Source: Whitmania pigra (Eukaryota > Annelida > Clitellata > Hirudinida > Haemopidae). From it: a DNA stretch of 64,000 bases. Location: contig JAJTWR010000317.1 of the NCBI GenBank assembly GCA_021613335.1, positions 679,963 to 743,962 on the forward strand, read 5' to 3'. Both the position numbers and the translations under genes were made by a program. This document shows positions 1 to 64,000 of this stretch, piece after piece. Position 1 is the first letter of the stretch. Each line of letters opens with the position of its first letter. The notes beneath the pieces were generated by a model. The model saw only the letters and a program-made list of their open reading frames with translations, did not search any database and was not told the origin of the DNA.

Positions 1-2839
1 CTCCACGTACCCAGGAAGTAATGCCCCATCAAACTGTGCACGTAACGTGAGAATATCGAGTCCGATAGATACCTTTCTGTAGCCACTTTTAAGAACTGAT
101 TGTGATACCTGACAATAATTTGAGCACAAAAATATTAAGATTAAGATACGAATTGGACAGAACGACTTAAAAATTAACAAATAGATATTAAAAGAAAAAT
201 AAGTGCAATGCACTACTGTAAGTACAAACCAGTAAATGACAGGAGTTCCATTAGCCTCTCGTTCAACGAGATAATTAGAAAGTTCGTCCCTGATGCGACA
301 CACAAGGAGAGGAGGAATCCTGAGAATTGGTGGCACCCAATGTTGGAAAACGTCCCCAAGTACCACGTCGTCTAAACTTAAGATATCTTCCAATTCCATC
401 CCACTTAATCCGTTCTTTGAGGCTGTGATGTAGCTCAGCATGTGCTATTAAATATTCATCAATTACAATTTCAAAGAGTTTTCTTATCATTTAATTATGT
501 TGTTTACAATTTGTATGTAACATCGATTTAATCAGAAAAAACAAATTATGCTGCATACCTTAACCAGTATGAATCCATAATATTTTTCGGTCCTTTCGAA
601 AAGAGCACTGATAATTGCATGGCAGGAAGGAGCGAGTTGAAAATCATCGAGGTAAGACGTCCATCGGCTCACCTCCCTACACACCAACACCGTGTACAGG
701 GGCACAGGGTTGTTCTAGAGAAAAAATAATAATAGAAGTAATAAGTAATAATAAGTGTATTTAAATACGTTTAGACCATTTTTGTAGCGCCTCCTAGGTT
801 TCATAAAAAATAAAGAAATAAATAAACGCATCGTCGTTGAAAATGAGATGATTTTGTAAATTAAAATAAAATGAAAATACGCTCAGCCCAGTATACATAT
901 GAAGTACCCATCTTTTGAAGATATCTCAACTAATACGTCTCTAAAATTTTAGTATTTCAATCATATGTGTTATTAAACAAAATTAGAGCAATGTATTTTT
1001 TTCTGATAAAAAACTCAATCTGGATAAACCTGATGGTTATCAGTTTTATTGGAATGACTTCAGAAAAGAGAAGGAGTCATTTTTGAGCAAAAATCATGGA
1101 GCTGGAACAGTCATGATTTGGATAAGAAGTTCGCATGATGGAATCACAGATCAAGCCTTTATACAAGGAAAACATAAGTCGGCCGATTATATGAAAGTGT
1201 TGCAAAATAATTTCCTGCCTTTTGCTGAAAGGACGCATGGTGCTAATTTTGTATTCCAGCAAGATAATGCCTCAATCCATTCGCTCTCCTGACCCCAATC
1301 CATTCGCTCTCCTGACCCCAATCCATTCGCTCTCCTGACCCTAATCCTATTGAAAATGATTGGGATACGTTGTCCAAACTTGTTTACAAAGATGGAAGAC
1401 AATTTAACTCTAAATCAGAGTTGGAAGATGCCATCAGGACTGCCTGGAATCAGCTGGAAGCAGACTTTATAAAAAATTAATTTTGCAGATGGACAAAAAA
1501 GTTTTAAAATAATAGAAAAGAAAGAAAACATAATTTCATATTAAATAACTTTTTATGTAAACAAAATAAATTTTTATTGTTATTATTGACTTTTGACGTT
1601 TATTTTCTATCGTTTTTGGGAACCGCAAAACACATTTATGGGATATTTTACTAAGTTTTAAATAATACTGCACCAAATTTAAAACAATTTTGGAGGCGCT
1701 ATTTACATAACATGCTAACATTTTAGAAATTTGCGTGACATATTAGTTGAGATATCGTCAAAAGATGAGTACTTGTTATATTTATAATGGGCTGAGTGTA
1801 TTTTCGAATTTAATTGGTTGGTGAGTTGAAAAGGCTTCCATAGTATCGAGAGTTTATATACATTAATGTGTAACGGAAATAACAATACAAATAAATAACA
1901 GTTCCTACTAAATTATAATAAATAATAAATGCAACTCACGACGAAAGCTTTCTGAACGACCTGAAACTGCTCCGGTGTTAAACTCCTGTTATTGTTGGCC
2001 AGCCAATCCTTGACGATTTCAACGCTGATGCTGCTTTCGAACGCAGGAATTCCTATCAAGTTTTGTTTCGCTGGGAAACGTTGATTGAGAGAAGTGAAGA
2101 TGGTGTGGTCTGTTTGCGTCGTCAGAAGGATGTAAACGTTCGAAGAGTTCGGTAACCAAGCCAAACTGTGAGCTCTGTGAGAGGCACTCAACTGATCCAA
2201 ACTGTCCAGCAGTAAAACCAAGGGCCGTTTCTTTGTAGCCAACTTTTTATTCAGAAAAGTTTTAATTTAAAAAAAAATTGTATTCAGTGTATCAGACTTA
2301 CTCGAAATTTAAAACATTTTACTTTTACGATTTTTCTTTTGTAATTTAATTTCAATTAATTTTTTAAAAAAAGACAAAGTGGTCTCCAACTCTAAGCATG
2401 TTGCTGAAGTGAACAACAAGTTTCGTGTAGTCCCCTGGCATTCCTATCATCCCCCCTGAGTAAGCCATTGAAATCTGCCAGCAGATGCAACTCAGAGCCA
2501 AGCGAATGTCACAACTCAAGGAAGTGGTTCCTGAATAAAATAATTTGTCATTTAATGTAAATAATAAAATTAATATTTCAATTAACCTTTTGATTTATTT
2601 CTAATTACATTTGCACTCGTAATTCATTTCGGTAATAAAATTAGTGAAAAGCCACAATTCAAAAAGAAAACACTAATATTTTTAATTGGATAGAGAATTT
2701 TAATGAAATCGCCAATTAAATTTGAAATTTTAAAACAAAATATTAAAAACGTTTTCTTCCACCAACCAAAGAACCTCACAATGACGACTGGATTGATGCC
2801 ATTTTCAATGGGAAACCACGTCTGACATTCGAGGAAGGC
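1..2839 (-). CDS. NACHT and WD-repeat domain protein, exons 9-14 (rest of NACHT; runs off left edge)
   Basis: This continues the same gene after an intron of about 6.6 kb that contains the Gypsy element. Exons on the minus strand are 2839-2767, 2530-2391, 2242-1940, 714-559, 444-230 and 108 to beyond base 1. Exon 9 begins in phase with exon 8 (INPVVIVRFF), exon 10 carries the family segment SCDIRLALSCICWQI, and exon 11 has Walker B LVLLLDSLDQL followed by a sensor-like ILLTTQT. Exon 12 has NNPVPLYTVLVC, exon 13 NGLSGMELEDILSLDD and IPPLL, exon 14 WYHNQF and RYVHSLMGHYFLGTW, all typical of the NACHT-associated helical part of NWD-type proteins. About 752 codons are in the window. The WD repeats expected at the C-terminus would lie beyond the left edge and are not seen. 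The donor of exon 10 (AGA/GTTGGA) is weak but is the only one that keeps phase. No stops or frameshifts were found, so the gene looks functional. Confidence 0.8.
1083..1480 (+). pseudogene. Tc1-family transposase remnant
   Basis: The first part reads HGAGTVMIW, then DGITDQAFIQGK, NFLPFAERTHGANFVFQQDNAS, which is the middle of a Tc1-type DDE transposase ending with the second catalytic Asp of QQDNAS. Reading is then broken by three tandem copies of a 23-bp unit. Beyond them a different frame gives NPIENDWDTLSKLVYKDGRQF and ends at TAA 1478-1480, the C-terminal part including the last acidic catalytic residue region (PIEN). The N-terminal DNA-binding half and the stretch between the two acidic sites are missing, so no active enzyme is encoded. 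Confidence 0.8.
1273..1341 (+). repeat. Three tandem copies of a 23-bp unit inside the Tc1 remnant
   Basis: The unit CAATCCATTCGCTCTCCTGACCC is abbreviated here to its start CAATCCATTCG and end CTCCTGACCC. It occurs exactly three times at 1273, 1296 and 1319. The copies lie where the transposase should continue between QQDNAS and the PIEN block. Confidence 0.9.
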
Positions 2840-3339
2840 CTGTGCAGATGACGATCAATTCATTCATTCGGAAGCAAATAAAAACATTCGGGGATGTTTT
2901 GCGAACAGTTGTTGTCGTTTCTAATCGCACGAAATTCACCCCAGAAGGAATGATGCGTTTGGAGGCTATTTTTAAAATGCACTTGTTGGCTTTAATTTAC
3001 ATTTGACATCAGTTTCTCATCAACGAATGCTTATCTCCGGTCGTTTCAATAATTGAAGTTATTCGATTTCTCAGAAACTTTATCATCTAAAGAGTTTTTA
3101 TAATCTGTTTTTCAAGTTACTGAATTGTAATTTAAACATCAAGTTTCAAACTATGTTAAATTATTTTATTCCGATTATTTCTATCTCCATTTTAATTATT
3201 GGAGAGATGAATGGTCGTATTGCAGTGGGTGAATGCTAGAATTATGACTTTTTAATTATCTTCTGAGAAATAATTAGCAGATGTTTGTGGCGAGGAAGAT
3301 GCGAATGATGATGCTTCAATCATTAGATGAGCTTAATAC

Positions 3340-3615
3340 TGAAATAACCCGGGGGTCCGCAAATAAGTAAGTTAACTAATAAGTTTATTAGAGCAGGTAT
3401 TCAGTTAACGGAACTGAATAATAGAAGTTAAGCGTTTAAGGAATTGAGGTACTTAAGGATGCAAATGGTTATTTGGGCTTCTAAGTTGACTGGTCTTTCT
3501 ATCAATTAATGTTAACACGACGACTTAGAAAAAAGATACTGAATATAAGTCTAAATTTGATTAAATGTAGAATAATCAAATTTAAGCCCAATTATTTGTC
3601 GTAGCGTTTATAACA
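3340..3615 (-). repeat. Gypsy 3' LTR
   Basis: This is the downstream LTR in element orientation, 276 bp. It is flanked outside by the duplicated target ATAC. Confidence 0.95.
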
Positions 3616-3630
3616 CTACACCCTTCCTAA
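3616..3630 (-). other. Polypurine tract
   Basis: The minus strand reads TAGGAAGGGTGTAG directly before the 3' LTR. This is the expected place for the plus-strand priming tract of an LTR element. Confidence 0.55.
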
Positions 3631-3941
3631 ATCTGTTCGTCCCGAACAGACTGTTCCCCGTGATACTTCGCCAGGCGGTTGCTGTGTACCACTTTCATTT
3701 TTGATTTTGATGTTTTCTGTATGCGATATACTACATCGTTTATCTTTTTTACAACTCGATAAGGTCCATCCCAGTCTTTTTGCAGTTTTGGTGACCTTCC
3801 CTTCTTCCGTTGCGGATTGTAGAGCCAGACTTGTTCACCTTCTTTGAAACTTACGGCATTTGCTTGTCTATCGTACCTCGCCTTGGCCTGATGGGTATTT
3901 GTAGCAATATTTTTACGTGCGGTACGATGTATATCAGTCAT
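3627..3941 (-). pseudogene. Integrase C-terminal tail, out of frame with Pol
   Basis: This 104-residue frame carries the GPY/F-type end of a Gypsy integrase: KARYDRQAN, VWLYNPQRKKGRSPKL, DWDGPYRVVKK and VVHSNRLAKYHG. It belongs directly after the Pol frame, which stops nine bases upstream in a different phase, so a small indel near 3945-3985 separates them. It is either a disabling mutation or a sequencing error. Confidence 0.85.
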
Positions 3942-3949
3942 TTTTGTTT

Positions 3950-6900
3950 TTAGATTTGTAACATAATCACAGTTGATTGTTTAGGTTCCTCCGGTTTCCC
4001 GAACACTATATCGGCGGGAAGACGAATCTCCCTCCCAAATGTCATTTTTGCAGGACTGATTCCCGTTGTATTGTGAACTGCTGCTCGGTAAGCCATTAGA
4101 AAAAGTGGCAAGTATCTGTCCCAGTCGTCCTGCTGTTCGCTCACCATTTTAGTTAAATGTTGTTCCATGGTTCTGTTAAATCTTTCCACCATTCCGTCAG
4201 ATTGGGGATGCAGTGCAGTTGTTCTGGTTTTATGAATTCCAAGGCTTCGGCATAGTTCTTGAAATATTTTAGATTCGAAGTTCCTGCCTTGATCTGAGTG
4301 TAGTTCTAACGGTACCCCGAACCGACTAATCCAATTATTAACCAGTGCGTCTGCAACAGTTTCTGCTTCCTGGTTTGGTAAAGCGAAGGCTTCTGTCCAT
4401 TTAGTGAAATAATCTCCTATCACCAGTATGTACCGATTTCCATAATTTGATATGGGGAATGGTCCAGCGACATCCAAGGCTATTCTTTCAAAAGGCACTC
4501 CAACGTTGTAAGACTGCATTAGCCCTTTCGTCTTTCTTTTAGGTCCCTTACTGGCTGCACAAGTATTACAGTTTCTGCACCACTCTTCAACATCACTTTT
4601 GTAATGTAACCAATAGAATCTTTTCCTCACATTTCCCATAGTTTTGTTAACTCCGAAGTGTCCCCCTGAAGTACCATTGTGAAGTTCTCCTAACACTTCA
4701 GTAATGCGGGATTTAGGAAGAATTATTTGTAGGTGATAGTCCGTACCATCCTCTGTTTCCCATTTCCTATGTAAAATTCCTCTATCCACTTGTAAGGAGT
4801 CCCATTGAGCCCAGTATGATTTAGTGACTTCTCCATGTTCGGCTATCTGCTGCCAATCAGGTTTAATTCCAATTTCCATCCATTGTAATATCGGTGCTAA
4901 GTCTTCGTCCTTCAATTGTTCCTCTCGCAATCCATGTTCCGTCCAGGTTTCTGGGATGTTTACGCGAATTTGCTGGCACGTTTCACAGCTGTTCTTTTCT
5001 GCGTTATTGCAATGTTTGCACGCAGGTTGGCAAGGGCGTCGAGAGAGTGCATCTGCGTTGCTATGCATCTGGCCTTTCCGATGTTCGATGCGGAACTGAT
5101 AGTTTTGCATTCTTTCTATCCATCTCGCCATCTGCCCTTCTGGATTTTTGAAGCTTAAAAGCCATCTTAATGAGGCATGATCAGTCCTTAATAAAAATGG
5201 TTGGCCGTAAAGGTATTTTTGAAAATGTTTCATAGATTCTACTGCTGCCAGAAGTTCTCTTCTGGTCACACAATAATTCCGTTCTGATTTGGACAACGAG
5301 CGACTATAAAAAGCTATCACTTTTTCTCCATTGTTGATTTGTTGAGAAAGAACTGCTCCAATTCCATTGTTGCTGGCGTCGGTGTCAAGGATAAATGGAG
5401 CCCCTGGAATTGGGTATGCCAGAATTGGTGCTGTTATCATTGCCTCTTTTAGAGTATCGAATGCTTCTTGGCAACAATTGCTCCAAATAAATGGTTTGCC
5501 CTTTTCAGTAAGTTCATTTAGAGTTCTGGCAATGCTTGAAAAGTTTGCAACAAATCGTCGGTAGTAAGTGCAGAGTCCCAAAAAGCTTCGTAGTTCCTGT
5601 ATATTCCTCGGAACAGGCCAGTTTTTTACCACTTCAACTTTTTCCGGGTCGGTGCTGACACCATCAGGAGATACTATGTGGCCCAAATATTTTACCTCTT
5701 CTTTGAACAGGGAACATTTCTTAGGGCTGAGCGTCATGCCTGCTTTCCTAATCCTATTGAATACTTCTCTGAGATTATTCAGGTGCTCATCAAATGTCTT
5801 TCCAACAACGATTATGTCGTCTAAATAGACCAAGCACGTCTTCCAGTTAAGCCCTTTTAGAATTTGCTCCATTAATCTTTCGAATGTAGCAGGCGCATTA
5901 CATAATCCAAATGGCATGACAGTAAACTGCCATAACCCCTCTCCAGTTGAGAAAGCTGTTTTCTCTTTGTCGTCAGGATGTATTTCTACTTGCCAATAAC
6001 CGCTTTTAAGATCCAGGGTTGAGAACACTTGAGATCCCGAGAGGGTATCCAGAGTATCATCAATTCTTGGTAATGGGTAACTATCTTTTTGTGTGATTTC
6101 GTTCAACATTCTGTAGTCGACACAAAATCGCAGTGATCCATCCTTCTTCTTCACGAGAACCACTGGAGAACTCCAAGGGCTGTTTGATGGTTCGATGACT
6201 CCCTGTTCCTTCATTTCTTCTATCATTCTTGCAGCGTCATTCCTGGTTGCCAACGGAAGTCTTCTAGGGGCCTGCCGGATTGGTCTGTTACTGCTCGTGT
6301 TAATCCGATGTTGTACCAAATTCGTTCTCCCAAACGATGTATCATGTTCAGCCATGATATCACGGTATTCAGTGACTAAGTTTTTAGCTTTTTGGTACTC
6401 TTGTCCGTGAAGCGTTTGTTTTAAGTCTTGTAAGATAGCTCTCACCGAGGGTCCGATCTGGCTATCTTTGTTGGTTTTATCTCTGGACAGGTCCCAGCCC
6501 TCCGCTACTTGTACATGTTCGATGTTATCACATTTCGCGATGGTAGTGCCAGATTTGAGGCGATGTTCGTGATTAGATAAGTTCATTACCCTTACAGGTA
6601 CCTTCCGATCGAAGTTCACTTTTGCCAGTGTGCGTCCGATCATTAGTTCTTTGTGGGGTACCTCGCTGCTTGGTTCTATTGTTACGACGAAGGCTCCTTC
6701 TTGGCTGCGACCTTTCAGTTTGCCCCATAACACACTCTCAGACCGAGCAGGAATGATTGAGTCATGAAGAACCTGGACACTTGATTCTATGCTTTCGTCA
6801 TTATCGTAGCACAACGGAATTTCCACATGATCTTGCTTAAGTGTACCACCTTTCATGTTCAAAGAAATTCCGTGATTCCGCATAAAGTCTAACCCTAATA

Positions 6901-7336
6901 TGCATCTATCCGTGATATTTGCTACTAGAAATTCTTGAACGTATGACTGCCCCCCTATTTCAAAGCTTAAATTTGAAATTCCTTTGACCGGCACTAATTC
7001 TCCGGTTGCTGTCCTCAGGGTAAATGCGCTGTTTTTCATGACATGTCTTTCTTTTACCATTTGTGGTTGGATAATAGACCGTGACGCTCCGGTGTCCAGA
7101 ATGAAAAAAATTTTGTTACTTCCTATCTGCCCCTTCACTCCAAGGGTAGTTCCTTTTCCTATGGCGGTAACTGGAATTATGATTGAGGGAGCCTTAGTGA
7201 CTTGCTGGACCGGTTTTCGCTCCTTAAAACCGGCAGCATCTAGTTTTCCTGATTTGATTTTTTCCATTTTTGTTCTCTTCCTAGGATTGCTCGGCAATCT
7301 CTTTGCAAGTGGCCTGGTCTGTTGCATCTGAAACAT
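3950..7336 (-). CDS. pol: Gypsy Pol: protease, reverse transcriptase, RNase H, integrase (C-terminus broken)
   Basis: A 1128-residue open frame. The aspartic protease has the DTGA active site at residues 81-84. The reverse transcriptase includes FCVDYRMLN and the catalytic YLDD at about residue 503. RNase H begins around ILDTDAS (about residue 650). Integrase has a His-His-Cys-Cys zinc site (HNGTSGGH, then CRNCNTC) and the catalytic triad in ALDVAGPF, HSDQGRNF and DGMVERFNR. The frame is -1 relative to Gag over a 97-bp overlap, so Gag-Pol is probably made by -1 frameshifting. It stops at 3950 before the integrase tail, which continues in another frame. Confidence 0.93.
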   Translation of the reverse strand: MFQMQQTRPLAKRLPSNPRKRTKMEKIKSGKLDAAGFKERKPVQQVTKAPSIIIPVTAIGKGTTLGVKGQIGSNKIFFILDTGASRSIIQPQMVKERHVMKNSAFTLRTATGELVPVKGISNLSFEIGGQSYVQEFLVANITDRCILGLDFMRNHGISLNMKGGTLKQDHVEIPLCYDNDESIESSVQVLHDSIIPARSESVLWGKLKGRSQEGAFVVTIEPSSEVPHKELMIGRTLAKVNFDRKVPVRVMNLSNHEHRLKSGTTIAKCDNIEHVQVAEGWDLSRDKTNKDSQIGPSVRAILQDLKQTLHGQEYQKAKNLVTEYRDIMAEHDTSFGRTNLVQHRINTSSNRPIRQAPRRLPLATRNDAARMIEEMKEQGVIEPSNSPWSSPVVLVKKKDGSLRFCVDYRMLNEITQKDSYPLPRIDDTLDTLSGSQVFSTLDLKSGYWQVEIHPDDKEKTAFSTGEGLWQFTVMPFGLCNAPATFERLMEQILKGLNWKTCLVYLDDIIVVGKTFDEHLNNLREVFNRIRKAGMTLSPKKCSLFKEEVKYLGHIVSPDGVSTDPEKVEVVKNWPVPRNIQELRSFLGLCTYYRRFVANFSSIARTLNELTEKGKPFIWSNCCQEAFDTLKEAMITAPILAYPIPGAPFILDTDASNNGIGAVLSQQINNGEKVIAFYSRSLSKSERNYCVTRRELLAAVESMKHFQKYLYGQPFLLRTDHASLRWLLSFKNPEGQMARWIERMQNYQFRIEHRKGQMHSNADALSRRPCQPACKHCNNAEKNSCETCQQIRVNIPETWTEHGLREEQLKDEDLAPILQWMEIGIKPDWQQIAEHGEVTKSYWAQWDSLQVDRGILHRKWETEDGTDYHLQIILPKSRITEVLGELHNGTSGGHFGVNKTMGNVRKRFYWLHYKSDVEEWCRNCNTCAASKGPKRKTKGLMQSYNVGVPFERIALDVAGPFPISNYGNRYILVIGDYFTKWTEAFALPNQEAETVADALVNNWISRFGVPLELHSDQGRNFESKIFQELCRSLGIHKTRTTALHPQSDGMVERFNRTMEQHLTKMVSEQQDDWDRYLPLFLMAYRAAVHNTTGISPAKMTFGREIRLPADIVFGKPEEPKQSTVIMLQI

Positions 7337-8460
7337 CTTGGTCTTCGATCTTCATTGCGATATCTCAGGTTTGCATTCAGTTTGTTCAAATTCTCCACTT
7401 GTTCCGATAGTTGTCTAACAAGTTGATTTTGTCCATCCTCGTATGCTTCGGTCCGCTTTACGTGTGAATTCTTTCTAACAGATGCTCTGGCTGCTTCAAA
7501 TGACAAGGCAAAAGCCAGTGCCTCATGACTGGTTTGTTTACCGTTAATTCTGACTGATAATTTTAGTTCTTCATCCCGTATTCCGTCAATGAAAGCCGTA
7601 TTTATAGTAGTTTCCAAGAACTCAGTAGACATACGTGGATAGGCTAAATATGCAAGTCGTCTGACATCGGCCTCCAATTCTTGAAGAGTTTCCCCAGGCT
7701 TCTGTACTCTGCTCATCAGCTCGCTGCGAAATACCTCTTCCAAGTGCATGTTACCAAATCTTCTTTCCATAGTCTCTACTAACTTTGAGTAATCCCGACA
7801 ATCCAACATAGTCTGCAGGAGATCCGCCGCCTTTCCTTGGAGGGTCATGATCAGTTCTGTTGCCTTTTCCTCCTCTGACCAATCATTATGTCTAGCAGCT
7901 GTTTCGAACTGATGCTTAAACACCATCCATGGTACCTGACCATCGAATGTCGGAGGTCGTATCCTTTTTGATCTCTCGGCAGCGTTTGGTTTTACCTGTG
8001 TATAGTAGTTTTGCGATCTCTCCTGTGGTACTTCCACCTGTTTGGCTTTCAAGAGATTAATTTCTGCTTGTAAATCTTCAATCTTTACTTGAAAGCCTTC
8101 CGTCTTTACTTGAAAATCTTTCATCTTTTCTTGAAGACCTTCCATTTTTTCTTCCATTTTTTCTTGAAAACCTTCCATTTTTTCTTGAAAACCTTCCATC
8201 TTTTCTTGAAAACCTTCCATCTTTTCTTGAAAACTTCCCATCTTTTTATCCATCCTTTCCATATTGCTGCTTATGCTGTTCAACTCCCGTTTCACACACG
8301 GATCAACAAATATATAATCTTCTGGATCCTCACCCTGGTCTACTATCCACGACAGCAGGCGATCCTGCAATTCTGCCCTGAGTCCTTTTGAATCCATGTT
8401 TCTCGACTTAAGTTCACGTCTCATTTCAGCAACGGTTAAATCTTCTAATGCCTTGCTCAT
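7240..8460 (-). CDS. gag: Gypsy Gag
   Basis: A 406-residue Gag-like protein starts 35 bp downstream of the 5' LTR. The first ~40 residues (TVAEMRRELKSRNMDSKGLRAELQDRL) look like a SAP-type helix-turn-helix, common at the start of arthropod Gypsy Gags. Residues ~75-130 form a coiled coil of near-perfect heptads (EKMEGFQ repeated, then EKMEEKMEG). A capsid-like region follows, with ELEADVRRLAYLAYP. Near residue 377 is one CCHC zinc knuckle, CFRCNRPGHLQRDC, for RNA binding. The end overlaps the Pol frame by 97 bp, with Pol in the -1 frame. Confidence 0.92.
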   Translation of the reverse strand: MSKALEDLTVAEMRRELKSRNMDSKGLRAELQDRLLSWIVDQGEDPEDYIFVDPCVKRELNSISSNMERMDKKMGSFQEKMEGFQEKMEGFQEKMEGFQEKMEEKMEGLQEKMKDFQVKTEGFQVKIEDLQAEINLLKAKQVEVPQERSQNYYTQVKPNAAERSKRIRPPTFDGQVPWMVFKHQFETAARHNDWSEEEKATELIMTLQGKAADLLQTMLDCRDYSKLVETMERRFGNMHLEEVFRSELMSRVQKPGETLQELEADVRRLAYLAYPRMSTEFLETTINTAFIDGIRDEELKLSVRINGKQTSHEALAFALSFEAARASVRKNSHVKRTEAYEDGQNQLVRQLSEQVENLNKLNANLRYRNEDRRPRCFRCNRPGHLQRDCRAILGREQKWKKSNQEN

Positions 8461-8474
8461 GACTTACTTTTTGG

Positions 8475-8493
8475 AATCCCACTCCTGACACCA
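8475..8493 (-). other. Primer-binding site, tRNA-Leu type
   Basis: The minus strand reads TGGTGTCAGGAGTGGGATT one base after the LTR. This is complementary to a tRNA 3' end of the form ...CCCACTCCTGACACCA, which resembles animal tRNA-Leu. The tRNA identity comes from memory of tRNA-Leu 3' ends and was not searched. Confidence 0.7.
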
Positions 8494-8494
8494 A

Positions 8495-8770
8495 TGAAAT
8501 AACCCGGGGGTCCGCAAATAAGTAAGTTAACTAATAAGTTTATTAGAGCAGGTATTCAGTTAACGGAACTGAATAATAGAAGTTAAGCGTTTAAGGAATT
8601 GAGGTACTTAAGGATGCAAATGGTTATTTGGGCTTCTAAGTTGACTGGTCTTTCTATCAATTAATGTTAACACGACGACTTAGAAAAAAGATACTGAATA
8701 TAGGTCTAAATTTGATTAAATGTAGAATAATCAAATTTAAGCCCAATTATTTGTCGTAGCGTTTATAACA
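8495..8770 (-). repeat. Gypsy 5' LTR
   Basis: This is the upstream LTR in element orientation, 276 bp with TG...CA termini. It matches the other LTR except for one base. It is followed on the minus strand by one T and the primer-binding site. Confidence 0.95.
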
Positions 8771-8875
8771 ATACGATCAAGGAGTGATAATTAAGAAGTG
8801 AATTATTGTAAGCTTGATGACTGTGTCTTTTTGAATGTGTTTTAGCTTGTTATTTTTAATAAGATTAATTATCTT

Positions 8876-8896
8876 CATCATCATCATCATCGTCGA

Positions 8897-8972
<76 letters not shown>

Positions 8973-8996
8973 ATCATCATCATCATCATCATCACC
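8876..8996 (+). repeat. Trinucleotide microsatellite (ATC/GTC mix)
   Basis: About 120 bp of TCA, TCG and interrupted trinucleotides in the intron just outside the Gypsy element. Frames through it give poly-Met/Thr or poly-Ile/Val and are not genes. Confidence 0.9.
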
Positions 8997-9427
8997 CCTT
9001 GTATCGGGAACTCACGTGCGCTGAACTGAAAGTTGCACACAAGTAGAGTGGGCTCAAAAATATGAATAAATCAAGCAATGAATGCTTAATTTTTTTAAAA
9101 ATTTATCCATTACATTCATACGCTTTAAAAATGTGAACAGATCGAATTCAAGCTCGACAAAATGCAATAAATGGTAATAAGTTAAATGGTAATAAGTTAC
9201 CGGACTCAAATGCAAGCACAAGTACCAAGTACTTTTGTACTCACATCTTGTTACTTAAATGTGATTTAAATGCTATTGCAAAAATACATCTTGTTTTCAT
9301 CAACAGCTTCAAAGAATAAAAACTCATTCTGCGTAACATCACAAACTTCAACAACATTGACGAGATGCACTACTTCTACGCATTAATTTCCCTTTAATTT
9401 TTGTTATTAAAAATAATGATTTCTGAC

Positions 9428-13626
<4,199 letters not shown>

Positions 13627-14475
13627 TTCCAAAACTGCGATGCAATTAAATTGTAAACAATTCCATTCTTGATGACTTATGTTTTTGAGTTAAGTGTTTA
13701 TTGTATTTATTTTTAGCAGAATTTCTCAGTTCTTTGGGTGTCTAGGAGCCTTTGTCAATAGTCATTATTAATTAGGTTAGCTATTATATATACTGTATTG
13801 AATATATATTATATATACTGTATTGAAAGTGAAGGCACTAAAATCGCCCAACCAGCTCGCGTACAGCACAACCATTTCTTACAGCACCGCTTCCCAAGGG
13901 CATTTGCGTTCCCTGACGGTACAGACTGTGTTGCGAACGCGACTTTTAATCGTAGCTTGTTTGAACACAACACTCTGGACTAACCCCTGCGTCAAGCAGT
14001 CTAACAACTGCTCATTATGATGATCATGATGTTTGTATTCACAATTGACAGAGATATCAAAGAACCTTATGAATGGATTTCCCTTAATAACCTCAAAACA
14101 TTTTGGGACTACAAATAAAAGTCTTTAACAAGAATTTAGTTACAGTTTGCACAGTTTTAGTTAGTGATGATAAGTATGTTTGGAACTCTCAACACTACTA
14201 TGTTTTACAATTACATTTTGATTTACCTGTAATTACATTTAAATAAGCAGAGAAAGTGAACACATCTAAAATCCAATAGAAATAGCTTAATCATTTCAGC
14301 CATGCAATTCAAATTGTGAACAAATTCAGGGCATTCAATAAATTAACGATAGGAAATTAAATATCTACTTACTTTTCGGATTAACATGTTAGGAAAAAGA
14401 AGAAAAAAGATTTACAAGTGACAAACGAAATCAAATAGAACTAAATCGGCATCCAAGAATGTGCCTACATGTTAC
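13627..14475. other. Upstream/intergenic sequence, nothing recognised
   Basis: AT-rich sequence 5' of the NACHT gene. A short TATATA stretch near 13785-13825 occurs twice in slightly different form. No coding similarity was recognised. Confidence 0.5.
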
Positions 14476-14654
14476 CAGGGGCGTCGAGAGAGGAGGCATG
14501 CACAAGCGTTGGCAGGGGTTTCGGCGCCCTCTTAATATTACTAACATTATTAATTTTGTAAGCAATCTTGATAATTTGGCATCTCCCGTTTAACATTATC
14601 ATTACGGCGGCCCTACGCACGAAGTGCCCTTACCGCCCCTTTGCTATGCCACTG
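14476..14654. mobile_element. Degenerate hAT-like MITE
   Basis: The left end CAGGGGCGTCGAG and the inverse of the right end CAGTGGCATAGCA form imperfect terminal inverted repeats of the CAG...CTG type common to hAT-derived MITEs. I could not see an 8-bp target duplication, so the borders may be composite or decayed. A related GC-rich fragment (ggggcccg, ggcggccctg) lies at about 14960-15002. Confidence 0.45.
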
Positions 14655-15990
14655 AAGGAAAGTTTTCGGGGGATTTAATTTTTAGGGGTCGCCCGGATCC
14701 TGAATTATTATAATCAGTTATGCAATGCTCATATTTTATGCCTATACAATAATATTACTAGAGAGCCTCAATGACAAAGACTTATTAAAATAATGCTTGA
14801 TAAGACGCAGTAAGTATAGAAACGTGTGTTATTAAAACCGCATTTGTGCAATAATTTAACGAAAACAATTTTAAAAATAGTACCAAAATCAACCAAATTT
14901 GAGTTTTTATTATTGCGATCTCCGTGACTACTTTTACTAAGAAAACGTAGAAATTTAGAGGCCCGTTGTGCTTAGGGGCCCGAAATATTCGGCGGCCCTG
15001 TTTTTAAAATAGCACTCTTAATACCTTGATGGTCAAACGATCCCACGAAGTAATTGAAAAATAAGGATGACAACACATTGTTATGAATAATCTAGCATGG
15101 AAATAGCAATTTGGAAATGATTAAATCGGTAAATATTTAACACATCGTTATTGGTAAATAACAGATGGGTATGAGTCATAAGAAGCTTTTGGAATGAGTG
15201 CTTATAGTCGATATACGGTATAGATCGCAACAACATTCGCAACTAAATCAACATAACACATAAGAAAATATCAATAGATGTGGTCAAATACAAATTTTAT
15301 CGATATCGAATTGTGAAGATATTGAAAACGAAAGAAAAGGTGCAATTTGCGTGAGTAGGGAATAAATTTGGAATCGTTTGGTTGCATGTAGATCCAGTTA
15401 AGTGGAAAGAGAAAGTGAGTTAAACCCTCGAAGTAAAAACACCGTCAGAAATCAGTATTAAGAAGCAGGAATAGCAACAGTTCAATTTATCTAGCGCAAT
15501 ACGCTTTGAATCAGATTCGCCTGTTCCAATGGCAGCCGTTGAAGAGCGTGCATTCGATAGAATAGGAAAGTATTTTAAAGTTATCCTGGATCGGAGATTA
15601 CTTGGAGAAGATTGAAAACAGAATTTTGCTTCTACTTGAATTCTTTCATTGATCAAGATATCTTGCACTTCAACCGATCACCTAAAACTGTTTATGCATG
15701 TATTCCCTCTTTCCATAAACAATTTTTTTGCATAAAAACATTATTTTCTGTTTCCTGCATTCAAGTCTACCTAATTCAGCTGTTCTAAGACCTGAATTCC
15801 AAGGAAAATGTTTGCAGCAAAAGTAAACTTAAGAATTGATAGCATAAACTTCGAATAGCTATCGCGTGACGTAAATTATTTATTATGTTTCCTGCTAGTT
15901 TGGCGTCAACGGCTTAATAATAAATAAAATCTTTACATAAATCAAATGAATTCACCGATAAATTCCTTATTGACTTCTCTTTGATTTTCT
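14655..15990. other. Intergenic sequence without recognised genes
   Basis: AT-rich sequence with scattered short ORFs and no recognisable domains. The longest open stretch (15420-15668, minus) has no recognisable composition or motif. Confidence 0.5.
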
Positions 15991-15993
15991 TTA

Positions 15994-15996
<3 letters not shown>

Positions 15997-16036
<40 letters not shown>

Positions 16037-16066
16037 TATCATTATTATTATTATTATTATTATTAC

Positions 16067-16134
<68 letters not shown>

Positions 16135-16214
16135 TATTATTATTATTATTATTATATTATTATTATTATTATTATTATTATATTATTATTATATTATTAT
16201 TATTATTATTATTA
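15997..16214 (+). repeat. TTA microsatellite
   Basis: About 215 bp of TTA repeats with occasional slips. It is directly followed by sequence with retroposon-like tails, so it may be the simple-repeat tail of a LINE or SINE in the plus orientation. Confidence 0.9.
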
Positions 16215-16329
16215 ATTCATTCATTAAGTCATTCAATGCATTTCGATTTGACTTTGTGCAACGCAACATATTTTATCTGATGGCTGAAGGCTGTCGCCTC
16301 TAAAACCAAGAACTACTTTTCATTTCCAA

Positions 16330-16625
16330 CATTTGCGCGCATTATTTCACAATATTGTAACTTGTAATTGTAACATGTATAAAGCGCCATACGTCAGAGG
16401 GCGTGTAACTATTTATATAGCGCTCCTTTCCAATGGCGCTGGCGCCAATACAGGCTGAGTTTCGAACACGACACATTAAGGCTGTTTCTATTACCTCGTA
16501 TGCAGGCACGTAATCCATTCGGCTAACATGAAAAAATTTCAATTATTTTCAATATTTCACATTATTTCACAATAATTCCTCCGACGCTATGCACATGGCG
16601 CTTTATAAATTAATTATTATTTCAC
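16330..16625. repeat. Retroposon-like tails (GGCGCTTTATA type)
   Basis: Two short elements are suggested. On the minus strand at ~16445-16375 there is CTCTGACGTATGGCGCTTTATAC, split here as CTCTGACGTATG and GCGCTTTATAC. On the plus strand at 16582-16615 there is GACGCTATGCACATGG then CGCTTTATAAATTA. Both resemble the GACGCTAGGCACATGG / CGCTTTACAAATT end of the CR1-like fragment at 23750-23780, so they are probably 5'-truncated copies of related 3' ends. Confidence 0.5.
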
Positions 16626-17190
16626 AATAGTTTACAATATTTCACAGAACTAATTACAATTTGGTTTCCATGAGATTGAATGGTGAAGTCTTTGTATATT
16701 GTAATTAAGTAAGAATCGTTTACATTATTCAACGTAATTAGTGACTAATGACCCACTTTACATTATTTATTTATAAATATTTATTTAGATTCATGACAGC
16801 GCCGTCTTTTACAACTTGTAAATAAATTTGATACATCAAGTTGTGTATGTCATATTTATCTAAAAACTTAAAACATATAGCTTGAGTTTGTTTTAAAAAG
16901 TTGCACTTATTCAATTCGTTTGAAGTAATTATTAGTATAATTATATACGAATAAAAATATAAGTTTCTTAACTGAAATTATTACAATCCCGACTACATTA
17001 ATATAATACCGTGTTATTTCCCGTTACTGATAAGGCAACAAGATTACAAAATCATCATTATCACTTCAGCCCAATTCATCCTGCTCAAGTAGATATGCAT
17101 TTTGCATTTGCAAGAGGCATGTTCGTTTTGCAACGTTGTATCGATTTTTTTTTATCAAATAGGTTTTAGATACAATCGTCTAAAAGTAAA

Positions 17191-17192
<2 letters not shown>

Positions 17193-17227
<35 letters not shown>

Positions 17228-17239
17228 CAGTAGAATAGT

Positions 17240-17306
<67 letters not shown>
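17193..17306 (+). repeat. Compound microsatellite: (TTA)n, (TA)n, (TG)n
   Basis: TTA repeats at 17193-17224, TA repeats at about 17239-17258 and TG repeats at about 17259-17306. The TH-repeat ORF across it is an artefact. Confidence 0.95.
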
Positions 17307-17309
<3 letters not shown>

Positions 17310-18690
17310 ACAGCATGATTCAAGTGCTCATTTTTACGACTGTCAAATTGAATTATGTTTAAAATCTTTGTGATTGCATCATTTAACAGATAAATTGGGC
17401 AAACAAATTGAAATTGCACTTTCGGCCCATTAAGGGATTTACTCATGAGGGTGGAAATTGTTGCAGGAAGTAGGAACTTAAGTTAGCAAGTTAGAATCGG
17501 CGCGAGCTCAGAACAATTACCTGCTACGTGCAAAATTTACAGCATTTACACTCAAATAATTAATTGAAATACATCTCCTACTAGTTATTTTTTATAAAAT
17601 TGTTAGCAACTCATCCTTCAAAATATCAGAAATTATGAACGTCACAAACCTCTTAAAATTTTCAGAAATGAGTGATTTATCCTTCAAAAGTTGGCTAACT
17701 CAACGAAAATCTGGTTAAGCAAAATAAATAAGTTAATAAAACGAAATCTGCAAACACTGGAGTTGTTGTTATTGAATTTTATCAGCAGGCCTTTATAAGC
17801 GTTTGGCCCTGAGCCTAGCAAATACGCAACATTGGCTGATAGAAGTAAACAAGAAATACAACAGAAACAACAGCAATAATCATAATAAAAGCAGTCTTGT
17901 TTAGTAACGTTTAATGTGTTATCTTCGTGTTTCCAAATTGTTATTATTATTATTTTATTTTTTTTATTTTTTTAAATTATTATTATTATTATTAAATACT
18001 TTCACTGTAAACTTTCTCCAAAAACTTTGGTCTAAACTTTGAACGCAGTTATTCGAGAGAAATAAATATTGTCAAGAACTTCCCATCCTACTGTTCTTAA
18101 TTATTCTATTCATTATAATAATTAATTAAAATAATTAATAATTTTATTCATTAAAATAATTTCTCCGTTTTAACATCCATTTCTAGAATGAGTCAAGCAG
18201 ACGCCTGAAAGATTTAATGTTTCTTCAAATCTCAATTTAATAATTAAATTTATTTCTAATCCCATTTGAATGTAATAATCCAATCTTTGCGCAATTTTAT
18301 TTAAGTGATTTTCAATCGTAATTATGCTTGCGATTTCAAGACACTTTGAGTACAAATCCATACGACTTGTTAAAGCAATTACCATTATTATTTTTTCATC
18401 ATTCATTTTGAATCGACATATTTTTTAAATGTTACTATATAAATATATTAATTTAAATAATTCTCAATTTGAATAAGCAACAAATCACGAACGAGAACTT
18501 CGTTTCTTTGTCCTTTACTGACGTTTCTGTGAAAACTTAGTAACGGCCTTTGCTGATTACTTATGACTTTCGTAAGTGATACTCCTTCCATGAACTCCTG
18601 CTAATCAGCTTTGAATCATTCGAGCCAAGGTTTGGAACAAATAATGGATCCACATGATCTAACAACTGCCTCGTCTCCTGACTTTTTACT
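17307..18690. other. Intergenic AT-rich sequence, nothing recognised
   Basis: No gene or repeat family was recognised except small TTA runs near 17940-17995. The 78-codon minus frame at 18170-18406 has no identifiable features. Confidence 0.5.
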
Positions 18691-18693
18691 AAT

Positions 18694-18770
18694 GTTTACT
18701 TTATTTATTTATTTATTTGATTAGAGTCCGTTGCATAAATAAGATGTTGAAGAACGAAAAACGCTGATGA
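18694..18770 (-). mobile_element. 3' tail of the RNase-H LINE family (5'-truncated copy)
   Basis: On the minus strand this reads TTATTTATGCAACGGACTCT then AATCAAATAAATAAATAAA. It matches the 3' end of the LINE at 21600-21645 (ACGCAACGGACTTTAATCAAA...). Only the tail is present, as expected for a strongly 5'-truncated retrotransposition product. Confidence 0.65.
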
Positions 18771-18967
18771 GTAATTTTAGAAGGATTAGTGATGGTGTCT
18801 AATGTTAGACTTATCAACTAAACCTTTCAACATGTGTTTAACTTATTAATTTCCTCGCTAGTCCTAATAAGTCAAAAAAATAACCAATTAACTGAAAACA
18901 ATAATGTTGCAGTAGAAACGACTCTATGGAATTGCATAAGAAGGCTGATCGAGGCACTGGTATGGCA

Positions 18968-19032
18968 ACCATCGTGGTCTAATGGTAAAATTACGCCTCT
19001 CACGGTGGCAGCGCGATTCCTGTGGCGAGAGC
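18968..19032 (+). pseudogene. tRNA-Glu-like sequence (SINE head or tRNA pseudogene)
   Basis: GTGGTCTAATGGTA resembles a tRNA A-box, CTCTCAC resembles the Glu-CTC anticodon loop, and GCGATTCC resembles a decayed B-box. Anticodon and acceptor stems do not pair well, so this is not a working tRNA. It could be the head of a tRNA-derived SINE, since repeated motifs (GTTACAAGCGC) follow at 19067 and 19227. Confidence 0.4.
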
Positions 19033-19403
19033 ACCGTCCTAATCATCAACAGTGCGTGTACAAAGGTTACAAGCGCCCCTTCAATGTTGCATAACTTTTG
19101 AAACATTGGACTAATCAGAACCAAATTTGGAATGGATATGTAAATTCTGATGTTATATCCTTGTTCCAAATTTGGTTTTTATTGAACAAAAAATACTGTC
19201 AAAATGTCATGTTTAGGCCGTGTAAAAAAGTTACAAGCGCTTTTAAAAACTCAATTAAGGTTATCAAATAATTGACTTTTAAATTTTAATCAAACGATAT
19301 TTTTAGTAATTATTTAGTAATGTCCTTTATTTTCTAAGACTTTTATTTTTCTTTCCTGGAAAAACATTCTCGTCAAATTAAACACATGTACGGTGGCATT
19401 AGC

Positions 19404-19690
19404 CTACTGAAATACAAAGTTATTGACAAAATTACTATTAGCAAATGGTAGCGGAAACTTAACTAATGTTTCAACATAATTATGATATTTTTGTCTTCTC
19501 TTTTGACAAAATTGCTCCCCAGATCTCAATGGAGCCCCTCCTTGTTGTATTTTAAAGTAAATCTTCTTTTCCCTAATTAAGTTTTGAGAGCCACCTGGTC
19601 CATCCAGATTAAATTGTTTCTCATCATTTGGCCCAATTGTGTATAAACACAATTTACATAGAATTTCCAAATTGGGGCAAACCATTGGAA
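19404..19690 (-). pseudogene. Mariner/Tc1 transposase fragment
   Basis: The frame contains DEKQFNLDGPGGSQN, then GGAPL and an NFVxxF-type PLPFANSNF segment. KQFNLDGPG followed by a Gly-rich block and a PF segment is the layout around the first catalytic Asp of Tc1/mariner transposases. No ITRs or full-length frame were found, so it is a broken remnant unrelated to the Tc1 copy at 878. Confidence 0.6.
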
Positions 19691-19699
19691 TGAATCCAC

Positions 19700-21645
19700 A
19701 ACTTCCTTCAAAATAGAATAATTCAAGTGAGAGTTGGATCAGCTCTCTCCGAAAAAGTCGTATTAGGCAGCGTCCTCAGTCCTCTTTTATTCGTCATCAT
19801 GATGAACGCGATTCCGGATCCGCAGAAAGGAGTCGAGCTGTCCATGTATACCGACGACGTTGCTCTATGGATGACCGGGACTTAGGAACAAAAGCAATGA
19901 CAACACCCATGCAGAAACAGCTTAACACTAAGGCTAAGTTTTTATCTGCTAATGGTTTTAAGATATCTGCAGTTTTATTTCCAAACAGCCGGGGCAAGAG
20001 GCCAACATCAGACTTCACATCGTAAAGAAGCAAATCCCCTTGTCTCTCTAGCGACCACCTTCTTAGACGTCCTCCTAAATGCAAGACTAAGTTGGTCTGC
20101 TAACGCAGAGGCTGTTGCGTGAAAAGACTCAACGCAATGAGAGCTATCTCGGAAAGCTCATGGGGTGCTAGCAATTCCATTTTGATAAAAATATATAGAG
20201 CCATCATCCATTCCGTCCTCGACTATGGCTGCGAGATGGTAGACCTGGGGTGCAAACAAATCAGAGACACCTACGACAAGCATTGAAAATCTGCTGTGGT
20301 GGCATGAGGGGAACAAGTGCCTATCTCTACTGGTGGAATGCGGTAAGCTTCCTCTCGACCTACGTCGTAAGAAGCTCATGGCAAACCACACCCTCAGGTC
20401 TATCGCCATTAAAAATGAATCAGTTAAAGCTAAATACTTCATTTCAGACGGCAAAAAATCCAAGTCTCAAGTTAGGCTCCACTTCAAGATGAAGAAACAA
20501 GGGGAGACAACCCCGTACGAGAAAGTCGAGTCCCTCCTTCCTGCAGACATCCTAAAAGATATCTAAGAGGAAACCCACAATTTCTCCTTGAAGACTGAGG
20601 AAACCGGTGATTGACACCTCGAATCTTTCCTTCGCATCCGACGACCCTCTGAGGAAGCTGGTAGCAATGGGATCTCCAGGAAGTCTCCTTTGTTATACGG
20701 ATGCCTCGAAGACAACAAGGCAGGAATAGGGATCCACATCCCGAAGAAAAACATGAACTTAAGCCTCAGGATGTCAAGTCGCAGCTATATAAGTTCCATC
20801 GAACTAGCAGCCATTGAGGACTGTCTGATTCACGTAAAGGACTCCTATCAGGAAAAGACCTTCGATATAGTTGTCCTGAGAAATTCGCTTAACTAAAGGA
20901 TTGCAATAACGATGCTCCTGACATTAAGAAAACCCAGTTTTTAATTTCAGATATCCAGGAGAGCGGCAGAAAGGTCACGCTCGTCTGATTCCCTGCACAC
21001 GTTGGAATCCCTGGCAATGAGAAGGGCGATGCTCTGGCATAAGCCGCCACTACAAGGGATCAGATAGACCGCTGGATCCCAGCGTCTATCAAGGATGTCA
21101 ACAGGTCCGTGGACGCAACATCATCCAACAGTGGCAAGCCAGATGGGACAAAGACCCGCGAAGCCAACATTATAAAACCATAGAAAAACTTGTTTCGACT
21201 AAGAGCAAGTTCCAATGTTCTTCAATGAGGAAGGAGGTCCTTATTTCCAGACTCCGAGTTGGAAAATCTGAACAAGCAGCTGTTTCTCTTAAAACATCAT
21301 CCACACGGAAAATGCAAGGTATGTCCTCAGGAAGACGAAAATGTGCAGCATTTCTTCATGGAATGTCCGGCCCAATCTGCCCTGAGGAGAGAAATCAAAC
21401 TATTTGATATGAGTTCCATGCTTAGCAATCCAGTGAGTGTGGACATCATCTACAGATGGATTTTCACAAATCGAAGTCAATTACTTCAGTGATGTTTAAT
21501 TAAAATTTATTTAATTTAATATTATCTCATCCCTATTATTACAATAAAATATATCATTATTTATACATAACTAACACTAACTAAAAAGTCCAAATCATCC
21601 TAGTTACGCAACGGACTTTAATCAAATATATAAATAAATAAAAAA
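19700..21645 (+). mobile_element. Decayed RNase-H-bearing LINE (Jockey/I-like), ORF2 3' half
   Basis: The fragment starts inside the reverse transcriptase: VLGSVLSPLLFV near 19760, then MYTDDVALWMTG near 19850, where YTDD replaces the usual YADD. Further pieces follow in shifting frames. Around 20675-20890 is an RNase H domain (LLCYTDASK, AGIGIHIPKK, SSIELAAIEDCL, IVVLRNSL), continued near 20990 by a HVGIPGNEKGD-type segment. At 21305-21370 is a zinc-knuckle-like C-x2-C...H...C motif (CKVCPQEDENVQHFFMEC). The 3' end is AT-rich and finishes in TAAATAAATAAA at about 21640. Many frameshifts and stops show that it is dead. Confidence 0.8.
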
Positions 21646-21658
21646 TTTCAAAATTATG

Positions 21659-21746
21659 AGCAAGGTTAGCTCAGTCGGTAGAGCTTCAGACTTTTAGGAA
21701 TTTCTAAATTTGGCTTTGATCAGTTCAATATTTTATGAGTTTTGCT
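21659..21746 (+). pseudogene. tRNA-like sequence directly after the LINE tail
   Basis: GGTTAGCTCAGTCGGTAGAGC is split here as GGTTAGCTCAG and TCGGTAGAGC; it is a near-consensus D-arm/A-box. AGCAAGG at 21659 can pair with the end TTTTGCT at 21740-21746. The T-arm (TCAGTTCAATA) is decayed and the length (88) is irregular, so I call it a tRNA-derived relic or SINE head rather than a tRNA gene. Confidence 0.45.
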
Positions 21747-21959
21747 AAAATTAAGGGACGTTTGTATAAGTTATATATAAGTTGTATGTTTCACCTTTTT
21801 GCACTATAGCTATGCTGCGGACGTTAACAAACTACTACTACTACTTTTGAAACATTTTATTCAGCCATAAAACTCTTTCTCAAAAAAGTCAATACAAAAA
21901 ACCACATCGCGATGTTTAAGGTCCTCAAACGGATCAGGATAAGGATAATGAAATTAAAA

Positions 21960-23505
21960 TGTTGCTATTTACAAATTATTAAAATTATTGTCTGTCCGTC
22001 GACAACCCCGGACACTCTTTTGTGCCTCCTCCAAGTGCTTTGTTTAAAGAATTTCCAAATCTTGTATGTCTCCAGCAACATCATTATTGAGATCCATATG
22101 AGGAATCTCCTTGTGACGCCATGCATTTTCCAGAAACGCCAGGACTCCAAAGAGATTGCCCCCTCCAGTTAACGACGAAGGCTGTGATGAGCCCTTTCTG
22201 TCTCCCTTCGCAAGGTTTGGAGAATGGATTGTTTTGCTTCATCCACTTGTGAATATCGGGTCTGTCATACTTGTTGACTTTAAAGCCGTGAACTCTATCC
22301 AGTCCAAAGATGTCAGAGATCACTGCAACATCGCATGTACTCAGATCCATTCCAGAAATATAAGTCGGGAATTCTTGTTTCTAGCTCAGTTGGAATTCTT
22401 GCTTCCAACTTGGTCCAGTAGTCTTTCCTTTTCACTGTCACTTCTAGCATACAAACTATGGAGTCATGTCTTGAATGACGAGGGCCATCTGTTCTGTGAC
22501 AATTTTGAACAATGTGGCCCAGTGAAACGGCTACCTCACAGCCGGCATTGCAAGCAGTGTTGGTCATGGGGTATCTTCTTGCAGAGCGCAGCTTATTGTG
22601 TAGAACGGCAGCACAAACTTTAGGCATTGGAAGAAGCGCTGGGTTGGCATCCTGTCTACCCCATCCACCAACCATACGTTTGGAACCGTGGCTTGTACAA
22701 AGGACTTCAAGTCGTATCCATCAACAGTTTTGTATAACTGGTCAGGCGCAGCGAATTAGTTGGCTCAGCGCTCCCGACGCTCTTCTGCTGCGGCTTTCCA
22801 AATCTCCTGACCTCGCACATGACAGTTGTATTTTTGTGCAGCACATCCATCAAGAAGGTATCATTATTCTGTTTTGCTTGTTGCAAAACATTGGTCATTT
22901 TTCGTATTCTGACCTCTTGAATCCAGTTTCGCAACTGGAGAATTCCCAGTCCTCCACACCTGACTGAGGCATGCAAGAATGCATTCGGGGTATCCTTCGG
23001 CAGTCGCATCCATCTTCGCACTGCACGTCTAATTGCAACGTCAGCAGCAGTGAGGGAACGGAGAGCAAGTTTTTCGAATGTAAGATGATGAGTTAGGCTA
23101 GATAGTAAGTGGAATGAAGGCCTTTCTGAATCCTGTCTTCAGGTGATGCAAATTTCATTCGTGGCCCTATCTGAATACCGAGGTACTGGTATGTGTCGGT
23201 AATGTTAAGAGCCTTGATTCCTTTTTCTTTCAGCTTCAAGTAAGGCGTGGGGTTTACTATCCACTGCTTTCCTTTACTAACAACTTCAGTTCTCATCGAG
23301 GCGCATTTGTCAAGGTTCATCATGAGACCAACTTTAGCCATCTTCATTTCCAGTTGTTTCAACATCATTTCCATTCCAATGTCAGTTGACGAAAAGAAGG
23401 AGATCATCAGCAAAGGCTATGTAATTACATTTCTAAAGAGCGTTAAAGAGCATAGGAAACATTGGGTCTCCCTGTCCGACTCCTCTAACAACTGGAATAG
23501 ACTCA
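21960..23505 (-). mobile_element. R2-like LINE fragment (RT end, zinc knuckle, restriction-like endonuclease)
   Basis: Read on the minus strand, the order is: GVGQGDPMFPMLFN (near 23470), FADDLLLFVN (near 23405), TDTYQYLGIQIGPR (near 23180), RRWMRLPKDTPNAFLHASVRCGGLGI (near 22990; RxWLRLPKDTP and GGLGI are R2-clade hallmarks), a CCHC knuckle CNAGC...HIVQNCHRT with RHSRHD (near 22520), PDLYFWNG (near 22350), and VHGFKVNKYD (near 22280), the KxKY-type end of the restriction-like endonuclease. Several frame changes are present and the 5' half is missing. There is no ribosomal DNA around it. Confidence 0.75.
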
Positions 23506-23511
23506 CTGACT

Positions 23512-23793
23512 ACTACTACTACTACTACTCGAGACACCCGGTACTCCAACTAAACAGTAACACATCTGATATTTCAGAGGGACGTTCATTCCTTCCAAAC
23601 AGAGGCTTCTCGTACGCTTCTCCAGCTGTCTGGAACAGACTCTCTCCCACCGTCAAAGTCCAGCCATCCCTAGAGCTCTTCAAGCGCCACCTGACGACCC
23701 ACATCTTCAGGACTTCATGGGACAGCGAAGACACAAGGCGCCTCTGACGCTAGGCACATGGCGCTTTACAAATTTATTATTATTATTATTATG
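23512..23793 (+). mobile_element. CR1-like LINE 3' end
   Basis: The frame gives GRSFLPNRGFSYASPAVWNRLSP, then LELFKRHLTTHIF. The F-Y-x-SPxxWNxLP...LxxFKxxLxTxLF pattern is the conserved extreme C-terminus of CR1/L2-type reverse transcriptases. A short 3' UTR (CGCTAGGCACATGGCGCTTT) and an ATT repeat tail follow. It abuts the R2-like fragment in opposite orientation at a CTA repeat. Confidence 0.65.
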
Positions 23794-24870
23794 TCATTGA
23801 AAAAAGCCCTTTTATCGGAAATCTGCTTGGTACACATCACAATTCTCGTACATACCTCACATGGGTGAAAATACCAGAAAACATCTGTTTAAAATGCATG
23901 ACGTTCTAATATTGTCTGAGTGACTTTCATACATCCAGTACATTAATTCCCCGAAATTCTAAATCCTTAAATAATTATTATGTCGTTTACATTATGTAGT
24001 GACCAATTTACCAGTTTTATTTCAATCAGAGTCTAGTAATCACTAACACAAATTGCAGTCAGTTGGTTTATAGATATAGAATGGTAACGAAAAACTTAAA
24101 ATCATTTGGTTGTTATATATTTTTTTAGATCTATGATGGATATACAAGCTTTAAATCTACTATGGGTTGAGAAGGTGATGATATCTGGTTGCAGAGTTCC
24201 AGGGTTTCACGATTCTATTGATGGGGAAATGAGGTCTTTTTTGTCGCAGACATTGAAGCAGTGATTGAAGCTGTTTTGTATTAGATTCATAAATCATAGT
24301 CCGCGTTATAGAGCGTCTTGAGTCCGAATTTGTGAAGTCTGATCCTTAAGGTAGTGTAGCGTTAGCAATCCTGGAGAGGTTTTTGTGAAAAAATTTATGC
24401 AGGGCCGTGTGAAGTAACTAATTGTACTATTGTGCTAAATTAACCCCACAAACGTTTGGGGAGGCTATATTTTTTTAAATCAGGACATGCGCATATACGT
24501 ATTTAAACCAAATGATCCTTTTGAACAAAATGACCCATAAAAGAAAAAAACGAAACGGTTACTGATTCGATAAGAGCCAAAAGTTATAGAAATACGATCA
24601 TGTTAACTGAACCGATTATTATGACGTGATCACCCAAAAGCCTATTACAACACAATAAATATCAATTTACAGCCAAAAATGAAGGCAGCACAAACTCATC
24701 TTCAAAAAGACAACAAATTATGATTTTCTCATCAGTGTAAATAATGCAACAAATACATGGGACTACTCATGATTTGCTCAGAAAGTACTTTGAACAAAAA
24801 TTGAGTATTTTATCACAATCAACAGCTAGATTACAATTGCATCACGATTAATATATTAGCACTGGAATCT
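23794..24870. other. Intergenic sequence, nothing recognised
   Basis: This lies downstream of the SPT2 homologue on its 3' side. No coding domain, TIR or tandem repeat was recognised. Confidence 0.5.
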
Positions 24871-27236
24871 TCACATCTTGCCCATTTTTTTCAACTTTTT
24901 CCTCCTCAATTCTTCTTGCTCCATCCTCATGTCTTCCAAATCTTCTTTAATTCCAATCTTCAAGCTTCTTTTTTCTTCCTTCTCAATTTGATCATGGGAG
25001 CTCTCCATGTTTGCCAAATCATCATCATCATCTTCAGCATACCTGAACAGCAATTTTATTTTTAGCAAATTCACCAGTTTCAAATAAATTATAATATAAA
25101 AGTCTGAATTCAAATATTACTTGGATCTATCATATTTGAAGATTTTCCTTATTTCGGTTGAGTAGTCAAGATCTTCTTCGGTGTCATCAATGAAGTCAGA
25201 CATGTCATCTTCTTCATCATAATCATCCTCATCATCTCCATAATCATTGTAGTTTTTCTTTATATCAAGTTCTTTTTGTTTGTGAACTATAAACAGAAGT
25301 TAATAATAGAATACAAATGAAATACAATAGTTAGCAACTCAGAATAAAAATGTGTTTGATGCTTTTGTGAAGGATTTAAAATGAAAATAAAAAACATACC
25401 AAGCTTTTGAGATTTTGGTATCAAAGCACTCATGGCTCTGTCCCAACCACTGGCTGGTTGTTTGGTTTCAGGAGGCCTTGAAGAATTTCCTGCCACAGGT
25501 TTGTTGGCAGATGAAGGTCTGGGTGTCGGCCGTTTCTGAGGATTCTTGTTGACATTGTTCGACCGAGGTGATTGTTTATCTTTAAACATTTTCATCAAAT
25601 TTAAAAATTCTTCCTTCTTAGCAGAAGAAAGACTTTCAGCAAATTTTTCCATGATCTCTTGATTAATTGGTGCAAATTTCTTATCATCATTAGATGCAGT
25701 ACCCTTGAAACCAGGCCTACCACCTGCAGGTTTTACATCTGTTGAAGGTTTTTTAAAAGTTTGTTGCTGCTGTTTGGATAATGTGCTGCCACTTCTTGAT
25801 AATGTAGAAGCTTGAGGCATTTTGCTAGTAACACCACCATTTGTTGGCTTGTTAGATATGCCTGGAGTCTTATTTCCATTTAGCACTGGCTTCTTAAAGG
25901 CAATACTACTTTGAGCAGGAGCTGAATATTTTTGTTGAGAGTTATTACTTTTAAGTGAACCATTGATGGCCACATGTGGCTTCACATTTTGGCTAGATTT
26001 ATTTGAAATGCTTGAAGATGTTTTGAGAGGAGGCCTAGAGTTGATTTCTGATGAACTTTGCTGATTTGTCAGCCTCTCCTTTTTGTCGTCTTTTTCGTCT
26101 TTCTTTTTGGTACTCAGGAGGTCAACGGACAAGATTTCCCTCACCTTTTCGTCAGTAGGTTGTTCTTTGTAATTCTTCTCGGCTACTTTCAGTAACTCGT
26201 CGAACTTCATCGGAGGAGGACGTGGGGCTGAACATTTAGGATTATCTTTTCTTGCTATTTTGAAACTGCTTGCAGGCTTGTTGGCATCTAGTTTAATTTT
26301 CTTTGTCTGAGGTTGACTGTTAATTATTGCATTTGGTCGTTTTACTCCTGCTGAGGACTGCTTGTTGTCTTTATTGAGAATGTTCATAACACGTTTTAGT
26401 GTTTCTTTTTTCTCACTTTCTGCTTTTTCTACTTCCCTTTGTTTTTCTCTCTCCATTCTAACCCTTCCCTCTTTTGCCTGAATAGCAGCCCGCCTTGCTT
26501 CCTCCTTCTCCTTTAGATGCTGTTTTCGCAAATTGGAAATCTCCATCACATCCAAAATGGCCTTGTCTGGCAGAAGCGCCACTCTTTTTTTCTTCTTGAA
26601 AAGGTTGTTGATATCCAAATCTTCAGAGGAAAGTAAACTTGAACTTGTGTTGTCTGCATTGGTATCATAGCACTTATTGTTCTCTTGTCCTTTCTTAGAA
26701 TTTGCTGCAAGCAACAAAAATATCTTAATTATGAATTTATAATTTAGCAAGACAGCCTGTGACATCACATAGACGAATTTTACATACATACCAGACATGT
26801 CTAAGTTTTTTAAAAAAGCTCGAACTCCAGGACTGTTGATTCCCTTTTTGGACTTCTCCTCCTTTTTTGGAGGTCCAAGATCTTTCAACAAAACAGAAGA
26901 CGAAGGTAATTTCTGAAAATTATGTCAGCATATATTTATTTATTTATCTATTTATTTATTTAATTAGAATAATACTAAAATACATGCAAAAATGCTTATG
27001 AGAATCATATGTTTTGTGTCTGACATGATAAAAACTGTAAATGACTCTAATATCCAGCAAGGTAAATTAATAAAAAATAAAGACCATTTTTAAACCTTTA
27101 TAACTCAATAACGATTAGGCTAGATCCCATAGATTGGGATTATTAAATACTAATAGAAAAGACATGAACACATAAGTACCTCTTTAACAGCTTGTTGTTT
27201 AGCGCTGGCCACTTTTAAAACCTGTTTGTAATCCAT
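24871..27236 (-). CDS. SPTY2D1: SPT2 chromatin protein homologue
   Basis: A complete five-exon gene on the minus strand: 27236-27180, 26912-26792, 26704-25400, 25286-25121 and 25042-24871. Total 1821 nt, 606 residues, all phases consistent. It starts MDYKQVLKVASAKQQ. The long middle exon is Lys/Ser/Pro-rich and low complexity, with a charged helix (LRKQHLKEKEEARRAAIQAKEGR) and GWDRAMSALIPKSQK. The C-terminal SPT2 domain runs from DYGDDEDDYDEEDDMSDFIDD through YSTEIRKIFKYDRSKYAEDDDDD to the basic end EELRRKKLKKMGKM. SPT2 proteins bind histones H3-H4 and DNA in the nucleus and help transcription elongation and chromatin maintenance. The C-terminal acidic-then-IRKIFKYD-then-basic order is diagnostic. 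The central exon is poorly conserved in the family, so its start and end rest on splice sites only. Confidence 0.9.
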
Positions 27237-27987
27237 TTTCGACAGTTTGTGAATCAAGCAATCGCAACTTCGCCAACTCTTTAGATTTTATGGCAAATTA
27301 ATAGCGGTACTACAAAAACATTCCGGAATCTTCTTTTAAACAAATAGTTGTTAATGTGGCAATTATTCCAAAATTTTCATTAAAAAGAGTATGATTAATG
27401 AAAATATCTCCTTTATCATTCACTTTGTAATAAAAATAAACTAATAATCGCAACAATTAAACTTTACAATTTTATTAAGGTCTATAACATGCATTTGCAC
27501 GTGTGCAATAACCAATTTTTATTAACGTTTTTTATCCATATTAACGTCGTTCTCACCAGAATTTGTCTACATGGATGGTTTCTTTATGTAGTTTATTGCA
27601 CGGTGGAACATACGTTAAAAGAAAGGCTGTTGAGGTAAAGAGCCTTTCCTTCCTGTTTTTAATTTTTTATTATCGTTTATTGAGCCTAACACACCAGAAA
27701 AAAACATAAATGCAACAAAAATATGTGAAACAAAATGTCAAGGTTTGGACATAAGGGATTACCATCCCGCTCTCTAGACAACCCATACCATATTCAGAGT
27801 CTATTGATTTGCAGGGTTATTAATATCGCAATATTTGTATCCCTTAACTAATACTTTTAGCCGTCAGTATTGAAATGAGTATCGTCGATACTTTTCGCAA
27901 GCGATTCTCTAAACCAATACTTTTCTATCGTTTTAAAATGATAAAATTGTGAATAATATTGTTTTATAAATATTTAAAAAAGCAATA
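27237..27987. other. Region upstream of SPT2, nothing recognised
   Basis: This must contain the SPT2 promoter, but I saw no clear TATA box or other element. No ORF of interest. Confidence 0.45.
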
Positions 27988-27995
27988 GTTTTTCA

Positions 27996-28188
27996 CAGGG
28001 ACGTAATTTTAGCAATTTCTCAGGAGGGGGGAACCATTGATGCATAGCTTGAAGAGATGACCTTTTTTGCTTCTAGCCAAAATTCAGAGGGGGCGAAACA
28101 TCAAGAGATGAACTTTTTGGGTCTGGTCTAAAGTCAGGGGAAGGCCGTTCCCTCTCTCCTCTCCCCCTTCTTCCAAATTACGTCCCAG
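27996..28188. mobile_element. hAT-type MITE with 8-bp target duplication
   Basis: The ends are CAGGGACGTAATTT and, inverted, CTGGGACGTAATTT, with one mismatch in 14. Both sides are flanked by the identical 8-mer GTTTTTCA (27988-27995 and 28189-28196). A 193-bp non-coding element with CAGGG-type TIRs and an 8-bp duplication fits a hAT-mobilised MITE. The interior has GGAGGGGGGAACC and GGGGGCGAAAC motifs. Confidence 0.85.
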
Positions 28189-28229
28189 GTTTTTCATCTT
28201 TTGTTTTAACTTCATATGGACTCTCGCTA

Positions 28230-29040
28230 CGTATAGTTCATTTATTTATTTGATTAAATAAAATTAAGTTGCATAAATAGGATGTCCACACTCTCTGGAT
28301 TGCTAAGCATGGAACTCATCTCAGACAGATTTGTATTGAGTCTGATTTCTCTTCTCAGTGCAGACTGGGCCAGACATTCCATGTGGAAATACCGTACATT
28401 TTCATTTTTCTAAGGGCATACCTAACCCTTTCCATCCGGGTGATTTTTTAAGAGAAACAGGTGTTGATTCAGAGCACATTTTTCAACTCAGAGTCTGGAG
28501 ATAAGAACCTCCTTCCTCCTTGAGGCACATTGGAACTTGCTTTTGGTCGACACGAGTTTCTCTATAGACTTGTAGTGTTGGCATCATCGTCGAGGTCCCA
28601 TCTGATGTGCCACTTTTGGATGATATTGCTGGCCATCTATCTGATCCCTCGCAGTGGCGGCTTTTGCTAATGCACCAGTCTTCTCATTGCCAGGGATTCC
28701 ATCGTGGTCGGGGACCCAGACTTTCTGCCACTTCCTTAGATATCTGAAATTAGGATCTGCGTTTTCTTAATATCAGGAGCATTATGGTTGCAATCCTTTA
28801 GTGCCTGTAGCGAATCGCTTAAAATAACTATATCGAAGGTCTCTCCTGATTCTGAGTACTTCACGTCAATCAGTCCACAATGGCTGCTAGTTCGATGGAA
28901 ATTATGCAGCTGTGACTTGAAGCCCTGAGGCTTAAGTTTACGATTTTCTTCGGGATGTAGATCACTATTCCCGCTTTGATGTCCGTCGTTCTCGAGGCAT
29001 CCAAATAACAAAGGAGAATTCTCTGGAGATCCCATATCTG
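28230..29040 (-). mobile_element. Second copy of the RNase-H LINE family, 3' part
   Basis: On the minus strand it carries the RNase H pieces CYLDASRTTD, AGIVIYIPKK, ISIELAAIVD and FDIVILSDSLQALKD, homologous to the copy at 20675-20930. The 3' region includes the same knuckle-like stretch and ends at a TTATGCAACTTAATTT / AATCAAATAAATAAA tail. Frames are interrupted. It is more 5'-truncated than the 19.7-21.6 kb copy and lies in opposite orientation. Confidence 0.75.
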
Positions 29041-29502
29041 ACAACTACAATAACAAAAGAACGACTGATCGAAAGGGGAAAGGTTCTCGAACCAACCAAA
29101 GAATAACAATTTGCCATTTTTTTTTAAATAAGTTAAAAAAAAATCAATTAATTTATAAATAATTGAGCACTGCGCAGAAATAGACTTTTTCATGATTCGT
29201 GCCTTTTAACAATCACACAATATTGGCATAGTAGCGAGAGTAAGGGGTGGCATAATAAATTTATTTTATATTGAATTTTGTCGGGAACGAGCAAAAGTGG
29301 TATAATAACGAGAGTGGCATAGTAGCGAGGTGGCATAGTACCGATATTTGACTGTACTAATTAATTCGCAGTGTCTCACTTATATAGTCAATAGTAGTAT
29401 CATCAATAGGGTGGTCTCAGTCCAACTGAAACTATTTTGGTTGTGAATTTGTTTGCAGACAACCGACTTACTTGGGTACCTCATATGATTAAAATTCGTT
29501 AA

Positions 29503-29526
29503 ATATATATATATATATATATATAT
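29503..29526 (+). repeat. TA dinucleotide repeat
   Basis: About 12 AT units, flanked by unremarkable sequence. At 29215-29345, irregular repeats of GGCATAGTAGCGAG-type sequence are also seen. Confidence 0.85.
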
Positions 29527-29923
29527 ACATAATCGTTCTGTGACGTATGCTGCATTATAAACACCTTAGGATTTTTAAAATCACCACTTCAGAATAACAC
29601 GACTTACATAATTAGGATCAACTAGGCAATTAATAGTCGTCTGATTATAAACTATGATTTAGCTTCGGACTCATTACACAGGTTTTTAGTAATTTGACGA
29701 TGCAAATGTACGGTGTCGGGAATTAATTTTTACAAACAAAAATTCTTTAAGAATTAAGTTAATGTATTAACAAAATCAAGGCTGATTTGGGATATTACTG
29801 TAGTTCCTTTTTTGATAGAATATAGAGCCATGCTTATTGCCAGTTGAGGGTTTTTGCTAATTCATTTAGCGTAACTTTCTAAGGATATCGCAAGCTGCGA
29901 ACACAATGCTTTGCGACTGATGC

Positions 29924-30286
29924 TACCGTGTTTTCCTGAAAATAAGCCCTAGCATGATTTTTCAAGATGCTCGTAATATAAACCTTACCCCGAAAATAAG
30001 CCCTAGTTAAGATCGTTAGCTTTAAAACGATGATCCAGAAGTTGATATATGACTAATTTAAAAAATAATATACTCTAATCGAATGGTTTTTTAACATTCT
30101 TCTAAAATAAATGATTAAAACCATGCTCTTTGCCTCTTACAGCTTAATAATTTGTGTAAACTGAAAAATGATTCTAGTGGGTTGTTTATTATAAAAAATA
30201 TAAGATATCCCCCAAAAATAAGCCCTAGCGCGACTTTTGGAGCAATCTTTAATATAAGACTGCCTTATTTTCGGGGAAACACGGTA
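29924..30286. mobile_element. MITE with CCGTGTTTTCC / GGAAACACGG inverted ends
   Basis: The left end is CCGTGTTTTCCTGAAAATAAG and the inverse of the right end is CCGTGTTTCCCCGAAAATAAG (20 or 21 bases each, two mismatches; broken here at CCGTGTTT). TA flanks both ends (29924-29925, 30285-30286). The motif AAAATAAGCCCTAG occurs three times inside (29938, 29994, 30215). This terminal motif occurs widely in animal genomes as a non-autonomous element; the superfamily is not certain. Confidence 0.75.
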
Positions 30287-31052
30287 TTACCGCTTCATTC
30301 AGGAATTGTAACTTGTAGTTTGAAGTAGAGCTGTATCAGGAGTCATCCATTAATTATGTCTTTTACCCCTTGCCAACAACTGTCAAACTTCCAAAACTAT
30401 TAAGATTATGTCAACAAAATATTTTTTGTTTTCGAATTTTGAAATTGTATCTTGTAACTACATTGAATTTGTGACTATTTTACTTTGAAAACAAATAAAA
30501 TATTTTTTAAAGTGAAGTTTTATCACCTGTTTCTATCATTTTACCGTGAGTCAAAAGTTCCTCTACCTAAATAATAGGACAAGTATCAGATTATCATTTC
30601 CATTATTTTGTTAACATGATAAATCAAACAAATCATTCATCAACAGGTCATTATGAATACCAAATTTTTTTAATGCATTAATTGCCATCGGCTCTTTCTG
30701 TCGTTTGAGAGCAAAAGTCAAGGGGGGCTAGGATTCATGGAGAAGGGCAAGGGCGTATTTAGATAGGGGCCGGGAGCCCTGACCTTCCCCGTCATTTAGA
30801 AAATATAAGAAAAATTAAGTAAATCTATTATAAAATCACAAATTATTAAAAAATTGTATTAAAATTAAAAAATTGTATTTTAATTTTATTTATCACTTTT
30901 GACAAAAATTTTAGTAGCTGTGCCCCACCTTCCCTAAATCCGTCGGTTTCAGTTAATGGCCCCTCCAAAGTGTTCTCGATCCGCCCTAAAGGGAGGGGGC
31001 TATTTCGACTTTGCCTGACAGTTCTCGAAGGAGCCATCCATGATTGAACTTG
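30287..31052. other. Intergenic sequence with GC-rich MITE-like scraps
   Basis: Short GC-rich patches (AGGGGCCGGGAGCCC near 30766 and CCCCTCCAAAGTG near 30960) resemble decayed MITE ends, but no matching TIR pair or target duplication was found. Confidence 0.35.
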
Positions 31053-31345
31053 ATTAAATAATTAATAACGTGTATTGACCTTTTTTTGGGAATTTCGATT
31101 GGCTGCTATTTTAGTAGAATTTGTTAGGATTGGCTGATATTTTAGTGGATTGTATTAGAATTGCTAATCAGATCCAATTCTTATAAATATGGGCTCGACG
31201 AGAACTGTTTTAGGCTGATGAGAATGGTTTTGATGACTGATTAGAGACGGTTTCCTGCGGTTGTTAGTCTAAGATTTTAGCTTGTAAATAAAGCTTTAGT
31301 TCCAATTCCTTGTGTCTGGTGAAAAACTTGAGGTTGGTGGTGGCA
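31053..31345 (+). promoter_or_regulatory. LTR-like promoter/polyA block upstream of the MORN gene
   Basis: In order: two copies of GATTGGCTG (31098, 31132), a TATA box TTATAAATATGGG at 31182, an AATAAAGC polyadenylation motif at 31288, then GTGTCTGGTGAAAAAC and a TTGGTGGTGGCAGCG motif that resembles the sequence after an LTR (a TGGTGGCA-type primer site). TATA followed about 100 bp later by AATAAA and a TGG primer-like site is the layout of a retroelement LTR. No second LTR or coding region was found, so this would be a solo or truncated LTR. Confidence 0.35.
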
Positions 31346-31499
31346 GCGATACTACCTGTTACGGGTTTCGAGTGAAAAACGTGACATTTGCAATTTGTAA
31401 AATCACACAAAAAATTATTACAAATTTCATCGTACCTATTGTGTTATTGCCAAATCTTTATTATTATTATTATTTCTTTTTAAGCACTTCGGGAGTTAC

Positions 31500-34400
31500 A
31501 TGGCATTCGAGTTGGCAAATGGAGTTTATATTTTACCAAATGGAGAGGTTTATCAGGGAGAATTATTGAATGGGAAAAGACATGGGCACGGAATGTACAT
31601 GTGAGAATGCATTTGAATTATTTTATGTTATAACTATGACTTTTTTTAATCTTAAGGTTTAAATCAGGCGCCCTTTACGAAGGTAACTGGCGCCAAAATG
31701 CTAAGCACGGATATGGAATTTATCACTACACAGATGGATCTAAATACGTAGGTAAAAGGTTTTTATTCTATTCAAACGGGTGGAGCGGGACACATATATA
31801 CTGGGGTGCAGGGGGTGCCAAAATGAGGTTTACAACGTTATATTTTAATAAATAGACAAGGGTAATAAATCGGTCACAAAATCACTGCAGCGGCTACGTC
31901 TGCCTTCCATTTTGGACGAGTGTAAAAAAAAGTCCATCAAAGCGGGAGTCTGAAACACGCTGGTAGCACGATAAGAAGTTGTTAAAGCTAGCCATGAAAG
32001 ACTGGTGAATGATGAGTCATGATGAACTATAGTAGGGCATCCAGACAAATTAGCGGAAGACTAAACTGTGATGCCTAAACCAGAAGTGATTCCATGAATC
32101 TCAAGGAAGCAACAACTGATGCTGAATCTTTGGAGCAAGAACCTGTCAAGCTTCATGATGATTTGAGCTAAATTGCTGGAAAACGCCAAAACAAAAATGC
32201 AAAGCCTGGGGGATTGGAGTGGACAGAAGAATTAAGCGAACTGGCAAAATATGGAGGACTTTCAGTAAAAGAAATTGCGCGCGTTATGAAGAGCATATTT
32301 GATCGACTTCAACAGGAGATGTCAACACGTTTTAAAGAATAAAAGACCTAAGCACAGAATCTGCATTTCTGCTGGACGTTAAAATTCTTCCATCTGATAC
32401 ACATGTCGATGCAATTCATCGAAGTTGCGTAAATTTTGAAAATTTCAACGACAATGACATCAATGGCCATGAAATTTTTATAGAAATTGAAGATTGCAAA
32501 ATACTGTTCATTATGAAGTTCTATTAGAAACTCCTTTGAATCTTCCTGGTTTTATTGTGTTTTACGGAAACGACTGATTTCCGATTTTCCCTGCAAATTT
32601 TAGTAACACCAGCAGTTTCAATTGCAAGAGGCCGTTCAGCAAATTGAAACTTATTTTTTCGTGTTTTGTCGCGATCAGCCGTCTTGCGGACCGTGAAGGC
32701 TGATAAGAAAGTGAAAAAATAGGTATTTCAGTGAGGTGAACACGGAGGAAGCATCGACAGTGCAGAGGCGCACATCTCTAAATTCAAAAATTCTTTCTCA
32801 CTGGACTAACAAACAGCCGAGTTACTGACAGAATGGTATGACAGCTTATCTTAAACATCTTAGAATGCGTAGGGTTTTTATAGCTTTCTACACAACTCGA
32901 CTAGGTGGACCTCCACTGTAGGATAGGTAGTCAGAGCAATTTTTATGTTAGATTGACTTTGGATAACAAAGTAATGTTGCTCTAGCATCTAAATAACATA
33001 ATAAAAAAAATTCGTTAAAAATAATTTTGCCTTTACTTGTCGCCTTGGCATCGTAAATCAGTCATTATTCGATATTGAAATATATAAGGAAAATGCTATA
33101 GCTTTATAATTCAGTAATTATTTTTGTTATTAATAACTTTAAAGTAATATATTATGACTTTATTCATTTGACTATCATTTTACATGAATATAACTGCACA
33201 GAATGCAAAAGTGCATAGCTCATGCCGAATCAGTTTTCCTGAGTTGTGCAATCTTTTTTTTGAATAAAAATGTGAAACATACTTTCCAAATGGAAGTTTT
33301 GCTTTAATATATTCGTCTCTTTTCACATCTCCACAAACTGATGCTGCTGCTTCTTTAACAAATTTTATGTTTTTCCATACTTTGGGTGTGGCATGGAAAG
33401 GCATCTAATGTCAATTTTTTGCAGTATTTGTATTGCACTTTCAATTTCATCATCACTTACATCTTTCAAAATAGGTTGGTAAGTACTTATTCGGAAAATC
33501 TTTCCAATTTACAAGAATATGGTAATTCTCTGCATCAACGTTCAGAGGAGGAATTATGAATTTCCTTACTTCTGCAGAATCTGCGGCAACGGACTGTCTG
33601 TCATATCATAAGGCAACAATAGGAAACTTCATCATATACGTACCAGACTTACTTTCTGTGTCCTCAATTGAATCCTCATCACTAGGCACTTCCACAACAT
33701 CTAATTCAGGATTGGAACTGTTACCACAAGGCTGTCAAGGTTTGTCGAGTCAGACCTTGGATCCGAGATTTGAAATCGGAGTACTGTAAGAAATGGAATA
33801 ATAGTATTTCTGTCTTTGTCTTCATTCTCCTGTATTATTGTTTGCATTGTCTTGATGTTGATGAGGTATACAATCTTGAATCTATTTTACATGGTCTCAT
33901 TAGCTCGGACTCCGTCTATTCTTTGAACTCTGTTTCTGGCCCTCGGTTGTGCACCACTGGTTTAGGCGATCTTGCTCTCCTTAGCGTTGCAAGAGAGACA
34001 TCAGAAAAAGAGGTTTTGCAAACTCTCTGCAGGCTTGATCGTTGATCTAGCTCACTAGATTGCCAGTTCAAGACGTCCGACTTTAATTGTGGAAGGTGAT
34101 GGACTGCGGACAGTATAACTATGCTACGTATAACCAAAACCAGACGTACAATATGCCAGGTTGATGCACTATCCGAGAGTGTGATTGCTGAGTTGTACAA
34201 AGAAAAGTTAGCATAGCAAAAGGAAGTTATGGAAAGTATTCACAGCATGCCTACTTGCCTTCTATAAAGTGACTGATTGTATTGCTCAACAGTGTTTACA
34301 ATTAAATTAATTCTCGGTTTTTTCTCTTTCTTAAACAAATAAACGAATTTATAATTATGTGTGCCTCGATTGATTGTATTAACTAACTACGGATGATTGT

Positions 34401-34841
34401 GTGTAGTGTATACTGACTAATGCAAGGTTGTGACGCAACAAGATCGTCCAAAACTAGTTGGAATATAAGTGTTACTTGAATTTAATCTATTAAAATAACT
34501 TTTGATTAATCGAACAAGGAAATTTTAATCGTTCACAGCCCTATAATATTTCAATATACATCGCACTTTTCTTCTCACATATCTTAACAGGAAACTGGAC
34601 TCACGATAAAAGACAAGGACTCGGCACTTATTATTACAATAACGGAGACATTTACCAAGGTGAATGGCACAACCATCTGAGACAAGGACCAGGCACATAC
34701 AGGTATGCAAGCAACGGGGTCATCTACAAAGGAACATGGACAAGTGACAAGAGAGTCGAAAAAAACTCAAAAGCTTCAAAGGATCAGATCCTTGCGAGTT
34801 TTTTTTCATTCATTCAAATCCATTATACGAAAATGCCGTAA
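31500..34841 (+). CDS. MORN-repeat protein, radial-spoke-head-1-like
   Basis: Three exons: 31500-31600, 31657-31751 and 34591-34841, phases consistent, 148 residues. It consists of five MORN units of the form YxGxWxxxxxHGxGxYxxxxG: GVYILPNGEVYQGELLNGKR, HGHGMYMFKSGALYEGNWRQ, HGYGIYHYTDGSKYVGNW, GLGTYYYNNGDIYQGEW, GPGTYRYASNGVIYKGTW. The sequence is most like RSPH1, a radial-spoke head component of motile cilia and sperm flagella, but RSPH1 is longer. The frame stops at 34839 after a KNSKASKDQ stretch, while another frame is open across the same bases and runs to 35314, so the real C-terminus probably lies there. An acceptor TTTTTAAG precedes exon 1, so a 5' exon could be missing. Intron 2 (2.8 kb) contains several transposon fragments. 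Confidence 0.7.
32190..32530 (+). pseudogene. Degenerate transposase-like fragment (hAT/ZMYM style)
   Basis: Pieces in different frames read EWTEELSELAKYGGLSVKEIARVM and LLDVKILPSDTHVDAIHRSC...NDNDINGHEIFIEIEDCK. The second resembles the region before the C-terminal dimerisation part of hAT/ZMYM1-like transposases. It lies in the MORN-gene intron 2. Stops and frame changes are numerous. Confidence 0.3.
33180..33565 (-). pseudogene. Degenerate transposon-like coding fragment
   Basis: On the minus strand FIIPPLNVDAENYHILVNW and, in another frame, KFVKEAAASVCGDVKRDEYIKAKLPFGKYVSHFYSKKR. The PxNVDAxxYxxLVxW phrase looks like part of a transposon-encoded protein; the family was not identified. 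Confidence 0.25.
33732..33784 (+). repeat. Dispersed 53-bp shard of the AT-hook array gene
   Basis: This matches the array coding sequence (for example 42581-42633 and 44032-44084, from CTGTCAAGGTTTG to TCGGAGTAC) with one visible mismatch (T for G). It encodes the VKVCRVRPWIRDLKSEY segment just before the first AT-hook. It lies in the MORN-gene intron 2, 8.5 kb left of the array and in the same orientation. Confidence 0.85.
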
Positions 34842-34858
34842 AACCGTTCCGTGTTATT

Positions 34859-35314
34859 ATGCAGACCTACGATGAACAGCATCTAACAAAAGTCGAGGAC
34901 AACTCACAAAACATTTCATTTGGTAATGTTGCAAAAGAAATGGCTGCAATTAGGGATCTTATAGAAACTGAGGACAAGAAAGCATTGAATTCATTTCCAG
35001 GAAAACACAACGAAGTTACATCTATCCCAAGCAAATCATGTCCAACGGCTGAAAGAAAACTCTCTCATTCTAAGAAAGTGAATAATATGATTCATCAACC
35101 AAACGGACTTTACAGGGAATTGAGAAACCACGCAAAAATTTTGCAGGGAAGTTCGGCACATTCTTTGCCAGTGGTCACATCGAAAAATCAGTTAAGTGAC
35201 TCAGACGTTTATGCCAAGAGTCTAACTTCGAGTTCCTACGTGAGTTCAAGTTCACTATCTTCTGCTTCCACAACGGTTTTCACGGACGAAAGCCACTGTT
35301 TGGAGCGAGACTGA
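34859..35314 (+). CDS. Probable C-terminal part of the MORN-repeat gene
   Basis: A 151-codon frame rich in Ser, Lys and Glu (VEDNSQNISFGNVAKEM, DLIETEDKKAL, LSHSKKVNNMI, then a Ser-rich end SLTSSSYVSSSSLSSAS). It has no known domain. It is open upstream to at least 34754, overlapping the end of MORN exon 3 in a different phase, and is followed within 25 bp by AATAAA at 35335. These facts favour it being the 3' end of the MORN gene, reached by a missed splice or separated by a frame error, rather than a separate gene. Confidence 0.5.
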   Translation: MQTYDEQHLTKVEDNSQNISFGNVAKEMAAIRDLIETEDKKALNSFPGKHNEVTSIPSKSCPTAERKLSHSKKVNNMIHQPNGLYRELRNHAKILQGSSAHSLPVVTSKNQLSDSDVYAKSLTSSSYVSSSSLSSASTTVFTDESHCLERD

Positions 35315-35334
35315 AACTTCTGAACTTCCGACAA

Positions 35335-35340
35335 AATAAA
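35335..35340 (+). terminator. Polyadenylation signal of the MORN gene
   Basis: AATAAA 20 bp after the stop at 35314. Confidence 0.6.
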
Positions 35341-35598
35341 AAAAGATTCCCCTTCGTAGCGCCAAAGATGTTGATTCGACGCCGCAACACTATTGAAAAA
35401 TCTTCATGAAACAGTAAATTAATTAATCAGATTCCAAATGCAGACCAAGTAATGAAAAGTTAAGACTTTCTGAAGGCTGACGTTCAAAACCAACGTCATG
35501 GAACTTTTCAGAGAAAAAGTAGTTTACAACTACTCCTGTGTGAGTTGAGCACTTGCATAACACGTAACTGCATTGTAAGCCAAAAGCATTACATAAAG

Positions 35599-35604
35599 TT
35601 TATT
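35599..35604 (-). terminator. Polyadenylation signal of ABCF3
   Basis: AATAAA on the minus strand about 80 bp after the ABCF3 stop. The two convergent genes end about 370 bp apart. Confidence 0.6.
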
Positions 35605-35683
35605 CAAATTGTATTCAAAAATTTCCTAAATCATGAGGTTGAAATTTTGTAAATTCGAAATCTACAACTTGTCGATGACTATC

Positions 35684-38600
35684 TCAGCCGGCTAATTCCT
35701 TAATGACAAGCTTTTTGTATTCATCAAGACCTCCTTCCAGTGACTTGACGGTTTGATTTCCACAAATCCAAATCTCACTGCAAACCGACTTTATCAATCG
35801 CTCGTCGTGAGACACGAGTAAGACTCCTCCCTATAATTAAAATGAAATTATGGCCAACCATCTGAGAAAGATTAAAAAGATTTTAAACCTACCTTAAATT
35901 TCGCAAGGGCCTTGCTAAGAGCTTCAATGGTTTCCATGTCCAAATGATTAGTGGGTTCATCGAGGATGAAAAAGTTTGGACTGAAGACATAAAATTGTGA
36001 ATGAATAAAATAAGCTTAAAATTCTTCATTCTAATGGATAAGTAAGATTCAATGAGTAACTATTAAAGTGCATAATTTCATATGGATTGCCATGCAGTTT
36101 GAAGCTGAAAATTAAGTACAATGAAGATCCACCAAAGAATTAACGGGGCTGGATGAGTTGAAGATAATAAAAATATTTATCTTTTAAATGCAGAAACCAA
36201 GGCCTTAAATTGGTGTTAATTATATATTGCATTGCAATAATGAAATGATTAAAATCCAACTTCGTGAGACTCATGAGAGCAAATGCCACCCTGCTCTTTT
36301 GTCCTCCTGAAAGACTGGCAACTGGTCTCATGGCAACTTCTCCAGAAACACCAAAAGAGCCCAATTGGTTCCTGTAGAACTCAGTTGTTTGACCTGCAAA
36401 TTACAAATTAAACACAACATCATTTAATTAAAAGAAGGCCTCACCATAGCAGGATACTATTAGTTGAAGAAAATTGCTTCAATATTGTACATAATAACCA
36501 GAACAAACCTGGAAATTTGGCTGCCATAACTTCCACAGGACAAAAGTTGAGGTTCATCTGGTCCACATGGTGCTGGCTAAAATATCCAATCCTGAGGTTT
36601 CTGTGGGCATGTCTGACACCAGACGTGGGACTCAATTCACCCAGCAGGACTTTGAGGAGTGTTGTTTTACCTGCACCATTTTCACCTACCTGTTGCAAGT
36701 GTAGTTGTAAAGTTATATATCTAGAATTTTCTGAGAATTGATTAGTCAATTATTTACATTATTATTATTTAATCGTGTCTTGACTGAAATTAGATGAATC
36801 TACATTGAATACAATTCTGCATTTTGTTTAAGTTTCAAATGTAACCAACAATGCAAATCCTGGAGTCCATGTTGGGTGACAGGTTTACATTCTTGAAAAT
36901 AACTCTTGACTTGTCGTAGTGAAAAGAAACTTCATCCAGTTGAAGTATCGGAGGAGACAACTTTTCAACATCAGGAAACCTGCCAAATTATGCTAGATTT
37001 GAACTGCATTTTAAAATATTTTCAGAACAAATAGACAATTATTACTGTTGTTATTATTATTTGTAATTAGTAATAATCATTTTACTCTGGCTCTTAACCA
37101 CTGTCTACATTCTGTAAGAAATATATATTACAAACATCTGAAAACCCATTGCAAAGATACTCATGTGTGGCATCCAGTAAGAAGATATTATGAGGATATT
37201 ATAACAAGATCTTATGAGGCTATCATAAATTATTATATCTGTATATCAAACCTTAAAATGACTTCCGTCTCTTTCTCAACAGGCACCAATTCAGGCCTGA
37301 AAAATAATTTATCTTCAATATCAATGATTATCATCATTAACCATTTAAAGTTTAATATGTTGTGAGATCAATCTTCAACATCTCCCTCAATTGAATAAAA
37401 TATTTGGCAACAATGATTTATAAGCATGAATAAACATTTTGAATTGATTACAATTTCTCAAGTTGCTTGATTTTACTCTGAACTTGTGATGCTCTATTGG
37501 CATTGTATCTGAATTTGTCGATGAAAACCTGATGAACAAAATGAATGATTCAATGGCAAAAATAAATTTTCTATTTTTCTATTTTACTAATTACAACATC
37601 CAAGCTCAACAATGGATCCATGAGATCAATTTGTTAGCAAAATCATCAATGGACATGCTATCTGGATAGTCATAATGCCATCACATGCATTAATCCAATG
37701 CAAATCAGAATCAGAAGTACTCACTTGTATGTGCTCTCTGTACTCCAACTGAGCCTCGTATTCCCTCTGCTGGTTCTTCTGCTTTTCCTTCCTTGCCTTC
37801 TCAAAATCCTCGAAGTTTCCTCTGTACGAGTCGAGTCTCTGAGAATGAAGATGGATGATGTCTGTTGCCACGGAGTTCAGGAACTCTCTGTCGTGGGATA
37901 CGACGAGGATGGTGGATGGCCAAGTCTGTTGGGCAAGAGTTAATAAACTAAACTTTGGTAATCAACAATTTTAATATGCAGATAATTAATATTGTAACTA
38001 GTATTTTAATTAATAATAATTAATATTATAGTCAATAAAGAATTATAACGAAAATGTTTAGATAACATATTATCTATTAGGCCAGGAGCAACTAATAACC
38101 TGTAAATAATCCTCGAGCCAAATAACTGCCTTCATGTCCAACATATTCGTTGGCTCTGTTGAAATTGGATCAAACTTTAACCATGTTTAACATTGAAATT
38201 AATTCAACACAATGTTCTTACCATCAAGAAGCAATAAGTCTGGTCTGCAAGCAAATTAAAAAAAAAATCAATAAAAAATCAAGCTCATATGTTCATCTTC
38301 ATTTTATGAGTCAAAAATGCACAAACCAAAACTGCTCACAACAAAACATTAAATCTACGAATTTTAACATAATTATTCTTATAATTATTATCTCCAGAGT
38401 AAATTGATAACTGATCAACAATTACTTTGCAAACAAAGCCTGTGCAAGAGATAGTCTCATCCTCCATCCTCCAGAAAATTCTCTGAAAAAGCATCACATG
38501 TTACTTTAAGATAACACTTATAATAATTAAGCAAATTATCGTTGCAAAACAACACAGGTTATAACGAGTCACACCTTAATTAAACAAATTATTGTCGCCA

Positions 38601-41550
38601 AACATCATAATCATCATCTCACTTCGTTGGTTTCCTCTGAGATTCGGGTTTGAACCCAAGACCCGACATTATCACGGCCGCTTTAGCGGGGGCCTTGTCT
38701 GCCTCCATCTGCTCCAACTCGGCATAAATTAAGGCCAATCGGGAAGAGGCATCGGGTGGTGCGCTGAAATAAATATACATATATTACATACATATTCATA
38801 CATACATATTCATACATACATATTCATACATACATATTCATACATACATATATATTTCATTGTAATTTAGCATGGGCATAATTTGTTTAAATAACAATGT
38901 ACTTATTTTCTATTACAACTTATGCTATGCAGTGCATTTATATCTTCATGACCTTCTACAATGTGACGGGACGTCATTATTTAACAAAAAAATCAAATGT
39001 AATTGAAAAGATTAACTCAATAATAAACAAATTTAAATTTGTTTATTATTTATTTATTATTGCTCTTTTAATTAATTGATATTTCCGGGTCAGCTTCCTT
39101 AAAGCTGGTCCACGAGTTTTTTATTAATCTGCCTGTTGGTTTTTTTGTTTGCTTTCATTTTGATGATTAAAAAATTTGCTCCAAAAAAAATTTAAAACAA
39201 AGACAGCAATATCTAAGACTACATTCACAGCTTGCAAATGATAAATATTGCAGTAAAGAATTGATAACATGTGATTGCAGTAAAGAATTGATAACATGTG
39301 GTTGCAGTAAAGAATTGATAACATGTGATTGCAGACCAATTATTTTGCATAGCAGCACTGAGTTTCTTCTCCTCCTCAATCAGACTCTGCCTCTTAATGT
39401 CGCACGACAAAACACTTTCGATGGCAGGAGTATCGTCACCGACCACCTATAAACAAATGAGAAAGAGACCAATGAGAAAGTAAGTTACAAAAATTAAAAA
39501 TGATCAGAAACACGTAACATCACCCAACGGGCTTACCTCTTGCTCGACGTGCAACACGCTCATGTGCGACGGCATCCTCAGTTGACCGTTGGCCAGCATC
39601 CTCAGCAGGGTCGTCTTCCCGATGCCATTCCGCCCCACGAGACCGTACCTTCTTCCTCGAGCCATCATCAGATCCGCACCCAAAAGGAGCGACCTTCGAA
39701 CAACAATCATTGTTTATCAAGAATACTAATCAAGTTTTAATCTGCTATTTAAGAACCATTCTTGATATTTAATTCATGTAAAATTCAATCCTAAATTAAA
39801 AGAATAAATAATATAATATATATTTGTTTTAATTGTAAATAAGTAATAAATACAATAACATATTCCTAATCCTTTCAATTTTGCAAAAAATACACTCTTC
39901 TAGCTGATAACAAATAAAAACATATTCATCAAAGTTTGACAATAACCTCTCTCCAAAGGAGATGTCAAAATTTTCAATCCTGATGTCGTAGGATCGGTTG
40001 ACTCCCGAAGCATCCAACTTGGCATCCTTCCTGTTGCTCTGTTGACTGGCACTCGGTCCTTCCATGACTCTGCAAGAATAATTAATTATTAATTACTGAT
40101 TATTAATTATTGATGACTCACCATACAAATGTTAGAAACTATGAGTCAAATGCTCACATGTTCTTCTTGACAGTTGTCTCTGATGCTTGCTGTCTCTTCA
40201 ACTGCTTTTCTTTCAATTTGGCTTCAGTTTTTTCAAGCTTCTTTGGATCAACTCTCTATACCATAATATTAAAGAGCATCACTTTTATTGCTCAGGACAT
40301 CGTGCAATAAATGATCATGCACACTTTTTTTATATTAAACTTTCACAATATATAAGCAAATACCAACTGCTATAGAAATATCTCCAAAATAGCATCTAGC
40401 TTAGTGTTTGTTATAATGAATGAAATGACCAACCATGGCTGAAAGTGACTTTGTGATCCAAACGTTCGAGTTGTCCTGTTCGGTGTGTGAATTATTTTCC
40501 ATTTGCTTTGGAGCGTCCAACACCTTCAACTCACCACTGCTAGAAACTTTGTGCAGGTCACCGTTTTGTCTAACAAAATTTTCGGGGATTTTTAATAAAA
40601 AACACTAATAAGGTTAATAAATAAATTAAACATATGCTGAATGTCATAAAATGATTATCAAATGTTACTTGATTATTTAAATTTAATGGTTACCTGTTGC
40701 TGGCAAAGAGTGCTTTGCATGCTTCCCGGATTGTTGTTTCAGAAGGACTGACTTCCGATAAAAAAGCACCGATGGCATCATTTAAATCGTCAGGAGACTC
40801 AAAATCCTCGCCACTTTCCTCCAAAATTCCTGGATAAAGGTTAATGATTTCAACCACTTTGCGCAAGGGTCAGTATTAAAAAAATACTGTGGTGTAATGT
40901 TTTGTTGCTAATAATAAAGCATTGCAAATAAGATACTTCCAGTGATACAGCTCACTTTAATGGAGATCAAATTGAAAACACAAAAATCCCAATCTAATTA
41001 TTTGAAATCTTAATGTGTCAATGGAAAGATGTTAACAAAAATTTCATCTTCATTATGAAACTAATTTATTTTGCAGTAAGTGTTGATTAATCTATTTGGA
41101 ATTCAATTTGAATCACAAAAGTTTTTTCCACGATTTTTAACTTATTTTAATGTTTAATTTATTATTGTGATGTTATCACTCTTCCAGTTGAGTAATAGTA
41201 ACTCGAGTTTACAAAGAAAAAGATGTAAGAAGTTATTTAAATTAAAGTTATTAACTAAATTAAAGAACACAATCTATGATATCCTCTTTCGCTAATATAC
41301 TACGGCATAATTATTATGAGAAACTACCACGAGTAAACAGATAAAGGAATGTAAAAATTAAGTACAACCATAATAACAACGTGCATATCGACTGAAAACC
41401 CAAAAAATCATTTTCGTTCAATTTAAGAGCAAAATTGTAACACATGTGATAGCAATGTAACTTATATTAGTTACCTAATATGTAAGAAACACAATATCCA
41501 TCTATATTTGGAAAGTAATCCAACAGAATTCTTTGGCTTGCTGAGCTCAT
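35684..41550 (-). CDS. ABCF3: ABCF3, soluble twin-ATPase ABC protein
   Basis: Complete gene, 19 exons on the minus strand: 41550-41475, 40829-40694, 40569-40434, 40255-40158, 40069-39947, 39693-39537, 39446-39337, 38763-38623, 38482-38426, 38244-38222, 38155-38100, 37925-37725, 37528-37452, 37296-37252, 36979-36850, 36689-36509, 36393-36261, 35980-35893, 35830-35684. Total 2115 nt, 704 residues; human ABCF3 is about the same length. The first ATPase has GRNGIGKTTLL (Walker A), EFSGGWRMRLSLAQALF (signature) and PDLLLLDEPTNMLD (Walker B, split by a 23-nt micro-exon). The linker has VFIDKFRYNANRASQVQSK. The second ATPase has GENGAGKTTLLK, LSGGQKSRVAFAL, NFFILDEPTNHLD and VLLVSHDERL. There are no membrane segments; ABCF proteins act on ribosomes and translation control in the cytosol. 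Several donors are GTTGG-type, but every phase fits. Confidence 0.95.
38770..38850 (+). repeat. CATA-rich imperfect repeat in ABCF3 intron 7
   Basis: Repeats of TTCATACATACATA over about 80 bp. Confidence 0.8.
39247..39334 (+). repeat. 27-bp tandem repeat abutting the ABCF3 exon 7 splice donor
   Basis: Three copies (39247, 39274, 39301) of a 27-bp unit beginning ATTGCAGTAAAG and ending GATAACATGTG, plus a partial fourth (ATTGCAG). The partial copy ends at the donor GT (39336-39335, minus), so the repeat reaches the 5' end of the intron. Confidence 0.9.
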
Positions 41551-41984
41551 GGTCTGTACAATATATCTCCTAAACTATGTGAGCGCACGACACGCTCCCG
41601 TAATGCCTAAAAGTTTACAAAACATCCAACGATCGTAAATATTTGTTTATTGTCATTATCTATGTTTAATCTATTTTTCTTGTTTAAATTTTATTTATTT
41701 TTTTACATTTGTCAAGTTTGCTACTGTATTCCAAAGTTTCTGAATAGGCTGCCTATTTGATTGCATTTTGATATAATAAATAGTAATTATAGTAATTATA
41801 AATTCGACTCAAAATAAATACGCACTGAACTACTTTAATTTCCAAAATTAAACATTCAGTAACTATTTGTCACAATTTCTTGCTTTCGAAGAATTACGAC
41901 TATGGACGATCATAAAGACCAAACGAATGTTGTTCAATGTAGTTCACCAGATATTTATGTTGGCATTGTTTTGTAGGACACTGA
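41551..41984. other. Region upstream of ABCF3, nothing recognised
   Basis: AT-rich; presumably contains the ABCF3 promoter. No clear motif. Confidence 0.45.
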
Positions 41985-42315
41985 ACTTCGTCCCACTTAT
42001 CCACCATTACAAAAAAAATCTCTGCGACGGAATTAGCAACCATCCAGGACTGCCAAATGCTGCTCTAAACCTCCTACTAAGAGGAAGACGGGAATATTGT
42101 AATTTTAAGCGATTCCTTAGTGCCATTCAATGCCTAAGAAATTGAAACAATGCAAGATCAAGAAATTCATAGAATTTTATCTTTGATTTCAGATTTCAAG
42201 GAGCAAGAGCATCAAGTCACTCTCCTTTTAGTACATGTTCACGTGGGCATCCAGAGCAACCAGAAGGCCAGCACCCCAGCAGATTGACAGAGAAGATGGG
42301 ATTGCTCCTCTGGCA
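41985..42315 (+). mobile_element. LINE RNase-H fragment abutting the AT-hook array
   Basis: Pieces NIVILSDSL (near 42094) and LISDFKEQEHQVTLLLVHVHVGIQSNQKASTPAD (42182-42285; split by codon order) correspond to the IVVLRNSL and VTLV..HVGIPGNEKGDALA segments of the RNase H in the LINE at 20.9-21.0 kb. The fragment ends abruptly at 42315, where sequence identical to the AT-hook gene begins. Confidence 0.6.
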
Positions 42316-43070
42316 GCCATGACGCACGTCTACAATGACAAAGGTTCACTGAAGCCGATAGAAATAGAAGGACCTCTATTCACCTCACCTAACGTTCCGA
42401 TATTCCAAGAAATTCATCCGTACTCTAAACAAACCTACGCAATCCCTGATTGCCGTGAACAAACAAAAGAAATGAGAAGCCAGTCCTCAATGTTTTCCTC
42501 AAGAGAGGATCTGGGATCTACCCGATTGTTGTTCCCATGCCGAATGGAAGTTTGGCCATTGGGAACAGGAACATTGACAAGACTGTCAAGGTTTGTCGAG
42601 TCAGACCGTGGATCCGAGATTTGAAATCGGAGTACGAAAGCAGTGAGGAGACGGTGAAAAGAGGTCGCGGCAGACCAAGAATTCATCCGATTGTTCGACA
42701 GCACGATAATGACTGTGAAAACATTGATGAAACAGTCAGAAGAGGTCGTGGAAGACCGAGGATCCATCCGATCGTCGAAACTAAACCTGTTGAAAATGGC
42801 GATATCGGAGAGAATGTCTGCGAACAAGTGAAAAGAGGCCGTGGCAGACCTAGGATTCATCCGATTGCTCCACCACAAGGAGATATGGAATTGGACGTTG
42901 AGCAGAACCCAGAATACCTCAAAAGAGGTAGGGGTAGACCGAGAAAATACCAAAAATGTGAGGATGAGGAGTCGGACAATGAGGACGTCTCCGAATGTCC
43001 AAAGAGAGGTAGGGGTAGACCGAGAAAATACCCAAGATATGAAGAACCAGACACTTCGACTAAAATCTAA
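42316..43070 (+). pseudogene. Left-end AT-hook copy: 5'-truncated and frameshifted
   Basis: Array identity starts at GCCATGACGCACG inside the coding region, at about codon 93 of the full gene. An A is missing in the AAAAGAAATGAG run (near 42470), which shifts the frame; the AT-hook part then reads correctly only from about 42537. No promoter or N-terminal CxxC region is present. The 3' end, with one internal 81-bp repeat, and the 3' UTR are intact and lead into the promoter of the first full copy. Confidence 0.9.
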
Positions 43071-43310
43071 CTTTGCTTGGAACGACTTTAGCTAAATTTA
43101 ACACTTCGGGACTTATTTTGTCATTTTTTTTCTCTTGTTCAGTTTGATAATAAAACTTGAAAATTCTTTAATAAACGTGTTTTGTTGTCAACGCGAAAAT
43201 TTATAACAATGCATAATGAGCAGCGAGAGTAAATAAAGCAATAATATTAATTTAACAGTAAAGCGATAAAAAAAATAATTATACCGATAAGATATGATAA
43301 TAATAAATAA

Positions 43311-43486
43311 CTTGGGGGCGGAGCCTGTGCGCGCATGCATCGACCGCGCGGATGCATGCGACTGATATGTCTATATAAAGGATTCGAGGGCGCTTTCTTG
43401 TCATTCTCTTCTCGGACAGCGTCCTGACGGCCACAAAGTTATAAGCAGTCGAGTAGCGATATAAATAGCTCGCAGCAGCCGCAATT
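43311..43486 (+). promoter_or_regulatory. Promoter and 5' leader of the array unit (first full copy as reference)
   Basis: GGGGGCGGAGCC (GC box) at 43314, a perfect inverted repeat CGCATGCATC (43332-43341) / GATGCATGCG (43351-43360) with a 9-bp spacer, and TATATAAAG at 43372-43380. The TATA lies ~113 bp before the ATG. A second TATA-like TATAAATA lies 25-30 bp before the ATG. The same block precedes all 13 full copies. In the copy starting at 54276 the dyad spacer has three extra bases. Transcription is expected to start near 43403. Confidence 0.75.
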
Positions 43487-44518
43487 ATGACGAAATTTAC
43501 TATCAAGACTTGCGAGGTCGCAAGAAATAGATTGACGAAAATTTCTAAGAGGTCAAATATGCTTCTGAAGTCATTTCCTATGCAAATCGTAGTCCAAAAG
43601 GCGCCTAAATGGTGCTTGAAGTGTGGATTCGAGTGCGAAAATTCGAATGAAGAATTTTGCACGGATTGCCTGGAAGTGATATACACGTCTTTCCACGATA
43701 ACATCAGGTACGCTGCTAAAAGTGATCCAACGGACGGCGTTATGTGGGACAGTTTCGACAACGCCATGACGCACGTCTACAATGACAAAGGTTCACTGAA
43801 GCCGATAGAAATAGAAGGACCTCTATTCACCTCACCTAACGTTCCGATATTCCAAGAAATTCATCCGTACTCTAAACAAACCTACGCAATCCCTGATTGC
43901 CGTGAACAAACAAAAGAAAATGAGAAGCCAGTCCTCAATGTTTTCCTCAAGAGAGGATCTGGGATCTACCCGATTGTTGTTCCCATGCCGAATGGAAGTT
44001 TGGCCATTGGGAACAGGAACATTGACAAGACTGTCAAGGTTTGTCGAGTCAGACCGTGGATCCGAGATTTGAAATCGGAGTACGAAAGCAGTGAGGAGAC
44101 GGTGAAAAGAGGTCGCGGCAGACCAAGAATTCATCCGATTGTTCGACAGCACGATAATGACTGTGAAAACATTGATGAAACAGTCAGAAGAGGTCGTGGA
44201 AGACCGAGGATCCATCCGATCGTCGAAACTAAACCTGTTGAAAATGGCGATATCGGAGAGAATGTCTGCGAACAAGTGAAAAGAGGCCGTGGCAGACCTA
44301 GGATTCATCCGATTGCTCCACCACAAGGAGATATGGAATTGGACGTTGAGCAGAACCCAGAATACCTCAAAAGAGGTAGGGGTAGACCGAGAAAATACCA
44401 AAAATGTGAGGATGAGGAGTCGGACAATGAGGACGTCTCCGAATGTCCAAAGAGAGGTAGGGGTAGACCGAGAAAATACCCAAGATATGAAGAACCAGAC
44501 ACTTCGACTAAAATCTAA
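43487..44518 (+). CDS. Multi-AT-hook protein, array copy 1 (343 residues, 5 hooks)
   Basis: The protein family is not recognised. Residues 1-40 are basic. Residues 43-61 hold a paired-Cys motif (CLKC and CTDC at 43/46 and 58/61, plus Cys50), which could bind one zinc. Residues 65-190 have no known domain. The C-terminal half has five AT-hook cores, RGRGRPR, at about 208, 235, 266, 296 and 322. The first three are followed by IHPI and the last two by KY; the linkers are acidic (CEDEESDNEDVSECP). AT-hooks bind the minor groove of AT-rich DNA, as in HMGA or Drosophila D1, so a nuclear DNA-binding role is inferred. The start ATG follows CCGCAATT and lies ~113 bp after TATA; no intron is needed. 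This copy has the fewest 81-bp repeats and an extra 3 bp (GGC) in the 3' UTR near 44557. Confidence 0.85.
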   Translation: MTKFTIKTCEVARNRLTKISKRSNMLLKSFPMQIVVQKAPKWCLKCGFECENSNEEFCTDCLEVIYTSFHDNIRYAAKSDPTDGVMWDSFDNAMTHVYNDKGSLKPIEIEGPLFTSPNVPIFQEIHPYSKQTYAIPDCREQTKENEKPVLNVFLKRGSGIYPIVVPMPNGSLAIGNRNIDKTVKVCRVRPWIRDLKSEYESSEETVKRGRGRPRIHPIVRQHDNDCENIDETVRRGRGRPRIHPIVETKPVENGDIGENVCEQVKRGRGRPRIHPIAPPQGDMELDVEQNPEYLKRGRGRPRKYQKCEDEESDNEDVSECPKRGRGRPRKYPRYEEPDTSTKI

Positions 44519-44937
44519 CTTTGCTTGGAACGACTTTAGCTAAATTTAACACTTCGGCGGGACTTATTTTGTCATTTTTTTTCTCTTGTTCAGTTTGATA
44601 ATAAAACTTGAAAATTCTTTAATAAACGTGTTTTGTTGTCAACGCGAAAATTTATAACAATGCATAATGAGCAGCGAGAGTAAATAAAGCAATAATATTA
44701 ATTTAACAGTAAAGCGATAAAAAAAATAATTATACCGATAAGATATGATAATAATAAATAACTTGGGGGCGGAGCCTGTGCGCGCATGCATCGACCGCGC
44801 GGATGCATGCGACTGATATGTCTATATAAAGGATTCGAGGGCGCTTTCTTGTCATTCTCTTCTCGGACAGCGTCCTGACGGCCACAAAGTTATAAGCAGT
44901 CGAGTAGCGATATAAATAGCTCGCAGCAGCCGCAATT

Positions 44938-46131
44938 ATGACGAAATTTACTATCAAGACTTGCGAGGTCGCAAGAAATAGATTGACGAAAATTTCTAAG
45001 AGGTCAAATATGCTTCTGAAGTCATTTCCTATGCAAATCGTAGTCCAAAAGGCGCCTAAATGGTGCTTGAAGTGTGGATTCGAGTGCGAAAATTCGAATG
45101 AAGAATTTTGCACGGATTGCCTGGAAGTGATATACACGTCTTTCCACGATAACATCAGGTACGCTGCTAAAAGTGATCCAACGGACGGCGTTATGTGGGA
45201 CAGTTTCGACAACGCCATGACGCACGTCTACAATGACAAAGGTTCACTGAAGCCGATAGAAATAGAAGGACCTCTATTCACCTCACCTAACGTTCCGATA
45301 TTCCAAGAAATTCATCCGTACTCTAAACAAACCTACGCAATCCCTGATTGCCGTGAACAAACAAAAGAAAATGAGAAGCCAGTCCTCAATGTTTTCCTCA
45401 AGAGAGGATCTGGGATCTACCCGATTGTTGTTCCCATGCCGAATGGAAGTTTGGCCATTGGGAACAGGAACATTGACAAGACTGTCAAGGTTTGTCGAGT
45501 CAGACCGTGGATCCGAGATTTGAAATCGGAGTACGAAAGCAGTGAGGAGACGGTGAAAAGAGGTCGCGGCAGACCAAGAATTCATCCGATTGTTCGACAG
45601 CACGATAATGACTGTGAAAACATTGATGAAACAGTCAGAAGAGGTCGTGGAAGACCGAGGATCCATCCGATCGTCGAAACTAAACCTGTTGAAAATGGCG
45701 ATATCGGAGAGAATGTCTGCGAACAAGTGAAAAGAGGCCGTGGCAGACCTAGGATTCATCCGATTGCTCCACCACAAGGAGATATGGAATTGGACGTTGA
45801 GCAGAACCCAGAATACCTCAAAAGAGGTAGGGGTAGACCGAGAAAATACCAAAAATGTGAGGATGAGGAGTCGGACAATGAGGACGTCTCCGAATGTCCA
45901 AAGAGAGGTAGGGGTAGACCGAGAAAATACCAAAAATGTGAGGATGAGGAGTCGGACAATGAGGACGTCTCCGAATGTCCAAAGAGAGGTAGGGGTAGAC
46001 CGAGAAAATACCAAAAATGTGAGGATGAGGAGTCGGACAATGAGGACGTCTCCGAATGTCCAAAGAGAGGTAGGGGTAGACCGAGAAAATACCCAAGATA
46101 TGAAGAACCAGACACTTCGACTAAAATCTAA
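44938..46131 (+). CDS. Multi-AT-hook protein, array copy 2 (397 residues, 7 hooks)
   Basis: Identical in layout to copy 1 but with three tandem 27-residue acidic-linker/AT-hook units instead of one. This makes it the copy with the most intact hooks (seven). The frame is open to the normal end DTSTKI. Confidence 0.85.
   Translation: MTKFTIKTCEVARNRLTKISKRSNMLLKSFPMQIVVQKAPKWCLKCGFECENSNEEFCTDCLEVIYTSFHDNIRYAAKSDPTDGVMWDSFDNAMTHVYNDKGSLKPIEIEGPLFTSPNVPIFQEIHPYSKQTYAIPDCREQTKENEKPVLNVFLKRGSGIYPIVVPMPNGSLAIGNRNIDKTVKVCRVRPWIRDLKSEYESSEETVKRGRGRPRIHPIVRQHDNDCENIDETVRRGRGRPRIHPIVETKPVENGDIGENVCEQVKRGRGRPRIHPIAPPQGDMELDVEQNPEYLKRGRGRPRKYQKCEDEESDNEDVSECPKRGRGRPRKYQKCEDEESDNEDVSECPKRGRGRPRKYQKCEDEESDNEDVSECPKRGRGRPRKYPRYEEPDTSTKI
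45822..46091 (+). repeat. 81-bp AT-hook minisatellite inside copy 2
   Basis: Three tandem 81-bp units, each encoding a KYQKCEDEESDNEDVSECP linker and KRGRGRPR hook. The other copies carry one to three units at the same place. Confidence 0.9.
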
Positions 46132-46546
46132 CTTTGCTTGGAACGACTTTAGCTAAATTTAACACTTCGGGACTTATTTTGTCATTTTTTTTCTCTTGTT
46201 CAGTTTGATAATAAAACTTGAAAATTCTTTAATAAACGTGTTTTGTTGTCAACGCGAAAATTTATAACAATGCATAATGAGCAGCGAGAGTAAATAAAGC
46301 AATAATATTAATTTAACAGTAAAGCGATAAAAAAATAATTATACCGATAAGATATGATAATAATAAATAACTTGGGGGCGGAGCCTGTGCGCGCATGCAT
46401 CGACCGCGCGGATGCATGCGACTGATATGTCTATATAAAGGATTCGAGGGCGCTTTCTTGTCATTCTCTTCTCGGACAGCGTCCTGACGGCCACAAAGTT
46501 ATAAGCAGTCGAGTAGCGATATAAATAGCTCGCAGCAGCCGCAATT

Positions 46547-47767
46547 ATGACGAAATTTACTATCAAGACTTGCGAGGTCGCAAGAAATAGATTGACGAAA
46601 ATTTCTAAGAGGTCAAATATGCTTCTGAAGTCATTTCCTATGCAAATCGTAGTCCAAAAGGCGCCTAAATGGTGCTTGAAGTGTGGATTCGAGTGCGAAA
46701 ATTCGAATGAAGAATTTTGCACGGATTGCCTGGAAGTGATATACACGTCTTTCCACGATAACATCAGGTACGCTGCTAAAAGTGATCCAACGGACGGCGT
46801 TATGTGGGACAGTTTCGACAACGCCATGACGCACGTCTACAATGACAAAGGTTCACTGAAGCCGATAGAAATAGAAGGACCTCTATTCACCTCACCTAAC
46901 GTTCCGATATTCCAAGAAATTCATCCGTACTCTAAACAAACCTACGCAATCCCTGATTGCCGTGAACAAACAAAAGAAAATGAGAAGCCAGTCCTCAATG
47001 TTTTCCTCAAGAGAGGATCTGGGATCTACCCGATTGTTGTTCCCATGCCGAATGGAAGTTTGGCCATTGGGAACAGGAACATTGACAAGACTGTCAAGGT
47101 TTGTCGAGTCAGACCGTGGATCCGAGATTTGAAATCGGAGTACGAAAGCAGTGAGGAGACGGTGAAAAGAGGTCGCGGCAGACCAAGAATTCATCCGATT
47201 GTTCGACAGCACGATAATGACTGTGAAAACATTGATGAAACAGTCAGAAGAGGTCGTGGAAGACCGAGGATCCATCCGATCGTCGAAACTAAACCTGTTG
47301 AAAATGGCGATATCGGAGAGAATGTCTGCGAACAAGTGAAAAGAGGCCGTGGCAGACCTAGGATTCATCCGATTGCTCCACCACAAGGAGATATGGAATT
47401 GGACGTTGAGCAGAACCCAGAATACCTCAAAAGAGGTAGGGGTAGACCGAGAAAATACCAAAAATGTGAGGATGAGGAGTCGGACAATGAGGACGTCTCC
47501 GAATGTCCAAAGAGAGGTAGGGGTAGACCGAGAAAATACCAAAAATGTGAGGATGAGGAGTCGGACAATGAGGACGTCTCCGAATGTCCAAAGAGAGGTA
47601 GGGGTAGACCGACCGAGAATACCAAAAATGTGAGGATGAGGAGTCGGACAATGAGGACGTCTCCGAATGTCCAAAGAGAGGTAGGGGTAGACCGAGAAAA
47701 TACCCAAGATATGAAGAACCAGACACTTCGACTAAAATCTAACTTTGCTTGGAACGACTTTAGCTAA
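46547..47767 (+). CDS. Multi-AT-hook protein, array copy 3 (406 codons, frameshifted end)
   Basis: It has three 81-bp units, but the third hook region reads AGACCGACCGAGAATACC near 47608, an indel that shifts the frame after KRGRGRP. The last ~50 residues are therefore unrelated (NVRMRSRTMRTSPNVQ...) and the final two hooks are lost. Six hook cores remain, the sixth cut short. Either a decaying copy or a sequencing error. Confidence 0.8.
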   Translation: MTKFTIKTCEVARNRLTKISKRSNMLLKSFPMQIVVQKAPKWCLKCGFECENSNEEFCTDCLEVIYTSFHDNIRYAAKSDPTDGVMWDSFDNAMTHVYNDKGSLKPIEIEGPLFTSPNVPIFQEIHPYSKQTYAIPDCREQTKENEKPVLNVFLKRGSGIYPIVVPMPNGSLAIGNRNIDKTVKVCRVRPWIRDLKSEYESSEETVKRGRGRPRIHPIVRQHDNDCENIDETVRRGRGRPRIHPIVETKPVENGDIGENVCEQVKRGRGRPRIHPIAPPQGDMELDVEQNPEYLKRGRGRPRKYQKCEDEESDNEDVSECPKRGRGRPRKYQKCEDEESDNEDVSECPKRGRGRPTENTKNVRMRSRTMRTSPNVQREVGVDRENTQDMKNQTLRLKSNFAWNDFS

Positions 47768-48157
47768 ATTTAACACTTCGGGACTTATTTTGTCATTTTT
47801 TTTCTCTTGTTCAGTTTGATAATAAAACTTGAAAATTCTTTAATAAACGTGTTTTGTTGTCAACGCGAAAATTTATAACAATGCATAATGAGCAGCGAGA
47901 GTAAATAAAGCAATAATATTAATTTAACAGTAAAGCGATAAAAAAATAATTATACCGATAAGATATGATAATAATAAATAACTTGGGGGCGGAGCCTGTG
48001 CGCGCATGCATCGACCGCGCGGATGCATGCGACTGATATGTCTATATAAAGGATTCGAGGGCGCTTTCTTGTCATTCTCTTCTCGGACAGCGTCCTGACG
48101 GCCACAAAGTTATAAGCAGTCGAGTAGCGATATAAATAGCTCGCAGCAGCCGCAATT

Positions 48158-49270
48158 ATGACGAAATTTACTATCAAGACTTGCGAGGTCGCAAGAAATA
48201 GATTGACGAAAATTTCTAAGAGGTCAAATATGCTTCTGAAGTCATTTCCTATGCAAATCGTAGTCCAAAAGGCGCCTAAATGGTGCTTGAAGTGTGGATT
48301 CGAGTGCGAAAATTCGAATGAAGAATTTTGCACGGATTGCCTGGAAGTGATATACACGTCTTTCCACGATAACATCAGGTACGCTGCTAAAAGTGATCCA
48401 ACGGACGGCGTTATGTGGGACAGTTTCGACAACGCCATGACGCACGTCTACAATGACAAAGGTTCACTGAAGCCGATAGAAATAGAAGGACCTCTATTCA
48501 CCTCACCTAACGTTCCGATATTCCAAGAAATTCATCCGTACTCTAAACAAACCTACGCAATCCCTGATTGCCGTGAACAAACAAAAGAAAATGAGAAGCC
48601 AGTCCTCAATGTTTTCCTCAAGAGAGGATCTGGGATCTACCCGATTGTTGTTCCCATGCCGAATGGAAGTTTGGCCATTGGGAACAGGAACATTGACAAG
48701 ACTGTCAAGGTTTGTCGAGTCAGACCGTGGATCCGAGATTTGAAATCGGAGTACGAAAGCAGTGAGGAGACGGTGAAAAGAGGTCGCGGCAGACCAAGAA
48801 TTCATCCGATTGTTCGACAGCACGATAATGACTGTGAAAACATTGATGAAACAGTCAGAAGAGGTCGTGGAAGACCGAGGATCCATCCGATCGTCGAAAC
48901 TAAACCTGTTGAAAATGGCGATATCGGAGAGAATGTCTGCGAACAAGTGAAAAGAGGCCGTGGCAGACCTAGGATTCATCCGATTGCTCCACCACAAGGA
49001 GATATGGAATTGGACGTTGAGCAGAACCCAGAATACCTCAAAAGAGGTAGGGGTAGACCGAGAAAATACCAAAAATGTGAGGATGAGGAGTCGGACAATG
49101 AGGACGTCTCCGAATGTCCAAAGAGAGGTAGGGGTAGACCGAGAAAATACCAAAAATGTGAGGATGAGGAGTCGGACAATGAGGACGTCTCCGAATGTCC
49201 AAAGAGAGGTAGGGGTAGACCGAGAAAATACCCAAGATATGAAGAACCAGACACTTCGACTAAAATCTAA
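48158..49270 (+). CDS. Multi-AT-hook protein, array copy 4 (370 residues, 6 hooks)
   Basis: The commonest form: two 81-bp units and six hooks. The translation is the same as that of copies 5-9 and 11 as far as I can see. Confidence 0.85.
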   Translation: MTKFTIKTCEVARNRLTKISKRSNMLLKSFPMQIVVQKAPKWCLKCGFECENSNEEFCTDCLEVIYTSFHDNIRYAAKSDPTDGVMWDSFDNAMTHVYNDKGSLKPIEIEGPLFTSPNVPIFQEIHPYSKQTYAIPDCREQTKENEKPVLNVFLKRGSGIYPIVVPMPNGSLAIGNRNIDKTVKVCRVRPWIRDLKSEYESSEETVKRGRGRPRIHPIVRQHDNDCENIDETVRRGRGRPRIHPIVETKPVENGDIGENVCEQVKRGRGRPRIHPIAPPQGDMELDVEQNPEYLKRGRGRPRKYQKCEDEESDNEDVSECPKRGRGRPRKYQKCEDEESDNEDVSECPKRGRGRPRKYPRYEEPDTSTKI

Positions 49271-49685
49271 CTTTGCTTGGAACGACTTTAGCTAAATTTA
49301 ACACTTCGGGACTTATTTTGTCATTTTTTTTCTCTTGTTCAGTTTGATAATAAAACTTGAAAATTCTTTAATAAACGTGTTTTGTTGTCAACGCGAAAAT
49401 TTATAACAATGCATAATGAGCAGCGAGAGTAAATAAAGCAATAATATTAATTTAACAGTAAAGCGATAAAAAAAATAATTATACCGATAAGATATGATAA
49501 TAATAAATAACTTGGGGGCGGAGCCTGTGCGCGCATGCATCGACCGCGCGGATGCATGCGACTGATATGTCTATATAAAGGATTCGAGGGCGCTTTCTTG
49601 TCATTCTCTTCTCGGACAGCGTCCTGACGGCCACAAGTTATAAGCAGTCGAGTAGCGATATAAATAGCTCGCAGCAGCCGCAATT

Positions 49686-50798
49686 ATGACGAAATTTACT
49701 ATCAAGACTTGCGAGGTCGCAAGAAATAGATTGACGAAAATTTCTAAGAGGTCAAATATGCTTCTGAAGTCATTTCCTATGCAAATCGTAGTCCAAAAGG
49801 CGCCTAAATGGTGCTTGAAGTGTGGATTCGAGTGCGAAAATTCGAATGAAGAATTTTGCACGGATTGCCTGGAAGTGATATACACGTCTTTCCACGATAA
49901 CATCAGGTACGCTGCTAAAAGTGATCCAACGGACGGCGTTATGTGGGACAGTTTCGACAACGCCATGACGCACGTCTACAATGACAAAGGTTCACTGAAG
50001 CCGATAGAAATAGAAGGACCTCTATTCACCTCACCTAACGTTCCGATATTCCAAGAAATTCATCCGTACTCTAAACAAACCTACGCAATCCCTGATTGCC
50101 GTGAACAAACAAAAGAAAATGAGAAGCCAGTCCTCAATGTTTTCCTCAAGAGAGGATCTGGGATCTACCCGATTGTTGTTCCCATGCCGAATGGAAGTTT
50201 GGCCATTGGGAACAGGAACATTGACAAGACTGTCAAGGTTTGTCGAGTCAGACCGTGGATCCGAGATTTGAAATCGGAGTACGAAAGCAGTGAGGAGACG
50301 GTGAAAAGAGGTCGCGGCAGACCAAGAATTCATCCGATTGTTCGACAGCACGATAATGACTGTGAAAACATTGATGAAACAGTCAGAAGAGGTCGTGGAA
50401 GACCGAGGATCCATCCGATCGTCGAAACTAAACCTGTTGAAAATGGCGATATCGGAGAGAATGTCTGCGAACAAGTGAAAAGAGGCCGTGGCAGACCTAG
50501 GATTCATCCGATTGCTCCACCACAAGGAGATATGGAATTGGACGTTGAGCAGAACCCAGAATACCTCAAAAGAGGTAGGGGTAGACCGAGAAAATACCAA
50601 AAATGTGAGGATGAGGAGTCGGACAATGAGGACGTCTCCGAATGTCCAAAGAGAGGTAGGGGTAGACCGAGAAAATACCAAAAATGTGAGGATGAGGAGT
50701 CGGACAATGAGGACGTCTCCGAATGTCCAAAGAGAGGTAGGGGTAGACCGAGAAAATACCCAAGATATGAAGAACCAGACACTTCGACTAAAATCTAA
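49686..50798 (+). CDS. Multi-AT-hook protein, array copy 5 (370 residues)
   Basis: Standard six-hook form. Its leader lacks one A (GCCACAAGTT instead of GCCACAAAGTT near 49635), which places the TATA box one base closer to the ATG. Confidence 0.85.
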   Translation: MTKFTIKTCEVARNRLTKISKRSNMLLKSFPMQIVVQKAPKWCLKCGFECENSNEEFCTDCLEVIYTSFHDNIRYAAKSDPTDGVMWDSFDNAMTHVYNDKGSLKPIEIEGPLFTSPNVPIFQEIHPYSKQTYAIPDCREQTKENEKPVLNVFLKRGSGIYPIVVPMPNGSLAIGNRNIDKTVKVCRVRPWIRDLKSEYESSEETVKRGRGRPRIHPIVRQHDNDCENIDETVRRGRGRPRIHPIVETKPVENGDIGENVCEQVKRGRGRPRIHPIAPPQGDMELDVEQNPEYLKRGRGRPRKYQKCEDEESDNEDVSECPKRGRGRPRKYQKCEDEESDNEDVSECPKRGRGRPRKYPRYEEPDTSTKI

Positions 50799-51214
50799 CT
50801 TTGCTTGGAACGACTTTAGCTAAATTTAACACTTCGGGACTTATTTTGTCATTTTTTTTCTCTTGTTCAGTTTGATAATAAAACTTGAAAATTCTTTAAT
50901 AAACGTGTTTTGTTGTCAACGCGAAAATTTATAACAATGCATAATGAGCAGCGAGAGTAAATAAAGCAATAATATTAATTTAACAGTAAAGCGATAAAAA
51001 AAATAATTATACCGATAAGATATGATAATAATAAATAACTTGGGGGCGGAGCCTGTGCGCGCATGCATCGACCGCGCGGATGCATGCGACTGATATGTCT
51101 ATATAAAGGATTCGAGGGCGCTTTCTTGTCATTCTCTTCTCGGACAGCGTCCTGACGGCCACAAAGTTATAAGCAGTCGAGTAGCGATATAAATAGCTCG
51201 CAGCAGCCGCAATT

Positions 51215-52327
51215 ATGACGAAATTTACTATCAAGACTTGCGAGGTCGCAAGAAATAGATTGACGAAAATTTCTAAGAGGTCAAATATGCTTCTGAAGTC
51301 ATTTCCTATGCAAATCGTAGTCCAAAAGGCGCCTAAATGGTGCTTGAAGTGTGGATTCGAGTGCGAAAATTCGAATGAAGAATTTTGCACGGATTGCCTG
51401 GAAGTGATATACACGTCTTTCCACGATAACATCAGGTACGCTGCTAAAAGTGATCCAACGGACGGCGTTATGTGGGACAGTTTCGACAACGCCATGACGC
51501 ACGTCTACAATGACAAAGGTTCACTGAAGCCGATAGAAATAGAAGGACCTCTATTCACCTCACCTAACGTTCCGATATTCCAAGAAATTCATCCGTACTC
51601 TAAACAAACCTACGCAATCCCTGATTGCCGTGAACAAACAAAAGAAAATGAGAAGCCAGTCCTCAATGTTTTCCTCAAGAGAGGATCTGGGATCTACCCG
51701 ATTGTTGTTCCCATGCCGAATGGAAGTTTGGCCATTGGGAACAGGAACATTGACAAGACTGTCAAGGTTTGTCGAGTCAGACCGTGGATCCGAGATTTGA
51801 AATCGGAGTACGAAAGCAGTGAGGAGACGGTGAAAAGAGGTCGCGGCAGACCAAGAATTCATCCGATTGTTCGACAGCACGATAATGACTGTGAAAACAT
51901 TGATGAAACAGTCAGAAGAGGTCGTGGAAGACCGAGGATCCATCCGATCGTCGAAACTAAACCTGTTGAAAATGGCGATATCGGAGAGAATGTCTGCGAA
52001 CAAGTGAAAAGAGGCCGTGGCAGACCTAGGATTCATCCGATTGCTCCACCACAAGGAGATATGGAATTGGACGTTGAGCAGAACCCAGAATACCTCAAAA
52101 GAGGTAGGGGTAGACCGAGAAAATACCAAAAATGTGAGGATGAGGAGTCGGACAATGAGGACGTCTCCGAATGTCCAAAGAGAGGTAGGGGTAGACCGAG
52201 AAAATACCAAAAATGTGAGGATGAGGAGTCGGACAATGAGGACGTCTCCGAATGTCCAAAGAGAGGTAGGGGTAGACCGAGAAAATACCCAAGATATGAA
52301 GAACCAGACACTTCGACTAAAATCTAA
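51215..52327 (+). CDS. Multi-AT-hook protein, array copy 6 (370 residues)
   Basis: Standard six-hook form with an unmodified promoter and 3' UTR. Confidence 0.85.
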   Translation: MTKFTIKTCEVARNRLTKISKRSNMLLKSFPMQIVVQKAPKWCLKCGFECENSNEEFCTDCLEVIYTSFHDNIRYAAKSDPTDGVMWDSFDNAMTHVYNDKGSLKPIEIEGPLFTSPNVPIFQEIHPYSKQTYAIPDCREQTKENEKPVLNVFLKRGSGIYPIVVPMPNGSLAIGNRNIDKTVKVCRVRPWIRDLKSEYESSEETVKRGRGRPRIHPIVRQHDNDCENIDETVRRGRGRPRIHPIVETKPVENGDIGENVCEQVKRGRGRPRIHPIAPPQGDMELDVEQNPEYLKRGRGRPRKYQKCEDEESDNEDVSECPKRGRGRPRKYQKCEDEESDNEDVSECPKRGRGRPRKYPRYEEPDTSTKI

Positions 52328-52743
52328 CTTTGCTTGGAACGACTTTAGCTAAATTTAACACTTCGGGACTTATTTTGTCATTTTTTTTCTCTTGTTCAGT
52401 TTGATAATAAAACTTGAAAATTCTTTAATAAACGTGTTTTGTTGTCAACGCGAAAATTTATAACAATGCATAATGAGCAGCGAGAGTAAATAAAGCAATA
52501 ATATTAATTTAACAGTAAAGCGATAAAAAAAATAATTATACCGATAAGATATGATAATAATAAATAACTTGGGGGCGGAGCCTGTGCGCGCATGCATCGA
52601 CCGCGCGGATGCATGCGACTGATATGTCTATATAAAGGATTCGAGGGCGCTTTCTTGTCATTCTCTTCTCGGACAGCGTCCTGACGGCCACAAAGTTATA
52701 AGCAGTCGAGTAGCGATATAAATAGCTCGCAGCAGCCGCAATT

Positions 52744-53856
52744 ATGACGAAATTTACTATCAAGACTTGCGAGGTCGCAAGAAATAGATTGACGAAAATT
52801 TCTAAGAGGTCAAATATGCTTCTGAAGTCATTTCCTATGCAAATCGTAGTCCAAAAGGCGCCTAAATGGTGCTTGAAGTGTGGATTCGAGTGCGAAAATT
52901 CGAATGAAGAATTTTGCACGGATTGCCTGGAAGTGATATACACGTCTTTCCACGATAACATCAGGTACGCTGCTAAAAGTGATCCAACGGACGGCGTTAT
53001 GTGGGACAGTTTCGACAACGCCATGACGCACGTCTACAATGACAAAGGTTCACTGAAGCCGATAGAAATAGAAGGACCTCTATTCACCTCACCTAACGTT
53101 CCGATATTCCAAGAAATTCATCCGTACTCTAAACAAACCTACGCAATCCCTGATTGCCGTGAACAAACAAAAGAAAATGAGAAGCCAGTCCTCAATGTTT
53201 TCCTCAAGAGAGGATCTGGGATCTACCCGATTGTTGTTCCCATGCCGAATGGAAGTTTGGCCATTGGGAACAGGAACATTGACAAGACTGTCAAGGTTTG
53301 TCGAGTCAGACCGTGGATCCGAGATTTGAAATCGGAGTACGAAAGCAGTGAGGAGACGGTGAAAAGAGGTCGCGGCAGACCAAGAATTCATCCGATTGTT
53401 CGACAGCACGATAATGACTGTGAAAACATTGATGAAACAGTCAGAAGAGGTCGTGGAAGACCGAGGATCCATCCGATCGTCGAAACTAAACCTGTTGAAA
53501 ATGGCGATATCGGAGAGAATGTCTGCGAACAAGTGAAAAGAGGCCGTGGCAGACCTAGGATTCATCCGATTGCTCCACCACAAGGAGATATGGAATTGGA
53601 CGTTGAGCAGAACCCAGAATACCTCAAAAGAGGTAGGGGTAGACCGAGAAAATACCAAAAATGTGAGGATGAGGAGTCGGACAATGAGGACGTCTCCGAA
53701 TGTCCAAAGAGAGGTAGGGGTAGACCGAGAAAATACCAAAAATGTGAGGATGAGGAGTCGGACAATGAGGACGTCTCCGAATGTCCAAAGAGAGGTAGGG
53801 GTAGACCGAGAAAATACCCAAGATATGAAGAACCAGACACTTCGACTAAAATCTAA
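52744..53856 (+). CDS. Multi-AT-hook protein, array copy 7 (370 residues)
   Basis: Standard six-hook form; the ATG spacing on both sides follows the 1529/1532-bp periodicity. Confidence 0.85.
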   Translation: MTKFTIKTCEVARNRLTKISKRSNMLLKSFPMQIVVQKAPKWCLKCGFECENSNEEFCTDCLEVIYTSFHDNIRYAAKSDPTDGVMWDSFDNAMTHVYNDKGSLKPIEIEGPLFTSPNVPIFQEIHPYSKQTYAIPDCREQTKENEKPVLNVFLKRGSGIYPIVVPMPNGSLAIGNRNIDKTVKVCRVRPWIRDLKSEYESSEETVKRGRGRPRIHPIVRQHDNDCENIDETVRRGRGRPRIHPIVETKPVENGDIGENVCEQVKRGRGRPRIHPIAPPQGDMELDVEQNPEYLKRGRGRPRKYQKCEDEESDNEDVSECPKRGRGRPRKYQKCEDEESDNEDVSECPKRGRGRPRKYPRYEEPDTSTKI

Positions 53857-54275
53857 CTTTGCTTGGAACGACTTTAGCTAAATTTAACACTTCGGGACTT
53901 ATTTTGTCATTTTTTTTCTCTTGTTCAGTTTGATAATAAAACTTGAAAATTCTTTAATAAACGTGTTTTGTTGTCAACGCGAAAATTTATAACAATGCAT
54001 AATGAGCAGCGAGAGTAAATAAAGCAATAATATTAATTTAACAGTAAAGCGATAAAAAAAATAATTATACCGATAAGATATGATAATAATAAATAACTTG
54101 GGGGCGGAGCCTGTGCGCGCATGCATCGCCGACCGCGCGGATGCATGCGACTGATATGTCTATATAAAGGATTCGAGGGCGCTTTCTTGTCATTCTCTTC
54201 TCGGACAGCGTCCTGACGGCCACAAAGTTATAAGCAGTCGAGTAGCGATATAAATAGCTCGCAGCAGCCGCAATT

Positions 54276-55388
54276 ATGACGAAATTTACTATCAAGACTT
54301 GCGAGGTCGCAAGAAATAGATTGACGAAAATTTCTAAGAGGTCAAATATGCTTCTGAAGTCATTTCCTATGCAAATCGTAGTCCAAAAGGCGCCTAAATG
54401 GTGCTTGAAGTGTGGATTCGAGTGCGAAAATTCGAATGAAGAATTTTGCACGGATTGCCTGGAAGTGATATACACGTCTTTCCACGATAACATCAGGTAC
54501 GCTGCTAAAAGTGATCCAACGGACGGCGTTATGTGGGACAGTTTCGACAACGCCATGACGCACGTCTACAATGACAAAGGTTCACTGAAGCCGATAGAAA
54601 TAGAAGGACCTCTATTCACCTCACCTAACGTTCCGATATTCCAAGAAATTCATCCGTACTCTAAACAAACCTACGCAATCCCTGATTGCCGTGAACAAAC
54701 AAAAGAAAATGAGAAGCCAGTCCTCAATGTTTTCCTCAAGAGAGGATCTGGGATCTACCCGATTGTTGTTCCCATGCCGAATGGAAGTTTGGCCATTGGG
54801 AACAGGAACATTGACAAGACTGTCAAGGTTTGTCGAGTCAGACCGTGGATCCGAGATTTGAAATCGGAGTACGAAAGCAGTGAGGAGACGGTGAAAAGAG
54901 GTCGCGGCAGACCAAGAATTCATCCGATTGTTCGACAGCACGATAATGACTGTGAAAACATTGATGAAACAGTCAGAAGAGGTCGTGGAAGACCGAGGAT
55001 CCATCCGATCGTCGAAACTAAACCTGTTGAAAATGGCGATATCGGAGAGAATGTCTGCGAACAAGTGAAAAGAGGCCGTGGCAGACCTAGGATTCATCCG
55101 ATTGCTCCACCACAAGGAGATATGGAATTGGACGTTGAGCAGAACCCAGAATACCTCAAAAGAGGTAGGGGTAGACCGAGAAAATACCAAAAATGTGAGG
55201 ATGAGGAGTCGGACAATGAGGACGTCTCCGAATGTCCAAAGAGAGGTAGGGGTAGACCGAGAAAATACCAAAAATGTGAGGATGAGGAGTCGGACAATGA
55301 GGACGTCTCCGAATGTCCAAAGAGAGGTAGGGGTAGACCGAGAAAATACCCAAGATATGAAGAACCAGACACTTCGACTAAAATCTAA
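54276..55388 (+). CDS. Multi-AT-hook protein, array copy 8 (370 residues)
   Basis: Standard six-hook coding sequence. Its promoter dyad carries three extra bases between the palindromic arms (ATCGCCGACC instead of ATCGACC near 54125-54134), the only promoter variant seen in a full copy. Confidence 0.85.
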   Translation: MTKFTIKTCEVARNRLTKISKRSNMLLKSFPMQIVVQKAPKWCLKCGFECENSNEEFCTDCLEVIYTSFHDNIRYAAKSDPTDGVMWDSFDNAMTHVYNDKGSLKPIEIEGPLFTSPNVPIFQEIHPYSKQTYAIPDCREQTKENEKPVLNVFLKRGSGIYPIVVPMPNGSLAIGNRNIDKTVKVCRVRPWIRDLKSEYESSEETVKRGRGRPRIHPIVRQHDNDCENIDETVRRGRGRPRIHPIVETKPVENGDIGENVCEQVKRGRGRPRIHPIAPPQGDMELDVEQNPEYLKRGRGRPRKYQKCEDEESDNEDVSECPKRGRGRPRKYQKCEDEESDNEDVSECPKRGRGRPRKYPRYEEPDTSTKI

Positions 55389-55804
55389 CTTTGCTTGGAA
55401 CGACTTTAGCTAAATTTAACACTTCGGGACTTATTTTGTCATTTTTTTTCTCTTGTTCAGTTTGATAATAAAACTTGAAAATTCTTTAATAAACGTGTTT
55501 TGTTGTCAACGCGAAAATTTATAACAATGCATAATGAGCAGCGAGAGTAAATAAAGCAATAATATTAATTTAACAGTAAAGCGATAAAAAAAATAATTAT
55601 ACCGATAAGATATGATAATAATAAATAACTTGGGGGCGGAGCCTGTGCGCGCATGCATCGACCGCGCGGATGCATGCGACTGATATGTCTATATAAAGGA
55701 TTCGAGGGCGCTTTCTTGTCATTCTCTTCTCGGACAGCGTCCTGACGGCCACAAAGTTATAAGCAGTCGAGTAGCGATATAAATAGCTCGCAGCAGCCGC
55801 AATT

Positions 55805-56917
55805 ATGACGAAATTTACTATCAAGACTTGCGAGGTCGCAAGAAATAGATTGACGAAAATTTCTAAGAGGTCAAATATGCTTCTGAAGTCATTTCCTATG
55901 CAAATCGTAGTCCAAAAGGCGCCTAAATGGTGCTTGAAGTGTGGATTCGAGTGCGAAAATTCGAATGAAGAATTTTGCACGGATTGCCTGGAAGTGATAT
56001 ACACGTCTTTCCACGATAACATCAGGTACGCTGCTAAAAGTGATCCAACGGACGGCGTTATGTGGGACAGTTTCGACAACGCCATGACGCACGTCTACAA
56101 TGACAAAGGTTCACTGAAGCCGATAGAAATAGAAGGACCTCTATTCACCTCACCTAACGTTCCGATATTCCAAGAAATTCATCCGTACTCTAAACAAACC
56201 TACGCAATCCCTGATTGCCGTGAACAAACAAAAGAAAATGAGAAGCCAGTCCTCAATGTTTTCCTCAAGAGAGGATCTGGGATCTACCCGATTGTTGTTC
56301 CCATGCCGAATGGAAGTTTGGCCATTGGGAACAGGAACATTGACAAGACTGTCAAGGTTTGTCGAGTCAGACCGTGGATCCGAGATTTGAAATCGGAGTA
56401 CGAAAGCAGTGAGGAGACGGTGAAAAGAGGTCGCGGCAGACCAAGAATTCATCCGATTGTTCGACAGCACGATAATGACTGTGAAAACATTGATGAAACA
56501 GTCAGAAGAGGTCGTGGAAGACCGAGGATCCATCCGATCGTCGAAACTAAACCTGTTGAAAATGGCGATATCGGAGAGAATGTCTGCGAACAAGTGAAAA
56601 GAGGCCGTGGCAGACCTAGGATTCATCCGATTGCTCCACCACAAGGAGATATGGAATTGGACGTTGAGCAGAACCCAGAATACCTCAAAAGAGGTAGGGG
56701 TAGACCGAGAAAATACCAAAAATGTGAGGATGAGGAGTCGGACAATGAGGACGTCTCCGAATGTCCAAAGAGAGGTAGGGGTAGACCGAGAAAATACCAA
56801 AAATGTGAGGATGAGGAGTCGGACAATGAGGACGTCTCCGAATGTCCAAAGAGAGGTAGGGGTAGACCGAGAAAATACCCAAGATATGAAGAACCAGACA
56901 CTTCGACTAAAATCTAA
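55805..56917 (+). CDS. Multi-AT-hook protein, array copy 9 (370 residues)
   Basis: Standard six-hook form. Confidence 0.85.
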   Translation: MTKFTIKTCEVARNRLTKISKRSNMLLKSFPMQIVVQKAPKWCLKCGFECENSNEEFCTDCLEVIYTSFHDNIRYAAKSDPTDGVMWDSFDNAMTHVYNDKGSLKPIEIEGPLFTSPNVPIFQEIHPYSKQTYAIPDCREQTKENEKPVLNVFLKRGSGIYPIVVPMPNGSLAIGNRNIDKTVKVCRVRPWIRDLKSEYESSEETVKRGRGRPRIHPIVRQHDNDCENIDETVRRGRGRPRIHPIVETKPVENGDIGENVCEQVKRGRGRPRIHPIAPPQGDMELDVEQNPEYLKRGRGRPRKYQKCEDEESDNEDVSECPKRGRGRPRKYQKCEDEESDNEDVSECPKRGRGRPRKYPRYEEPDTSTKI

Positions 56918-57335
56918 CTTTGCTTGGAACGACTTTAGCTAAATTTAACACTTCGGGACTTATTTTGTCATTTTTTTTCTCTTGTTCAGTTTGATAATAA
57001 AACTTGAAAATTCTTTAATAAACGTGTTTTGTTGTCAACGCGAAAATTTATAACAATGCATAATGAGCAGCGAGAGTAAATAAAGCAATAATATTAATTT
57101 AACAGTAAAGCGATAAAAAAAAAATAATTATACCGATAAGATATGATAATAATAAATAACTTGGGGGCGGAGCCTGTGCGCGCATGCATCGACCGCGCGG
57201 ATGCATGCGACTGATATGTCTATATAAAGGATTCGAGGGCGCTTTCTTGTCATTCTCTTCTCGGACAGCGTCCTGACGGCCACAAAGTTATAAGCAGTCG
57301 AGTAGCGATATAAATAGCTCGCAGCAGCCGCAATT

Positions 57336-58208
57336 ATGACGAAATTTACTATCAAGACTTGCGAGGTCGCAAGAAATAGATTGACGAAAATTTCTAAGAG
57401 GTCAAATATGCTTCTGAAGTCATTTCCTATGCAAATCGTAGTCCAAAAGGCGCCTAAATGGTGCTTGAAGTGTGGATTCGAGTGCGAAAATTCGAATGAA
57501 GAATTTTGCACGGATTGCCTGGAAGTGATATACACGTCTTTCCACGATAACATCAGGTACGCTGCTAAAAGTGATCCAACGGACGGCGTTATGTGGGACA
57601 GTTTCGACAACGCCATGACGCACGTCTACAATGACAAAGGTTCACTGAAGCCGATAGAAATAGAAGGACCTCTATTCACCTCACCTAACGTTCCGATATT
57701 CCAAGAAATTCATCCGTACTCTAAACAAACCTACGCAATCCCTGATTGCCGTGAACAAACAAAAGAAAATGAGAAGCCAGTCCTCAATGTTTTCCTCAAG
57801 AGAGGATCTGGGATCTACCCGATTGTTGTTCCCATGCCGAATGGAAGTTTGGCCATTGGGAACAGGAACATTGACAAGACTGTCAAGGTTTGTCGAGTCA
57901 GACCGTGGATCCGAGATTTGAAATCGGAGTACGAAAGCAGTGAGGAGACGGTGAAAAGAGGTCGCGGCAGACCAAGAATTCATCCGATTGTTCGACAGCA
58001 CGATAATGACTGTGAAAACATTGATGAAACAGTCAGAAGAGGTCGTGGAAGACCGAGGATCCATCCGATCGTCGAAACTAAACCTGTTGAAAATGGCGAT
58101 ATCGGAGAGAATGTCTGCGAACAAGTGAAAAGAGGCAGGAGCCTGAGGACAGACCGACTAGGATTCATCCGATTGCTCCACCACAAGAGATATGGAATTG
58201 GACGTTGA
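57336..58208 (+). pseudogene. Array copy 10: frameshifted AT-hook gene (290 codons)
   Basis: Normal through the second hook. In place of the third hook it reads AGAGGCAGGAGCCTGAGG (58131-58148), an insertion that destroys the hook and shifts the frame to an early stop at 58208. Downstream, further indels occur (CCAAAATG near 58257; AGAGGGTAGGGG near 58310). An extra linker/hook repeat makes this unit 1618 bp. Three 81-bp-type units can still be traced to 58537. This is the most damaged full-length unit. Confidence 0.85.
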
Positions 58209-58953
58209 GCAGAACCCAGAATACCTCAAAAGAGGTAGGGGTAGACCGAGAAAATACCAAAATGTGAGGATGAGGAGTCGGACAATGAGGACGTCTCCGA
58301 ATGTCCAAAGAGGGTAGGGGTAGACCGAGAAAATACCAAAAATGTGAGGATGAGGAGTCGGACAATGAGGACGTCTCCGAATGTCCAAAGAGAGGTAGGG
58401 GTAGACCGAGAAAATACCAAAAATGTGAGGATGAGGAGTCGGACAATGAGGACGTCTCCGAATGTCCAAAGAGAGGTAGGGGTAGACCGAGAAAATACCC
58501 AAGATATGAAGAACCAGACACTTCGACTAAAATCTAACTTTGCTTGGAACGACTTTAGCTAAATTTAACACTTCGGGACTTATTTTGTCATTTTTTTTCT
58601 CTTGTTCAGTTTGATAATAAAACTTGAAAATTCTTTAATAAACGTGTTTTGTTGTCAACGCGAAAATTTATAACAATGCATAATGAGCAGCGAGAGTAAA
58701 TAAAGCAATAATATTAATTTAACAGTAAAGCGATAAAAAAAATAATTATACCGATAAGATATGATAATAATAAATAACTTGGGGGCGGAGCCTGTGCGCG
58801 CATGCATCGACCGCGCGGATGCATGCGACTGATATGTCTATATAAAGGATTCGAGGGCGCTTTCTTGTCATTCTCTTCTCGGACAGCGTCCTGACGGCCA
58901 CAAAGTTATAAGCAGTCGAGTAGCGATATAAATAGCTCGCAGCAGCCGCAATT

Positions 58954-60066
58954 ATGACGAAATTTACTATCAAGACTTGCGAGGTCGCAAGAAATAGATT
59001 GACGAAAATTTCTAAGAGGTCAAATATGCTTCTGAAGTCATTTCCTATGCAAATCGTAGTCCAAAAGGCGCCTAAATGGTGCTTGAAGTGTGGATTCGAG
59101 TGCGAAAATTCGAATGAAGAATTTTGCACGGATTGCCTGGAAGTGATATACACGTCTTTCCACGATAACATCAGGTACGCTGCTAAAAGTGATCCAACGG
59201 ACGGCGTTATGTGGGACAGTTTCGACAACGCCATGACGCACGTCTACAATGACAAAGGTTCACTGAAGCCGATAGAAATAGAAGGACCTCTATTCACCTC
59301 ACCTAACGTTCCGATATTCCAAGAAATTCATCCGTACTCTAAACAAACCTACGCAATCCCTGATTGCCGTGAACAAACAAAAGAAAATGAGAAGCCAGTC
59401 CTCAATGTTTTCCTCAAGAGAGGATCTGGGATCTACCCGATTGTTGTTCCCATGCCGAATGGAAGTTTGGCCATTGGGAACAGGAACATTGACAAGACTG
59501 TCAAGGTTTGTCGAGTCAGACCGTGGATCCGAGATTTGAAATCGGAGTACGAAAGCAGTGAGGAGACGGTGAAAAGAGGTCGCGGCAGACCAAGAATTCA
59601 TCCGATTGTTCGACAGCACGATAATGACTGTGAAAACATTGATGAAACAGTCAGAAGAGGTCGTGGAAGACCGAGGATCCATCCGATCGTCGAAACTAAA
59701 CCTGTTGAAAATGGCGATATCGGAGAGAATGTCTGCGAACAAGTGAAAAGAGGCCGTGGCAGACCTAGGATTCATCCGATTGCTCCACCACAAGGAGATA
59801 TGGAATTGGACGTTGAGCAGAACCCAGAATACCTCAAAAGAGGTAGGGGTAGACCGAGAAAATACCAAAAATGTGAGGATGAGGAGTCGGACAATGAGGA
59901 CGTCTCCGAATGTCCAAAGAGAGGTAGGGGTAGACCGAGAAAATACCAAAAATGTGAGGATGAGGAGTCGGACAATGAGGACGTCTCCGAATGTCCAAAG
60001 AGAGGTAGGGGTAGACCGAGAAAATACCCAAGATATGAAGAACCAGACACTTCGACTAAAATCTAA
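58954..60066 (+). CDS. Multi-AT-hook protein, array copy 11 (370 residues)
   Basis: Standard six-hook form, intact despite lying between two frameshifted copies. Confidence 0.85.
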   Translation: MTKFTIKTCEVARNRLTKISKRSNMLLKSFPMQIVVQKAPKWCLKCGFECENSNEEFCTDCLEVIYTSFHDNIRYAAKSDPTDGVMWDSFDNAMTHVYNDKGSLKPIEIEGPLFTSPNVPIFQEIHPYSKQTYAIPDCREQTKENEKPVLNVFLKRGSGIYPIVVPMPNGSLAIGNRNIDKTVKVCRVRPWIRDLKSEYESSEETVKRGRGRPRIHPIVRQHDNDCENIDETVRRGRGRPRIHPIVETKPVENGDIGENVCEQVKRGRGRPRIHPIAPPQGDMELDVEQNPEYLKRGRGRPRKYQKCEDEESDNEDVSECPKRGRGRPRKYQKCEDEESDNEDVSECPKRGRGRPRKYPRYEEPDTSTKI

Positions 60067-60482
60067 CTTTGCTTGGAACGACTTTAGCTAAATTTAACAC
60101 TTCGGGACTTATTTTGTCATTTTTTTTCTCTTGTTCAGTTTGATAATAAAACTTGAAAATTCTTTAATAAACGTGTTTTGTTGTCAACGCGAAAATTTAT
60201 AACAATGCATAATGAGCAGCGAGAGTAAATAAAGCAATAATATTAATTTAACAGTAAAGCGATAAAAAAAATAATTATACCGATAAGATATGATAATAAT
60301 AAATAACTTGGGGGCGGAGCCTGTGCGCGCATGCATCGACCGCGCGGATGCATGCGACTGATATGTCTATATAAAGGATTCGAGGGCGCTTTCTTGTCAT
60401 TCTCTTCTCGGACAGCGTCCTGACGGCCACAAAGTTATAAGCAGTCGAGTAGCGATATAAATAGCTCGCAGCAGCCGCAATT

Positions 60483-61619
60483 ATGACGAAATTTACTATC
60501 AAGACTTGCGAGGTCGCAAGAAATAGATTGACGAAAATTTCTAAGAGGTCAAATATGCTTCTGAAGTCATTTCCTATGCAAATCGTAGTCCAAAAGGCGC
60601 CTAAATGGTGCTTGAAGTGTGGATTCGAGTGCGAAAATTCGAATGAAGAATTTTGCACGGATTGCCTGGAAGTGATATACACGTCTTTCCACGATAACAT
60701 CAGGTACGCTGCTAAAAGTGATCCAACGGACGGCGTTATGTGGGACAGTTTCGACAACGCCATGACGCACGTCTACAATGACAAAGGTTCACTGAAGCCG
60801 ATAGAAATAGAAGGACCTCTATTCACCTCACCTAACGTTCCGATATTCCAAGAAATTCATCCGTACTCTAAACAAACCTACGCAATCCCTGATTGCCGTG
60901 AACAAACAAAAGAAAATGAGAAGCCAGTCCTCAATGTTTTCCTCAAGAGAGGATCTGGGATCTACCCGATTGTTGTTCCCATGCCGAATGGAAGTTTGGC
61001 CATTGGGAACAGGAACATTGACAAGACTGTCAAGGTTTGTCGAGTCAGACCGTGGATCCGAGATTTGAAATCGGAGTACGAAAGCAGTGAGGAGACGGTG
61101 AAAAGAGGTCGCGGCAGACCAAGAATTCATCCGATTGTTCGACAGCACGATAATGACTGTGAAAACATTGATGAAACAGTCAGAAGAGGTCGTGGAAGAC
61201 CGAGGATCCATCCGATCGTCGAAACTAAACCTGTTGAAAATGGCGATATCGGAGAGAATGTCTGCGAACAAGTGAAAAGAGGCCGTGGCAGACCTAGGAT
61301 TCATCCGATTGCTCCACCACAAGGAGATATGGAATTGGACGTTGAGCAGAACCCAGAATACCTCAAAAGAGGTAGGGGTAGACCGAGAAAATACCAAAAT
61401 GTGAGGATGAGGAGTCGGACAATGAGGACGTCTCCGAATGTCCAAAGAGAGGTAGGGGTAGACCGAGAAAATACCAAAAATGTGAGGATGAGGAGTCGGA
61501 CAATGAGGACGTCTCCGAATGTCCAAAGAGAGGTAGGGGTAGACCGAGAAAATACCCAAGATATGAAGAACCAGACACTTCGACTAAAATCTAACTTTGC
61601 TTGGAACGACTTTAGCTAA
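60483..61619 (+). CDS. Multi-AT-hook protein, array copy 12 (378 codons, frameshifted end)
   Basis: Normal through the fourth hook. Then CCAAAATG replaces CCAAAAATG near 61393 and shifts the frame, so the last two hooks and linkers are replaced by an Arg/Ser-rich tail ending WNDFS. The same one-base loss in the same A-run occurs in copy 10. Confidence 0.8.
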   Translation: MTKFTIKTCEVARNRLTKISKRSNMLLKSFPMQIVVQKAPKWCLKCGFECENSNEEFCTDCLEVIYTSFHDNIRYAAKSDPTDGVMWDSFDNAMTHVYNDKGSLKPIEIEGPLFTSPNVPIFQEIHPYSKQTYAIPDCREQTKENEKPVLNVFLKRGSGIYPIVVPMPNGSLAIGNRNIDKTVKVCRVRPWIRDLKSEYESSEETVKRGRGRPRIHPIVRQHDNDCENIDETVRRGRGRPRIHPIVETKPVENGDIGENVCEQVKRGRGRPRIHPIAPPQGDMELDVEQNPEYLKRGRGRPRKYQNVRMRSRTMRTSPNVQREVGVDRENTKNVRMRSRTMRTSPNVQREVGVDRENTQDMKNQTLRLKSNFAWNDFS

Positions 61620-62010
61620 ATTTAACACTTCGGGACTTATTTTGTCATTTTTTTTCTCTTGTTCAGTTTGATAATAAAACTTGAAAATTCTTTAATAAAC
61701 GTGTTTTGTTGTCAACGCGAAAATTTATAACAATGCATAATGAGCAGCGAGAGTAAATAAAGCAATAATATTAATTTAACAGTAAAGCGATAAAAAAAAA
61801 TTATATACCGATAAGATATGATAATAATAAATAACTTGGGGGCGGAGCCTGTGCGCGCATGCATCGACCGCGCGGATGCATGCGACTGATATGTCTATAT
61901 AAAGGATTCGAGGGCGCTTTCTTGTCATTCTCTTCTCGGACAGCGTCCTGACGGCCACAAAGTTATAAGCAGTCGAGTAGCGATATAAATAGCTCGCAGC
62001 AGCCGCAATT

Positions 62011-63174
62011 ATGACGAAATTTACTATCAAGACTTGCGAGGTCGCAAGAAATAGATTGACGAAAATTTCTAAGAGGTCAAATATGCTTCTGAAGTCATTT
62101 CCTATGCAAATCGTAGTCCAAAAGGCGCCTAAATGGTGCTTGAAGTGTGGATTCGAGTGCGAAAATTCGAATGAAGAATTTTGCACGGATTGCCTGGAAG
62201 TGATATACACGTCTTTCCACGATAACATCAGGTACGCTGCTAAAAGTGATCCAACGGACGGCGTTATGTGGGACAGTTTCGACAACGCCATGACGCACGT
62301 CTACAATGACAAAGGTTCACTGAAGCCGATAGAAATAGAAGGACCTCTATTCACCTCACCTAACGTTCCGATATTCCAAGAAATTCATCCGTACTCTAAA
62401 CAAACCTACGCAATCCCTGATTGCCGTGAACAAACAAAAGAAAATGAGAAGCCAGTCCTCAATGTTTTCCTCAAGAGAGGATCTGGGATCTACCCGATTG
62501 TTGTTCCCATGCCGAATGGAAGTTTGGCCATTGGGAACAGGAACATTGACAAGACTGTCAAGGTTTGTCGAGTCAGACCGTGGATCCGAGATTTGAAATC
62601 GGAGTACGAAAGCAGTGAGGAGACGGTGAAAAGAGGTCGCGGCAGACCAAGAATTCATCCGATTGTTCGACAGCACGATAATGACTGTGAAAACATTGAT
62701 GAAACAGTCAGAAGAGGTCGTGGAAGACCGAGGATCCATCCGATCGTCGAAACTAAACCTGTTGAAAATGGCGATATCGGAGAGAATGTCTGCGAACAAG
62801 TGAAAAGAGGCCGAGATTTGAAATCGGAGTACGAAAGCAGTGAGGAGACGGTGAAAAGATGTCGCGGCAGACCTAGGATTCATCCGATTGCTCCACCACA
62901 AGGAGATATGGAATTGGACGTTGAGCAGAACCCAGAATACCTCAAAAGAGGTAGGGGTAGACCGAGAAAATACCAAAAATGTGAGGATGAGGAGTCGGAC
63001 AATGAGGACGTCTCCGAATGTCCAAAGAGAGGTAGGGGTAGACCGAGAAAATACCAAAAATGTGAGGATGAGGAGTCGGACAATGAGGACGTCTCCGAAT
63101 GTCCAAAGAGAGGTAGGGGTAGACCGAGAAAATACCCAAGATATGAAGAACCAGACACTTCGACTAAAATCTAA
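62011..63174 (+). CDS. Multi-AT-hook protein, array copy 13 (387 residues, with patch duplication)
   Basis: At 62812-62866 a segment copied from before the first hook (RDLKSEYESSEETVKR) is inserted in frame inside the third hook. The following hook reads KRCRGRPR, with Cys for Gly/Arg-type core position 2. The rest has the normal two 81-bp units. The 3' UTR also differs from the others (TTTTAAAAACGTG instead of TTTAATAAACGTG near 63272), losing the second AATAAA. It is the last full unit before the LINE junction. Confidence 0.85.
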   Translation: MTKFTIKTCEVARNRLTKISKRSNMLLKSFPMQIVVQKAPKWCLKCGFECENSNEEFCTDCLEVIYTSFHDNIRYAAKSDPTDGVMWDSFDNAMTHVYNDKGSLKPIEIEGPLFTSPNVPIFQEIHPYSKQTYAIPDCREQTKENEKPVLNVFLKRGSGIYPIVVPMPNGSLAIGNRNIDKTVKVCRVRPWIRDLKSEYESSEETVKRGRGRPRIHPIVRQHDNDCENIDETVRRGRGRPRIHPIVETKPVENGDIGENVCEQVKRGRDLKSEYESSEETVKRCRGRPRIHPIAPPQGDMELDVEQNPEYLKRGRGRPRKYQKCEDEESDNEDVSECPKRGRGRPRKYQKCEDEESDNEDVSECPKRGRGRPRKYPRYEEPDTSTKI

Positions 63175-63414
63175 CTTTGCTTGGAACGACTTTAGCTAAA
63201 TTTAACACTTCGGGACTTATTTTGTCATTTTTTTTCTCTTGTTCAGTTTGATAATAAAACTTGAAAATTCTTTTAAAAACGTGTTTTTTGTTGTCAACGC
63301 GAAAATTTATAACAATGCATAATGAGCAGCGAGAGTAAATAAAGCAATAATATTAATTTAACAGTAAAGCGATAAAAAAAAATAATTATACCGATAAGAT
63401 ATGATAATAATAAA

Positions 63415-63509
63415 TAACTTGGGGGCGGAGCCTGTGCGCGCATGCATCGACCGCGCGGATGCATGCGACTGATATGTCTATATAAAGGATTCGAGGGCGC
63501 TTTCTTGTC
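63415..63509 (+). promoter_or_regulatory. Orphan array promoter at the right end
   Basis: An intact copy of the unit's GC box, dyad and TATA (TATAAA at 63481-63486). Identity to the array stops after TTTCTTGTC at 63509, about 29 bp past the TATA start. It therefore drives whatever begins at 63510. Confidence 0.75.
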
Positions 63510-63733
63510 GGGCCAGCTTTTTCACTGCGACGGAGGCGAGAGTCGTTGTTTACTTGTGAATAAACCAGCGAAACAAGAATCGAGTTGGCGCGAAAGCGGA
63601 GAACAAAGCGGGAGTACCTTATCGACGTATAAGAAAGTTGGTCAGAAATTTGAAATTGGAGCAGCGTACGGATAGCTTTTCTCTCATTCGTTTGCGAAAA
63701 AAAAAAAAATTTTCGGCTTCGTGCGTTCTACGA

Positions 63734-63943
63734 ATGGATAACATGGAGACGATGGACGACGGTTTTCAAACCGTCGAAAATCGTAAACGCAGAAGAGTTG
63801 CCTCTTCTGTCTCAAGCGACGCAGCGCAGGAAGTCCCTGCAGAGAAGACCACGAAGGTCTTCATCAAAGTGGAAGTGAGGAGGCTGAACCCAGTCCCGGT
63901 TTCAGAAACAGGTGAGTGGGGTTCTTGGCAGGAACGACGCTAA
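63734..63943 (+). CDS. Putative LINE ORF1 (or first exon of a gene)
   Basis: 69 residues from ATG 63734: an acidic N-terminus, a basic cluster NRKRRR, a Ser/Ala stretch, and KVFIKVEVRRLNPVPVSETG. A consensus splice donor AG/GTGAGT sits at 63911-63912, after which the frame soon stops. If spliced, coding would continue outside the window. No confident domain. Confidence 0.4.
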   Translation: MDNMETMDDGFQTVENRKRRRVASSVSSDAAQEVPAEKTTKVFIKVEVRRLNPVPVSETGEWGSWQERR

Positions 63944-63986
63944 GATCATTGCATGCAAGGATCTTTTGATCGTTCTTGCCAAGAAC
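63921..63986. other. Strong hairpin near the end of ORF1
   Basis: GTTCTTGGCAGGAACGA (63921-63937) is the reverse complement of TCGTTCTTGCCAAGAAC (63970-63986) except for one base. An inner stem AAGATC (63942) / GATCTT (63960) and a GCATGC loop extend it. Each arm also contains a small self-complementary GTTCTTG/AAGAAC segment. Confidence 0.8.
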
Positions 63987-64000
63987 GAGGCGGAGATAGC

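Follow-up and report, generated by a model that had tools for sequence, protein, structure and literature searches.

Protein-coding tandem arrays and AT-hook proteins

According to PMC3018141, the RS447 monomer carries an ORF for a deubiquitinating enzyme and the D4Z4 monomer one for the DNA-binding protein DUX4, while the ORF of a further array, on chromosome 5, specifies a TAF11-like protein; a title cited there adds "with a functional promoter" for RS447. The claim of the preliminary description that promoter-complete tandem arrays are otherwise those of rDNA, histone, snRNA or tRNA genes was therefore overstated, since these three arrays are protein-coding, and so are the Stellate genes of Drosophila. 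The RS447 deubiquitinase is USP17, and to our knowledge coding macrosatellites are known mainly from mammals. Stellate consists, like the leech array studied here, of a protein gene repeated many times in tandem with a short unit, but its product is casein-kinase-like and it is silenced via a partner repeat. HMGA proteins have about 100 residues, three AT-hooks and an acidic tail, and we know of no tandem array of HMGA or D1 genes. According to PMC7214746, D1 and the HMGA1 of the mouse bind pericentromeric satellites and gather them into bundles.

The leech array resembles D4Z4, RS447 and the TAF11-like array, as described in PMC3018141, in its kilobase head-to-tail units, its ORF per monomer and its restriction to one or two chromosomal places, being found only as an array on contigs C325 and C14 and a pair of copies on contig C48. 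It resembles D4Z4 further in encoding a protein that putatively binds DNA, and differs from D4Z4 and RS447 in the unrelated protein, the unit of about 1.5 kb (versus 3.3 and 4.7 kb) and the annelid host. With D1 and HMGA the leech protein shares several RGRP-type AT-hooks, whereas its cysteine-rich part and the RPRIHPI context of its hooks set it apart; in contrast to HMGA, it has 370 residues, six hooks and KYPRYEEPDTSTKI as its last residues.

Layout of the array and its units

The window, that is, the whole 64-kb stretch of DNA analysed, contains the array at positions 42316-63509, where a 5'-truncated copy is followed by 13 complete head-to-tail units of 1451-1618 bp and by a 14th promoter cut by a LINE. 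Neither the truncated copy nor the interrupted 14th one figured in the preliminary description. The features are as follows.

42316-43328, plus strand: truncated copy that starts within the coding region (unit position 435) and has lost one base
43329-44779, plus strand: unit 1, 1451 bp; ORF 43487-44518, 343 aa, 5 AT-hooks
44780-46388, plus strand: unit 2, 1609 bp; ORF 44938-46131, 397 aa, 7 AT-hooks
46389-47999, plus strand: unit 3, 1611 bp; ORF 46547-47767, 406 aa, frameshift in the sixth hook (net +2 bases)
47985-48078, plus strand: representative core promoter (unit 4), with a GGGCGGAGCC box, a short dyad CGCATGCATC/GATGCATGCG and TATATAAA at unit position 44
48000-49528, plus strand: unit 4 (reference), 1529 bp; ORF 48158-49270, 370 aa, 6 AT-hooks
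49529-57177, plus strand: units 5-9, starting at 49529, 51057, 52586, 54115 and 55647; five ORFs encoding the unit 4 protein
57178-58795, plus strand: unit 10, 1618 bp; ORF 57336-58208, 290 aa, third hook rearranged and frameshifted
58796-60324, plus strand: unit 11, 1529 bp; ORF 58954-60066, 370 aa, identical to unit 4
60325-61852, plus strand: unit 12, 1528 bp; ORF 60483-61619, 378 aa, one-base frameshift in an A run
61853-63435, plus strand: unit 13, 1583 bp; ORF 62011-63174, 387 aa, in-frame 51-bp internal insertion, one hook rearranged
63436-63509, plus strand: promoter of copy 14 (unit positions 1-74), cut by the LINE at the predicted transcription start
63510-64000, plus strand: 5' part of the inserted LINE

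All 13 units possess an ATG frame (starts 43487 to 62011, 290-406 aa), so that the ORF reported for every unit is present, but three of the frames are broken: those of units 3, 10 and 12 are frameshifted, and the other 10 of 13 run on to the usual C-terminus ...TSTKI. In 7 of the 13 units the encoded protein is one and the same, 370 residues long and with six AT-hooks, exactly as first described. Units 4, 6, 7 and 11 (4 of 13) are equal letter for letter over all 1529 bp, units 4-9 hardly differ from one another over their roughly 9.2 kb, and such close agreement across 13 units of kilobase length goes far beyond what chance would produce.

Exact-match scans located the TATA block in 14 of 14 promoters and the exact dyad block in 13 of them, the unit starting near 54115 having three extra bases there, while 14 of 14 unit ends showed the first poly(A) block (GATAATAAAACTTG...) and 13 of them the block that holds the second AATAAA. 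This recurrence of promoter and poly(A) blocks from unit to unit agrees with the initial view of 13 tandem self-contained genes. In the unit 4 promoter, TCATTC lies at unit position 73 with its A 31 bases past the start of the TATA box, and we take it to resemble the initiator consensus. Judged by these sequence signals, every unit has the appearance of a complete gene without introns for RNA polymerase II. The dyad was also considered as an unusual hairpin and rejected as such (z = -0.76; an equally good or better fold in 37 of 200 shuffles).

The spacers have a GC content of 23.6%, versus 35.7% in window positions 1-42000. Comparison of the two flanks of the array returned only a 19-base match (E = 0.29), and an Rfam scan of the 64-kb window gave no matches. 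The window also contains an ABCF3 gene, whose closest match is from Helobdella robusta (69%), so that the assembly is probably a leech's. COX1 did not help here, since its four matches had no stops in the standard code and are probably from bacterial contigs.

The LINE cuts copy 14 at its predicted transcription start, with unit positions 64-74 (GCTTTCTTGTC) standing on either side, and copy 14 resumes on contig C14, where the LINE ORF2 of 1270 aa (endonuclease, RT, RNase H) is located. A 57-base insertion with a 12-base duplication is present in the C14 copy and absent from the C325 copy, which hints at variation. The units read showed mobile-element sequence nowhere outside the copy-14 LINE and a short insertion in the C14 copies. 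Across the 178-Mb assembly, all 17 promoter matches fall on C325, C14 or C48.

The encoded protein and its relatives

Counted with the loose motif R[GCS]RP[RT], hooks number five in the 343-aa form, six in the 370-aa form and seven in the 397-aa form, and these differences track 81-bp modules. For unit 13 (387 aa) the loose motif gives six hooks and the strict one, RGRGRPR, five, a difference due to a rearrangement in one hook. The RGRP cores of the 370-aa form lie in a basic context at residues 210, 237, 268, 298, 325 and 352. The whole protein scored 15.7 bits with Pfam AT_hook, versus a curated cut-off of 17.4, and in a six-frame genome search most array hooks reached 17.4-17.5 bits only together with their neighbours.

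The paired CxxC motif was confirmed in the encoded protein, Cys 43, 46, 50, 58 and 61 being invariant in all four aligned proteins, and the N-terminal cysteine-rich part is perhaps zinc-binding. AlphaFold2, run with four sequences, gave no confident fold (mean pLDDT 32.6), so that a zinc fold is at most putative. There are signs, not noted in the preliminary description, that Met25 may be the translation start in place of Met1; codons 1-24 show no synonymous and five nonsynonymous changes relative to the C48 paralogue.

A word-based search of 5.8 billion proteins with residues 1-204 returned just two relatives, both unnamed, from 110 candidates, and this search found no D1 or HMGA protein. Pfam listed four families, all under the cut-off, a PDB profile search matched none of 177635 sequences, and of 19 matches to two peptide patterns in viral contigs none was confirmed. 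The description of an unrecognised multi-AT-hook protein is upheld; Pfam, the PDB and the viral contigs gave no relative of the N-terminal part. Likewise, Pfam, the protein search and the viral contigs matched the non-hook part to no transposon or viral protein, a match that would have spoken against the first description, although the hook tail does resemble that of a gag-like gene. Among the open-licence PMC papers listed, none concerned a leech AT-hook gene by its title or the start of its abstract.

The paralogous pair and the origin of the array

Contig C48 carries an older tandem pair, one member open and one degenerate, whose protein is 76% identical to that of the array. The two loci also align in the promoter region (score 121.5; the best of 300 two-base-block shuffles reached 78) and in the 3' spacer (155; the best of 200 shuffles reached 106.5), and a retrocopy origin of C48 was rejected because of this homology. 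Over 311 aligned codons, dN/dS was 0.131/0.317 by NG86, 0.139/0.262 by YN00 and 0.133/0.270 by ML; since this amounts to about 0.4-0.5, the gene has been under constraint. On the other side, the ratio lies only moderately below 1, and the five changes in codons 1-24 are all nonsynonymous. Among 98 codons with a single change, 43 changes were synonymous and 55 nonsynonymous, where the synonymous share expected was 0.251 (one-sided P = 4e-5), in a test that leaves out 20 codons with two or three changes. In C48 about 240 bases lie between the TATA box and the start-site homology, which may mean a broken promoter; this stretch has three partial matches elsewhere.

Taken together, we lean towards a young homogenised coding macrosatellite, from which a multi-AT-hook nuclear protein, an orphan that perhaps binds zinc, could be made at high dose. 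This putatively lineage-restricted protein combines the cysteine-rich N-terminal part with a tail of five to seven hooks; the composition is read directly from the sequence, the activity deduced from it. Unequal exchange between units would maintain their near-identity and alter their number, which is suggested because most central units (4-9 and 11) are alike and most outer ones rearranged, unit 10 excepted, and intragenic gain or loss of 81-bp modules would alter the number of hooks. Together, the many promoters might then supply such a dose of a multivalent protein that would bind the minor groove and coat or bundle AT-rich DNA, the germ line or early embryo being the most plausible site; this step is the weakest. 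The array would thus represent an annelid coding macrosatellite whose unit is a compact 1.5 kb and whose product is an orphan putative DNA-binding protein. If expressed, it would lend itself to asking if copy number sets the dose of a chromatin protein and if hook number follows satellite content. A further extension, that the macrosatellite is dose-tunable, that the protein packages AT-rich satellites and that copy and hook number evolve together with satellite load, perhaps in a germ-line conflict, seems to us rather unlikely; dosage-driven binding of satellites or heterochromatin had been put forward as an inference only, a caution that was warranted, and the present analysis yielded no direct support for it.

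It is possible, though doubtful, that a functional single- or few-copy gene gave rise to extra copies as neutral by-products of recent unequal exchange, with dosage irrelevant. The core units are nearly without differences, so that selection on copy number cannot be seen in them, and the broken frames and the C48 pair of one open and one degenerate copy also speak for this reading; however, the intact end of 10 of 13 frames, the TATA block retained in every promoter and the tandem duplication of the gene at two loci argue against it.

A selfish array of the Stellate or Dox type, in which a germ-line driver or suppressor gains copies by transmission advantage and its protein acts on gamete satellite chromatin, is distinctly unlikely. 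The recent amplification, the fast-evolving protein and the mere two relatives of the N-terminal part would all suit such an array, and the LINE at the predicted start site may hint at germ-line accessibility, but non-selfish arrays can look alike.

Assembly error as the source of the array, by expansion of one or two real copies, is unlikely, and we would assign it a very small probability. Units 4-9 are hard to tell apart, contig C325, which carries the array, ends just past it, and the end of contig C14 falls within a copy overlapping C325 with 99.0% identity over 2005 bp; against this, distinct positions are marked by the units of 1451, 1609, 1611, 1618 and 1583 bp, which carry rearrangements of their own, and the second contig repeats the last copy, the LINE and an end fragment.

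Finally, hardly any credence is left for a gene derived from or carried by a retroelement, since its N-terminal part matched no transposon or viral protein in the Pfam, protein and viral-contig searches, hook cores can converge, the units read are free of mobile-element sequence apart from the LINE and the C14 insertion, and RGRP is absent from all seven other gag relatives fetched (frames >150 aa; 136 matches listed, eight with loci). What prompts this reading is a gene on contig C345 of the same genome (L013:4170-5150, protein P0021), which differs from the array gene in its gag-like N-terminus and shares the AT-hook tail, with three RPRI(H/R)P hooks and a final RPRKYPR in the same order and context; in a one-against-one blastp with composition adjustment, the two proteins matched at 5e-18. 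Among the 136 gag matches listed, only the C345 gene matched over its full length in the genome search; the next gag relative has 50% identity and no hooks.

Layout and coding content of the AT-hook gene array

The tandem array spans window positions 42316–63509 and is made up as follows.

From 42316: first copy, cut at its 5′ end, starting at unit position 435
43329–63435: thirteen complete units
63436–63509: fourteenth copy, of which only the promoter lies in the window

Units 1 to 13 measure 1451, 1609, 1611, 1529, 1528, 1529, 1529, 1532, 1531, 1618, 1529, 1528 and 1583 bp, respectively, and the boundary between units 7 and 8 was placed at 54115 by BLAST. A GGGCGGAGCC box, a short dyad, TATATAAA, a single ATG frame and AATAAA signals follow one another in the unit, and the presence of promoter-like elements, ATG frame and AATAAA in each of the 13 complete units bears out the tandem array of self-contained AT-hook genes proposed in the preliminary description. 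Since TATATAAA begins at unit position 44 and TCATTC, which we take to be initiator-like, at position 73, an initiator-like A falls 31 bases past the TATA start. The array promoter matched 17 places in the genome, all 17 within the array, C14 or C48 loci (C14 and C48 being contigs of the searched assembly). The unit spacer is AT-rich (23.6% GC). A lone 59-bp unit fragment (unit positions 697–755, 96.6% identical) was found at window 33726–33784, on the upstream side and some 8.5 kb from the array.

The same 370 residues are encoded by seven of the 13 ORFs. Three others, those of units 1, 2 and 13, stay in frame and encode 343, 397 and 387 residues, respectively. Units 3, 10 and 12 are frameshifted, so that three of the 13 genes in the original count have broken frames. 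Almost every departure from unit 4, the reference, is a small indel or a whole 81-bp module, and substitutions were called in units 10 and 13 only. Because the 81-bp module codes for one hook and an acidic spacer, the hook number varies between 5, 6 and 7.

Array ends and contig junctions

The fourteenth copy is broken after unit position 74 by a LINE, which has a 1270-aa frame containing endonuclease, RT and RNase H domains, and unit bases 64–74 are found on both flanks of the LINE as an 11-base duplication. The LINE lies where transcription of copy 14 is predicted to start (window 63509, L009:5069 in the C14 locus), and at this point the C48 paralogue contains some 240 additional bases. Past the LINE, on C14, copy 14 extends to unit position 415 and is followed by a dispersed repeat present in at least 39 other places at 92–93% (40 matches listed). 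The left edge adjoins a piece of a different dispersed repeat, present in at least 39 other places at 78–83% (40 matches listed), one of which sits within the LINE on C14.

The window ends with its own contig, C325. The C14 and C325 ends agree at 99.0% over 2005 bp with 6 mismatches and 9 gaps, the C14 copy carrying, near the ATG, a 57-base insertion with a 12-base duplication that is absent from the C325 copy. They may represent two alleles, or contig ends left unmerged. The array starts at unit position 435 (window 42316) and ends at 415 (L009:4650), in nearly equal phase; the chance of phases within 20 bases is about 2.6%, calculated post hoc. A linearised circular multimer might have been inserted here, or the agreement might be coincidental, given the dispersed repeats at both edges.

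The C48 paralogue and constraint on the array gene

The genome searched (178,173,256 bases, 381 contigs) holds one older relative, a 332-codon open frame on C48 that starts from the matching ATG.

L011:5290–6013 (C48): degenerate copy, just upstream of the open C48 frame

Sequence comparison with C48 showed past constraint on the array gene. Over 311 aligned codons, dN/dS was 0.131/0.317 (NG86), 0.139/0.262 (YN00) and 0.133/0.270 (ML), and codon positions 1, 2 and 3 differed 37, 39 and 63 times. Among the 98 single-change codons (20 multiply changed codons being left aside), 43 changes were synonymous and 55 not, against an expected synonymous fraction of 25% (one-sided P 4e-5). The synonymous and nonsynonymous counts were 22 and 34 for codons 25–204 (P 0.01) and 21 and 16 for codons 205–370 (P 8e-5); codons 1–24, with 0 and 5, gave no sign of constraint. 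P0001 and P0002, homologues from other data, are recorded as beginning at the equivalent of Met25. Together with the absence of a constraint signal in codons 1–24, for which the counts are small, this suggests that Met25 may be the true translation start.

The promoter aligned with C48 better than 300 of 300 two-base-block shuffles and the 3′ spacer better than 200 of 200; in C48 the TATA box and the start-site homology lie about 240 bases apart. Within L011:1046–9272, the C48 paralogue is located amid several divergent minus-strand ORFs in a row, RRM-like by eye.

Relatives, proposed working and neighbouring features

Of the 7987 candidates scored in a full-length protein search, 324 had an E value of 1 or less, the best 120 being listed. 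P0001 matched with 85% identity over 87% of the query and P0002 with 75% over 85%; none of the remaining 118 in the list covers more than 65%, and the five of these whose sequences were read match in the hooks. Searching with residues 1–204 gave two proteins from 110 candidates, again P0001 and P0002, which lie on contigs of 1388 and 1466 bp from a source labelled lgn. Distant relatives may be missed, as both searches rely on shared five-residue words. The four Pfam families retrieved (RFX5_DNA_bdg, AT_hook, DTHCT and ASFV_p27) were all under cut-off, a PDB profile search gave no match, and a search of viral contigs with two peptide patterns gave no confirmed one. AT_hook exceeded its cut-off at two other genome places, C373:183714–183749 (19.3 bits) and C220:2515975–2516010 (18.4 bits).

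On C345, the gene at L013:4170–5150 fuses a gag-like N-terminus to AT-hooks in the same context as those of the array. Its N-terminus scored 17.1 bits for Pfam Retrotrans_gag, under the 24.1 cut-off, and no LTR-suggestive repeated 40-mers were found in L013. Its product is identical to P0021 and related to P0010, whose 2.4-Mb contig comes from a different source. The gene appears to be a domesticated gag.

The nearest known kind of system is the coding macrosatellite. According to PMC3018141, monomers of RS447, D4Z4 and a chromosome 5 array carry ORFs for a deubiquitinating enzyme, the DNA-binding DUX4 and a TAF11-like protein, respectively, in tandem and with one ORF per monomer as in the array units. 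Tandem arrays of protein genes in which every unit has its own ORF are thus already known, and the initial interpretation is supported only in part; what is new, as far as our searches reach, is the protein and the lineage. D1 and HMGA1, described in PMC7214746 as AT-hook proteins that bind and bundle satellites, make a chromatin role plausible by analogy, the likeness seen being that of the AT-hooks.

Starting from what was directly demonstrated, namely array structure, copy homogeneity, past constraint and promoter resemblance of the paralogues, we propose that transcription of many units would yield a high protein dose, that the cysteine pairs would bind zinc and the hooks AT-rich minor grooves at high avidity, and that unequal exchange would hold the copies alike. 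As the unit spacer is AT-rich, binding of the protein to its own spacer, with feedback, is conceivable, if only as a thought. The bolder reading, that dosage is tied to satellites, we consider improbable. Long TAA/TTA simple-sequence arrays at window 11805–12114 and 15991–16214 are possible AT-hook targets; they resemble the unit spacer at 72–75%, a low-complexity similarity.

Elsewhere in the window, ABCF3 (671 residues) was pieced from exons at about 35.7–41.6 kb. Among the best 120 of 7992 scored candidates, Helobdella robusta was closest (69%, 1028 bits), followed by a Smittium protein (42%, 959 bits), two JGI proteins (64% and 63%, 953 and 946 bits), vole (56%, 927 bits) and Lingula (61%, 917 bits). 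A Ty3/gypsy-like element on the minus strand (3950–8463) has a pol frame open over 1132 codons, and its gag frame includes SAP and zinc-knuckle domains. In the wider assembly, four COX1-family matches, stop-free in the standard code, lie on C115, C49, C360 and C47, contigs of possibly bacterial origin.
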